Made by a program: the position numbers and the translations under genes
Shown: positions 1-45,541 of the stretch, piece after piece
Numbering within the stretch: the first letter of the stretch is position 1
How the letters are laid out: every line of letters begins with the position of its first letter
The notes under the pieces: generated by a model
Told to the model about the DNA's origin: nothing
What the model saw: only the letters and a program-made list of their open reading frames with translations
Database searches by the model: none
Assembly: GCA_017645905.1 (NCBI GenBank)
Contig: JAGCNO010000026.1
Span: 1-45,541 of the forward strand
DNA length: 45,541 bases
Direction of reading: 5' to 3'
From: Prevotella sp.
GTDB lineage: Bacteria > Bacteroidota > Bacteroidia > Bacteroidales > Bacteroidaceae

Positions 1-1
1 G

Positions 2-2236
2 ATTGTCGTCACTAAGGTTTATGGCGAGGAGATTATGGCCGACGAAATCTTCGGCGAGTTCAAGTTCACCATCAGCATCGGTCAGTCCAGCTTCGACCCG
101 AACGACCAGATGGCTGAGCTTATCGCTCCCGAATACTTTGCTAACTGCGCAGCCGGTGGCATTCCTGAAGGCTTCTTCGTGCTGTTCGGAACAGAGGAGC
201 GTCCTGGAGGCACAAGCTATGGCAGTGGTCCCCGTATGTTCGACTTCGGTGAAGGTGGTGACTTCACCAAGGGTCTCTACTTCCGCGAGGGTTATGCCGA
301 GTATGGCTCTACTGAGGGCTACGACCTGTACTTGGAGGCCGGCAAGAAGTATGTCATCTCGTTCAACAGCGCCATGTGGAAGGACAACGGTGCTACGCTC
401 GACCTGAAGATCTTCAGCAAAGACAACACTGATGAAGCTCTGCTCACTCAGACCGTGCAGAACAAGCCCAATGTAAACGGTGGTACTGGTGCCGTTAGCG
501 GTTCTACCAAGACCTCTATCGAGTTCATCCCTGAGGCTACCGGCAACTACATCGTCCGCTGGGATCGTCCGGGATTCAACGAGGTGGTTATCGCTAATGC
601 CAAGGTGACCTATATGCCCGATATTCCAGGTCTGGAGTACATCATGCTGCTGAACAACGCACTGGAAAGCGCCAAGAGCACACTTGCCGCTAACGAAAGT
701 GACCGTTATCAGGGCGAGGCTTACAACGCTCTGCAGGCTGCCATCTCGAAGTATGAGGGAGAAATGGGTTCTTACACCAATCCTTCGCAGTTCCAGGATG
801 CAGCAGCTGCTCTTGAGACTGCCGCAAATGCTCTGAAAGACCATCACGCTAACTGCGACGAGTACGACACTCTGATTAAGAAGGCCATCGACATTGTTCG
901 TCAGAACGAGATGCCCGACGGAGATCCCGCCAAGGCTACCAAGTTCACCAAGACCGAACTGTTTGCACAGCTGAAGGACATTGTGGCCAAGTATCACGGC
1001 AGCTCACAGTGGCAGAACATGAACGAGGATCCCGAAGGTGAGGCCCAGTGGCAGCTCTTCTACGAGTACGACGTGCTGACCGACGACGCACAGATTGCTG
1101 CTGCCGTTGCCGAGCTGAAAGACATCGTTAACACCACCAGCCTGCTCTTCACCATAGGTCCCTCGGGTCCTGAGAATGCACCCAATGGCAATGGTAGAGC
1201 TACCGGTGTGGCCGTGCTCATCGAGCGTCTGCGCCTCGGTGCTGAGGCCCTGAAGGGTCTGCCCGGCGTGTCCGAGACCGATGCCGACATCGTAGCTGCC
1301 AACAATGCTCTCTACGACGACGACGCTCTCGCAGAGAAGCTGCAGCAGCGCATCAAGGCCCGTGTCTACAACGACCTGAACAAGGAACAGCCCACCGTAT
1401 TCCAGGAAATCGTGAACGAGGAGACCCTCGAGACCACCACGGAGCCCGTCGACATGACAGTATACGTGAAGAACCCCAACGTTTATAAGCTGAGCGATAA
1501 TGCAGACTTCACCGACGAGTCAGTTCCCGGCTGGAGTACCCCCGATGGCTTCAACCGTCCTGGCTTGACTCCTGGATGGGGTGCATGGCAGGGTACTTCC
1601 GAGATTGCCCAGGATGCCATGTTCCAGACATGGGGTAGCAGCTATCGTGTGGAGCAGACCCTCGTTGACCTGCCCATCGGTATTTACACCGTGAAGTTCG
1701 CTTATGGTGAGCGCAACAATGGCGATGCTGGCGTGTTTGAGGACAGCTACTCCTTCGTATATGGCACCGATGGCGAAATCATTCAGAGCCCCTTCATTGA
1801 TGTCAGCAGTAATGGCGAAGACATGTTCATTCCTGGAATCGGACAGGCATTCCCGCTCGTATCCAGCGACATCCAGTGCGCTATCATCAGCGACATCGCC
1901 GTTTCCGACGGACAGCTCACCATTGGTGTGAACGCTGGTCCCAGCTCACATACCTTCTTCAACGAGGTGCGTGTGCTGATGACTGCTCCGCTGCCTGGAT
2001 ATGTCTATCCCAAGCTGCCTGAGACCCTGAGGGGTGACGTGAACGGCGACGGTAAAGTCGACGTGGCCGACATCTCGGGTGTCATCAGTCACATGGCTGG
2101 TACTGCCGACTATGGCATTGCTGCCGACGTGAACAGTGACGGTTCAGTCGACGTGGCCGACATCTCGGCTATCATCACCATCATGGCCCAGAACGCACGC
2201 CGCCTGGCCGGTCTGCCCGTCATCGACGAGGAGTAA
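2..2236 (+). CDS. Secreted multi-domain carbohydrate-binding protein with dockerin-like C-terminus (5' partial)
   Basis: The reading frame is open to the left edge, so the true start lies outside the window and the ATG at 35 is internal. In order it shows a beta-rich module (to about nt 630) containing YFREGYAEYG and GYDLYLEAGKKY, a FIVAR-like helical segment (about 640-850), a longer helical/linker region, a second beta-sandwich (about 1480-2000), and a dockerin-like pair of calcium-binding repeats (2032-2190; GDVNGDGKVDVADIS and ADVNSDGSVDVADIS). The first module resembles one near the C-terminus of the next gene. No catalytic domain is visible in this part; one could lie upstream. Probably exported and surface-acting by analogy with its neighbours, but the signal peptide is not in the window. 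Confidence 0.85.
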   Translation: MVVTKVYGEEIMADEIFGEFKFTISIGQSSFDPNDQMAELIAPEYFANCAAGGIPEGFFVLFGTEERPGGTSYGSGPRMFDFGEGGDFTKGLYFREGYAEYGSTEGYDLYLEAGKKYVISFNSAMWKDNGATLDLKIFSKDNTDEALLTQTVQNKPNVNGGTGAVSGSTKTSIEFIPEATGNYIVRWDRPGFNEVVIANAKVTYMPDIPGLEYIMLLNNALESAKSTLAANESDRYQGEAYNALQAAISKYEGEMGSYTNPSQFQDAAAALETAANALKDHHANCDEYDTLIKKAIDIVRQNEMPDGDPAKATKFTKTELFAQLKDIVAKYHGSSQWQNMNEDPEGEAQWQLFYEYDVLTDDAQIAAAVAELKDIVNTTSLLFTIGPSGPENAPNGNGRATGVAVLIERLRLGAEALKGLPGVSETDADIVAANNALYDDDALAEKLQQRIKARVYNDLNKEQPTVFQEIVNEETLETTTEPVDMTVYVKNPNVYKLSDNADFTDESVPGWSTPDGFNRPGLTPGWGAWQGTSEIAQDAMFQTWGSSYRVEQTLVDLPIGIYTVKFAYGERNNGDAGVFEDSYSFVYGTDGEIIQSPFIDVSSNGEDMFIPGIGQAFPLVSSDIQCAIISDIAVSDGQLTIGVNAGPSSHTFFNEVRVLMTAPLPGYVYPKLPETLRGDVNGDGKVDVADISGVISHMAGTADYGIAADVNSDGSVDVADISAIITIMAQNARRLAGLPVIDEE

Positions 2237-2280
2237 ACAATCCCTGGGACAGACTCACATATCTGCCCAAAGCAATCCCT

Positions 2281-2313
2281 GACACGGATGCCACCCCAAG
2301 TGGTGTCCGTGTC
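2281..2313 (+). terminator. Hairpin after the first gene
   Basis: GACACGGA pairs with TCCGTGTC and CACC with GGTG, with a three-base bulge, followed by TTGTTTC. It lies 45 bp after the stop and is a plausible rho-independent terminator, though its T tract is weak. A second hairpin follows at 2332-2353 (GGGCAGAC, six-base loop, GTCTGCCC), which looks like a dispersed repeat rather than a terminator. Confidence 0.55.
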
Positions 2314-2420
2314 TTGTTTCACCCTCGGTAGGGGCAGACCCCCGTGTCTGCCCGCACCATCCTGACACAATAAATAAAAAAAAGGAAACGGACACTCTTG
2401 CAACTCTCAACTTTTCTTTT

Positions 2421-2428
2421 TACCTTTG
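2421..2428 (+). promoter_or_regulatory. Bacteroidota -7 element for the GH98 gene
   Basis: TACCTTTG matches the Bacteroidota sigma-ABfr -7 consensus TAnnTTTG and lies 22 bp before the start codon, so the leader would be very short. No clear -33 TTTG is seen; the upstream region is T-rich. Confidence 0.6.
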
Positions 2429-2450
2429 CACCGAAATTAAAAGACTTGCT

Positions 2451-5400
2451 ATGTCCATGAAACAGTATTACTCAAAAATCCTCCGTGGCCTCTGCCTGCT
2501 CTGCTTGCTCTGTGCCACTACGTTCACCATGAACGCCCAGCAGCGCCGGCCCATCGACGCCCAGCACCCCATGTGGTTTATCCATGTTGACGTGTGGTAC
2601 AAGGCTGACCCACAGAAAATCATCGACCTCATCCCAGAGGACATCCGGCCCTACGTGTGCCTGAACCTCTCCCTGTCGTGTGGCTACGACACGGACAGAA
2701 ACCGCTACAAGATGCCACAATACGCGTTCCAGACCTACAAGTCATGGGGTACGGTGTGCCAGAAGAACGGCGTGTGGTTCTCGTGCCAGCCCGCTTCGGG
2801 AGGACATACCCACATACAGGACTACGACATGGTGACCTTCGAGTATTTCTTCAAGAAGTTCCCCAACTTCCTGGGCTGGAACTACGCCGAGCAGTTCTGG
2901 GGCTTCGACGCGAGCGGCGACAAGTCGTCGGCCACGCAGACCGGCCGCTGGGCACTCTTCGGCCGTCTGGTGGAGATGTCTCACCAGTATGGCGGTGTGC
3001 TCACCGTCTCGTTCTGCGGCAACATCTGGAGCCACCCCCTGAACCCTATCGGAGAGCTCAAGCAGAACAGCAAGTTTCTGCAGGCCTGCAAGAACTATCC
3101 AGAGAACATGCTATTCTTATATAAATATACCACCTCGTCGTGCTTCTACAACAACGAGAGCGTCTCCTGGGGACCCTTCATCAGCGGACTGACCAAGGCC
3201 TACGGCGTGCGTTACGACAACTGCGGATGGAACGGTGCCATGGACGACATCATGGGCGAGGGCAAGTGTGTCTATCCCGCCGCCGCTGGCATCGGCACGG
3301 TGATGGAGCAGACCTGCGTCAACGGCGGCTCCGTGTGGGACGGTCCTGAGCTGACATGGAACCGTGAGTGCATGTACGAGAGCGGACAGACCACCGTCGA
3401 CGGCTATAAGCGCCGCAACTGGGCGCGCTTCGCCAACATGAACGGCGTCTGGATAGACATGTTCCGAAAGATTATCGACGGCACTATGTATATCCCCACA
3501 CGCGAGGAAGTGGTGGGGAAGACTAAGATTGTCATCATCAACGACAAGACCAGCGGCAGCGACGAGGAAAAGTATGCCACCTGGGGCTCGCTCTACGACG
3601 GCTTATATAAGCAGACGGACCCCATGAACAAGGGCAACGGACAGTGGATGAACAACTACTGCTACTTCAAGTCTACGGGACGCTACGGTGCCATCCCCAT
3701 GGTGACAGGTCTCTATGATGACGCGGCTAAGGCTATCCCCGTGCAGGTCAAGAAAAGCGCCTACACCTCTCGCTGGGGCACTCAGACTCAGACCAAGAAG
3801 ATCAGCGACTTCCAGACACAGTATCCCAAGGTGTCGACCGGCGACCTCTACGTCAACCGCTACCGCAACCAGCTTGTCACCTATAACCCACACTCCTACC
3901 TCAACGGCAAGCTGCGGGCTGAAGCCGTCATCCCTCTGGAGTACAACACCTGCGACACGCTGGAGCTGAAGTACGGCAAGCTGTCGAGTGGAGTGGTACG
4001 CGAATATGCCGACCACATCGACTTCTACCTGAACAACTATCGTGCCGGAACATGGACGTATGCCGGAAAGAACTATAACGACACCGTCACGATGTCGCTC
4101 GACACGATTATCATACGTGGCTGCACGGCACAGCCCACTATCCAGCTCACCAAGCACTCTTCGGCCAAGAACTATTCCAGCACTACCGCCACGCAGAAGT
4201 ATGGGACAGCCACTGGTATCGACACCATCGTCGTGCGCCACTGCGGTGCTCTCGACCTCACCGTCAACTGCTCCGGCGATGCCGACCGTTCGGACAAGAC
4301 CGACGCCATCGAGCTCAAGCCTCTGGATATTCCCAAGCAGCCTGAGTCCTGGCGAGGAGAAATCCTCATCGAGGCCGAGGACATGGACTTCAAGAACGTG
4401 AAGAACTGCTGCACCGACCAATACGGCCAGTATCCTAACGTCATCGGTCATTCGGGCAACGGCTTCGTCGATATGGGCACGAATAGTGGCGGCGCCCTGC
4501 GTCACCAGCTCAAGCTCGACAGCAATCAGGCGGGCGACTACGTGCTCTCCGTGCGCTACACCTGCACCTCGAAGGAGGGCAACATCAGCCTCACCGTCAA
4601 TGGCACAACCACCAAAGTGAATAGCACGAAGACAAAGACCAACGAGTGGCGATATGTAAGCATTGAGGCTACGATGAACGAGGGCACCAACGACTTCGTC
4701 ATCCTGAACTCCAGCTCGTTGCCCATGTATATCGACCAGATAAGCTATCGCCCGAAAGACGTCGCTCCGATGACCTACTTCATTTCTGTACAAGACAATG
4801 AAGGCGGCTCCATCACCCCCGACAAGGTGGAGGCCGCAGAGGGCGACACCATAACGCTTGAAATACACCCCAATAAGGGCTTCGAACTGACGGAGCTGCG
4901 ACTGGTGAACTCGGTGTTCTACACCTTAGGGAAGACCTTCTCACTGCAAAACGGAGACCTCTTCGAAGCTCCCGATGCTCCGAATGATGGCAAACAGCAT
5001 CTCTGCTTCATCATGCCCAACGACAATGTCACGCTCCAACCCGTATACGAAGAGAAGGGTGTCACTTATCAGCTCAACTTTGAGACCGTCGTTGCAGGTA
5101 CCATGCCTCCGGGCTGGCGCTGCGTACAGGAGAATAACGAGGTGCACGAATATCCCAACTCCTACAGCCAAGGTGCCCGCACCATGAACGGCTTCAACGG
5201 CCATCAGGGCAAGGCCATCTACTGGCGCGACGGCGTTGCCGAGTATGGCCGCCAAGACGCTTACCAGCTGAATCTGGAGCCTGGCGAATACATTCTCTAT
5301 TACTCTATGGCTGCATGGAAGAGCTCGCCGAAGTACAAGGCACAAATTCTCAACTTCTCAAGCGGCGAAGCAATTGCCACATCGGCATCCACGACGGCCA

Positions 5401-5774
5401 CGCCCAATGCCAACGGCTCTACGTCGGCCAGCGTGACTTCGGCCACGCTGTATGAGCTGCCCTTCACCGTCACCACAGCCGGACGCTACGTCATCAGTTT
5501 CCAGAATCAGGATGCCGTCGGCGGCTTCGACGAGTTCCTCCTGCTGGAGTGCAAGGTGAAAGAGGTGGAGCCCGAATTCATTGAAGGTGACGTCAATGGC
5601 GACGGTGCGGTCGACGTGGCCGACATCTCGGCTATCATCGGTGTCATGGCTGGTTCGGAAACTTACGAGCGTGCCGACGTGAATGGCGACGGCGCAGTCG
5701 ACGTGGCCGACATCTCCTCCGTCATTTCCATCATGGCTGCTAATGCCAGACGACAGATAATCCATGAACCTTAA
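2451..5774 (+). CDS. Secreted GH98-family glycoside hydrolase with CBM and dockerin-like domain
   Basis: A signal peptide (LCLLCLLCATTFTMNAQ) leads into a GH98-like catalytic region beginning RRPIDAQHPMWFIHVDVW. Glu147 in NYAEQFWGFD is a plausible catalytic acid. Characterised GH98 enzymes are endo-beta-galactosidases acting on blood-group glycans, or endo-xylanases in Bacteroides; the substrate cannot be told from sequence alone. Downstream come a CBM6/35-like beta-sandwich (about residues 638-778, IEAEDMDFKNV), an InlB-type repeat domain (about 782-875), a module resembling one in the preceding protein (about 880-1040), and a dockerin-like pair (about 1045-1100). A second in-frame ATG at 2457 is an alternative start. 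The stop overlaps the next start, so the pair is probably co-translated. Confidence 0.85.
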   Translation: MSMKQYYSKILRGLCLLCLLCATTFTMNAQQRRPIDAQHPMWFIHVDVWYKADPQKIIDLIPEDIRPYVCLNLSLSCGYDTDRNRYKMPQYAFQTYKSWGTVCQKNGVWFSCQPASGGHTHIQDYDMVTFEYFFKKFPNFLGWNYAEQFWGFDASGDKSSATQTGRWALFGRLVEMSHQYGGVLTVSFCGNIWSHPLNPIGELKQNSKFLQACKNYPENMLFLYKYTTSSCFYNNESVSWGPFISGLTKAYGVRYDNCGWNGAMDDIMGEGKCVYPAAAGIGTVMEQTCVNGGSVWDGPELTWNRECMYESGQTTVDGYKRRNWARFANMNGVWIDMFRKIIDGTMYIPTREEVVGKTKIVIINDKTSGSDEEKYATWGSLYDGLYKQTDPMNKGNGQWMNNYCYFKSTGRYGAIPMVTGLYDDAAKAIPVQVKKSAYTSRWGTQTQTKKISDFQTQYPKVSTGDLYVNRYRNQLVTYNPHSYLNGKLRAEAVIPLEYNTCDTLELKYGKLSSGVVREYADHIDFYLNNYRAGTWTYAGKNYNDTVTMSLDTIIIRGCTAQPTIQLTKHSSAKNYSSTTATQKYGTATGIDTIVVRHCGALDLTVNCSGDADRSDKTDAIELKPLDIPKQPESWRGEILIEAEDMDFKNVKNCCTDQYGQYPNVIGHSGNGFVDMGTNSGGALRHQLKLDSNQAGDYVLSVRYTCTSKEGNISLTVNGTTTKVNSTKTKTNEWRYVSIEATMNEGTNDFVILNSSSLPMYIDQISYRPKDVAPMTYFISVQDNEGGSITPDKVEAAEGDTITLEIHPNKGFELTELRLVNSVFYTLGKTFSLQNGDLFEAPDAPNDGKQHLCFIMPNDNVTLQPVYEEKGVTYQLNFETVVAGTMPPGWRCVQENNEVHEYPNSYSQGARTMNGFNGHQGKAIYWRDGVAEYGRQDAYQLNLEPGEYILYYSMAAWKSSPKYKAQILNFSSGEAIATSASTTATPNANGSTSASVTSATLYELPFTVTTAGRYVISFQNQDAVGGFDEFLLLECKVKEVEPEFIEGDVNGDGAVDVADISAIIGVMAGSETYERADVNGDGAVDVADISSVISIMAANARRQIIHEP

Positions 5775-8253
5775 ACCATTATTTCACGCCCTTGCCGGAG
5801 CCTCCCCTTCTGGGGGAGGTTGGTGGGGGCTTGTGCTTGTCCTGGCCTGTGTCCTCCTTCCTTGGCGGACACAGGCTCAGGATGTTGTGTTCAGCCATGA
5901 GCACGGGTTTTACGACGAACCTTTCTCCCTGACCATTGACGCCGATGTGGAGGGCGACGCCGTCCTACGTTACACACTCAACGGTACCGAGCCAACGGAG
6001 GCCAGCCCAGCCTATGACGGCACGCCACTGACTATCAGCGGCACCACTATCATACGTGCCGCCATCTTCGACGGCGACTTGTGCCTCACGCCCGTCACCA
6101 CCGCCACCTATCTCTTCATCAACGACATACTCAAGCAATCGAATACTCCCGAGGGCTATCCTGACACTTGGGGGCGCTACTGTCAAATCAGCGGCACGGC
6201 AAAGGCCGACTACGAGATGGACCCGGAGATGACCAACGACCCTACCCTGCGTCCGAAAATCATCGAGGGTCTGCAGTCGCTGCCCGTCTTGAGCATCGTC
6301 ACCGACCCTGACAACCTCTTCAGCCATGAGAACGACTCCGTGCGCGGCGGCATCTACATCTTTACCGGCCCGCCCGTAGGCGATGATACCGGACACGGAT
6401 GGACACGTCCGGCCAGCGTAGAACTTATTGAGGCTCCCCTATCATCCACGGAAGACACTTTGGAAAACGGTTTCTCCGTCAACTGCGGCCTGCGTCTCCA
6501 CGGTGGCCACGGGCGTCTGGCTGAGAAGAATCCCAAGCACTCCTTCCGCCTGGTGTTCAAGGAGAAGTACGGTCCCAAGACGTTGAAGTACCCGCTCTTC
6601 GGCGACGACCAGCCCGCCAAGTTCGACCAGCTCGTGCTGCGCTGCCACTTCGGCAACTCCTGGCAGCACTGGGACGAGAATAACCGCAAGAAGGCGCAGT
6701 ACACCCGCGACGTATGGGCCCGCCGCATGCAGAACCGTCTGGGTCGCACCAGCGTCAACGCCCTCTACGTCAACCTTTTCCTCAACGGCATGTACTGGGG
6801 ACTCTACAACATTGCCGAGCGTGTCGACGACCAGTTCGGCAAAGACCACATCGGCGGCGAGAAGGCCGGTGTCGACGTCATCAAGATTGAGGAGAGCGGC
6901 GGCAACCACATCGAAAACAGCGAGGGAACCCTCAGCGCCTGGCTGCGCATGACGAGGCTGGCCGGCATGGTCGGCGGCTCTTATTCCTCGTTCCTTACAG
7001 GCGACGGCACCCTCATCACCTCACCCGAAGAGGCATACTCCGCACTCAGCGACTCCCTCCTCGATATTCCCGCCTTCATCGACTACATGCTCATCAACCA
7101 GTATGGCGGTAACACCGACTGGGACCACCATAACTGGTACGCCCTGCGCAGTAGCGGTGCCGACAGCAAGGGTTTCCGCTTTCTCTGCTGGGACTCTGAA
7201 GTTATCGAGGAGAACGTTAATGAGAACAACCTGAAGAAGAACAACGGCAACAGCTATCCCACCGGCATCTTCCATAACTTGCTGAACAACGAGAAATTTG
7301 CCCGCCAGTACCTGCGCCGCGCCAAGGAGCTGCTCGCACCAGAAGGCCTGCTGGGCGAGGAGAGCGTGGTCGAGCTATGGGACAGTCTGCACAGCGTCAT
7401 AGCCAGTGCCCTCTATGCAGAAGCAGCCCGATGGGGAGACTATCGGCGCGACGTACACCAGTATACCTCCAAGGGACAGCTCTACACCGTCGACAACCAG
7501 TATGCCACCGAGCGCAACCGTCTGCTCACGCAGTATTTCCCCAAACGCTCGGACATCGTGCTGGGACAGATAACAAGCTTCGTGAACATCGACGACTTCG
7601 AGCCGCCAAAGGACTGGGAGAAGCTCACCTCAAAGCTGTTCTGCGAGTGGGACGGCAACGCTGCCGACTCCCAGCCCACCGGCAACGACGTCAACGTGGA
7701 CTGGAACATGGGCGTAAACGCTGGTGGAGGCACAGCCGTCGCAGGATTCGGCAATGTTACTTGGAATCGCTATGCAGACCTCACCGACTACGAGAGCCTC
7801 GTGCTACGCGGCAGCGGCACAGGCCTCCGTGTACTGGCCAACCGCCTCGTGGACCACGGACCTTACAAGCAAATTGTAGTCAACATCGACGAAAACAGCC
7901 CATATTGGGACAACGACTACCAGAGCATCATTATGCCACTTGAAGACCTGGCCAACACCAATACCAACGAGGGCAAGGAGCGACAGGATGACTTCGTTCA
8001 CTTGCACGTGCTGAAGGTGAACTGGAACGATAACGTGAACGTCAGTTCCGCCTGGCTCATTCCAAAGCCGAAGGTTGACATCACGGGCGACGTCAACAGA
8101 GACGGCACCGTCGACGTGGCCGACATCTCGGCCATCATCAGCGTCATGGCCGGGAGCGAGGACGTTTCGTCCGCATCCGCCGACGTGAACGGCGACGGCT
8201 CGGTAGACGTGGCCGACGTCTCGTCGGTCATCACGATAATGGCATCAGAATAA
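5764..8253 (+). CDS. Secreted CotH-family kinase-like protein with dockerin-like C-terminus
   Basis: The start overlaps the GH98 stop by 11 bp, suggesting translational coupling. After a signal peptide ending near TQAQD comes a chitobiase C-terminal-like beta domain (about residues 45-120, LRYTLNGTEPTEASP), then a CotH domain (SFRLVFKEKYG, YVNLFLNGMYWGLYNIAERV, FLCWDSEVIEEN). CotH proteins are atypical protein kinases that phosphorylate secreted proteins in Bacillus. A beta-rich region follows, then a dockerin-like pair (nt 8086-8250). The n-region of the signal peptide contains ASPSGGGWWG, encoded by a dispersed hairpin repeat. A role in modifying co-secreted dockerin proteins is inference; the CotH assignment is firm. 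Confidence 0.88.
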   Translation: MNLKPLFHALAGASPSGGGWWGLVLVLACVLLPWRTQAQDVVFSHEHGFYDEPFSLTIDADVEGDAVLRYTLNGTEPTEASPAYDGTPLTISGTTIIRAAIFDGDLCLTPVTTATYLFINDILKQSNTPEGYPDTWGRYCQISGTAKADYEMDPEMTNDPTLRPKIIEGLQSLPVLSIVTDPDNLFSHENDSVRGGIYIFTGPPVGDDTGHGWTRPASVELIEAPLSSTEDTLENGFSVNCGLRLHGGHGRLAEKNPKHSFRLVFKEKYGPKTLKYPLFGDDQPAKFDQLVLRCHFGNSWQHWDENNRKKAQYTRDVWARRMQNRLGRTSVNALYVNLFLNGMYWGLYNIAERVDDQFGKDHIGGEKAGVDVIKIEESGGNHIENSEGTLSAWLRMTRLAGMVGGSYSSFLTGDGTLITSPEEAYSALSDSLLDIPAFIDYMLINQYGGNTDWDHHNWYALRSSGADSKGFRFLCWDSEVIEENVNENNLKKNNGNSYPTGIFHNLLNNEKFARQYLRRAKELLAPEGLLGEESVVELWDSLHSVIASALYAEAARWGDYRRDVHQYTSKGQLYTVDNQYATERNRLLTQYFPKRSDIVLGQITSFVNIDDFEPPKDWEKLTSKLFCEWDGNAADSQPTGNDVNVDWNMGVNAGGGTAVAGFGNVTWNRYADLTDYESLVLRGSGTGLRVLANRLVDHGPYKQIVVNIDENSPYWDNDYQSIIMPLEDLANTNTNEGKERQDDFVHLHVLKVNWNDNVNVSSAWLIPKPKVDITGDVNRDGTVDVADISAIISVMAGSEDVSSASADVNGDGSVDVADVSSVITIMASE
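5798..5832 (+). repeat. Single-arm REP-like hairpin inside the CotH signal-peptide region
   Basis: CCTCCCC, a four-base loop and GGGGGAGG (5801-5819), followed by TTGGTGGGGGC. It has the same G/C-rich hairpin core as the paired elements at 24622-24780, 27308-27412 and 36760-36869, here as a single arm, in frame within the coding sequence. Confidence 0.75.
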
Positions 8254-8272
8254 TTATCCAATTCCCTCTCGT

Positions 8273-8360
8273 AGAAAGAACGGCTTATTCCCATAGAAAG
8301 AACGGCTTTTTCTACCAGAAAGAACGGCTTATTCTCATAGAAAGAACGGCTTTCTCTCTG
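8273..8360 (+). repeat. 22-bp tandem array A (four units)
   Basis: Four consecutive 22-bp units start at 8273, 8295, 8317 and 8339. Each carries GAAAGAACGGC near its start, followed by a T-rich half (TTATTC or variants), with about five variable bases at the unit boundary. The array lies between two convergent genes, downstream of both. Arrays B, C and D belong to the same family. Confidence 0.95.
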
Positions 8361-8396
8361 TAGGGCATTTACTATGTCTTAAAGACCAGGCCCTTT

Positions 8397-8444
8397 GTAA
8401 CAGACACTATGTTACGTCTCTTCAGCTGGGATTAAAATCCAGCT
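8397..8444. repeat. Short palindromes at the convergent junction
   Basis: GTAACA and TGTTAC flank a seven-base loop (8397-8415), and AGCTGG...CCAGCT (8424-8444) encloses GGATT/AATCC. Neither has a T tract on either strand, so they look like dispersed palindromes rather than standard terminators. The second one overlaps the stop codon of the acyltransferase gene. Confidence 0.5.
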
Positions 8445-9378
8445 ACACAGTAGCGGTGGGAACAGGCTTCTCTATTACCTTACCGTCAATGACTTCAAAG
8501 CGCTCGTTAAACTCCTCACGGGTGCGCTTCCAGCGGTTATGGCTCCAGAGCCATAGCTCGGGCTGACGGCGGATAGTCTCTTCGAGCATGCGGTGATAGA
8601 TGTCGGTAGGCTCAAACTCGGCCATCTGTTCGGGATGGCGGGTGATAAGGCGGAACTCACACTCATAGTAACCACGGCGCAGACGGCGGATATCGATATA
8701 GACGATGGCCTGATGATTTTTGCGGGCTATGCGCTCTGTGCCCGTCATGACGGGAGTGTCGTGGTTGAGGAACTGACACCAATGGTGAATATTATTCCAA
8801 TGAGGAACCTGGTCGCCGACGTAACCGATGACCGTAGCCTTGCCTTGGCGCTTGAACTCGATGGTCTTGCGAAGAATGTCTGTAAGGGCAATGCTGACAG
8901 CTCCCCAGCGCTGCCGAAGATGAATGAACAGACGGTCGAAAGCCTTGTTCTCCAAAGCGTGATAGAGCTGACCGCACTGGGCTTTAGGACTGACCCACAT
9001 AGGCAGCGAGGCCACCCACTCCCAGTTGAAAGTATGCCCCATGAAAGCAGCCACGGGCTGACCGGCGTCGATGCTCTCGTTGACAATCTCAGCACCCTTG
9101 AACACAATGTGACGACGCATCTGAGCGCGGCTCATGGAAATCATCTTCACCGTCTCTACAAAATAGTCACAGAGAGAGTGATAGAAGCCACGTTCAATCT
9201 GAAGGATCTCCTCGGAGCTCTTTTCAGGGAATGACAACACGAGATTGCCGTGAACAACCGAGCGGCGATAGCCCAGCAGACGGTATACAAAGAAGTATAG
9301 CAAGTCGCTGAACAAATAGTGAATCCTAAAAGGAAGAAGCGACAAAGCGTACCAAAGGGCAAAGAGAAGATAATACAT
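8443..9378 (-). CDS. Lipid A biosynthesis acyltransferase (LpxL/HtrB family)
   Basis: The 311-residue protein has an N-terminal membrane segment (YYLLFALWYALSLLPF) and the family catalytic motif HX4D/E, here His115 to Glu120 in GHTFNWEW. This family transfers a secondary acyl chain to lipid A precursors at the inner face of the cytoplasmic membrane. Length and the conserved C-terminal WLWSHNRWK fit the family. It starts 35 bp after the terminator of the upstream lipoprotein gene, so it may depend on read-through or a compact promoter. Which acyl position it modifies cannot be told from sequence. Confidence 0.88.
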   Translation of the reverse strand: MYYLLFALWYALSLLPFRIHYLFSDLLYFFVYRLLGYRRSVVHGNLVLSFPEKSSEEILQIERGFYHSLCDYFVETVKMISMSRAQMRRHIVFKGAEIVNESIDAGQPVAAFMGHTFNWEWVASLPMWVSPKAQCGQLYHALENKAFDRLFIHLRQRWGAVSIALTDILRKTIEFKRQGKATVIGYVGDQVPHWNNIHHWCQFLNHDTPVMTGTERIARKNHQAIVYIDIRRLRRGYYECEFRLITRHPEQMAEFEPTDIYHRMLEETIRRQPELWLWSHNRWKRTREEFNERFEVIDGKVIEKPVPTATV

Positions 9379-9412
9379 AAGGCCTGAAGAACGTTCCGGA
9401 AAAAAGTGGGGA

Positions 9413-9452
9413 CAGAAAAAAGAACCGGGTCGTGATGCAAGTCACGGCCCGG
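9413..9452 (-). terminator. Terminator after the small lipoprotein gene
   Basis: On the minus strand CCGGGCCGTGA and TCACGACCCGG form a near-perfect stem with a short loop, followed by TTCTTTTTT. This is a standard rho-independent terminator, 9 bp after the lipoprotein stop. Confidence 0.85.
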
Positions 9453-9460
9453 ATAATTAA

Positions 9461-9976
9461 TTAGTTTTCAATCTTAGAAGCTGAGCCGTTAGGTGACGAA
9501 GAGTCACGAACGGTTAGATACCACTGACCATCACGACGAATAGGCTGGAGGTAGAGAGACGTAGTGTAGTCCTTGCCCTCAGCATTACGCGAGAACGTGA
9601 AGTTGAACTTCACCTGACAATCAGTCTCAGTACGGAAGCGGATGCTCTCAAAACGATAGTCCAAGACAGGGAATGTGCGGAAAATCTGCTCCTGACGAAT
9701 AGCCATGTTTCGAGGCAAGGGCACAATACTCGAGTCGGGGTCAAGGTAGTAAAGCATGGCAATAGCATCGGAATACTCCTGATTCTTCAAGTGCTCAATG
9801 AACTCAGTAGAAAGCTGGTCAACGATGATGGTATCCTGAGAGTCGAGCGTCATCGTAGGAAGATTGATATCGACTGCGGTAGTGTCACCACCCTTCTTCT
9901 CGCCTGTGCAAGAGCAAAGGCAAAGAGGAATAGCAATAGCTGCCAGTGCAAGAATTCGAAGGTATTTGTATTTCAT
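9461..9976 (-). CDS. Small lipoprotein of unknown function
   Basis: The start was chosen at 9976 because MKYKYLRILALAAIAIPL gives a proper lipoprotein signal peptide ending in the lipobox LCLCSC. An upstream in-frame ATG at 10030 would place extra residues ahead of it and falls inside the upstream terminator hairpin. The mature part (about 145 residues) has an acidic, Thr-rich linker, then a helix-plus-strand region (STEFIEHLKNQEYSDAIAMLY) that resembles small NTF2/DUF4878-like folds; I cannot assign a function. Flanked by terminators on both sides, so it is probably expressed alone or by read-through from the large lipoprotein gene. Confidence 0.8.
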   Translation of the reverse strand: MKYKYLRILALAAIAIPLCLCSCTGEKKGGDTTAVDINLPTMTLDSQDTIIVDQLSTEFIEHLKNQEYSDAIAMLYYLDPDSSIVPLPRNMAIRQEQIFRTFPVLDYRFESIRFRTETDCQVKFNFTFSRNAEGKDYTTSLYLQPIRRDGQWYLTVRDSSSPNGSASKIEN

Positions 9977-9999
9977 AATGCCTAAAGAGTTAATAATTA

Positions 10000-10036
10000 A
10001 AAGGGGTGCATAACATTGTATGCCATACACCCCTTT
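10000..10036 (-). terminator. Terminator after the 1610-residue lipoprotein gene
   Basis: On the minus strand AAAGGGGTG pairs with CACCCCTTT, followed by TTAATTATTAAC. It lies about 50 bp past the stop codon of the large gene. Confidence 0.75.
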
Positions 10037-10083
10037 CTTAGTTATGAGTTTTGTCCTTTAGCAGGACAGAAACTGTTCAATGA

Positions 10084-13000
10084 TTAGTTGCCGATCGTCG
10101 GGCCAAAGTGAACCTTGATGTAGTTCATGTTGGCGTTGTGGAAGTAACGGTCATTAGTGCGCTGGATGTTAGTTGTCTGCTCCCACTTACCAGTGGTGGT
10201 GATGTCACCCCAAGCATACTTAACAGTCACAGGAATAATGATGTCGAATCCACCGTAGTTGACGAGGTCGTTCGAGTAAGTGAAGGTCGTGCTGACAATA
10301 TTACCGGCAGTACCGAGGGTATGGCTGATGCCAAGACCGTTGATAATGTCATTACGTCCGATGAAGCTCTCACTGCCATGGATGTTGGTCAGCATGTGGT
10401 CAACCATAGGCACAACGTTCATCTCATTCCAAGTGCTGGCGTAAGCGTCAGTGAAGTTCGGAGTGTAGACCCAGTTGTTCCAGTTGTAGAAGGCCTTGTT
10501 AGAGCCACGGTTGAACGAGCTACGATCCTGATCCATGTACTTGAAGCCATTCAGGTAGTTGAATCCATAAGGAGCAGTACGTCTCCAAGGAGCCTGGTTC
10601 CAGTTAGTGGAGGGACGATCGTTGTAGTCACCAGCCTTGGTCTTACCCTGGTAGTACTCAATCCACTCCTTCTGATCCTTCACCTGAGTGTAGTTACGCC
10701 AATCCATCGGGAAGATGCGACTGGGCGTACCAGTCTGGCTGCGGAACAGGTTGGTGTAAGTGATGGTGAAGGTGTTGTTACCAGCCACAGCATCCTCAAC
10801 TGCGTTGATAGCAGCAGTCTGCCAAGGAGTCTGGAACTCGACATTCAGAGGACGCAGGAAGCGAACCACGAAGTCAGGATTGTTCAGCATCACGGGAACA
10901 CCAGCAGGACGGTGGAAGAAGGTATGATACTCGGTCTCGGCGGGCAGGCTGGGACCATCAGCGGGAACATAGTTCATAGGTCCAGAGTAGTGCTTAGCCT
11001 CACCAGTCTGATAGTAGTTGTCAACATAGTCCGGACGAACGATGTAGTCCTGACCAGGATGACGCTCGGTAGCAACGGGGTTGACAGCGAGGATGCAGTC
11101 GCCCTCGAACAGGTTCAGGTGGCAGTGTACACTGAAGGGATTATCAGTAGCCTTGCTGTAACCATCCTGAGTGCCGCCGTTGTTCTCAGCGTAGCGACCA
11201 GCACGGTTGAGCAGATCCTGAGCGAACTTGCTGTTGAAATTGTAGTGAACGTTGACGTTCTCATTCAGACGGCCAGTACGATCGAGGTTAGCATACGGAT
11301 AGCGGCTGTTCTCGGCCTGGTGTGTGTCATAGTTGTCAATCCAAGCGATGAGCTCACCATTCTGCATGTCAAAGTGCGTGTAGTTGTGCACAAGTGCATC
11401 GTCGGAAGTGCGAGGATCACCAGTCTTGTTCTCCCAAGAATCGGTGTAGTCAGCGTGGTTCTCAACATACTTGTAAGCGAAGAGATACTTACCGAGCTTG
11501 CCGATATGGCGCTTGCCAGTAGCCTCCTGAGCCCAAACGACGGTGTCAAGCGGGTTCTTGGTGTAGCAAACCTTGATCAGGTAACGGTCAGCATAGAACT
11601 TGTCGTTCTCCATAGTAACCTTGTGGTCACCACTTTCATCGACGCTTCCAGCAGCAGCACCGTTGTGCCAGTAAGGAGTACCCTCCTCAATGTCACCGAG
11701 CCAGTTCTTGGTGTAGAAGTACAGATCTCCGTGGAGCTCACCGAGCTTAGCCTTCTGGATACCGATGCGCTCAGCAGCATCAGCTGAACCTTCAATCTCA
11801 CTATAGAAGAAGTCGAATGCCTTAGGATTGTTGCTGAGAGAAGCAGCCCAATCATACTTGGTCAGCATCTGCTGCAGATTCATCACGAAGCGACGAACAT
11901 CCTCATTATAAGTCTCACCATTCTTGAAGGCATCAATGTTAGCATTGACGAAGGTCTTCTTACCACCATAGACACCAGCGATGCTGTACCAGCCACCGTT
12001 CTCATTTGTACGGCTTGCACGATCCATAGTAGCCTTGTTCAGGTGAATACGAACCTGGAACCAGATTGTAACCTCAGGCCATCCGTTATGACCAGTATCG
12101 TACAGCTTAGCAGCCACACGGGTATCGCAGTAAGGATAGAAGTCAGCCTCTGAGAGGTAAGCAACCTTGTTGCCCAAACTGTCAAGGTAAACGCCCTCGT
12201 GGTCACGCTTAACGAGCTGCTGCAGCATCTGCTCAGCTGTCATAGTGAGACCAATGAGGTTGGTTGCACGGTGGAGCGGGTCATCGTTGGTGTAGATAAC
12301 ACGACCGTAACGGTCGGGATCAACGAAGCGCTGCTCAGCGTTCGGACGGCCGAGGTACGGGTCATAGATGTTAACATCGCCATTGAGGACAACCTGCGGG
12401 AGAACCCAGTTCTCGGGCTTGCTGAGGTTGACACCGTCAACCCAGTTCTTCTGAGTGTTCACAGTGGGATCATAGGTATTGGTCTTCTTCGTGTAAGGAA
12501 TGTAAACCTGACCTTCGACATACTGTGACTGAGCAATCTCGCTGAAAGCAAGCTCAAGACCATTGACGTTGCGGAGAGCATAGTTCTTAGTGAGCTCGCC
12601 CTCAGAGATGCTCAGACCATAATGCTTGATAGCGTCGAGAATCTGCTCCTCAACCTCGTGCCAGTTGGTCAGAATGGTATCACCAGCGCAGCTTGCATAA
12701 AGGTTAGAATTCTGTGAGGCAATATTGACGTTGAGCACAACGGGATCGGTCTCGTCACAAATCTTGAACTTGATGAAGCCGACAGCAACCAGGTTGTGGC
12801 GAGGATTGTTATCCTTGGCAACAGCCTCCCAGTTCATGTGGTCGGGGTTCCAAGTCATCTCGTCGAGAGTATCGATAAGCTCGATCATCACCAGAGGCTC
12901 GCGGCCGATAGAGCTGCGGCTGGTCTGGGTGCGATCACGCTTTCCGTTTTTAACGAAGTTAGCCTTCAGAAGGTGACCGTCGGCGATGTGGGCATGCTGA

Positions 13001-14916
13001 GACTGATCAGTGTAGTATTTGTTAATGCCCTGAGCTGCCTGAGTAGCAGGATACTCGTAGTTAACGACGGTGTACTTACGCTTGAAGCCAAGGCGCTCGA
13101 AGTCGACGGGAAGGTCGAACTCCTTGTCACCACTGTCATAGTAGTGGTGGAGAGCGTGAACCTCAACGATCTCATCCAGGTCAACAGGAGTTCCATCCCA
13201 CTTCAGAGTGTGAGTGTAAGGATTCTCGATGGCCCAACGAGCCTGACGATAGATGTGCACGATATCCTTGTTGTACTTGGCCTCGCGGGTAGCGTCGTCG
13301 CTTGAAACGTGCTCCTCAGTCCAAGTGTACTGGTTACGATCCATCATACCGCAGTCGGTATCGGCGGGCTTGTCAATGTGAGGATAGGTGTCGTAGTGAC
13401 TGATGGAAGCATCGTTGTCAGCCAGGCAATAGTTGTGCTGGTGAACGCGTGCGATAGCACCCCAGTCAGAAGTAACGGTACGAGTTGTGCCATCAGCTGA
13501 AGGAGCTGTAGCCTCCAGAGAAACAACAGTTACCTGACCAGCGCAAGGGCTTCCGTACATCTCTATACGGTGCCACATGTCGGGGCTGTTGGTGAAGTAA
13601 GCGTGGAGGAGACCATTCTCAACGTTGTAAATCTCCGGTCCGCAAACATCAAGAGCGAGGTCGACAGAGTTCTTCTCGGCACGGGTCTGAGTGGTGTTGA
13701 CATAGTTACGATCCTCAGTGTTGAGGGCGATAGTACCGATCTCAGCACGTGTGAGGTGCTTCGGGTTGATGTGATAGTAAGCATCGATAACAGGATACTT
13801 GTAGATCAGATCGTTCTTCGGAGCATACTCGTAAGTGATGTCATAAGCGTTGGTAGAAGTGCGGGCATAACCTGCATTCTCCTGGCTGCGCCAATCAGTG
13901 GTCTTGGCAGGATCGTAGTCGTTCTGCAGTGCGTTCTCGTCGCCGGCATGTTCAGCGTTGTACTCGTCATCGGCGTAATAGATAGAGAAACCGAGTGGCT
14001 GGTACACACCGTGGATAGCCTCGACAGCCTCGATACCACCGTAGTACAGGGTGGGTTTCAGAACGAGGCTTGTGAGAGCGTTGTCAACGAATACGTTCAG
14101 CGTGCTCATGTTAACGCTGGCGTTGTCGATACGGCCCTTAGTGTCATTGATCTGAGCCTGCATGTCATTCAGGCGGGCATTGATTTCGCTAATGCTGTTG
14201 GCATTTTCGTCAATCTTTGCCAGAGTAGCCTGAAGGTTGCTAACAGCATTCTCTGCCTCAGCAATCTTCTCGTCAATCATAGCCATCACGCTCTCTTCGC
14301 TAAGGAAAGCGAGCTTAGAAGCCATTTCGGCCTTGAAGCTGTTGATGACATTCTGCTGGCTTTCGATGTCAGAACGGAGAGCCTCGATAGCCTCGATAGC
14401 TTCCTTCTTGTTGCTCTCAACCTGTCCCTTCAGAGTAGCGACTTCTGCGATACCCTCAGTGAGCTGGTTGAGGTTGGTGTCGATAGCGTCGATGCGTCCG
14501 GCAACCTTAGCGATCTCGGTGTCGAGAGTCTTCTGGTCAACCTTACCATCGGCGATAGCCTTCACGTCATTGATGGCCTTCTGGAGCTCATCAATAGTGC
14601 TCTGCAGGGCAGCGGTCTTAGCGAGAGCCTCGACAGCTTCCTTAGCCTCCTTAGCCACAGCGTTTGCATCTGCACCGTTCTTTGTGGCTTCCTCAGCGGC
14701 CTTAACAGCCTTGTCGGCAGCAGCCTGAGCAACTGCGAGCTCTGACTTAGCATTGTTCAGAGCATTCTGAAGGCTGGTCACCTGACCTTGAAGGACGGAG
14801 GCGTTCTGCTCGATTTTAGCGATGTCGCCGTCATAGTCCTTACAAGACTGGAACGAGCCTACGGCAGTAATAAACATTGCTGCCATAAGCAACTTACTGA
14901 AAAATTGTTTTTTCAT
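10084..14916 (-). CDS. Very large surface lipoprotein with N-terminal coiled coil
   Basis: The start at 14916 (MKKQFFSKLLMAAMFITAV) gives a lipoprotein signal ending in SFQSC; an ATG four codons upstream is an alternative. Residues about 30-290 are a long heptad-rich coiled coil (Ala, Glu, Ile, Asn). The remaining 1300 residues are Tyr/Asn/Asp/Trp-rich with no motif I recognise. The CKDYDGDI start followed by a coiled coil resembles the N-terminal segment that some databases call 'PL29 lyase N-terminal', but no lyase domain is evident. Codon use is strongly biased to C-ending Tyr and Asn codons. With a strong promoter, a long leader and its own terminator, this looks like an abundant outer-surface structural protein, possibly S-layer-like; that role is inference. 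Confidence 0.85.
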   Translation of the reverse strand: MKKQFFSKLLMAAMFITAVGSFQSCKDYDGDIAKIEQNASVLQGQVTSLQNALNNAKSELAVAQAAADKAVKAAEEATKNGADANAVAKEAKEAVEALAKTAALQSTIDELQKAINDVKAIADGKVDQKTLDTEIAKVAGRIDAIDTNLNQLTEGIAEVATLKGQVESNKKEAIEAIEALRSDIESQQNVINSFKAEMASKLAFLSEESVMAMIDEKIAEAENAVSNLQATLAKIDENANSISEINARLNDMQAQINDTKGRIDNASVNMSTLNVFVDNALTSLVLKPTLYYGGIEAVEAIHGVYQPLGFSIYYADDEYNAEHAGDENALQNDYDPAKTTDWRSQENAGYARTSTNAYDITYEYAPKNDLIYKYPVIDAYYHINPKHLTRAEIGTIALNTEDRNYVNTTQTRAEKNSVDLALDVCGPEIYNVENGLLHAYFTNSPDMWHRIEMYGSPCAGQVTVVSLEATAPSADGTTRTVTSDWGAIARVHQHNYCLADNDASISHYDTYPHIDKPADTDCGMMDRNQYTWTEEHVSSDDATREAKYNKDIVHIYRQARWAIENPYTHTLKWDGTPVDLDEIVEVHALHHYYDSGDKEFDLPVDFERLGFKRKYTVVNYEYPATQAAQGINKYYTDQSQHAHIADGHLLKANFVKNGKRDRTQTSRSSIGREPLVMIELIDTLDEMTWNPDHMNWEAVAKDNNPRHNLVAVGFIKFKICDETDPVVLNVNIASQNSNLYASCAGDTILTNWHEVEEQILDAIKHYGLSISEGELTKNYALRNVNGLELAFSEIAQSQYVEGQVYIPYTKKTNTYDPTVNTQKNWVDGVNLSKPENWVLPQVVLNGDVNIYDPYLGRPNAEQRFVDPDRYGRVIYTNDDPLHRATNLIGLTMTAEQMLQQLVKRDHEGVYLDSLGNKVAYLSEADFYPYCDTRVAAKLYDTGHNGWPEVTIWFQVRIHLNKATMDRASRTNENGGWYSIAGVYGGKKTFVNANIDAFKNGETYNEDVRRFVMNLQQMLTKYDWAASLSNNPKAFDFFYSEIEGSADAAERIGIQKAKLGELHGDLYFYTKNWLGDIEEGTPYWHNGAAAGSVDESGDHKVTMENDKFYADRYLIKVCYTKNPLDTVVWAQEATGKRHIGKLGKYLFAYKYVENHADYTDSWENKTGDPRTSDDALVHNYTHFDMQNGELIAWIDNYDTHQAENSRYPYANLDRTGRLNENVNVHYNFNSKFAQDLLNRAGRYAENNGGTQDGYSKATDNPFSVHCHLNLFEGDCILAVNPVATERHPGQDYIVRPDYVDNYYQTGEAKHYSGPMNYVPADGPSLPAETEYHTFFHRPAGVPVMLNNPDFVVRFLRPLNVEFQTPWQTAAINAVEDAVAGNNTFTITYTNLFRSQTGTPSRIFPMDWRNYTQVKDQKEWIEYYQGKTKAGDYNDRPSTNWNQAPWRRTAPYGFNYLNGFKYMDQDRSSFNRGSNKAFYNWNNWVYTPNFTDAYASTWNEMNVVPMVDHMLTNIHGSESFIGRNDIINGLGISHTLGTAGNIVSTTFTYSNDLVNYGGFDIIIPVTVKYAWGDITTTGKWEQTTNIQRTNDRYFHNANMNYIKVHFGPTIGN

Positions 14917-15092
14917 ACAGTTAAACATTTAAAATTAATAAAAAAATTAAGTAGTTAATACATCAGTTGATTTTCTTTCTTTCTCTATACATCTTTTCTC
15001 TATCTATGTTTTCATCTTCTATCCCCCATTTATTATTCCGGCCAAGTGTTTCTGCATGTGAATTGATGCCTTTACGGCTGGCTCACAAGCGC

Positions 15093-15109
15093 GTCTCTGG
15101 CGCGGAGAC
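15093..15109 (-). promoter_or_regulatory. Stem-loop at the 5' end of the large lipoprotein leader
   Basis: GTCTC and GAGAC flank a seven-base loop about 8 bases downstream of the predicted transcription start. Hairpins at an extreme 5' end often stabilise mRNA; that role here is inference. Confidence 0.4.
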
Positions 15110-15123
15110 ACGATTTTTGGGTG

Positions 15124-15155
15124 CAAATATAGACATATTTTTGGTATCGTGCAAA
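15124..15155 (-). promoter_or_regulatory. Promoter of the large lipoprotein gene
   Basis: On the minus strand TATATTTG (15124-15131) lies about 20 bases after TTTGC (15151-15155), matching the Bacteroidota -33/-7 pair. The predicted start near 15117 leaves a leader of about 200 nt before the ATG at 14916. The 296-bp gap between asnS and this gene holds this promoter, the leader stem-loop and the asnS terminator. Confidence 0.8.
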
Positions 15156-15188
15156 TATTTTTAAGGTTTTTTTCAAAAATCTATAAAA

Positions 15189-15212
15189 AAAATACGATAA
15201 ATGGGGTATTTT
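15189..15212 (-). terminator. Likely asnS terminator
   Basis: On the minus strand AAAATAC and GTATTTT flank a ten-base loop, and the run continues into TTTTTT. It starts 13 bp past the asnS stop. Confidence 0.65.
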
Positions 15213-15224
15213 GATACTTTTTCC

Positions 15225-16685
15225 TTAGAAATCGGCCGTTTTGGGGGTTCTTGGGAAGGGTATCACGTCGCGTATGTTTTGCATGCCTGTAACGAAGAGA
15301 ATGAGTCGCTCAAAGCCGAGTCCGAAACCAGCGTGGGGGCATGAACCGTAACGTCGTGTATCGAGGTACCACCAGAGTTTGTCGGTCTCCATGTTTCGTG
15401 CATTGATTTCTGCCATGAGTTTGTCGTAGTTTTCCTCACGGACTGAGCCGCCGATGATTTCTCCGATTTGCGGGAAGAGGACATCGGTGCCCTGCATGGT
15501 GGGGCCGGGTGCGACGGTGCCACGGTATCCGATGGATGAGCCTGCCTCAGCGGAAACGTTCTGCTTCATGTAGAAGGCTTTGATGGCCGAGGGGTAGTCT
15601 GTCATAATGACGGGCTTCTTGAAGTGCTGTTCGACGAGGTAGCGTTCGTGCTCAGATGCAAGGTCGTCGCCCCAGTTGCAAGGGAACTCGAACTTGTGAC
15701 CGTTCTTGATGGCTTCCTGGAGGATTTCGATGCCCTTGGTGTAGGGCAGGCGCACGAATTCAGTGCCGATGACGGATTTCAACCGGTCTATGAGGCTCTT
15801 GTCAATCATCTGGTTGAGGAAGGCGAGGTCGTCCTGACAGTTGTCGAGTGCCCACTGTACACAATATTTAATAAAGTCCTCCTCGAGGTCCATCAGTTCC
15901 TCCTGGTCCATGAAGGCGACCTCGGGCTCAATCATCCAGAACTCGGCGAGGTGTCGAGGTGTGTTGCTGTTCTCGGCACGGAAGGTAGGGCCGAAGGTAT
16001 AGATGGCTCCCAGTGCTGTGGCGCCGAGTTCACCCTCGAGCTGTCCGGAGACGGTAAGCGATGTCTGCTCTCCGAAGAAGTCATCGTCGTAGATGATCTT
16101 TCCCTGCTCGTCCTTCTTCAGGTCGTAGAGGTTCTTTGTGGTGACCTGGAACATGTTTCCTGCTCCCTCGCAGTCGCTGGCGGTGATAAGCGGAGTGTGG
16201 AAATAGAAGAATCCGTGGTCGTGGAAGTACTTGTGAATGGCGATGGCCATGTTATGGCGTATACGCATCACGGCTCCGAAGGTGTTGGTACGCAGTCGGA
16301 GGTGTGCGTTCTTGCGCATGACCTCGAAGCTCTGGCCCTTCTTCTGCATGGGATAGGTGTTGTCGCAGAGTCCAAGTACCTCTATCGAGGTGGCCTGGAT
16401 TTCGGATGGCTGTCCTGCAGCGGGGCTTTCCACGAGGGTTCCGCTAACAGCGATGCAGGCACCTGTGGTGACGTCCTTGAGGGAGGGGGCAGCAACAGTG
16501 TTGCTGCATAGCTGACAAGCGTCGGGGTCTACCACTATCTGGACATTCTTAATGGTGGATCCGTCGTTGAGGGCAATGAAGTCTACGGCCTTGCTTGAGC
16601 GGTGGGTACGCACCCAGCCCTTCACGCAGACTGCTTTTCCATATTCTGTGCTTTTCAGCACATCAACTATCTTTGTTCTTTTCAT
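15225..16685 (-). CDS. asnS: Asparaginyl-tRNA synthetase
   Basis: Charges tRNA-Asn with asparagine in the cytoplasm. An N-terminal OB-fold anticodon-binding domain ([22 protein letters not shown]) is followed by a class II catalytic core: [20 protein letters not shown] (motif 2 region) and [22 protein letters not shown] (motif 3). At 486 residues it is slightly longer than typical bacterial enzymes. The segment after FYMKQN reads [19 protein letters not shown] before [14 protein letters not shown], where most enzymes have a shorter stretch. Last gene of a probable purB-rluB-asnS unit, 80 bp after rluB. Confidence 0.97.
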
Positions 16686-16731
16686 TTCATCAGACCTTAT
16701 TAATTGTTTAAGTAGGAAGTCTGCGCTTGTT

Positions 16732-16762
16732 CAGACCCCCAACCCCCTAACTAAGGGGGCTA
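16732..16762. repeat. Single-arm REP-like hairpin between asnS and rluB
   Basis: CAGACCCCCAACCCCCT followed by AACTAAGGGGGCT forms a G/C-rich hairpin of the same type as the dispersed elements elsewhere in the window. It stops 4 bp short of the rluB stop codon. Confidence 0.6.
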
Positions 16763-16765
16763 ATG

Positions 16766-18109
16766 TTATTCGTATGCTCCCATTCTGAGTTGGTCTACTT
16801 CCTCCTCAGTGAGGTAACGCCAGTCGCCGCGACGGAGGTTTTTCTTAGTAAGACCGGCGAACTGCACGCGGTCGAGTTTCTGCACGCGGTAGCCGAGCGA
16901 CTCGAAGATGCGACGCACGATGCGGTTCTTTCCAGAGTGAATCTCGATTCCCACCTGCTTCTTGTCGTTAGCATCGGCATACTGCACGTCGTCGGCCTTT
17001 ACTTCTCCGTCCTCGAGCATCACTCCTGTGGCGATGGCCTGCATGTCGTGTGCGGTTACGTTACGGTCGAGGTACACGTGGTAAATCTTCTTCTTCAGGT
17101 ACTTGGGATGTGTAAGCTTCGAGGCGAGGTCTCCGTCGTTAGTGAGGAGCAGCACGCCTGTGGTATTACGGTCGAGACGTCCCACGGGGTAGATGCGCTC
17201 GGGGCATGCACCCTTGACGAGGTCCATGACGGTCTTGCGCTGCTGGGGGTCGTCGCTGGTGGTGACATAGTCCTTGGGCTTGTTGAGGAGCACGTAGACT
17301 TTCTTCTCCATGCTGACAGGATCCTCATGGAAGCGTACGACGTCGGTACGCAGCACCTTTGTTCCCAGCTCGGTGACCACCTGTCCGTTGACGGAGACGA
17401 CACCGGCCTGGATGAACTCGTCAGCCTCGCGACGGCTGCAGATACCTGCATTGGCGAGGAACTTGTTCAGACGGATAGGCTCGTTGGGGTCGAAGTTCAC
17501 TTCCTTGTACTCTATACGTTTCTTCATGGAGTACTTAGCGTTGGGGTCATAGTCGGCCGTACGCGGCCGCTTCTGGTACGGCTTGCGGGGTCCCTGCTGG
17601 TAACCGCCCTGTCCGTAGTTGCTGTTGTAGGGACGCTGCTGACGGGGCTGGTATCCACCCGGGCGCTGCTGATAGCCACCCTGCTGGTAGTCTCCACTCT
17701 GCTGACGGGGCTTATATCCCTGACGGGGCTGGTACTGCTGGCGGGGCTGATAGCCGCCCTCTTCGCCCTCCTGATTATAGCGTGGCCGATATCCACCACC
17801 CTGCTGGTAGCCTCCGCGCTGCTGATAGGGCATATTATTATTAAATGTACGCGCGCGATAGGGACGCTGCTCCCTTGGCTGCTGCTGCAGAGAGCTTCCG
17901 AAGCCCTCCGGACGGAAGGCTCCCTCATCGTCGCGCTGCTGATAACGGTTGTAACTATTGGTACGGTCGTAGCCCTGTGGGCGCGGACTGCTGTGGCTGA
18001 TACGCGGGCGCGGCGAGCGTCCTACAGGCCTGAAATCCGACTGGTAGCCATCACGGCTGGCGGATTGCTGCTCGTTGAGCTGGTCTTTGTTTTCGTTTTC
18101 GAAGTCCAT
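16766..18109 (-). CDS. rluB: RsuA/RluB-family rRNA pseudouridine synthase with long disordered N-terminus
   Basis: Residues about 208-245 form an S4 RNA-binding domain (RLNKFLANAGICSRREADEF), and Asp313 in GRLDRNTTG is the catalytic aspartate of the RsuA family, which isomerises specific uridines in ribosomal RNA. RluB (23S rRNA) is the most likely assignment but RsuA or RluE specificity is not excluded. The first ~205 residues are low-complexity, rich in Gln, Gly, Tyr, Arg and Pro with repeated YQPRQ and GGYQ units, and are probably disordered and RNA-binding. The gene starts 12 bp after the purB stop and is very likely co-transcribed with it. Confidence 0.93.
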   Translation of the reverse strand: MDFENENKDQLNEQQSASRDGYQSDFRPVGRSPRPRISHSSPRPQGYDRTNSYNRYQQRDDEGAFRPEGFGSSLQQQPREQRPYRARTFNNNMPYQQRGGYQQGGGYRPRYNQEGEEGGYQPRQQYQPRQGYKPRQQSGDYQQGGYQQRPGGYQPRQQRPYNSNYGQGGYQQGPRKPYQKRPRTADYDPNAKYSMKKRIEYKEVNFDPNEPIRLNKFLANAGICSRREADEFIQAGVVSVNGQVVTELGTKVLRTDVVRFHEDPVSMEKKVYVLLNKPKDYVTTSDDPQQRKTVMDLVKGACPERIYPVGRLDRNTTGVLLLTNDGDLASKLTHPKYLKKKIYHVYLDRNVTAHDMQAIATGVMLEDGEVKADDVQYADANDKKQVGIEIHSGKNRIVRRIFESLGYRVQKLDRVQFAGLTKKNLRRGDWRYLTEEEVDQLRMGAYE

Positions 18110-18121
18110 GATGTGTTTTTT

Positions 18122-19483
18122 TTAAATTCCGGTGTAGTTTGAAGGTGTGATGGAGGCAAGCTCCTGTTTCACTGAGTCTGAAACGTTTAGTGTGTTGATG
18201 AAGTTTGCAATTGTCTCCTGATTGATTTTTTCGTTTGTACGTGTTAATGCTTTTAGTGCCTCATAAGGGTTAGGGTAGCCTTCACGGCGGAGTATGGTCT
18301 GTATGGCCTCTGCTACGACGGCCCAGTTGTTTTCCAGGTCCTGATGCAACTTGTCTTCGTTGAGTATGAGTTTTGAGAGGCCCTTTTGTGTGCTCTGTAT
18401 AGCGATGAGCGCATGTGCGAGCGGCACGCCGACGTTGCGAATGACGGTAGAGTCGGTGAGGTCGCGCTGCAGTCGGCTTACCGGCAATTTCTGTGCCAGA
18501 AATGCGAGGACGGCGTTGGCCACACCCATGTTTCCTTCGCTGTTCTCGAAGTCGATGGGGTTCACCTTGTGGGGCATGGCGCTGCTGCCCACCTCTCCGG
18601 CCTTGATGCGCTGCTTGAAATAGTCGATGGAGATGTACATCCAGACGTCGCGGTCGAGGTCGATGACGATGGTGTTGATGCGACGCAGGGCGTCGAGGAT
18701 GGCTGCCAGATAGTCATAGTTGGATATCTGGGTGGTGTACTGCTCGCGCTCCAGTCCGAGGCTGTCGGCGAGGAAGCGGTCGGCCCAGTCGGCCCAGTCG
18801 TACTGCGGATAGGCCACGTGGTGGGCGTTGAAGTTTCCCGTGGCGCCTCCGAACTTGGCGGTGACGGGTGTGTCCTTCAGTGTGCGCAGCTGCTCCTCCA
18901 GACGATAGACGAAGACCTTCAGTTCCTTGCCCAGCCGTGTGGGCGATGCGGGTTGCCCATGCGTGCGGGCCAGCATGGGAATGGCTTTCCAGGCCTCGGC
19001 CAAATCGTTGAGCTGCTCGATGAGCTGCTCAAGGGCAGGGATGAACACCTCTTCGAGCGCGTCCTTCAGCGAGAGGGGCACGGAGGTGTTGTTGATGTCC
19101 TGCGAGGTGAGGCCGAAGTGGACGAAATTCTTCAGGGGTGAGAGGTCAGAAATGAGGGGTGAGAGGATACCATCCATCTTCTCCTTGATGAAGTACTCCA
19201 CGGCCTTGACGTCGTGGTTGGTCGTAGCCTCAATCTCCTTCACGCGCAGGGCGTCGGCCTCGGTGAAATGCAAGTATATGTCGCGCATCGGCTGGAAGAG
19301 GTCCTCGGGGACGTCCTTCAGCTGTGGCAGTGGCAGTTGGCAAAGTGCTATGAAATACTCTATCTCTACGCGAACGCGATAGCGTATGAGTGCGTACTCG
19401 GAGAAATAGTTGGCCAAGGGTTCTGTCTTCCCTCTGTAGCGGCCATCAATAGGCGAGATGGCCGTAAGGTTTGATAATTTCAT
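18122..19483 (-). CDS. purB: Adenylosuccinate lyase
   Basis: Catalyses two steps of purine synthesis: release of fumarate from SAICAR and from adenylosuccinate. The fumarase/aspartase signature SSAMPHKVNPIDFENSEGN is at about residue 300, and the N-terminus MKLSNLTAISPIDGRY is typical. The start was set at 19483 because it matches the family start; an upstream in-frame ATG at 19543 would add 20 non-conserved residues close to the promoter. The 453-residue length fits. purB heads a likely operon with rluB and asnS. The 22-bp array B lies about 90 bp upstream of its promoter. Confidence 0.97.
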   Translation of the reverse strand: MKLSNLTAISPIDGRYRGKTEPLANYFSEYALIRYRVRVEIEYFIALCQLPLPQLKDVPEDLFQPMRDIYLHFTEADALRVKEIEATTNHDVKAVEYFIKEKMDGILSPLISDLSPLKNFVHFGLTSQDINNTSVPLSLKDALEEVFIPALEQLIEQLNDLAEAWKAIPMLARTHGQPASPTRLGKELKVFVYRLEEQLRTLKDTPVTAKFGGATGNFNAHHVAYPQYDWADWADRFLADSLGLEREQYTTQISNYDYLAAILDALRRINTIVIDLDRDVWMYISIDYFKQRIKAGEVGSSAMPHKVNPIDFENSEGNMGVANAVLAFLAQKLPVSRLQRDLTDSTVIRNVGVPLAHALIAIQSTQKGLSKLILNEDKLHQDLENNWAVVAEAIQTILRREGYPNPYEALKALTRTNEKINQETIANFINTLNVSDSVKQELASITPSNYTGI

Positions 19484-19561
19484 TATATAAAATGACCTGA
19501 AGTGTCTTTCTTCTATGCTTTCTTTTCGGGCTCTTTCGCCCACTTATCTGCGTTGGTGATG

Positions 19562-19569
19562 CAAAGGTA
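19562..19569 (-). promoter_or_regulatory. purB -7 element
   Basis: On the minus strand TACCTTTG matches TAnnTTTG, 78 bp upstream of the purB start. A clear -33 TTTG is not seen at the expected distance. The 320-bp gap between rluA and purB holds this promoter and array B. Confidence 0.65.
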
Positions 19570-19659
19570 GTACTAAAAAAGGACACGGAGCATATTTGGG
19601 TCCGAAAATTAATATTTTTTAATACTTTGAGATATGGAGTTTGAACCGTTCATTGATTT

Positions 19660-19760
19660 AGAAAGAACGGCTTATTCGAATTGAAAGAACGGCTCTTTCT
19701 CATGGAAAGAACGGCTTATTCGATTTGAAAGAACGGCTTATTCAAATCGAAAGCGCTCGG
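19660..19760 (+). repeat. 22-bp tandem array B (four units plus a partial)
   Basis: Units start at 19660, 19682, 19704 and 19726, each with GAAAGAACGGC, and a degenerate partial follows at 19748. Unit boundaries read TTC, five variable bases, GAA (for example TTCGAATTGAA and TTCTCATGGAA). The array lies upstream of the purB promoter, with the GAAAGAACGG strand opposite to purB. A degenerate, oppositely oriented copy (TTTGAACCGTTCATT) lies just left of it. Confidence 0.95.
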
Positions 19761-19803
19761 CAACAAAGGAGATGCTTGCGTAATGAAATGGAGCAAGAAC
19801 GTC

Positions 19804-20487
19804 TTAAAGTTCCAGAAGGACTTTCCAGAGGCCATCTTCAGGTAAAGGAGCCTCGAAAAAGAGTTCCTCGCCCGAAACGGGATGGGTGAATGCGATGCTG
19901 CGGGCCAGAAGGGAGATGCTGCCGTCGGGGTTGCTGCGCGGCGAGCCATACTTGAGGTCGCCCTTGATGGGACAGCCGATGGCGGCGAGCTGACAGCGTA
20001 TCTGGTGATGGCGGCCTGTAAGGAGTTGTACCTCAAGAAGTTGATAGCGGTCGCCAACGGCTATGCAGGAGAGGCGCAACTGGGCCTTCTTCGAGTCAGG
20101 AACCTCGTGGTCGTGGGCGTAGGACTTGTTCTGCTGCTCGTTGCGGGTGAGCCAGTGAGTGAGGAGTTGTGAGCGAGGAGTTAGGAGTTGTGAATTAGGA
20201 ATTGGGGTGATGGCCCAGTAGGTCTTGTGGACTTCGCCATTGGCAAACATGCGGTTGAGGCGGGAGAGGGCCTTCGACGTGCGGGCGAAGATGACGAGGC
20301 CGCCGACGGGACGGTCGAGACGGTGGACGACGCCGAGGAAGACGTTTCCGGGCTTCTGGTATTTCTCCTTGATATACTGGCGCACGAGGTCGGACAGGGG
20401 AACGTCGCCGGTCTTGTCGCCCTGCACAATCTCGCCAGGAGCCTTGTTCACAACTAATATGTGGTTGTCCTCGTAGATGACCTGCAT
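19804..20487 (-). CDS. RluA-family pseudouridine synthase
   Basis: Asp58 in VVHRLDRPVGG is the catalytic aspartate of the RluA family, which converts uridine to pseudouridine in rRNA or tRNA. The start at 20487 (MQVIYEDNHILVVNK) matches the family; a frame extending to 20553 overlaps the kinase gene and adds non-conserved residues. There is no S4 domain; the 227-residue length is typical of short RluA/TruC-like members. Residues about 95-113 (NSQLLTPRSQLLTHWL) are encoded by a 7-bp-period repeat and look like an inserted loop. The gene follows the sensor kinase by 4 bp. Confidence 0.92.
   Translation of the reverse strand: MQVIYEDNHILVVNKAPGEIVQGDKTGDVPLSDLVRQYIKEKYQKPGNVFLGVVHRLDRPVGGLVIFARTSKALSRLNRMFANGEVHKTYWAITPIPNSQLLTPRSQLLTHWLTRNEQQNKSYAHDHEVPDSKKAQLRLSCIAVGDRYQLLEVQLLTGRHHQIRCQLAAIGCPIKGDLKYGSPRSNPDGSISLLARSIAFTHPVSGEELFFEAPLPEDGLWKVLLEL
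20154..20202. repeat. 7-bp-period tract inside the rluA-family gene
   Basis: Seven consecutive heptamers (GAGGAGT, TGTGAGC, GAGGAGT, TAGGAGT, TGTGAAT and similar). The tract is in frame with the host gene and adds a short polar loop. Confidence 0.85.
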
Positions 20488-20491
20488 TTTC

Positions 20492-21589
20492 TTAACTTTT
20501 ACGTAACTCGACGCGGAAGGTGGTGCCCTTTCCGGGCTCCGACTCTTTAACAAAAATGTGGCCGTGGTGATACTCCTCTACGATGCGCTTGGCCAGCGAG
20601 AGGCCCAGGCCCCAACCGCGCTTCTTTGTGGTGAAACCGGGACGGAACACGGCCTTAAGGTTCTTCTTCTTGATGCCCTTGCCCGTGTCTACGACCTCAA
20701 CAGCGACAATGCCGTGCTCCTCGAGCAGCCAGAGGTCTATGCGGCCACTGCCGCCCTCCATAGCGTCGACGGCGTTCTTGCAGAGGTTCTCAATGACCCA
20801 CTCGAAGAGCGAGGCGTTCATCGAGACGACGACGTCGTGGCTGGGATAATGGCCACGGATGGCCACCTTCTGCGACGTACGCTTGTCCATATATGCTATG
20901 ACGCGGTCGAGCAGCGCGTTCATCGACTCGGGCACCGGCTCGGGCAGGGAGCCAATCTTCGAAAAGCGCTCGGCAATACGCTCCAAGCGCTTCACATCAT
21001 TGTCCAGCTCGGGAATGAGCGTGTCGTCGGGATAGGTCTCCTTCAGCACCTCCACCCACGCCATGAGGCTGCTGATGGGTGTTCCTAACTGATGGGCGGT
21101 CTCCTTGGAAAGGCCTACCCACACCTTATTCTGCTCGGCACGCTTTGACGCCATGAGCGCCACGATAGCCACGACAGCAAAAATCATGACCAGGCCCAGC
21201 GCCCAGTAGGGGTAGAGCGTAAGACGGCGCAGGAGCGTAGACTCCTCGTAGACAAGCAGTTGATAAGGGCTGATGCGGATGCTGTCACCATGGGCCAGCA
21301 TGTGGGCAGCAATACGGGTGGTGTCGTCAATGTTTCGGAAATCGGTAACGTTGCCCTCCTGGTCGAGAACGATGACAGGAATGGTGTTGTTGCCCTCGAT
21401 GACCTTCATCACCAGGCTGAGATCGGTCTCCTCATCGGCATCGCTGAGCTGTCGCATGGCCTCAGCCCATAGCTCCATTCGGCCCTGCTCCTCACGCTGA
21501 AGATCACGCACAAGATAGTGTGACACCATGAGCGACACAACCGTGAGCACCACCGCAGCAACAACAAGCCAGAACTTTAACTCCTTCAT
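20492..21589 (-). CDS. Membrane sensor histidine kinase (orphan)
   Basis: Two membrane segments (about residues 6-24 and 125-147) flank a periplasmic region of about 100 residues. His166 in SKETAHQLGTPISS is the phospho-acceptor; the ATPase domain has ENLCKNAVDAM (N box), DTGKGI (G1) and RGWGLGLSLAKRI (G2). It autophosphorylates and would pass phosphate to a response regulator, but none is adjacent. It is followed after 4 bp by an RluA-family gene in the same transcription unit. The stimulus is unknown. The HisKA/HATPase assignment is firm. Confidence 0.93.
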   Translation of the reverse strand: MKELKFWLVVAAVVLTVVSLMVSHYLVRDLQREEQGRMELWAEAMRQLSDADEETDLSLVMKVIEGNNTIPVIVLDQEGNVTDFRNIDDTTRIAAHMLAHGDSIRISPYQLLVYEESTLLRRLTLYPYWALGLVMIFAVVAIVALMASKRAEQNKVWVGLSKETAHQLGTPISSLMAWVEVLKETYPDDTLIPELDNDVKRLERIAERFSKIGSLPEPVPESMNALLDRVIAYMDKRTSQKVAIRGHYPSHDVVVSMNASLFEWVIENLCKNAVDAMEGGSGRIDLWLLEEHGIVAVEVVDTGKGIKKKNLKAVFRPGFTTKKRGWGLGLSLAKRIVEEYHHGHIFVKESEPGKGTTFRVELRKS

Positions 21590-21597
21590 TTAGGGTG

Positions 21598-21630
21598 CAA
21601 AGTTACGGAATTAATACGAGACGACGCAAA
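21598..21630 (-). promoter_or_regulatory. Promoter of the sensor kinase-rluA unit
   Basis: On the minus strand TAACTTTG (21598-21605) lies 21 bases after TTTG (21627-21630). It is back to back with the tRNA-Val promoter. Confidence 0.75.
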
Positions 21631-21644
21631 AAAATGCTAAAAAC

Positions 21645-21676
21645 TTTGGCGGTACGAAAAAAAATGCCTACCTTTG
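21645..21676 (+). promoter_or_regulatory. tRNA-Val promoter
   Basis: TTTG (21645-21648), 20 bases, then TACCTTTG (21669-21676), a close match to the Bacteroidota consensus. It ends 11 bp before the mature tRNA. Confidence 0.85.
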
Positions 21677-21687
21677 CACCCGCTTTT

Positions 21688-21762
21688 GGGCGTTTAGCTC
21701 AGTTGGTTTAGAGCATCTGCCTTACAAGCAGAGGGTCGGCGGTTCGAATCCGTCAACGCCCA
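21688..21762 (+). tRNA. tRNA-Val (anticodon TAC)
   Basis: The acceptor stem GGGCGTT/AACGCCC, D arm (AGCTCAGTTGG), anticodon stem TCTGC/GCAGA with loop CTTACAA (anticodon TAC) and T arm with GGTTCGAATCC are all intact. The 3' CCA is not encoded and would be added after transcription. A single, isolated tRNA gene with its own promoter and terminator. Confidence 0.97.
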
Positions 21763-21771
21763 CAACCTTCC

Positions 21772-21808
21772 AAAGAGGCGTGAAGAGCTGTTCTTCACGC
21801 CTCTTTTT
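21772..21808 (+). terminator. Bidirectional terminator between tRNA-Val and GH31
   Basis: AAAGAGGCGTGAAGA and its perfect complement flank a five-base loop, with A and T runs on the two sides. It can end the tRNA transcript (+) and the GH31 transcript (-), which converge here. Confidence 0.9.
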
Positions 21809-21815
21809 CTGTTTC

Positions 21816-24158
21816 TTACTTCCTGACTACGGTTTCCTTGCCGTCATAGCTCACCTCCTGGCTGCTGCCGTCGGGGAATACGACCGTGAACCGGCGTTGC
21901 TGAATCATGCCTGGATAGCTACCCTGACGGTCGCCGATGGTGAGAGCGCGCTGTTTGTCGTTCCACGTCATGGGGATGGTGGTGTAGACGCCCTTCTCAT
22001 AGTTGTAGCCGTCGCCCTCGTCCTCATAGAGAGTGAAACTGCCATCGGCACCGGGATAGACACGCAACTCAAGATTGTCCCAGGACTTCTCGCCGACATA
22101 CTGCATCTCAGGGCCAAGGGGCAGGATGCTACCTGCTCGGACAAACATCGGCACGCGGTCTAAGGAGGTCTCCAACGTCACGTCCTGACCGCCCTTAAAC
22201 TGCTTACCCGTCCAGAAATCGTACCAGGTAGCGCCCTTCGGCAGGTACTTCGTAACGATCTTGGTGGCGGTGAAGTCGATACCTCCAGAGGGAGAATCGT
22301 CAGTCGCGTTCTGGCGATTCCAGCCGGTCATCTCATTTGTACGAATGACTTTCTCCTCAGTGTACTGCGGATTGACGATGGGACAGGCCAGGATACTACG
22401 GCCGAAAAGGAACTCGTCGGTCATGTTCCACACCTTCTTGTCGGCGGCGAAGTCGGCAAAGAGCGGACGCATGTAGCTGTCGTTATTGCTGGTCACCTGC
22501 CAGGCCGTACTATATAAATAAGGTATAAGGCGGTAACGTAGGCGAATCTGCTTCTCGATGGCATCATAGACAGGCTCGCCCTTCTTGCCGAACTGCCAGA
22601 TCTCACGAGGCGCGTCGGCACCGTGACTGCGGAAGACAGGGCAGAACAGGCCGTACTGCATCCAGCGCACATAGAGCTCCTGGAACTGCGGGTTCTTGGG
22701 AGCCGAGCCGCCACCACGGGTATTGTAGGAACCACAGAAGAAACCACCAATGTCGGTATTGAAGTTGGGGTTGCCCGTCAAGGTGAAGCTCAGACCGGCA
22801 GGCACCTGCTTACGTAGCATGTCCCACGAAGAGTTCACGTCGCCACTCCACATGTTAGAGCCGTAATGCTGCTGGCCGGCAAAGCTGCTTCGTGTCATGA
22901 TGAAAATGCGCTTGCCGCGGTCGTCCTTACGCTGCGACTGATAGATGCCACGAACGGTCTCCAAAGGGAAGGCATTGCGCTGCGAGCGCCAGGTGCCGCC
23001 ATAGACCTTATGGTCATAGTCGCTCTCCTTCGGGTTAAAGAAGTCGGGGTCGGTGGAGTCCATCCACCAAGCATCGCAGCCATAGTCATAGAGGGTCTTG
23101 AGGTATTTCCAGTAGATGGCGCGGGCCTCGGGACTGAAGGCATCGTAGACCTTCACGCCCGAAGGATACTTCATAATTGGCGGCCAGACGTGGGAGATGC
23201 CGCTCTGCGGCCAAGTCTCGATGGGCAGGAGCAAGCCTTTCTCGTCGAGTTCGCGGAACTGCTGGGTCATTGGACCAAAGCTGGCCCAGATAGAAATCAT
23301 GAAGTGGGCGTGCTTCTTGTGAACGTTCTCGATGAGCTGCTTGCCGTTGGCAAAGTCCTCGGCCAGGAAGTCCATCGCGTTCCAAAGATAGTTGCTGCCC
23401 CAGTACTGCCAGTCCTGAATGATGCCATCAAGAGGCACCTGCAGCTCACGGTACTGGTCTACGACAACCTCGGTCTCGCGGGCGGTCTTGTAGCGCTCCT
23501 TCGACTGCCAGTAGCCGTATGTCCAGAGCGGGAACATCGGCACGTCGCCCGTCAGATGGCGCATCTGGGCAATAACACCGTCGGTGCTTCCGCCATACAT
23601 AAAGTAATAGTCCACGCCTTGGCCAGCCTCTGAGGTGAACGTCATGCCGTCGGTGTTGTCTTCGAAGAGCGTGGGCGAATAGTTCTCCCAGTAGAGACCC
23701 CAGCCCTTGATGCTCTGCAGCACGCTCTGGAAGTCCTCGAGGTTCGACTGCTCCATGCGCTTCTGCTCACCACGACGATTCATCTTACCGTTCTGGATGG
23801 TGCCAAGGCCGTAAATGGCTTCGTCGCGGTCGAGAAGGAATCTCTGTTTCACTTCCCACTCTTCCAAGTTGCGGCGTATCAGGCTCCAACCTTCTTCGCG
23901 CAGCAGCACTTTTCCTTTTGCGGTGAGGAACGTCAGGTTACCCTGTGTGTCCTGCCGCACGGTCAGTTCACAGCTCGACCAGGTGTTACCTTTGTGCGTT
24001 ACGCTGACATCCTGCGGCTTTGCAATGACGACCAAGCTTTTCGTGGGCTGGCCCTTCACGACATGTACGATACTTGGAGTCATGAACTCAATCTTTACGT
24101 CCTGCGCTTGTGTCTGCAGGGCGATAGCCATCAAGGCTAGTAATAATAGTTTTCTCAT
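21816..24158 (-). CDS. Secreted GH31 alpha-glycosidase
   Basis: A signal peptide (MRKLLLLALMAIALQTQAQ) is followed by an N-terminal beta-sandwich and a GH31 TIM barrel. Asp367 in DAWWMDSTDPD is the expected nucleophile and Asp440 in WSGDVNSSW the acid/base. C-terminal beta domains follow (MFVRAGSILPLGPEM, LRVYPGADGSFTLYEDEGD). GH31 enzymes cleave terminal alpha-glucose, alpha-xylose or alpha-galactose; the WWMDSTDP form and periplasmic location suggest alpha-xylosidase or alpha-glucosidase, not resolved here. It lies 19 bp after mfd and likely shares its transcript. Confidence 0.93.
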   Translation of the reverse strand: MRKLLLLALMAIALQTQAQDVKIEFMTPSIVHVVKGQPTKSLVVIAKPQDVSVTHKGNTWSSCELTVRQDTQGNLTFLTAKGKVLLREEGWSLIRRNLEEWEVKQRFLLDRDEAIYGLGTIQNGKMNRRGEQKRMEQSNLEDFQSVLQSIKGWGLYWENYSPTLFEDNTDGMTFTSEAGQGVDYYFMYGGSTDGVIAQMRHLTGDVPMFPLWTYGYWQSKERYKTARETEVVVDQYRELQVPLDGIIQDWQYWGSNYLWNAMDFLAEDFANGKQLIENVHKKHAHFMISIWASFGPMTQQFRELDEKGLLLPIETWPQSGISHVWPPIMKYPSGVKVYDAFSPEARAIYWKYLKTLYDYGCDAWWMDSTDPDFFNPKESDYDHKVYGGTWRSQRNAFPLETVRGIYQSQRKDDRGKRIFIMTRSSFAGQQHYGSNMWSGDVNSSWDMLRKQVPAGLSFTLTGNPNFNTDIGGFFCGSYNTRGGGSAPKNPQFQELYVRWMQYGLFCPVFRSHGADAPREIWQFGKKGEPVYDAIEKQIRLRYRLIPYLYSTAWQVTSNNDSYMRPLFADFAADKKVWNMTDEFLFGRSILACPIVNPQYTEEKVIRTNEMTGWNRQNATDDSPSGGIDFTATKIVTKYLPKGATWYDFWTGKQFKGGQDVTLETSLDRVPMFVRAGSILPLGPEMQYVGEKSWDNLELRVYPGADGSFTLYEDEGDGYNYEKGVYTTIPMTWNDKQRALTIGDRQGSYPGMIQQRRFTVVFPDGSSQEVSYDGKETVVRK

Positions 24159-24177
24159 TTAAATCAGTATTTAGGTT

Positions 24178-27100
24178 CTACATTTTCTTCAAGACAGCGA
24201 CGGCCTCGCCAACCGTTGGCACCTCGGTGATGACCATAGAACGCTTGCCGTTCTGCTCACGCAGGTTGCAACGTTTGACGTTCTGGGTGGCGTAATCGAT
24301 GATGTGGCCGAAGATATCGCTCTGGTAGTAGGGGCTGTTCATGTTGCTGACGAAATAGAGGAACATGCGTCCCTGCTTCAGTAGGATTTTCTCACAGCCC
24401 AACTGCTTGCCCAGGCGTCGGAGGGCGACCACGTGGAGCAACTCCTCCGCCTGTTTCGGCATCTTTCCGAAACGGTCGATGAGCCGCTGGCGGTAAGCCT
24501 CAAGCTCGTGGTCGTCGCGGGTGTTGTCCAATTCTCGATAAAGCAGCATGCGCTCCGAGTCAGAGGGGACATACTGGTCGGGGAAATACATCTCGAGGTC
24601 GGACTCCAGGGTGCAGTCGGAAACGAAAGCCCAACCAGCCCCACCCCCAACCCCTCCCGCAGAGGGGAGGGGAGTAGTTACTTCTTTCGCCCGTCCGTTG
24701 TTAGTTTTCTGTGTTTGAGAGTATATACTCCCCTCCCCTCTGCGGGAGGGGTTGGGGGTGGGGCTGGTTGGGCTTTCGTTCCTCAGCTCCGCCATCGCCT
24801 CATTCAGAATCTTCTGGTAGGTCTCGTAGCCGAGGTCGGAGATGAAGCCGCTCTGCTCCGCACCGAGCAAGTTACCGGCACCACGGATGTCGAGGTCTTG
24901 CATGGCGATGTTGATGCCGCTGCCCAGGTCGGAGAAGTTCTCCAAAGCCTCCAGACGACGGCGGGCATCTGGCGGGAGGGCAGAGAGCGGCGGAGCAAGC
25001 AGGTAACAGAAAGCCTTGCGGTTGCCACGACCCACACGGCCGCGCATCTGGTGTAGGTCGGAGAGACCGAAGTTATGCGCGCTATTAATAATAATTGTAT
25101 TGGCGTTGGGGATATCGATGCCGTTCTCCACGATGGTCGTCGAGAGCAGCACGTCGTAGTCGTAGTTCGAGAAGTCGAGCACAATCTTCTCCAGTTCCTC
25201 GGGGTTCATCTGTCCGTGACCGATAGCCACGCGGCAGTCAGGAACATACTTCAGGATAAGGTCTTTCAGCTCTCGCAGGTTATTGATGCGGTTATTCACG
25301 AAGAACACCTGACCATTGCGGCTCATCTCGAAGTTGATGGCATCGGCGATAATCTCAGCGGAGAAGGTGTGAATCTCCGTCTGTATGGGATATCGGTTGG
25401 GCGGCGGTGTCTGGATGACGCTCAGGTCGCGGGCACCGACGAGCGAGAACTGCAGGGTACGAGGAATGGGCGTGGCACTCATGGTAAGCGTGTCGACGTT
25501 GGTTTTCATCTGGCGAAGCTTCTCCTTCGTGGAGACGCCGAACTTCTGTTCCTCATCGATGATGAGCAGTCCCAAGTCCTTGAACTTCACCGTCTTGCTA
25601 ATGAGCTTATGCGTACCGATAAGGATGTCAATCTTTCCTTCCTCCAAGTCTTTGAGGATGGCGGTGGTCTGCTTCTGACTACGGGCTCGACTGAGATAAT
25701 CCACACGAACAGGCATGTCTTTCAAGCGGGAGGAGAAAGTGCGGAAATGCTGATAGGCCAGCACCGTGGTGGGCACAAGGACGGCGGTCTGCTTGCCGTC
25801 GGCGGCGGCCTTGAAGGCAGCACGGACAGCCACCTCGGTCTTGCCGAAGCCCACGTCACCACAGACCAGACGGTCCATGGGTATGGCCTTCTCCATGTCG
25901 GCCTTCACGTCCTGCGTGGCCTTCAGCTGATCGGGCGTGTCCTCATAGAGGAACGAGGCCTCCAGCTCCTGCTGCAAATAGGTGTCGTGGCTGTAGGCGA
26001 AACCTTTCTGATGACGGCGGGCAGCGTAGAGCTTAATAAGGTCGCGAGCGATGTCCTTGATGTGCTTCTTCGTGCGCTCCTTCAGCCGTTCCCAGGCACC
26101 AGTACCCAGCGTAGAGAGGCGCGGCGGTTGACCTCCGTCCTGCGCCTTGTATTTCGACACCTTATATAAAGAATGTATGGAGACATAGATGGCGTCGCCG
26201 CGCTGGTAGATGATTTTAATCATCTCCTGGTACTGCTGGCTGTCGGCTGTTGGCTGTTGGCTGTTGGATATTGGCATCCTTACCAGCCCGCCGAACTTAC
26301 CCACACCGTGGTCCACGTGGACGATGAAGTCGCCCAGCTCGAACTGCTGGATTTCCTTCAGCGTGAGTGCCATCTTGCCGCCACGGGCCTTGTCGCTCTT
26401 AAGGTTGTACTTGTGGAAACGATCGAAAATCTGGTGGTCGGTGAAGAAACAGCAGCGCAGGTCGTGGTCTACGAAACCCTCATGGAGGGTACGATCAACG
26501 CCTTCAAAGGTCAGCCCCGATTTCTCAGCCAGGATGTCCTTCAGACGTTCTATCTGCTTCTGGCTGTCGGCCAGCACAAAGAGTTTGTAGCCCTTCAGCA
26601 GATAGTCCTCCAAGGTCTGTGTCAGCAGGTCAAAGTTCTTATGGAAGAGCGGCTGGGGACTGGTGTTAAAGTGATAAGTGATAAGTGATAAGTGATAAGT
26701 TTGGTTACCTAAAACTATCTTCCTGAACCTCTCGCTGTCGGTCTCGAACTTCGCGCCACTGATAATCTGGTTGTCACGCTGCATCTCTTGTCGAATCTGG
26801 AACTCCTCCACCTCGGTGGCGTTCTCCAGTCTTTCGGTCAGAGCCTGCGAAGAGAATCCCTCCTGCCATGCCCGCTCCACACTGTCACGCACGAAGCCGA
26901 AGTCCTTGGCTACCAGCACAGTCTGCGGAGGCAGGAACTTGAAGAGCGATTCCTTCTCCTCGGCCATCGTCAGCTCGGGCACGATATCGATATGGTCGCG
27001 GCGTTCCCGTGACAGCTGGTTCTCCACGTCGAAGGTTCGTATGGAGTCGATATCGTTGCCGAAGAAGTCCACGCGGAAGGGATATTCGCAGCTGAAGGAA

Positions 27101-27816
27101 TAGACATCGAGGATGCTGCCGCGCAGGGCGAACTGTCCCGGCTCGTAGACGTAGTCCACCTCGCGGAAGCCGAAGTCACGCAGCGTCTCGCAGACCTGGC
27201 CCACATTAACCGTCTCGCCCACATCGAGCGACAGCGTCCGGTCGTCGAGGCTCTTGCGAGTTACCACCTGCTCGGCGATAGCCTCTGGGTAAGAGACGAT
27301 GAATAAGGGACCCTCCCCCGACCCCTTCCTTGAGGGAGGGGAGCAGTCACCTTTATCGTCGGAAGAGGTATATACTCCCCTCCCTTCAGGGAGGGGCTGG
27401 GAGGAGGGTCTTAGCCTTGTCAGCACCTCTGTGCGTAGTATCTCGCTGGCCGGATCTTTCTGCCCGTACTTAATGGCCCGGCGGTAACTGCTGGGAAAGA
27501 AGAGCACGTCCTTGTCGCCCATCACCTGGCAGAGGTCATGGTAGAAATAGCCGGCATCTTCGGCATCTTGCAGGATGAAGAGCAGCGTCTGTCCCTGCAG
27601 GCAGGCACGTTTACTCTCCCCCACCCTATAGGCCAGTCCGCTGAAGACCATCGGCGCACTGGAGGCCAGCAACCCTTCAAGGCGGATGGTCTTTAGCTGT
27701 TGGCGGGGATTTGTAATCCGTTGGCGGGGATTTGTAATCCCCGCCTCAAGTGCCTTTGCCAGTGCTGCCACCTGTGGCAGCCGGGCGTATTTCTCCTGCA
27801 GTTTTTGTATGTGCAT
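24178..27816 (-). CDS. mfd: Transcription-repair coupling factor Mfd with repeat insertions
   Basis: Mfd releases RNA polymerase stalled at DNA lesions and recruits UvrA. The helicase core has GDVGFGKTEVAVRAA (Walker A), DEEQKFGV (Walker B) and QMRGRVGRG (motif VI); upstream are the UvrB-like and RNA polymerase-interacting regions (DFIVHVDHGVGKFGG). At 1212 residues it is longer than usual. The excess matches five repeat-derived segments: about residues 25-39 (RITNPRQ twice), 135-170 (PSSQPLPEGRG... PPSRKGSGEG), 372-382 (YHLSLITYHF), 514-526 (SNSQQPTADSQQ) and 1012-1065 (SPTPNPSRRGEG... TPLPSAGGVGGGAGW). All stay in frame and avoid the ATPase motifs. It begins 2 bp after the dockerin-like gene. 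Confidence 0.97.
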   Translation of the reverse strand: MHIQKLQEKYARLPQVAALAKALEAGITNPRQRITNPRQQLKTIRLEGLLASSAPMVFSGLAYRVGESKRACLQGQTLLFILQDAEDAGYFYHDLCQVMGDKDVLFFPSSYRRAIKYGQKDPASEILRTEVLTRLRPSSQPLPEGRGVYTSSDDKGDCSPPSRKGSGEGPLFIVSYPEAIAEQVVTRKSLDDRTLSLDVGETVNVGQVCETLRDFGFREVDYVYEPGQFALRGSILDVYSFSCEYPFRVDFFGNDIDSIRTFDVENQLSRERRDHIDIVPELTMAEEKESLFKFLPPQTVLVAKDFGFVRDSVERAWQEGFSSQALTERLENATEVEEFQIRQEMQRDNQIISGAKFETDSERFRKIVLGNQTYHLSLITYHFNTSPQPLFHKNFDLLTQTLEDYLLKGYKLFVLADSQKQIERLKDILAEKSGLTFEGVDRTLHEGFVDHDLRCCFFTDHQIFDRFHKYNLKSDKARGGKMALTLKEIQQFELGDFIVHVDHGVGKFGGLVRMPISNSQQPTADSQQYQEMIKIIYQRGDAIYVSIHSLYKVSKYKAQDGGQPPRLSTLGTGAWERLKERTKKHIKDIARDLIKLYAARRHQKGFAYSHDTYLQQELEASFLYEDTPDQLKATQDVKADMEKAIPMDRLVCGDVGFGKTEVAVRAAFKAAADGKQTAVLVPTTVLAYQHFRTFSSRLKDMPVRVDYLSRARSQKQTTAILKDLEEGKIDILIGTHKLISKTVKFKDLGLLIIDEEQKFGVSTKEKLRQMKTNVDTLTMSATPIPRTLQFSLVGARDLSVIQTPPPNRYPIQTEIHTFSAEIIADAINFEMSRNGQVFFVNNRINNLRELKDLILKYVPDCRVAIGHGQMNPEELEKIVLDFSNYDYDVLLSTTIVENGIDIPNANTIIINSAHNFGLSDLHQMRGRVGRGNRKAFCYLLAPPLSALPPDARRRLEALENFSDLGSGINIAMQDLDIRGAGNLLGAEQSGFISDLGYETYQKILNEAMAELRNESPTSPTPNPSRRGEGSIYSQTQKTNNGRAKEVTTPLPSAGGVGGGAGWAFVSDCTLESDLEMYFPDQYVPSDSERMLLYRELDNTRDDHELEAYRQRLIDRFGKMPKQAEELLHVVALRRLGKQLGCEKILLKQGRMFLYFVSNMNSPYYQSDIFGHIIDYATQNVKRCNLREQNGKRSMVITEVPTVGEAVAVLKKM
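24622..24780. repeat. Perfect 55-bp inverted repeat inside mfd (BIME-like pair)
   Basis: The arms 24622-24676 and 24726-24780 are exact reverse complements, with a 49-bp spacer. Each arm also contains its own hairpin (CCCCTCCC, short loop, GGGGAGGGG). The element is translated in frame as about 53 residues of mfd. Confidence 0.95.
26240..26274. repeat. 7-bp-period tract in mfd (CTGTTGG)
   Basis: CTGTCGG, three CTGTTGG and ATATTGG, contiguous. Encodes SNSQQPTADSQQ on the minus strand within mfd. Confidence 0.9.
26671..26698. repeat. 7-bp-period tract in mfd (GTGATAA)
   Basis: Four exact GTGATAA copies. On the minus strand, in frame with mfd, they encode YHLSLITYH. Confidence 0.95.
27308..27412. 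repeat. Imperfect inverted-repeat pair inside mfd
   Basis: The arms share GACCCTCC...CCCC and GGGAGGGGAG and are reverse complements with several mismatches. Same family as 24622-24780 and 36760-36869, and more diverged. Translated in frame. Confidence 0.85.
27699..27745. repeat. Two 21-bp direct repeats and a palindrome in mfd
   Basis: A 21-bp unit (GTTGGCGGGGA then TTTGTAATCC) occurs twice in tandem, and the second copy completes the palindrome GGCGGGGATT-TGT-AATCCCCGCC (27723-27745). It encodes RITNPRQ twice. Related GGGGATT...AATCCCC palindromes lie in the helicase gene. Confidence 0.9.
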
Positions 27817-27818
27817 CG

Positions 27819-29867
27819 TTAGTTGGAGGCCATAACGGTGATGACTTCAGCAATGTCGGCCACGTCAACGGCATGGTCGCCGTTCACGTCGGCATGGGAA
27901 TTAACCACGCTGCCAGCCATAACGCTGATAATCTCTGCAATGTCAGCCACATCGATGGCACCATCGCCATTCACGTCACCCTTCTTCACCGGGCTAAGCT
28001 CAATGGTGACACCTGTCGTTATCACATTGCCGCTGGCATCGACTATTGCACCGTCCTTCACCTGTGCCCCGGCAGGACTGCTGATGCAGCAGCCGGCCAG
28101 CGTGATACCACCAGTGAACCCGGAAATCTCGTTGGCCTTAAGCCTTGAGAATATTACATTGAGTTTTGAGTTGTCTTCATCTCCAGCCACCCACTCAGCT
28201 ACCTCTACATCGGCATCTATCAAGGTCAATGGCTCTGAACTGGCCAGACCTCCTTCCGTTAGCTTGAGCTTCCCCGGCCCGGTGATGGTCAGCGGACATC
28301 CAGAGTAGGCCCAGATACCGTTGCCACTTGTCAACGACACATTGTTCTTCACGCGGAGGGTAGTTTCGTGCTCGCAATAGAACCCCAGATCTCTGTCCGT
28401 GCTCTTCTTCATAGTGAGCGTGCTGGTCTCGGGGTCGTAGCTGAAGGCTCCGTCGCCTGTGGGGTCATCCTGATTGTCGCTGGTCACCTCATCGGCACCG
28501 ATGTAAATTTCGTAACGGTACAAATCGTAGGGCTTAATGACGGCCATGCCCCTGTGGGCTTCGCCATCGTAGGTGATGCTTCCACTCTTTGTCTTGTCGA
28601 ACCCGAACAGCTCGCCCTTCAGGCTGCCGGCATCCTGAAATCTGCAATTCAGCAGGTTAAATCCCGATATCTGGTCGGTGGTATAAGTAGGCGAATAGAG
28701 CTGTAGCGATGAATGTATGACGTTGACAATCTCCGTCTTCATCCACTGTTCGCCCTTGATGGCCGGCCCTCCCACGGTCTGAAAGGTGACATTGGTCTCA
28801 TAGATGTTCACGATGGTTCTGTCAAACATCTTGAGAGCGGACTGGTCGTCGGATACCACTGTCAGGTTTCCGTCGCCCGAGATAGTGACGAGTCCGCCGT
28901 TGAACATTATGCCCTCGTTCGTACACCATATCTCGCACGCGCCATTCACCACGATGTTCAGCAGGTCGCCAAAGGGAGGTGTCGATGAGGGGTCGTAGTT
29001 GGTGATGCCATAGTCCGTCATCAAGATTTGTGCATCGTTCAGGGTCAGCGTCTTTGAATAGGGGTTGTACGATGCCGTGCCTTTGTCGATGGGGATGTTG
29101 TTGATGTCGGCTCCGTCTTCTCCGCCCACCTGCTTGCCTTCTACCCACAGTTTGCTGTTAGATGCAGCCCAGTCCTTCTCGGCTATGTAGGCAACGTCTG
29201 CATCATTACCATACTTGTCGGTCAACGTCCGTTGCGTAGAGTCATAGTACCCTTTCTCGGGCACAAGTATTTTCAGACCGTCGTTCAGCACCAGGTTGTC
29301 AAACCCGTATATAGGGGCGTATATCTCCGTTTCTTCCCCGCTGACTGTCAGCGTCTTACCTTTTCCATAATACGTGTCATTGCAAACGACTTTGGCCGTC
29401 ACCTTGCAGCCGCCGCTGATATTGAGGTCTGCGCCGTACATCCTTATGGGATAGTTCATCAGCAGCGTACCGTCGCCGATAATGTTTGTAGTTACCCACG
29501 ACAAGATGCCATTATACTGGACATTGTCATCTTGCGCGACGTTGATGATGTTCTTACCTTCGAGCACGATGGTCAGGTCATCGCCCATGAACCTCTTATA
29601 ACTGTTATTCATTTCTATGCCGTCTTCGTTGATGGCATTGATGATAGCGTCGTGCAACACGAGCACCCTCTCCGATGGGAGGAACCACACTTGGCCGGAG
29701 CTAATGGCCGGGCCGGTGATGTTGTTGTAGTTCTCTTCGGTCACATAGATGCCGCCCACTTTAAGGTAATAATCCTGCGCCATAATGGAAGTGGGCACCA
29801 ACACCAAACACCAAACACTAAACACCAAAGACATCAGTCTGTGGCTGAAAGAAGTAAAATGTTTCAT
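27819..29867 (-). CDS. Secreted dockerin-like protein with repeated beta modules
   Basis: A signal peptide ends near TSIMAQ. Three similar modules follow, each starting with a Y/L-x-V-x-G strand and a GxxSYxPxxxTLTLxDA-like stretch: about residues 33-80 (YYLKVGGIYVTEENYN), 236-282 (SKLWVEGKQVGGEDG, ASYNPYSKTLTLNDAQI) and 450-490 (YRYEIYIGADEVTSDN, FSYDPETSTLTM). The rest is beta-rich and may form a solenoid. The C-terminus is a dockerin-like pair (GDVNGDGAIDVADIAEIISV, then ADVNGDHAVDVADIAEV). No catalytic motif is recognised; carbohydrate binding is a guess. The hydrophobic core of the signal peptide is encoded by a 7-bp-period repeat. First gene of a likely operon with mfd and GH31. Confidence 0.82.
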   Translation of the reverse strand: MKHFTSFSHRLMSLVFSVWCLVLVPTSIMAQDYYLKVGGIYVTEENYNNITGPAISSGQVWFLPSERVLVLHDAIINAINEDGIEMNNSYKRFMGDDLTIVLEGKNIINVAQDDNVQYNGILSWVTTNIIGDGTLLMNYPIRMYGADLNISGGCKVTAKVVCNDTYYGKGKTLTVSGEETEIYAPIYGFDNLVLNDGLKILVPEKGYYDSTQRTLTDKYGNDADVAYIAEKDWAASNSKLWVEGKQVGGEDGADINNIPIDKGTASYNPYSKTLTLNDAQILMTDYGITNYDPSSTPPFGDLLNIVVNGACEIWCTNEGIMFNGGLVTISGDGNLTVVSDDQSALKMFDRTIVNIYETNVTFQTVGGPAIKGEQWMKTEIVNVIHSSLQLYSPTYTTDQISGFNLLNCRFQDAGSLKGELFGFDKTKSGSITYDGEAHRGMAVIKPYDLYRYEIYIGADEVTSDNQDDPTGDGAFSYDPETSTLTMKKSTDRDLGFYCEHETTLRVKNNVSLTSGNGIWAYSGCPLTITGPGKLKLTEGGLASSEPLTLIDADVEVAEWVAGDEDNSKLNVIFSRLKANEISGFTGGITLAGCCISSPAGAQVKDGAIVDASGNVITTGVTIELSPVKKGDVNGDGAIDVADIAEIISVMAGSVVNSHADVNGDHAVDVADIAEVITVMASN
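29796..29829. repeat. 7-bp-period tract (CACCAAA) in a signal-peptide coding region
   Basis: CACCAA, CACCAAA, CACCAAA, CACTAAA, CACCAAA. On the minus strand it encodes SLVFSVWCLVLV, the hydrophobic core of the signal peptide. Confidence 0.9.
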
Positions 29868-29929
29868 AGATTAAAATTTTTAGGGTTGTTTATTATACTG
29901 TTTCAGGTTGCTATGTCGCAATTCGTGGG

Positions 29930-29937
29930 CAAAGTTA
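29930..29937 (-). promoter_or_regulatory. -7 element of the dockerin-mfd-GH31 operon
   Basis: On the minus strand TAACTTTG, 63 bp before the start codon. The 390-bp gap between this gene and the GT2 gene holds this element, array E, a GT2 promoter and a short 7-bp-period tract. Confidence 0.6.
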
Positions 29938-30002
29938 CAAATAAAAGCTGTAACCGCCAAGCGTTTCACCAAGTTTTCGACCTGTAAGGTTGATTATTAG
30001 TA

Positions 30003-30093
30003 GAGATTGCTACGTTCTATCTGGGAGATTGCTACGTTCTATCTGGGAGATTAATACGTTCAATCTGAGAGATTGCTACGACCTTTCTGGGAG
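30003..30093 (-). repeat. 22-bp tandem array E (second sequence family, four units)
   Basis: Units start at 30003, 30025, 30047 and 30069. The first two are identical, beginning GAGATTGCTACG and ending ATCTGG; the others differ at a few positions. The reverse complement (AGATAGAACG...ATCTC) aligns with the arrays A-D unit (AGAAAGAACG...TTCTC) at about 14 of 20 positions. It lies between two divergent promoters. Confidence 0.93.
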
Positions 30094-30177
30094 TAAATGC
30101 CGGTTATTCCCGTTCACGCCGCACGCCGTGAGTAGTTAAATGGAGTTAAAGGTGTGGGCGTTTCCACAAATAATAAC

Positions 30178-30185
30178 TACCTTTG
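30178..30185 (+). promoter_or_regulatory. GT2 gene -7 element
   Basis: TACCTTTG, 72 bp before the chosen start. The leader would include the 7-bp-period tract at 30224-30251. Confidence 0.65.
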
Positions 30186-30223
30186 CAGCGTATTATGGAT
30201 GGGAACGTCCCCGTCTGCCACCT

Positions 30224-30251
30224 AACAACCAATAACCAACACCCACCACTT
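30224..30251. repeat. 7-bp-period tract upstream of the GT2 gene
   Basis: AACAACC, AATAACC, AACACCC, ACCACTT: four loosely related heptamers ending 6 bp before the start codon. Confidence 0.6.
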
Positions 30252-30257
30252 AGAAGT

Positions 30258-30998
30258 ATGAATAGCGACAGCATCGTCATCATCCCAACCTACAACGAGA
30301 AGGAGAACATCGAGAAGATTATCCGGGCCGTCTTTGGTTTGGAGAAGTGTTTCCACATTCTTGTCATTGACGACGGCTCGCCCGACGGCACTGCCGCCAT
30401 CGTAAAGGGACTGATGGCCAGCGAGTTCGCCGACCGCCTGTTCATTGTGGAACGCTCCGGCAAGCTGGGCCTCGGCACGGCCTATATCGCAGGATTCCGT
30501 TGGGCGCTGGAACGCGACTATGACTACATCTTCGAGATGGATGCCGACTTCAGCCACGACCCCAACGACCTGCCGCGGCTCTACAGTGCCTGCCACGACG
30601 AGGGCTACGACCTGGCCATCGGAAGCCGCTACGTCAGCGGCGTGAACGTGGTGAACTGGCCCATCGGGCGCGTGCTCATGAGCTATTTCGCATCGAAATA
30701 TGTCAAGCTGGTGACGGGATTCCACATCCACGACACCACGGCGGGGTTCAAGTGCTACCGCCGCCGACTGCTCGAGACCATCGAGCTGGACAAGGTGCGC
30801 TTCAAGGGCTACGGTTTCCAGATAGAGATGAAGTTCACCGCCTGGAAAGTGGGAGCCCGCATCAAGGAGGTGCCCGTTGTCTTCGTCAACCGCCGCGAGG
30901 GCACCAGCAAGATGTCGGGCGGCATCTTCGGAGAGGCGTTCCTCGGCGTCATGCGCCTACGTTGGGACGGATGGACGCGCAAATATCCCAAATTGTAA
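30258..30998 (+). CDS. GT2 polyprenol-phosphate mannosyltransferase-like protein
   Basis: GT-A fold glycosyltransferase with VIIPTYNEKENI, VIDDGSPDGT, the metal-binding MDADFSHDP and GSRYVSG, all typical of dolichol/polyprenol-phosphate mannose synthases (DPM1 class). It would move a sugar, probably mannose, from GDP-mannose to a lipid carrier at the inner membrane face. The start was placed at 30258 because MNSDSIVIIPTYNE begins directly with the fold; an upstream in-frame ATG at 30183 is within the promoter. There are no C-terminal membrane segments (246 residues), so it is the soluble type. Confidence 0.92.
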   Translation: MNSDSIVIIPTYNEKENIEKIIRAVFGLEKCFHILVIDDGSPDGTAAIVKGLMASEFADRLFIVERSGKLGLGTAYIAGFRWALERDYDYIFEMDADFSHDPNDLPRLYSACHDEGYDLAIGSRYVSGVNVVNWPIGRVLMSYFASKYVKLVTGFHIHDTTAGFKCYRRRLLETIELDKVRFKGYGFQIEMKFTAWKVGARIKEVPVVFVNRREGTSKMSGGIFGEAFLGVMRLRWDGWTRKYPKL

Positions 30999-31000
30999 GA

Positions 31001-31068
31001 GAGGTGAGGGGTGGGAGGAATGTTCTGCCACGAAGGTAACCTCTCACTCCTCACTCCCCAACTCCTTA
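31001..31068. repeat. Inverted 7-bp-period tracts between GT2 and nadC
   Basis: GAGGTGAGGGGTGGGAGG at 31001-31018 faces CTCTCAC, TCCTCAC, TCCCCAA and CTCCTTA at 31041-31068. The two sides are partly complementary and could form a bidirectional hairpin between these convergent genes. The right side runs into the nadC stop codon. Confidence 0.65.
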
Positions 31069-31920
31069 ACAAGCCTTGAAGCTCATGTCAAGGCCTTTCA
31101 CGCTGTGGGTCAATGCGCCCACGGAGATGAAGTCCACGCCCTGCTCGGCATAGTCGCGGATGGTGTCGAAGGTGATGCCGCCGCTGGACTCTGTCTCGTA
31201 ACGGTGGCCGATCAGCTTCACGGCCTTACCCGTGTCGGCAACGGAGAAGTTGTCGAGCATGATGCGGTCTACACCACCGTGGTCGAGCACCTGCTGCAGC
31301 TCGTCGAAGTTTCTGACCTCAATCTCAATCTTCAGGTTCTTGCCCTTCTCCTCTAAGTACTTGTGGCAGCGGTCGATGGCATTGGTGATGCCGCCGGCAA
31401 AGTCCACGTGGTTGTCCTTGAGCAGGATCATATCGAAGAGCCCGATGCGGTGGTTCGTTCCGCCTCCAATCTTCACGGCCGCCTTCTCCAGCATGCGCAT
31501 GCCAGGCGTGGTCTTGCGGGTGTCGAGCACTCGGGTGCCGGTGCCCTTCAGGCGCTCCACGTAGCGGGCTGTCATGGTGGCGATGCCGCTCATGCGCTGC
31601 ATGATGTTCAGCATCAGGCGCTCCGTCTGAAGCAGCGAGCGCACGCGGCCGGTGACAATCATAGCCACATCGCCGGGCTTTACGTGAGTGCCGTCGCCCA
31701 TGAGCACCTCGACCTGCATCTCGGGGTCGAAGCGGCGGAACACTTCTTTGGCCACCTCCACGCCGGCCAGGATGCCCTCTTCCTTGATTAACAGCCGCGA
31801 CCGGCCCATCGCATCTTCGGGGATGCAGCACAGGGTGGTGTGGTCGCCATCGCCGATGTCCTCGGCAAACGACAGGTCGATGAGCCTGTCTGTCAGTTGT
31901 CTGATTTCTTCCTCTTTCAT
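31066..31920 (-). CDS. nadC: Nicotinate-nucleotide pyrophosphorylase (carboxylating)
   Basis: Makes nicotinate mononucleotide, CO2 and pyrophosphate from quinolinate and PRPP in de novo NAD synthesis. Family features: EDIGDGDHTT near the N-terminus, RVLDTRKTTPGMRMLEKAAV, KIGGGTNHRIGLFDMILLKD and VDFISVGALTHSVKGLD. The 284-residue length is normal. nadA and nadB are not in the window. A good promoter lies about 200 bp upstream, placing array C inside the leader. Confidence 0.97.
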   Translation of the reverse strand: MKEEEIRQLTDRLIDLSFAEDIGDGDHTTLCCIPEDAMGRSRLLIKEEGILAGVEVAKEVFRRFDPEMQVEVLMGDGTHVKPGDVAMIVTGRVRSLLQTERLMLNIMQRMSGIATMTARYVERLKGTGTRVLDTRKTTPGMRMLEKAAVKIGGGTNHRIGLFDMILLKDNHVDFAGGITNAIDRCHKYLEEKGKNLKIEIEVRNFDELQQVLDHGGVDRIMLDNFSVADTGKAVKLIGHRYETESSGGITFDTIRDYAEQGVDFISVGALTHSVKGLDMSFKAC

Positions 31921-31986
31921 AGTTCGCTTTATACTTAACGGTTCATACTGTTATACGTCTACATCCGTCCCAAAAAGAGGCCTCGG

Positions 31987-32074
31987 AGAAAGAACGGCTT
32001 TTTCCCATGGAAAGAACGGCTTATTCGATTCGAAAGAACGGCTTATTCTCATGGAAAGAACGGCTTATTCTCAG
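31987..32074 (+). repeat. 22-bp tandem array C (four units)
   Basis: Units start at 31987, 32009, 32031 and 32053, each with GAAAGAACGGC. Boundaries read TTCCCATGGAA, TTCGATTCGAA and TTCTCATGGAA. The array lies between nadC and the flotillin gene, within the predicted nadC leader. Confidence 0.95.
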
Positions 32075-32118
32075 AGCCTGGTTTTCAAGGGCTTTTCAGA
32101 GATTGCGTTTTGTGACTG

Positions 32119-32149
32119 CAAATATAAGGTTTTTACCCGAAATGGCAAA
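32119..32149 (-). promoter_or_regulatory. nadC promoter
   Basis: On the minus strand TATATTTG (32119-32126) follows TTTG (32146-32149) by 19 bases. The leader to the nadC ATG is about 190 nt and contains array C. Confidence 0.75.
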
Positions 32150-32241
32150 ATAATTCGCCAAAAAATTCTTATAACCATGCACTATGAGCCATACACTATG
32201 TTAAACACTGTAAATGTCTTGGCCAGGTCTAAGAAAATCCG

Positions 32242-32249
32242 TACATTTG
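32242..32249 (+). promoter_or_regulatory. Flotillin-obgE -7 element
   Basis: TACATTTG, 38 bp before the start, preceded by TTGG 19 bases upstream. The 367-bp gap between nadC and this gene holds array C and the two divergent promoters. Confidence 0.65.
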
Positions 32250-32287
32250 CTTTCTGATTCATGTATAACCATTAAAAAACCATCACC

Positions 32288-33778
32288 ATGATTGATCCAA
32301 TGTATCTCTACATCGCAGCGGGTGTCATCCTGCTGTTCGTATTCATCTTCATCTCTTACGTGAAGGCTCCGCCCTCGTTTGCCTACATCATCTCCGGCCT
32401 GTCTAAGGAGCCACGCGTGCTCATCGGCTCCGGCGGATTCCGCATCCCGTTCTTCGAGCGTATGGACCGCGTCTACTTAGGACAAATCACCGTCGACATC
32501 AAGACGGAGGAGAGCGTCCCCACGAACGACTTCATCAACGTCGACGTCGATGCAGTGGCCAAGATTCGCGTCACGCCCAACAACGAGGGTACGCGTCTGG
32601 CTGCGAAGAACTTCCTGAACATGACGCCCGACCAGATAGCCAACCAGCTGCAGGACTCGCTGCAGGGTAACATGCGTGAGATTATCGGTACGCTCGACCT
32701 GCGCTCGCTCAACACCGACCGCGACGGTTTCTCCGACCAGGTGATGCAAAAAGCACAGCCCGACATGGCCAAGCTGGGCATAGAGATTATCTCGTGTAAC
32801 ATCCAGAACGTGACCGACCGCGAGGGACTCATCAAAGACCTCGGTGCCGACAATACAGCCAAGATTAAGAAAGACGCTGCCATCAATCGTGCTGTGGCCG
32901 AGCGTGACGTAAAGATTGAGGTGTCGAAGGCCGACAAGGACAGTAACGATGCCCGCGTCGATGCCGACACCGCCATCGCCGTGAAGAACAATGAGCTGGC
33001 CCTGCGCCGAGCAGCCCTGAAAAAGGAGGCCGACACCGCTCAGGCCGATGCCGATGCTGCCTACGCCATCCAGCAGCAGGAACAGCAGAAGACCATCAAC
33101 GTCAAGACCGTCGAGGCCGAGATTGAGAAGACGAAGCGCGAGCAGATTCTTTCAAAGGAGCAGATTGAAATCAAGCAGAACCAGCTGGCCGCCGAGATTG
33201 AGAAAAAGGCCGATGCCGACAAATATAAAGTGGAACGCGATGCTGCCGCCGACCTGGAACAGCGCAAGCGCGTAGCCGAGGCTCAGAAGTACGAGGCCGA
33301 GCAGCGTGCATTGGCACAGAACGCCGAGTCAGATGCCGTACGCTACCGTTTGGAGCAGGAGGCCATCGGTATCAAGGCCAAGGGTGAAGCCGAGGCTTAC
33401 GCCATCCAGAAGAAAGGTGAGGCCGAGGCTCTCGCTATGGACAAGAAGGCCGAAGCTTACAAGAAGTACAACAACGCCGCCGTGATGCAAATGATGATTG
33501 AGGTGCTGCCGCAGGTCGTTGAGAACGTGGCCAAGCCCATCGCCTCCATCAAGGACGTACACGTCTACAGCGGCGGACAGGACACCGGCGCCGGCGTGGC
33601 CTCGATGAGCGGCGGCGTGCCCGTAGCCATCAAGCAGGCCTTCGACGTGCTGAAATCAGCCACCGGCGTAGATATGGCCGACATCATGCGTGCAGGAACC
33701 ATCGATGCCAAGGTGACCCGTAACGTCAACCTTAACGACCAGGCACGCGATGCCGTGGACAATATTCTCGGTAAATAA
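32288..33778 (+). CDS. Flotillin-family (SPFH) membrane protein
   Basis: One N-terminal membrane segment (MYLYIAAGVILLFVFIFISYV), then an SPFH domain (about residues 30-200) and a long Ala/Glu/Lys coiled-coil region (about 205-400, with repeated KGEAEA motifs) and a Gly-rich tail, as in flotillins FloT/YqiK. These form ring-like membrane scaffolds. The NfeD partner that often neighbours flotillin genes is absent here. obgE follows after 6 bp, so the two are probably co-transcribed. Confidence 0.93.
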   Translation: MIDPMYLYIAAGVILLFVFIFISYVKAPPSFAYIISGLSKEPRVLIGSGGFRIPFFERMDRVYLGQITVDIKTEESVPTNDFINVDVDAVAKIRVTPNNEGTRLAAKNFLNMTPDQIANQLQDSLQGNMREIIGTLDLRSLNTDRDGFSDQVMQKAQPDMAKLGIEIISCNIQNVTDREGLIKDLGADNTAKIKKDAAINRAVAERDVKIEVSKADKDSNDARVDADTAIAVKNNELALRRAALKKEADTAQADADAAYAIQQQEQQKTINVKTVEAEIEKTKREQILSKEQIEIKQNQLAAEIEKKADADKYKVERDAAADLEQRKRVAEAQKYEAEQRALAQNAESDAVRYRLEQEAIGIKAKGEAEAYAIQKKGEAEALAMDKKAEAYKKYNNAAVMQMMIEVLPQVVENVAKPIASIKDVHVYSGGQDTGAGVASMSGGVPVAIKQAFDVLKSATGVDMADIMRAGTIDAKVTRNVNLNDQARDAVDNILGK

Positions 33779-33784
33779 TTTGTT

Positions 33785-34972
33785 ATGGAATCAAATTTCG
33801 TAGATTACGTTAAGATACAGTGCCGCTCGGGTAAGGGCGGAAGGGGCTCCATGCACCTGAAGCATGTGAAATACAACCCTAACGGCGGACCCGACGGCGG
33901 CGACGGCGGCAAGGGCGGCAGCATCATCCTGCGCGGCAACCATAACTTCTGGACGCTGCTCCACCTGCGCTACGAGCGCCACATACGAGCCGAACACGGC
34001 GGCAACGGCGGCAAGGACAAGTGTCACGGCACCGACGGCAAGGATGTCTACATCGACGTGCCCTGCGGAACGGTGGTCTACAATGCCGAGACGGGCCGCT
34101 ACGTTTGCGACGTAACCTACGACGGACAGGAAATCGTCTTGCTCAAGGGAGGTCGCGGCGGACTGGGAAACTTCCAGTTCCGCTCGGCCACCAACCAGGC
34201 TCCGCGCTATGCACAGCCTGGTGAGCCGGCACAGGAGATGACCGTCATCATGGAACTGAAACTGCTGGCCGACGTGGGACTCGTGGGCTTTCCCAATGCG
34301 GGAAAGTCAACGCTCGTCTCCAGCCTGAGCAACGCCCGGCCTAAGATAGCCAACTATCCCTTTACTACTATGGAGCCCTCACTGGGCATCGTCGGTTACC
34401 GCGACAACAAATCGTTCGTCATGGCCGACATTCCCGGCATCATCGAGGGAGCGGCCGAGGGTCGCGGCCTGGGGCTGCGCTTCCTGCGACACATCGAGCG
34501 TAACTCTCTGCTGCTCTTCATGGTGCCGGGCGACACAGACAACATCTGCCGCGAATACGAAATCCTGCTTGGCGAACTGGAGAAGTTCAACCCCGAGATG
34601 CTGAAGAAACACCGTGTGCTGGCCATCACGAAGTGCGACCTGCTCGACGCGGAACTGGAAGCAATGCTGCGTGAACAATTAGAGGCCGACATGGCCGCCA
34701 AGGGTCTGGAGCCGCTGCCCATCGTGTTTATCTCAGCCGTCACGGGCTATCATCTCGACGAACTGAAGGATGTGCTCTGGGCAGAGCTTAACGCCGAGAG
34801 CAACAAGCTGCAGGCCATCACCGCCGAGGATACCCTTGTACACCGAGACAAGGACATGAGCATCTTCCTACAAGAACTTGCTGACGAAGGCGAGGAAGAA
34901 GAACTTATCGACGAGGAAGAAGAGGAAATCGAAGAGCTCGACGACTTCGAGTACGAGGACGAGGAGGAATAA
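33785..34972 (+). CDS. obgE: GTPase Obg/CgtA
   Basis: Ribosome-associated GTPase involved in 50S maturation and stress control. The N-terminal Gly-rich Obg domain ([20 protein letters not shown]) is followed by the GTPase domain: GFPNAGKST (G1), [16 protein letters not shown] (G3), TKCDL (G4). The C-terminus is a highly acidic tail (about residues 370-395), common in this family. The length of 395 is normal. Second gene after the flotillin. Confidence 0.97.
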
Positions 34973-34984
34973 TAACGGAAGAAA

Positions 34985-35050
34985 CGGAAATAAACGGAAT
35001 AACGGAAAAGTCACTTGATGCGAACCTTTCCGTTATTCCGTTTATTTCCG
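34985..35050. terminator. Bidirectional terminator with a perfect 24-bp stem
   Basis: The arms 34985-35008 and 35027-35050 are exact reverse complements with an 18-bp loop, between convergent obgE and the S41 protease gene. Each arm is itself built from about 9-bp repeats of ACGGAAnn. The short A/T runs at the inner ends make it a plausible terminator both ways. Confidence 0.8.
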
Positions 35051-35061
35051 ATTATTCCGAT

Positions 35062-36630
35062 TCAAAGACTCAGAATCTGCAGTGCCTTTTGCACAATGTC
35101 GTTCTCCTCGTTAAAGATGGAGAAATACTCGTTCATGTCCCACAGGTCGCGGGCAATGAGTGCCTTCAACTGCAATTTAAGGTACGGCATTGTCTTGTCG
35201 CGTTCGGCATCGTCGCGAGGCTTCACATTCTGTTTCTCGCCCTCGGCTATGATTTTGTCAATAAGCTCCTGCGGAATCTCAAACTCCTGCTTATACTTTT
35301 CGAACGAAGGATAAACCTTCTTCAGCTCCTTGCGGTGCTGGTCCACATAGCGCAGGTTCTGCTGTATGATGACACTCTTGGCCGCCAGTTCGCGGTGATA
35401 GCGCGTATAGCGTGTGGTGTCCAACGGCACGAACACGTCGGGCGTGATGCCGCCTCCGCCGTAGACGGTGCGGTGCTTCTTCAGCGTCTGGAACTTCAAT
35501 GAGTCAGCAAAGTGTATGCTGTCCGCGTTGGTCAGCTCGCCGCTGTTCAGGCGGTCTACGAGGTCGTGGTCATAGCCCCTTTTGTTTCCCTTCTCGTAAG
35601 GCTTCTGGATGCACCGCCCGGAGGGAGTATAATAATGTGCTACGGTGAGGCGAATCATCGAGCCGTCGGGCAAATCGATGGGCCGCTGTACGAGGCCCTT
35701 GCCGAAGGTACGCCGTCCCACGACGGTGGCGCGGTCATGATCCTGCAGGGCGCCGGTAACGATTTCTGCTGCCGAGGCCGAGAACTGGTCGACGAGCACC
35801 ACCACGCGGCCCTCGGTGAAATGTCCGTTACCCGGAGCATGATACTCCTGACGGGGCACGCGCCGTCCCTCGGTATAGACGATGAGGTCGCCCTGACTCA
35901 GGAATTCGCCGGCCATCTCAGCCGCAGCCTGCAGATAGCCGCCGCCGTTCTCCTGGAGGTCGAGGATGAGGCTCTCCATGCCCTGCTGACGAAGGGTTTC
36001 CATGCTCTCGAGGAACTCCGTATAGGTCGTGGCCCCAAAGCTACCCACGCGAATATAGCCTATCGTAGGACGTATCATGTAGGTGGCATCGATGGAGTGC
36101 ACGGGAATCTTGTCGCGCACCACGTCGAAGCGCAGCGTGTCGCGTATGCCCTGCCTGACCACCTTCAGACGAGCCAACGTTCCCTTCGGCCCGCGCAGGC
36201 GCCGCATGATTTCCTCCTTTGACATTTTCACGCCGGCAATAGTGGTGTCATTGACGCCCACGATGCGGTCGCCAGCGATGATGCCGACCTTCTCCGACGG
36301 GCCGTTAGTGACGGGCTGGATGACCATGAGCGTGTCCTCCACCATGTTGAACTGCACGCCGATGCCCTCGAACGAGCCGTTGAGCGGTTCCGTCATCTGC
36401 TTCGTCTCCTTGGGAGTGGTGTAGCTGCTGTGGGGGTCGAGTTTCTCGAGCATACCGCGTATGGCATCCTCGGCGAGCTTGTTGTCGTCGACCTCGTCGA
36501 CATAGATGCTGCTGATGGCAACCTGTGCCATCTGCAGTTTGCGCATGGCTTCCTCCTGAGGTTTGGAAAACTGAGCCGAGGCCTGAAGAGCCACAGCTAT
36601 GAGGGCGGATAGAATAAGGGTTCTTTTCAT
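35062..36630 (-). CDS. S41 carboxy-terminal processing protease (CtpA/Prc family)
   Basis: A signal peptide (MKRTLILSALIAVALQASAQ) supports the start at 36630 rather than the upstream ATG at 36684. A PDZ domain (GIGVQFNMVEDTLMVIQPV, AGDRIVGVND; about residues 80-170) precedes the S41 domain with Ser286 in FSASAAE and Lys311 in TFGKGLVQ as the Ser-Lys dyad. These periplasmic proteases trim or degrade protein C-termini. The C-terminal region (about 430-522) is helical. Monocistronic. Confidence 0.95.
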   Translation of the reverse strand: MKRTLILSALIAVALQASAQFSKPQEEAMRKLQMAQVAISSIYVDEVDDNKLAEDAIRGMLEKLDPHSSYTTPKETKQMTEPLNGSFEGIGVQFNMVEDTLMVIQPVTNGPSEKVGIIAGDRIVGVNDTTIAGVKMSKEEIMRRLRGPKGTLARLKVVRQGIRDTLRFDVVRDKIPVHSIDATYMIRPTIGYIRVGSFGATTYTEFLESMETLRQQGMESLILDLQENGGGYLQAAAEMAGEFLSQGDLIVYTEGRRVPRQEYHAPGNGHFTEGRVVVLVDQFSASAAEIVTGALQDHDRATVVGRRTFGKGLVQRPIDLPDGSMIRLTVAHYYTPSGRCIQKPYEKGNKRGYDHDLVDRLNSGELTNADSIHFADSLKFQTLKKHRTVYGGGGITPDVFVPLDTTRYTRYHRELAAKSVIIQQNLRYVDQHRKELKKVYPSFEKYKQEFEIPQELIDKIIAEGEKQNVKPRDDAERDKTMPYLKLQLKALIARDLWDMNEYFSIFNEENDIVQKALQILSL

Positions 36631-36653
36631 GTTGTCCAGTTTTTTGTGGGGTG

Positions 36654-36661
36654 CAAAGTTA
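36654..36661 (-). promoter_or_regulatory. S41 protease -7 element
   Basis: On the minus strand TAACTTTG, 24 bp before the start codon; CTTG lies at about the -33 distance. The leader would be very short. Confidence 0.65.
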
Positions 36662-36700
36662 CACCTTTCTACCCACACGGGCAAGAAAAAAGGCGAAAAT

Positions 36701-36732
36701 TTTGGCCATTCCCGGAATTATGAGTAATTTTG
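36701..36732 (+). promoter_or_regulatory. nrnA-like gene promoter
   Basis: TTTG (36701-36704), 20 bases, then TAATTTTG (36725-36732), a very good match. The start would be near 36739, giving a leader of about 150 nt that contains the 40-bp inverted repeat. Confidence 0.8.
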
Positions 36733-36759
36733 CGCCTCAAAATGATTGAATATTATTAG

Positions 36760-36869
36760 TACTGACCCCACCCCTGCCCCTCCCCTACAAGGGAGGGGAT
36801 AGGTTATCGCTGACGATATGCGCAGCAGCTCCCCTCCCTTGTAGGGGAGGGGCAGGGGTGGGGTCAGTA
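36760..36869. repeat. Perfect 40-bp inverted repeat in the nrnA-like leader (BIME-like pair)
   Basis: The arms 36760-36799 and 36830-36869 are exact reverse complements with a 30-bp spacer. Each arm has its own inner hairpin (CCCCTCCC, CTACAA, GGGAGGGG). Same family as the two pairs in mfd. Confidence 0.97.
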
Positions 36870-36890
36870 ATTTCAAACCTATTATATATA

Positions 36891-37931
36891 ATGTTGAAAG
36901 ATATTATCACCAGCGAGCAGGCCAACGTGCTAACAGATATCATACGTGAGAGCGAAACCATCGTGTGTGTGTGTCACCAGAATCCCGACGGCGACGCCTT
37001 AGGTTCGTGCTTAGCCTTGGCCGAGCTGCTGCGCACCGTCTACGGCAAGGAGCCCCAGGTCATCGTGCCCGACCAATACCCCGACTACCTGCAATGGCTG
37101 CCCAACAGCGAGAAGATCATCCGCTACGACAAGCACCGCGAGGGCTGCGACTGGACACTGGCCCACGCCGACCTCATCTTCTGCCTCGACTTTAACACCG
37201 CCTCGCGCACGGCCGACATGGAGAGCGCCCTATATGCTTCTCCCGCAAAGAAAGTCCTCATAGACCACCATCTCGACCCCGACGTGGAGACACTCGTCAC
37301 CGTCTCGCGGCCACAGGCCAGCAGCACCTCAGAGCTCGTCTTCCGCCTTGCCTGGCAATTAGATTGCTTCGACCAGCTGGGCAAGCACTTCGCCGTGCCC
37401 GTCTACTGCGGCATGATGACCGACACAGGTGGCTTCACATACAACAGCAGCGACCCCGACATCTATTTCATCATCTCGCAGCTGCTCACGAAGCGCATCA
37501 ACAAGGACAAGATCTACCGCAACGTCTACCACACCTTCTCGGAGAACCGTCTGCGACTGACGGGCTTTGTGCTGTACAATCGGCTCGTTGTCGACGCTAT
37601 GCGCCACGCCAGCTATTTCACCCTGTCACGCGATGACCTGCGCCGCTTCCATTTTATGAAGGGCGATGCCGAGGGCCTTGTGAACATGCCGCTGCAGATG
37701 AAGGGCCACCGCCTGAGCATCTCCCTGCGCGAGGACACGGAGAAGGACAACCTCGTGTGGGTGAGCCTGCGCAGCGTAGACCAGTTCCCCTGCAACGAGA
37801 TGGCCGCCCAGTTCTTCAACGGCGGCGGACACCTCAATGCCGCAGGCGGCCGCCTCTACTGCTCCCTGACCGAAGCCGTAGCAGTTGCGGAGAAGGCCAT
37901 CAAGGCCTTCGAGGACAAGCTGAAGTATTAG
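36891..37931 (+). CDS. DHH/DHHA1 phosphoesterase (NrnA-like oligoribonuclease)
   Basis: The DHH motif is at residues 125-127 (LIDHHLDPD) with an upstream HQNPDGDALGS, and the C-terminal DHHA1 domain has FNGGGHLNAAGG. NrnA-type enzymes degrade short RNA oligonucleotides and dephosphorylate 3'-phosphoadenosine 5'-phosphate. The start at 36891 (MLKDIITSEQANV) avoids the inverted repeat just upstream, where an earlier in-frame ATG (36858) falls. Length 346 fits the family. The closely related pApA/c-di-AMP phosphodiesterases cannot be fully excluded, although the GdpP membrane and PAS parts are absent. Confidence 0.9.
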   Translation: MLKDIITSEQANVLTDIIRESETIVCVCHQNPDGDALGSCLALAELLRTVYGKEPQVIVPDQYPDYLQWLPNSEKIIRYDKHREGCDWTLAHADLIFCLDFNTASRTADMESALYASPAKKVLIDHHLDPDVETLVTVSRPQASSTSELVFRLAWQLDCFDQLGKHFAVPVYCGMMTDTGGFTYNSSDPDIYFIISQLLTKRINKDKIYRNVYHTFSENRLRLTGFVLYNRLVVDAMRHASYFTLSRDDLRRFHFMKGDAEGLVNMPLQMKGHRLSISLREDTEKDNLVWVSLRSVDQFPCNEMAAQFFNGGGHLNAAGGRLYCSLTEAVAVAEKAIKAFEDKLKY

Positions 37932-37965
37932 AAACAGGCTTACCGGAAGCGCCAATTAAGCCCCT

Positions 37966-38053
37966 CCAGACTTTGAACCGCTCTTTCAATTCGAATAAGC
38001 CGTTCTTTCGATGGGAAAAAGCCGTTCTTTCAATTCGAATAAACCGTTCTTTC
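37966..38053 (-). repeat. 22-bp tandem array D (four units)
   Basis: Same family as arrays A-C but reversed: units end in CCGTTCTTTC on the plus strand, at 37966-37987 (degenerate), 37988-38009, 38010-38031 and 38032-38053. It lies between the nrnA-like gene and purD, about 65 bp upstream of the purD -7 element, with the GAAAGAACGG strand opposite to purD. Confidence 0.95.
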
Positions 38054-38118
38054 CCCACAACGCCTTTTGATAAATGTTAAATAAGGATAAGCCTTTAGCA
38101 GTCACAAAAAAATTGTCG

Positions 38119-38126
38119 TACCTTTG
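38119..38126 (+). promoter_or_regulatory. purD -7 element
   Basis: TACCTTTG, 37 bp before the ATG. A TTTA about 22 bases upstream may serve as the -33 site. Confidence 0.65.
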
Positions 38127-38163
38127 CAAGTCAATATAAAATAATAAATTGTCAAATAGTCAA

Positions 38164-39456
38164 ATGAAATTGTTGCTTTTAGGTAGCGGCGGCCGCGAAC
38201 ATGCGCTGGCGTGGAAGATTGCTCAGAGCGAGCGAGTGGAGAAACTGTATATTGCACCGGGCAATGCGGGAACCATCAACTGTGGTGAGAACGTCAGCAT
38301 GAAGGCCGACGACTTCGAGGCCGTCAAGCAGTTTGTGGCAGACAAGGGCATCGACATGGTGGTGGTAGGCCCCGAGGACCCGCTGGTGAAGGGCATCTAC
38401 GACAACCTGAAGGGCGACCCGAGGACAAAGGACGTGCCCGTCATCGGCCCGTCGAAGGCCGGCGCTGTGCTCGAAGGCTCGAAGGACTTTGCCAAGGCGT
38501 TCATGATGCGCCACAACATTCCTACGGCTCGCTACCAGACCTTCGACGGCGAGCATCTTCGAGAAGGTCTGGCATTTCTCGAGACGCTGGAGCCACCTTA
38601 TGTGCTGAAAGCCGACGGACTATGCGCCGGAAAGGGCGTGCTCATCCTCGACACGATAGAGGAGGCCAAGAAAGAGCTGAAGGAGATGCTCGGCGGCATG
38701 TTCGGCAACGCCAGCAGCCGCGTGGTCATCGAGGAGTTCATGAGCGGCACGGAGTGCTCTGTCTTCGTGCTCACCGACGGCCAGCACTACAAGATTCTGC
38801 CCGAGGCCAAGGACTACAAGCGCATAGGCGAGGGCGACACAGGCCTGAACACCGGCGGCATGGGCAGCGTGTCGCCAGTGCCCTTTGCCAATAAAGAATG
38901 GATGAAGAAGGTGGAGGACCGTATCATCCGCCCCACCGTGGAAGGACTGCGCCAGGAGGGCATCGACTACAAGGGCTTTATCTTCTTCGGACTGATCAAC
39001 AGGAACGATGCCGAGCCCTACGTCATAGAATACAACTGCCGCATGGGCGACCCCGAGACGGAGACGGTGATGCTGCGCCTGAAGAGCGACCTCGCAGACC
39101 TGCTGGAAGGCGTGGCCAAGGGTGACCTGGACCGCCGCGAAGTGGAGTTCGACGAGCGTGCCGCCGTCTGCGTGATGCTCGTCAGCGGAGGCTATCCCCA
39201 GGCCTATAAGAAGGGATTCCCCATTACGGGTATCGACAAGGTCAGCGGTTCCGTGGTGTTCCATGCCGGAACGGCCTTCTCACCCCTCACCCCTCACTCC
39301 TCACTCCAACAAATAGTTACTGCCGGCGGACGGGTCATCGCCGTCTCGTCGTATGGCAAGGATAAGGAAGAGGCACTGCGTAAGTCATTCCACGAGGCAC
39401 AGAAGATTAATTTTGAGGGCCGCTACTTCCGCCGCGACATCGGGGCAGACCTTTGA
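38164..39456 (+). CDS. purD: Phosphoribosylamine-glycine ligase
   Basis: ATP-grasp enzyme that joins glycine to phosphoribosylamine in purine synthesis. Family features: [44 protein letters not shown] and [10 protein letters not shown], then [10 protein letters not shown]. The ATG at 38164 was chosen over an upstream TTG at 38149 because it begins the conserved N-terminus. Residues about 373-382 (SPLTPHSSL) are encoded by a 7-bp-period repeat and look inserted between the strands [12 protein letters not shown] and IVTAGGRV. Head of a three-gene run with a membrane protein and YqaA-like protein. Confidence 0.97.
39281..39308. repeat. 7-bp-period tract inside purD
   Basis: CACCCCT, CACCCCT, CACTCCT, CACTCCA: contiguous heptamers in frame with purD. 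Confidence 0.9.
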
Positions 39457-39496
39457 CCTCTGACCATAGACTTCAGACCTTAGACTTTAGACTTTA
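39455..39496. repeat. 7-bp-period tract spanning the purD stop and the next start
   Basis: Six heptamers (GACCTCT, GACCATA, GACTTCA, GACCTTA, GACTTTA, GACTTTA). The first two bases of the tract are the last two of the purD TGA stop, and the tract ends 2 bp before the next ATG. Confidence 0.9.
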
Positions 39497-39498
39497 GA

Positions 39499-40425
39499 AT
39501 GAAGCGGTTACAGAACAGGATTGCGGAGAGCGGTGTGGTGCTGCCTACGATGGCCGTCTACGGTCTGGCTATATGGATAGCGGCAGGCTTAGTGGCACGT
39601 AACTGGTGGCCCCAGCTGGCTTGCTTCGCGCTGTCGGCCTATATGATAGTGGAGATGAACAACTCGTTCGCACTGCTCCGCGTACGCAGCCGCATGGTGT
39701 CGGGCACGTTCATCGCCCTGACGTGCGCCATGAGCTTCCTCTTCGGCTCGCTGTCGGGAGGGCTGGTGCAGCTGTTCTTTATCATCGCACTGCTCCTGCT
39801 GCTCTCCACCTATCAGGAACCGGCATCGCTGGGCCGCATCTTCTATGCCTTTGTATTCCTGGGACTGGCGAGCGTGCTGTCCGTACAAGTGCTGGTGCTC
39901 ATCCCGCTGCTGTGGCTGCTCATGGCTACACAACTGCAGTCGCTGTCGGGACGTGGGCTGATAGCCTCGCTCATTGGGCTGGCCACACCGTGGTGGTTCA
40001 TCTGCCTGTGGTTCATCTTCCAGCGTGACTTTACGCCGCTGACCGAGCATTTCGCAGCGCTGGCAGACTTCACTCCCCTGTCCCATGCCTACGCCAAGGT
40101 GACGCTGGAGCAGTGGCTCGTCTGGGTGCTCACGGCGGCGCTGACGCTGACGGGCATCGTGCATTTCTGGCGAAACAGCATCGACGAGAAGATTCGTACA
40201 CGGTTGATGTACGGACTGTTCACGTGGATGTCGGCGGCATGTCTGCTACTGACGGCCTTGCAGCCACAGCACTTCGACCCGCTGATGCGCTTAGCCGTGG
40301 TCTGTGCCAGCCCGCTCATCGCACATTTCCTCACGTTTAGCTCTACTCGCATCACTAACGTGGCCTTCTTCATCATCATAGCCATTACACTGGCAGTCAC
40401 GGTGACTAACCTCTTGATAAGTTAA
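39499..40425 (+). CDS. Integral membrane protein of unknown function
   Basis: Hydrophobic protein of 308 residues with about eight likely membrane segments (for example AVYGLAIWIAAGLVA, LFFIIALLLLLS, GLASVLSVQVLVLIPLLWLLM, WLVWVLTAALTLTGIVHFW). No catalytic motif is recognised and I cannot assign a family with confidence. It lies 42 bp after purD, a gap filled by a heptamer repeat, and 8 bp before the YqaA-like gene, so it is likely co-transcribed with both. Confidence 0.75.
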   Translation: MKRLQNRIAESGVVLPTMAVYGLAIWIAAGLVARNWWPQLACFALSAYMIVEMNNSFALLRVRSRMVSGTFIALTCAMSFLFGSLSGGLVQLFFIIALLLLLSTYQEPASLGRIFYAFVFLGLASVLSVQVLVLIPLLWLLMATQLQSLSGRGLIASLIGLATPWWFICLWFIFQRDFTPLTEHFAALADFTPLSHAYAKVTLEQWLVWVLTAALTLTGIVHFWRNSIDEKIRTRLMYGLFTWMSAACLLLTALQPQHFDPLMRLAVVCASPLIAHFLTFSSTRITNVAFFIIIAITLAVTVTNLLIS

Positions 40426-40433
40426 TAGTTGGC

Positions 40434-40877
40434 ATGGATTTTTCCGTCTACGGGTACTGGGGCATGCTACTGACGGCCTTTCTTGCCGGCAGTGTGTTTC
40501 CTTTCAGTAGCGAGGCGGTCATGTTAGGACTGCTGGCCTCGCCGGACATCGATGCCTGGACGCTGGTCATATACGCCACAGTGGGCAACGCGCTTGGCGG
40601 AATGTTCAACTACTGTGTGGGACGTTTGGGTAAGCTGGAGTGGATTGAGCGGTGGCTGAAAATAAGCCCTGAGAAGATGGAGCGGGCGCAACGATTCATG
40701 GCCGGAAGGGGCGCGTGGATGGGATTCTTCGCCTTCGTGCCTATTCTGGGCAGCGCCATCACCGTCACGCTGGGACTGATGAGAGCCAACGTCGTCATCT
40801 CATTGGTAAGCATGACCATAGGCAAGCTGTTGCGCTACTGTCTGCTGGCCTTCGGCGTGGGGTGGATTTTCAATTAG
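40434..40877 (+). CDS. YqaA/DedA-like membrane protein
   Basis: 147 residues with the SNARE-associated (DedA/YqaA) pattern: FLAGSVFPFSSEAVMLGLL, NALGGMFNYCVGRLG, MAGRGAWMGFFAFVPILGS and GKLLRYCLLAFGVGWI. DedA proteins act in membrane homeostasis and lipid (for example undecaprenyl phosphate) transport; the role of the short YqaA branch is less clear. Its stop codon overlaps that of the convergent helicase gene. Confidence 0.88.
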   Translation: MDFSVYGYWGMLLTAFLAGSVFPFSSEAVMLGLLASPDIDAWTLVIYATVGNALGGMFNYCVGRLGKLEWIERWLKISPEKMERAQRFMAGRGAWMGFFAFVPILGSAITVTLGLMRANVVISLVSMTIGKLLRYCLLAFGVGWIFN

Positions 40878-43800
40878 GAATAAGCTTCGATGAGTTGGCG
40901 GAAAAGAGCGTTACGCCGCAATATCTGGGCGTTGCCAACCATTATCATCTGTTTTCTTGCCCTTGTGAGGGCCACGTTGAGCTTACGGTCTATGACGTGG
41001 CCTTGCTCATCAGTGTAGGTACTGGCAGCGAGGAAGTCCAGCTGGTAGACATGGCTCACGGCAAAGGAGTAGATGATGACGTCGCGCTGCGAACCCTGGA
41101 ACCGCTCTACGGTGTCAATGGAAATGTCGAGAAGCGGGGTTTCCAGTTCGGTACGAATGGCTGCAATCTGACTGCGGTATGGAACGATGACGCCCACGGT
41201 CTTGTTTGTGTCGAAGCGGTCGCCGTAGAAACGGTGAATACGACGAAGGAGGTCAGCGACAAGGCAAGCCTCAGATTCATTATCAGTCTTTAGGAACAGA
41301 ACACGGCGGCTCTTGAGCAGTTCGTCGAGAGAATCTTGTGCGGGAACATCGTATTCAAGACTTGTAGCCGTTTGGTGAGCTATGGGTACGGGCTGCAGAC
41401 GACCTTCGTAGAAATGCTGGCTGGGGAAGAGCGCCACGTCGGGATGCATACGGCCCTGATGGGTCAGCGTGCCGATAAACTGGCTACGGCCTTGGCTCAG
41501 CTCCCACTGATAGAGCCGCTGGAAGAGCGACTGCCGACAGTCAGTCAGGCCGATGGCACGTAGTTGCGGTTCGCTGACGGCAGAGTCATGTACATCCTGC
41601 TGCACCACGGCAGGCAGCTGCTTGTGGTCGCCGATAAGCACGAAGCGGTCTACGCAATCGCTGGCCAAGATTCCTATCAGGCCCGGCTCAAGTATCTGAG
41701 AAGCCTCGTCTACAACAGCCAACGAGAAATGCTTGATGTCAAAGATAAAGGGACGGGCCAGCAGCATCGACGTGGTGGAGACAATGATGGGAGTGTGCTC
41801 AAGGAGGGAACGCATGCCGTCAAGCGTTGGGTTTGCTGCGACAGAATCACAACAAACAGAACTGAGAAGGCGGTTCCTAAAACGCTGGTCGCAGGAGGCG
41901 GCATTGCCCAAACGCAGATAGTCGAAGCCGGCGTCTTCGAGCATGTCACAGATTTCATCCACAGCACGATTGGTGTAGGCGGTAAGAAGGAAGGAGGATT
42001 TTTGGGTGTTAGATACAAGTTCCTCCTGAACGATGAAACGCAGCGCCATCGAAGTCTTGCCCGTGCCGGGAGGGCCGACGAGGAGGAAATAGTCGTGGGC
42101 CTGGCTGATACGCAAGAGAACATCGTCGTAGTGGGGATTATAAGGTTGCGACAGAGCCGTAACAGACATGTCAGCCTGTGGCTCACGCTGCCCTAAGAGA
42201 AGTGCGCGGCGTGAGGGATCGGCGGTGGCAAACTGGAAGAGGCTGCGTATATTGCCCGCCGTGCCGGCATCGCTGCCGCCGGGCTCGATGGCCCAAGGGC
42301 GGTCGTTGTTGAAGATGGCATCGTTTTGCTGGCCGTCGGTGAGGATAACTGTGAGGTGACCGTCGGCAATTTCGCTCAGTGTGCCCTTGTAAAGAATTAC
42401 GCGGCGTACGTCGGGCTCGCCGTCGTACTGATAGAGGTAGACCAAGTCGCCACGACGGAAATTGGAAACAGGTGCGGGGATTGCAAATCCCCTTGAACAG
42501 AGCGTAATGACATCATAGCCGCCGTCGGGGTCGGTACGCTTGATGTCGCCGATGGTAAGGCCGAGGAAGATATTACCCGTCTCTATCTTCTCGTCGAGCG
42601 GCATGAGCCAGAGGTCGCTGGCGGCTCCGCTACTGTGGTGCAGACGCTGCTCGCTGCTACCCAGTCGGGCGGCTACCTGCTCACGGTAGACGAAGGTCAT
42701 CATACGCTCTACATAGAGGCGCTCTAAAGCGTTGAGAGATAAGAGTTGAGAGTTGAGAGATAAGAGTTCCGGGAGTATATAGCGATGAAAATAGCCGTCG
42801 CGGGGAACGTCCTTATAGATGGTGTCGGCATTGAGCAGCGGCAGGATGCGGGAAAAACCATCATGGGCGATAAGCAGCTCCGTGGCCACTATCTGGTTGC
42901 GCAGCTTCAGCGCTTCACGGAGCAGCGTGCGGTAGTAGTTCACGGAAAGCAGACCGCGCGAGGCCTCGTAGCGCGAATAGAGCAGACGGGTGTCTACCTC
43001 GCGGTCGCCCCGCTGGAAGTTATAGCGCAGGGTGGCGTAGTAGAGCAGCAGCTGCACGTAGTGAGCCTCCAACTGCAAACCGTGGCTGTCGTGGCTCTGA
43101 TATTCTATCTTCATGTTCTTGCCCGACTTCTGCTCCACGAGGAGGCTCATGTCGGTGGTCATCAGGTCAACGCGGCCCTGCAAGCCCAGCTGTTCGCAGA
43201 CGAACGAAGGCTCTAAGAGAAAGCCGCCGTGACCCTGGGCTTCAGCCTGGAGGATATCCACAGCCTCGGCAATATTTCCCATCTGTCGCTGGGCTTCCTG
43301 CTTGAACTTCACAGGGTCGAAGTCGGGACAGGCCAAGTAGCGCAGCACGTCCTCTCGGAAAGCTCGTTTTAGAGCGGAAGACAGCTGGGGTTGTTCTTCA
43401 GAACTATGAACTAATAAGTCGAGCGCCACTCCGGCGAAGTTACCGAGCAGGGCGGCCTGAGTGTTGACTCGGGGCTTCAGGCGGTTAAGCGTATAGAGAA
43501 GGGGATGATGGCCGTAAGAGGTGAAACAGGTGGCCAGGGAAGAAATATCGATGAGGAAGTCAGGCTCAACAATGATGATGGTGGGCGTTATTTGTGTTAA
43601 ATCTTCAGTAACGTGGCAGTCCAAGAGGTTTAGCTGCACGCCTGGACGGAGAATCTTGCGGAGGTAGGAAAAGTCGCGGCCCTGCTCCGTAGTGCCATAG
43701 TCGATGGTGATTTCGTCCTCTCCGGTGTCGGCCCAAATGGTGTTGTCGTCATGGTGCTGCACGATGCAACGGACGTAACGTTTGTTGATGCTGAGTCCTT

Positions 43801-44212
43801 TCTCTCGCTTACGGGGCGTTGACGGAAGCAGGCGACGCAGGCTGCCCGGCACGTCCTCATGGAAGACGGCGGAAATGAAGAGTGAGACGGCACGCACATC
43901 GTAGAGCCAGTCATTTGGGGACAGGGATTGCAAATTCCCTGAAACAGACGGAACGGCGGCACTACCGCCGTCTGTATGACGGGAGCAGTTGCGTCGTGCC
44001 GTCTGAATCTCCTGCCGCTCAGCATCGCTGATGCCCAGCCGCCGGCAAACGAAGTCCACCTGCGAAAAGAGGTTGCCAAAGGCCCCACGCTCATTACTGC
44101 ACCCCTTTGCCGCTGTCAGTGACAAAAGCTCGTGCAGCTGGCGCGAGGCCCATGGCGACAAATCGTCCAAGGCCAGTCGCTCACAGATGTCAAACAGTTC
44201 CTCAGCCTCCAT
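40874..44212 (-). CDS. Dna2-like nuclease-helicase (PD-(D/E)XK plus SF1B)
   Basis: The N-terminal half has a RecB-like nuclease (about residues 345-365, GRVDLMTTDMSLLVEQKSGK, with the D...ExK core). The C-terminal half is a Upf1/Dna2-type SF1B helicase: LLVGPPGTGKTS (Walker A, about residue 710), VVDEASQILEP (Walker B), IGDHKQLPAVV (motif III), TVERFQGSQRDVIIYSF (motif V) and NVALTRARKQ (motif VI). An obvious four-Cys iron-sulfur site as in eukaryotic Dna2 is not seen. The start at 44212 shares bases with the GH97 stop (TGATG). Residues about 91-96, 483-493 and 574-579 are encoded by repeats. Bacterial members of this fusion are little characterised; DNA end processing or defence is inference. 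Confidence 0.9.
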   Translation of the reverse strand: MEAEELFDICERLALDDLSPWASRQLHELLSLTAAKGCSNERGAFGNLFSQVDFVCRRLGISDAERQEIQTARRNCSRHTDGGSAAVPSVSGNLQSLSPNDWLYDVRAVSLFISAVFHEDVPGSLRRLLPSTPRKREKGLSINKRYVRCIVQHHDDNTIWADTGEDEITIDYGTTEQGRDFSYLRKILRPGVQLNLLDCHVTEDLTQITPTIIIVEPDFLIDISSLATCFTSYGHHPLLYTLNRLKPRVNTQAALLGNFAGVALDLLVHSSEEQPQLSSALKRAFREDVLRYLACPDFDPVKFKQEAQRQMGNIAEAVDILQAEAQGHGGFLLEPSFVCEQLGLQGRVDLMTTDMSLLVEQKSGKNMKIEYQSHDSHGLQLEAHYVQLLLYYATLRYNFQRGDREVDTRLLYSRYEASRGLLSVNYYRTLLREALKLRNQIVATELLIAHDGFSRILPLLNADTIYKDVPRDGYFHRYILPELLSLNSQLLSLNALERLYVERMMTFVYREQVAARLGSSEQRLHHSSGAASDLWLMPLDEKIETGNIFLGLTIGDIKRTDPDGGYDVITLCSRGFAIPAPVSNFRRGDLVYLYQYDGEPDVRRVILYKGTLSEIADGHLTVILTDGQQNDAIFNNDRPWAIEPGGSDAGTAGNIRSLFQFATADPSRRALLLGQREPQADMSVTALSQPYNPHYDDVLLRISQAHDYFLLVGPPGTGKTSMALRFIVQEELVSNTQKSSFLLTAYTNRAVDEICDMLEDAGFDYLRLGNAASCDQRFRNRLLSSVCCDSVAANPTLDGMRSLLEHTPIIVSTTSMLLARPFIFDIKHFSLAVVDEASQILEPGLIGILASDCVDRFVLIGDHKQLPAVVQQDVHDSAVSEPQLRAIGLTDCRQSLFQRLYQWELSQGRSQFIGTLTHQGRMHPDVALFPSQHFYEGRLQPVPIAHQTATSLEYDVPAQDSLDELLKSRRVLFLKTDNESEACLVADLLRRIHRFYGDRFDTNKTVGVIVPYRSQIAAIRTELETPLLDISIDTVERFQGSQRDVIIYSFAVSHVYQLDFLAASTYTDEQGHVIDRKLNVALTRARKQMIMVGNAQILRRNALFRQLIEAYS
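42476..42492. repeat. GGGGATT-GCA-AATCCCC palindrome in the helicase gene
   Basis: Perfect seven-base arms with a three-base loop, translated as part of RGFAIPA. Same class as 27723-27745. Confidence 0.75.
42733..42767. repeat. 7-bp-period tract in the helicase gene
   Basis: TGAGAGA, TAAGAGT, TGAGAGT, TGAGAGA, TAAGAGT. In frame; encodes LSLNSQLLSLN on the minus strand. Confidence 0.9.
43922..43941. repeat. CAGGGATTGCAAATTCCCTG palindrome in the helicase gene
   Basis: Imperfect palindrome of the GGGATT...AATCCC class, translated in frame within SVSGNLQSLSP. Confidence 0.65.
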
Positions 44213-45541
44213 CAATGGTTATTTGCAATGGAGGTAGAAGTGACGACAAAGGCGCCATTCTTGGGGATGCTGACGGCGATGCCTTTGGATTTGAAAACTA
44301 AGGTCTGGACTTTGCCGACGAGCAGGGCATCGTCGGAGTAGACAGTTATTTCTGAGCCTTTGTCGAAGAAGGGACTGAGGTCGAGCTTCGTCGTCACGGG
44401 CTGTTCCTGAGCATTGATGCCTACGACGTACCAATGGTTGCCAGCACGGCGTGCCATGATGACATATCGGCCGGGATAGCCGTCGATGAAGCGGGTCTCG
44501 TCCCAATTCGTGGGCACATCCTTCATGAACTCGACGGCCCATCCGGGAGCATCCTGCAGGTTATTAGGAGCCATGGCGAAGTGCTGCACGCTGCTTTGGA
44601 AGAGAACGGCCGTGGCGAGGGCGTAGACGTCGCTGGTGCGACGCGTGGTGCCGTGCTCATTGTCTTTGTTGTAGTGCTTGTTCAGCGTGGAGCCGCCGAA
44701 GTCCATCGACGCCACGGTGTTGCGGATGAAGGGATGTATGCAGGCGTTGAAGGCCTCAGCGTCGCAGGCTCCCTGACCGAAGTGCAGGTTCTCGCTGGCA
44801 AGGACGGCTTCGGCAGCCACGAAGTTGGGGTACATACGCTCCCAGCCGCGAGGCAGCGTGCAGCCGTGGAAAATGACCTGCAGGCCGAAGTCGTTGGCGT
44901 CGGTGAGGATGTCCTCATAGAACTGCATCATCGGCTGTTTGTCGCCGCCGAAGAAGTCGACCTTGATGCCGAGTATGCCGTTCTTCTGCATCCAGGCCAT
45001 CTCAGCTCGACGGGCAGCACTCTTGTCCAGCTTGTGACGCGGACCCTGCGGGGCATCGTTCCACGAGCCGTTGCTGTTATACCAGAGGAAGAGGCCAACG
45101 CCACGCGAACGGGCATAGCGTGACAGTTCCTCCATCTTCTCGTAGCCTATCTGCGTGTCCCAAAGGGCATCGACAAGCACTGAGCGCCAGCCCAAAGCGG
45201 CGGAGAAATCGATGTAGCGCTTCTGCTCGTCGAAGTTGCAGCTGGCATCCATACCGATAATCCACGACCAGGAGCCCTTGCCATAGTCATAGACCTTCGA
45301 GGGCTTATACTTCGGCTGCACGAGGTCATTGGCGATGGTCGTCTCAACGATGGGCTTCAGCGTAGTGCCGAGGGTGATGGTGCGCCAGGGTGTCTCACAG
45401 GGCAGACTTACGGCGGCCGTCGTCGAGCCATGGCCGTTCATCTCGCCCTCCTGGGGGAAGCCGATGCGGTAGAGAGACCCGCCATCGTTCATCAGCCGAC
45501 AGCCCACATAACCGCCGTCTGTGCCTGTCTCAGAAATGAGC
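44212..45541 (-). CDS. GH97 alpha-glycosidase (5' partial)
   Basis: The frame stays open to the right edge, so the N-terminal domain lies outside the window. The visible part is the GH97 barrel and C-terminal beta domain: GSWSWIIGMDASCNFDEQKR, GLFLWYNSNGSWND, GILGIKVDFFGGDKQ and MDFGGSTLNKHY. The Asp in KVDFFGGDKQ (nt 44956-44958) occupies the position of the retaining nucleophile seen in the GH97 alpha-galactosidase branch (BtGH97b), which suggests alpha-galactosidase rather than SusB-type alpha-glucosidase activity. The signal peptide is not visible; family members are usually periplasmic. The stop codon overlaps the helicase start. Confidence 0.88.
   Translation of the reverse strand, partial: LISETGTDGGYVGCRLMNDGGSLYRIGFPQEGEMNGHGSTTAAVSLPCETPWRTITLGTTLKPIVETTIANDLVQPKYKPSKVYDYGKGSWSWIIGMDASCNFDEQKRYIDFSAALGWRSVLVDALWDTQIGYEKMEELSRYARSRGVGLFLWYNSNGSWNDAPQGPRHKLDKSAARRAEMAWMQKNGILGIKVDFFGGDKQPMMQFYEDILTDANDFGLQVIFHGCTLPRGWERMYPNFVAAEAVLASENLHFGQGACDAEAFNACIHPFIRNTVASMDFGGSTLNKHYNKDNEHGTTRRTSDVYALATAVLFQSSVQHFAMAPNNLQDAPGWAVEFMKDVPTNWDETRFIDGYPGRYVIMARRAGNHWYVVGINAQEQPVTTKLDLSPFFDKGSEITVYSDDALLVGKVQTLVFKSKGIAVSIPKNGAFVVTSTSIANNH

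Follow-up and report, generated by a model that had tools for sequence, protein, structure and literature searches.

The question raised by this stretch of Prevotella DNA (the window, 45,541 nucleotides in all) is whether four short tandem arrays of 22-bp units found in it are random repeat clutter or belong to a chromosome-wide marker or organiser, which the pattern described below resembles more. The core GAAAGAACGGC, with one mismatch allowed, was detected 16 times in the window against 0.78 expected, a number reached in none of 100 shuffles, and 15 of the 16 matches fell inside the four arrays, spaced by exactly 22 bp. The arrays and the repeats next to them are the following:

Array A, 8274 to 8361, forward strand: four 22-bp units with four exact cores.
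Decayed additional unit, 19639 to 19660, forward strand: adjoins array B on its left.
Array B, 19661 to 19748, forward strand: four 22-bp units with four exact cores.
Interspersed repeat of another kind (GAAAGCGCTCGGC..GACGCTTGCG..), 19749 to 19800, forward strand: start only, the right end being approximate.
Fifth 22-bp tandem array, 30003 to 30093, no strand assigned: about four units of GAGATTGCTACGTTCTATCTGG, differing in sequence from the units of A to D.
Array C, 31988 to 32075, forward strand: four 22-bp units with four exact cores, in a divergent gap.
Array D, 37966 to 38053, reverse strand: three good units and a decayed one.

A preliminary description of this DNA had reported four arrays of four contiguous units each. 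All four are real and A to C are exact, although the positions given for these three were offset by one base; in array D, three units occupy 37988-38053, one core mismatch being present in the outermost, and the fourth is decayed (GAAAGAGCGGTTC, about 37966-37987). The TTC-N5-GAA symmetry claimed for the unit boundaries is present at the junctions, and none of the four arrays falls inside the long ORFs of the window, as had been said. The spacers of array A read CCATA, TACCA, TCATA and, at the end, CTCTGT. The stop codon of the ORF at 5764-8253 lies 20 bp before the start of array A, and that of the ORF at 36858-37931 lies 34 bp before array D. The GAAAGCGCTCGGC..GACGCTTGCG.. repeat adjoins several arrays of the 22-bp family, array B included. 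An Rfam search of the window returned one tRNA and no other match.

The family extends over the genome. A unit-pair pattern gave 624 matches in the 3.4-Mb assembly of this rumen Prevotella relative; among 397 other congeners the same pattern matched 13 times, 8 times in one, 5 times in another and never in the remaining 395. Arrays were surveyed in 1.17 Mb, 34% of the assembly, the first 20 stretches being picked from contigs in the match list and the later ones mostly by contig number. The survey yielded 90 arrays (89 in the spacing test, where close neighbours were merged), only five of which overlap a predicted gene, and the intergenic location noticed in the window is thus supported in the part surveyed. 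Assembly artefact was rejected as an origin, as the family is also present in the independently named assemblies CAJOOC01, JAFVFY01 and JAGCNQ01 (at least eight stretches). The spacing reported below is not explained by contig breaks either, since just 3 of the 94 contig ends have a unit within 150 bp. In viral contigs, no exact match to the unit-pair pattern was found.

The exact 22-bp pitch claimed in the preliminary description proved to be exclusive, with 94 arrays at lag 22 against 0 to 5 at each other lag between 12 and 39, and the constant copy number to be near-constant, with 2, 3, 4, 5 and 6 units in 14, 11, 48, 15 and 2 of the 90 arrays, respectively. Heptamer repeats (periods 7, 14 and 21) abound in Prevotella gaps, and unit number differs at both sites shared with a close relative, as would be expected of neutral slippage repeats whose pitch depends on the machinery of repair or replication. 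Slippage explains neither the abrupt preference for 22 over 21 (five arrays) or 23 (none), nor one core at hundreds of sites, nor even spacing; already contradicted by the lag counts and the spacing nulls, it is hardly credible as an origin.

The arrays are evenly spaced. Among the 89 arrays, 57 neighbour distances were measured, with a mean of 9,976 bp, a coefficient of variation of 0.44, a minimum of 4,147 bp and none below 4 kb, either in the first 35 or in the 22 added later. Seven null models of intergenic placement, with genes predicted by a simple codon-usage caller rather than taken from an annotation and with 2000 draws each, gave on average about 8.5 to 18 distances below 4 kb, and no draw of the 2000 was as extreme in any of them; the null restricted to gaps of at least 300 bp omits stretches with too few gaps and simulates 42 distances instead of 57. 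In the same sequence, control heptamer arrays were not regular (coefficient of variation 1.10, 9 of 19 distances below 4 kb), while the GCGCTCGG element and AATTCTC palindromes, with four distances and one, are controls too small to judge. Moreover, 12 arrays of 22-bp units of other sequence lay at a median of 7.1 kb from the main arrays (null 5.0 ± 1.0, p 0.028). Even spacing had not been foreseen in the preliminary description; such a regular distribution along the chromosome, here in the sampled third, is expected of nucleoid or domain markers and fits a site acting at the level of DNA.

The explanation that we favour, with a confidence somewhat short of even, is that a dimeric DNA-binding protein uses the arrays as platforms and thereby marks or organises chromosome segments of about 10 kb. 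Each array would provide a single homodimeric protein with three to five operators side by side, with one dimer per 17-bp dyad, and the pitch of two helical turns would place all the dimers on one face of the DNA, where they could bind together. Platforms about every 10 kb, in both orientations and outside genes, may then mark or organise segments of that size, possibly through bridging of neighbouring platforms or through loading of a topology or segregation factor.

The dyad on which a dimer would sit is imperfect in this genome. TTATTC, present in about a third of the units, breaks it, and this or other changes disrupt half of the dyads. Covariation between the arms was not significant over distinct arm pairs (1.56 against 1.32 ± 0.16, p 0.10), the values over all 312 units being 2.40 and 2.34 ± 0.015. 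Intrinsic curvature was rejected: 117 four-unit windows scored 1.054 in a wedge model, in which shuffling them gave 1.037 and the rest of the intergenic DNA 1.059, and in an AA-wedge model the respective values were 1.076, 1.031 and 1.063. As these values are close to those of other intergenic DNA, the arrays are not bent more strongly than ordinary gaps.

Dyad units located near stop codons could also act in the transcript, as hairpin arrays that terminate transcription or stabilise mRNA 3' ends. Of the 52 arrays in co-directional gaps, 46 are closer to the stop codon upstream. However, 30 arrays lie on the same strand as their co-directional genes and 22 on the opposite one, and no strand preference was detected. 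Gaps with arrays are co-directional, divergent and convergent in 52, 25 and 6 cases (background 146, 75 and 26), without excess of convergent gaps (6 of 83 against 26 of 247). With no strand bias and weak covariation, RNA hairpins were rejected; half of the dyads are broken, Rfam recognised only the tRNA, and terminators would not stay 4 kb apart, which makes a role in the transcript very unlikely. Consecutive arrays share their orientation in 30 cases and oppose it in 27.

Comparison with relatives revealed that the arrays turn over fast. Conservation at orthologous sites, on which the preliminary description had staked its proposal together with non-random copy number and absence from genes, did not hold in this direction: in the close relative G313 none of six testable sites was conserved and five were empty, although in the reverse direction both G313 arrays tested were shared with this genome (three against four units in one and four against about two in the other). 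At one shared array the adjoining sequence is far more similar than the rest of the locus. Array C is missing in G313, where the aligned blocks are 77 bp apart instead of 277 bp. As, moreover, no more than about five arrays of the family occur in G313, the set cannot be essential for the upkeep of the chromosome in the group. In the distant congener G241, a dialect with a near-perfect 17-bp palindrome at 22-bp pitch was detected, which bears out the dyad proposed for the units; its five arrays in 120 kb have 4, 4, 3, 5 and 4 units and are 16-32 kb apart, wider than here. In 15 other congeners, scanned without two very short stretches (340 and 1,001 bp), the commonest lag was not 22 (two arrays at 22, four at 24).

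The platform reading is thus drawn from the even spacing, the single pitch, the mode of four units, the indifference to orientation, the G241 dialect and the distance kept by arrays of other sequence. The preliminary description had already proposed binding sites for a protein seated on one face of the DNA, in place of random slippage, and this proposal is borne out in part. Against it count the non-conservation in G313, the failure to find a binding protein, the imperfect dyad with its non-significant covariation, the wider spacing in G241 and the fact that 22 was not the commonest lag in the 15 congeners.

Even spacing could also arise if a mobile element had target immunity, which would account for the 4-kb minimum. 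The main rival is that the arrays are minisatellite-like (MITE-like) mobile parasites with such immunity and no host function, in which unequal exchange sets the unit number; we consider this possible but doubtful. The explosive expansion in one lineage agrees with it, as do the empty sites of G313, relative to which the insert extends 25-45 bp beyond the units, and the non-random ends (TCNGA on the left in 12 of 90 arrays, TC[CT][AG][AG] on the right in 27 of 90), which hint at a short inverted end. This end motif is partial, and target duplications were not obvious by eye in the G313 alignments. Beyond the short end preference no common flank was found among 57 listed arrays, whose flanks are unrelated. 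Nor are the arrays copies of each other: spacers at the same position match between arrays in 145 of 3,828 comparisons (134.6 ± 9.5 in shuffles), whereas spacers often recur within one array (24 of 166 against 6.0 ± 2.2). Decayed arrays and those of other dialects also keep their distance, which sequence-specific immunity would not enforce.

Of the known elements, the REP and BIME sequences of enterobacteria are short and imperfectly palindromic, recur outside genes and frequently behind them, and have been proposed to act with gyrase at the level of DNA. The units described here are imperfect palindromes too, but they form direct repeats of one pitch, evenly spaced, and lack a RAYT (Y1) transposase above the cut-off, which also speaks against mobility: in the assembly, 87.5% complete, the best PF01797 result was one match of 20.7 bits (cut-off 23), the profile matching in 5 of 14 control genomes.

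A precedent for a mobile origin is BrickBuilt of Porphyromonas gingivalis, a minisatellite within a MITE, which is intergenic, has a tandem unit of 23 nt with a variable second half, gains and loses units between strains and leaves empty sites in relatives (PMC4596501). It belongs to the same phylum, and the gapless 22-bp intergenic unit is similar. BrickBuilt has 19 copies with 1 to 22.8 units and leader and tail regions (PMC4596501), whereas about 90 arrays were found here in a third of the genome, evenly spaced, with 2-6 units (mode 4) and without common flanks.

Alternatively, the arrays could be marks of self DNA with lineage dialects, in both orientations, evenly spaced and enriched behind genes, which biased uptake or exchange would have built up, in the manner of the DNA uptake sequences known from Neisseria and Haemophilus. 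Uptake sequences of Neisseriaceae and Pasteurellaceae occur in hundreds of copies, in both orientations, in lineage dialects and with reported even spacing (PMC1939737, PMC7811141), the 'significant even spacing' being a claim of Karlin et al. (PMC1939737). Dialects and even spacing recur here, co-directional arrays mostly lie towards the upstream stop, and the unusually alike sequence beside one shared array is as after a recent exchange. However, uptake sequences are single short non-palindromic motifs about 1 kb apart and many lie in genes (PMC1939737, PMC7811141), 35-65% in reading frames (PMC1939737), whereas the arrays are tandems of four, mostly dyadic and intergenic, with a spacing ten times wider, and we regard this origin as improbable.

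Plasmid iterons are direct repeats of about 17-22 bp with a pitch near 22 bp, bound cooperatively on one face of the DNA at one origin beside the rep gene. The arrays resemble them in repeat length and pitch, but are spread over the whole chromosome. A CRISPR array was rejected, as the variable part of the unit, 5 bp long and limited to few variants (66 different sequences among 161), contrasts with unique spacers of about 30 bp accompanied by cas genes. No paper on this element was present among the matches listed in a literature search; the preliminary description's remark that no named element has this pattern was fair, BrickBuilt, REP/BIME and uptake sequences each failing a defining test.

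Interspersed repeats in bacteria are usually dismissed as scattered or parasitic. These arrays, which hold to one pitch and one usual unit number and stay 4 kb or more apart in the sampled third, would give access through sequence to the segmentation of the chromosome in Bacteroidota. Alternatively, they would be the clearest example in bacteria of insertion immunity visible directly in a genome. The dialect differences between sister lineages are natural controls. A speculative extension of the platform reading, to which we give limited credence, is that the arrays are fast-evolving chromosome-spacing elements whose architecture is fixed, at about four units of 22-bp pitch with a 17-bp dyad and one array in roughly 10 kb, but whose sequence is free, with lineage dialects presumably served by their own co-evolving proteins. 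Unrelated dialects would take over gaps, as at site B, where an unrelated 22-bp array occupies the orthologous gap of G313.

The fifth array of the window (30003-30093) and the decayed unit left of array B (from 19639) were absent from the preliminary description. The distance between the fifth array and array C is 2.0 kb, shorter than for any other pair of 22-bp arrays measured.

The preliminary description of four arrays of 22-bp units in the window proved correct, and all four were present as described. The unit of this main family is made up of GAAAGAACGGCTTWTTC plus five variable bases, its 17-base core being an imperfect dyad centred on G. One more array has its own repeat:

Window 30003-30093: fifth 22-bp array, different unit sequence

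To the window were added further stretches of the same genome (G000), giving a sample of 56 stretches and 1,167,176 bases. An unbiased lag scan of this sample, with short-period repeats left out, returned 94 tandem arrays with a lag of 22 and between 0 and 5 for each other lag from 12 to 39. Four units were counted in 48 of the 90 main-family arrays, five in 15, two in 14, three in 11 and six in 2. Predicted genes were overlapped by five arrays, at the 3' end in four cases and inside the gene in one. The gaps holding arrays (52 co-directional, 25 divergent, 6 convergent; background gaps 146, 75 and 26) show no preference for neighbour-gene orientation, which, together with strand indifference, is evidence against a role as RNA or terminator. 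In co-directional gaps, the upstream stop codon was the nearer neighbour for 46 of 52 arrays; the median distances were 71 and 217 bp, a pattern that looks like avoidance of start regions.

In the G000 assembly (3,401,236 bases, 181 contigs, 87.5% complete), adjacent core pairs at 22-bp pitch with at most two mismatches numbered 371 and 340 on the two strands, and a reversed control pattern gave no match. A stricter pair pattern, searched in 398 genomes of the genus, occurred 624 times in G000, 8 times in its close relative G313 and 5 times in the distant congener G241, and was absent from the remaining 395. All 118 other genomes searched in the order lacked the core pair, and viral contigs held no exact match to the core-pair pattern. 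In named species genomes, at least eight stretches carried the core pattern, all of them, among the matches listed, in three assemblies. Their titles give the organism as Prevotella sp. or Bacteroidaceae bacterium and name the rumen, the sheep abomasum or the yak reticulum. One of the three, JAFVFY01 (Prevotella sp. RGIG5135), has the same match places as G313.

The main-family arrays are evenly spaced. With close neighbours merged (89 arrays) and distances counted only between arrays on one stretch, 57 neighbour distances had a mean of 9,976 bp, a CV of 0.44 and a minimum of 4,147 bp; no distance fell under 4 kb, and two fell under 5 kb. Random placement of equal numbers in distinct intergenic gaps gave a CV of 0.74 and a mean of 13.9 distances below 4 kb, with at least five in all 1000 draws. 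Seven further nulls (2000 draws each), in which the array's own length was removed and the smallest gap and weighting were varied, gave means of 8.5 to 17.9 such distances and no draw as regular as observed; the longest-gap null among them simulated 42 distances. The first 35 distances and the 22 later ones agreed. When 22-bp arrays of any sequence were pooled (105 arrays, 69 distances), the CV was 0.41 with two distances below 4 kb. Heptamer arrays from the same sequence, the control, had a CV of 1.10, and 9 of their 19 distances were below 4 kb. Heptamer tandem repeats (periods 7, 14 and 21) are plentiful in gaps across the sampled genome and are not evenly spaced.

Several of the longest main-family gaps contain arrays that are decayed or of another unit sequence (another dialect):

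C16 near 40,970: decayed or other-dialect array
C17 near 13,400: decayed or other-dialect array
C23 near 109,440: decayed or other-dialect array

Twelve arrays of other sequence had a median distance of 7.1 kb to the closest main array (random gaps 5.0 +/- 1.0, p 0.028), two of them closer than 4 kb against 4.6 in random gaps (p 0.065).

G313 is 78-92% identical to G000 in aligned blocks, and both flanks were found in the fetched G313 sequence for 6 of 101 22-bp arrays of G000 stretches. At five of these six testable gaps G313 had no array; at the site of the window array at 19661-19748 it carries a 22-bp repeat of unrelated sequence, in about four to five units. Both G313 main-family arrays tested lie at sites common to G000, with altered unit numbers (four vs three, and about two vs four). 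The family is thus older than the split, and has since expanded in G000 or been lost in G313. Beside one shared array, a stretch of about 180 bases, comprising gap sequence and the start of a gene, is nearly identical in the two genomes, the rest of the locus being about 85% alike; a recent exchange next to it is possible, judging from this similarity:

L187, G000 C140 near 24.4 kb, and L126, G313 C121 near 45.0 kb: shared array with near-identical neighbouring sequence

Five arrays with 4, 4, 3, 5 and 4 units, 16-32 kb apart, were found in 120 kb of G241, their unit being the near-perfect palindrome GAAAGARCCGTTCTTTC. Arrays of 22-bp pitch were rarer in further congeners (one in 160 kb of G024, none in 80 kb of G016). 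Fifteen congener genomes (291 kb) yielded two arrays at lag 22 and four at lag 24, and Tandem Repeats Finder assigned period 22 to 7 of 13 arrays in a 19-genome sample. The 22-bp habit is therefore not universal across the genus. A second 22-bp dialect of G000, with arms AGTTTCC and GGAAACT, resembles the GGAAACAGTTTGTTTCC units of G313:

C16:11542, C48:1921, C62:43292 and C65:14982 (G000): arrays of the second dialect

The main-family arrays do not duplicate each other. Among 57 strict arrays, 5-base spacers at the same position agreed between arrays in 145 of 3,828 comparisons, no excess over shuffles (134.6 +/- 9.5), and the flanks are unrelated save for a weak end motif. Within single arrays, spacers were repeated in 24 of 166 cases (6.0 +/- 2.2 in shuffles), and they occur in either orientation with respect to the core (symmetry score 62 vs 36.4 +/- 5.2). 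As the central base differs between units of some arrays, new unit types seem to originate within arrays. A mobile minisatellite with target immunity, the strongest rival explanation, accounts for the expansion, the empty sites and the spacing, but leaves this absence of whole-array copies unexplained. No Y1 transposase above the cut-off was found in the 87.5% complete G000 assembly.

The reading preferred here is that the arrays are platforms for a DNA-binding protein. Their two-turn pitch, dyad and copy number would fit a putative protein whose dimers bind an array cooperatively, all on one face of the DNA. The even spacing fits a role requiring one site per segment, and the arrays would then serve each chromosome segment as its single site; from such sites we infer a possible part in chromosome organisation. 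Supercoil domains of Escherichia coli are also near 10 kb, and REP clusters bind gyrase. Intrinsic curvature was rejected, the arrays being no more curved than other gaps.

No description of this array element was found in the literature searched, which does not prove that none exists. BrickBuilt elements (PMC4596501) are alike in location and unit size but differ in their unit number, which ranges from 1 to 22.8, and in having a leader and a tail. With DNA uptake sequences the arrays have in common dialects and a reported even spacing (PMC1939737), but those sequences are single, non-palindromic and often genic.

Other repeats were noticed in these sequences. A long inverted repeat at window 36761-36868 (CTGACCCCACCCCTGCCCCTCCCCTACAAGGGAGGGG ... 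and its complement), immediately ahead of the gene at 36858, looks MITE-like and has arms with matches at many places in G313. Two calcium-binding repeats of dockerin-like type (DVNRDGTVDVADISAIISVM, DVNGDGSVDVADVSSVITIM; about 8086-8253) form the C-terminal end of the gene at 5764-8253; this stretch has matches at several dozen places in G313, so many G313 proteins may share it. Short palindromes AATTCTC(N0-4)GAGAATT (12 copies in 1.17 Mb of G000) border several short arrays on both sides, and a further interspersed repeat, GAAAGCGCTCGGCGACGAAGGAGACGCTTGCGTAATGAAATGGAGCAAGAAC, whose centre occurs 14 times in the same 1.17 Mb, frequently adjoins or splits a unit of main-family arrays:

L047 about 3313, L049 about 5741 and others: AATTCTC(N0-4)GAGAATT palindrome beside arrays
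L031 8183, L045 12649, window 19749 and others: GAAAGCGCTCGGCGACGAAGGAGACGCTTGCGTAATGAAATGGAGCAAGAAC interspersed repeat
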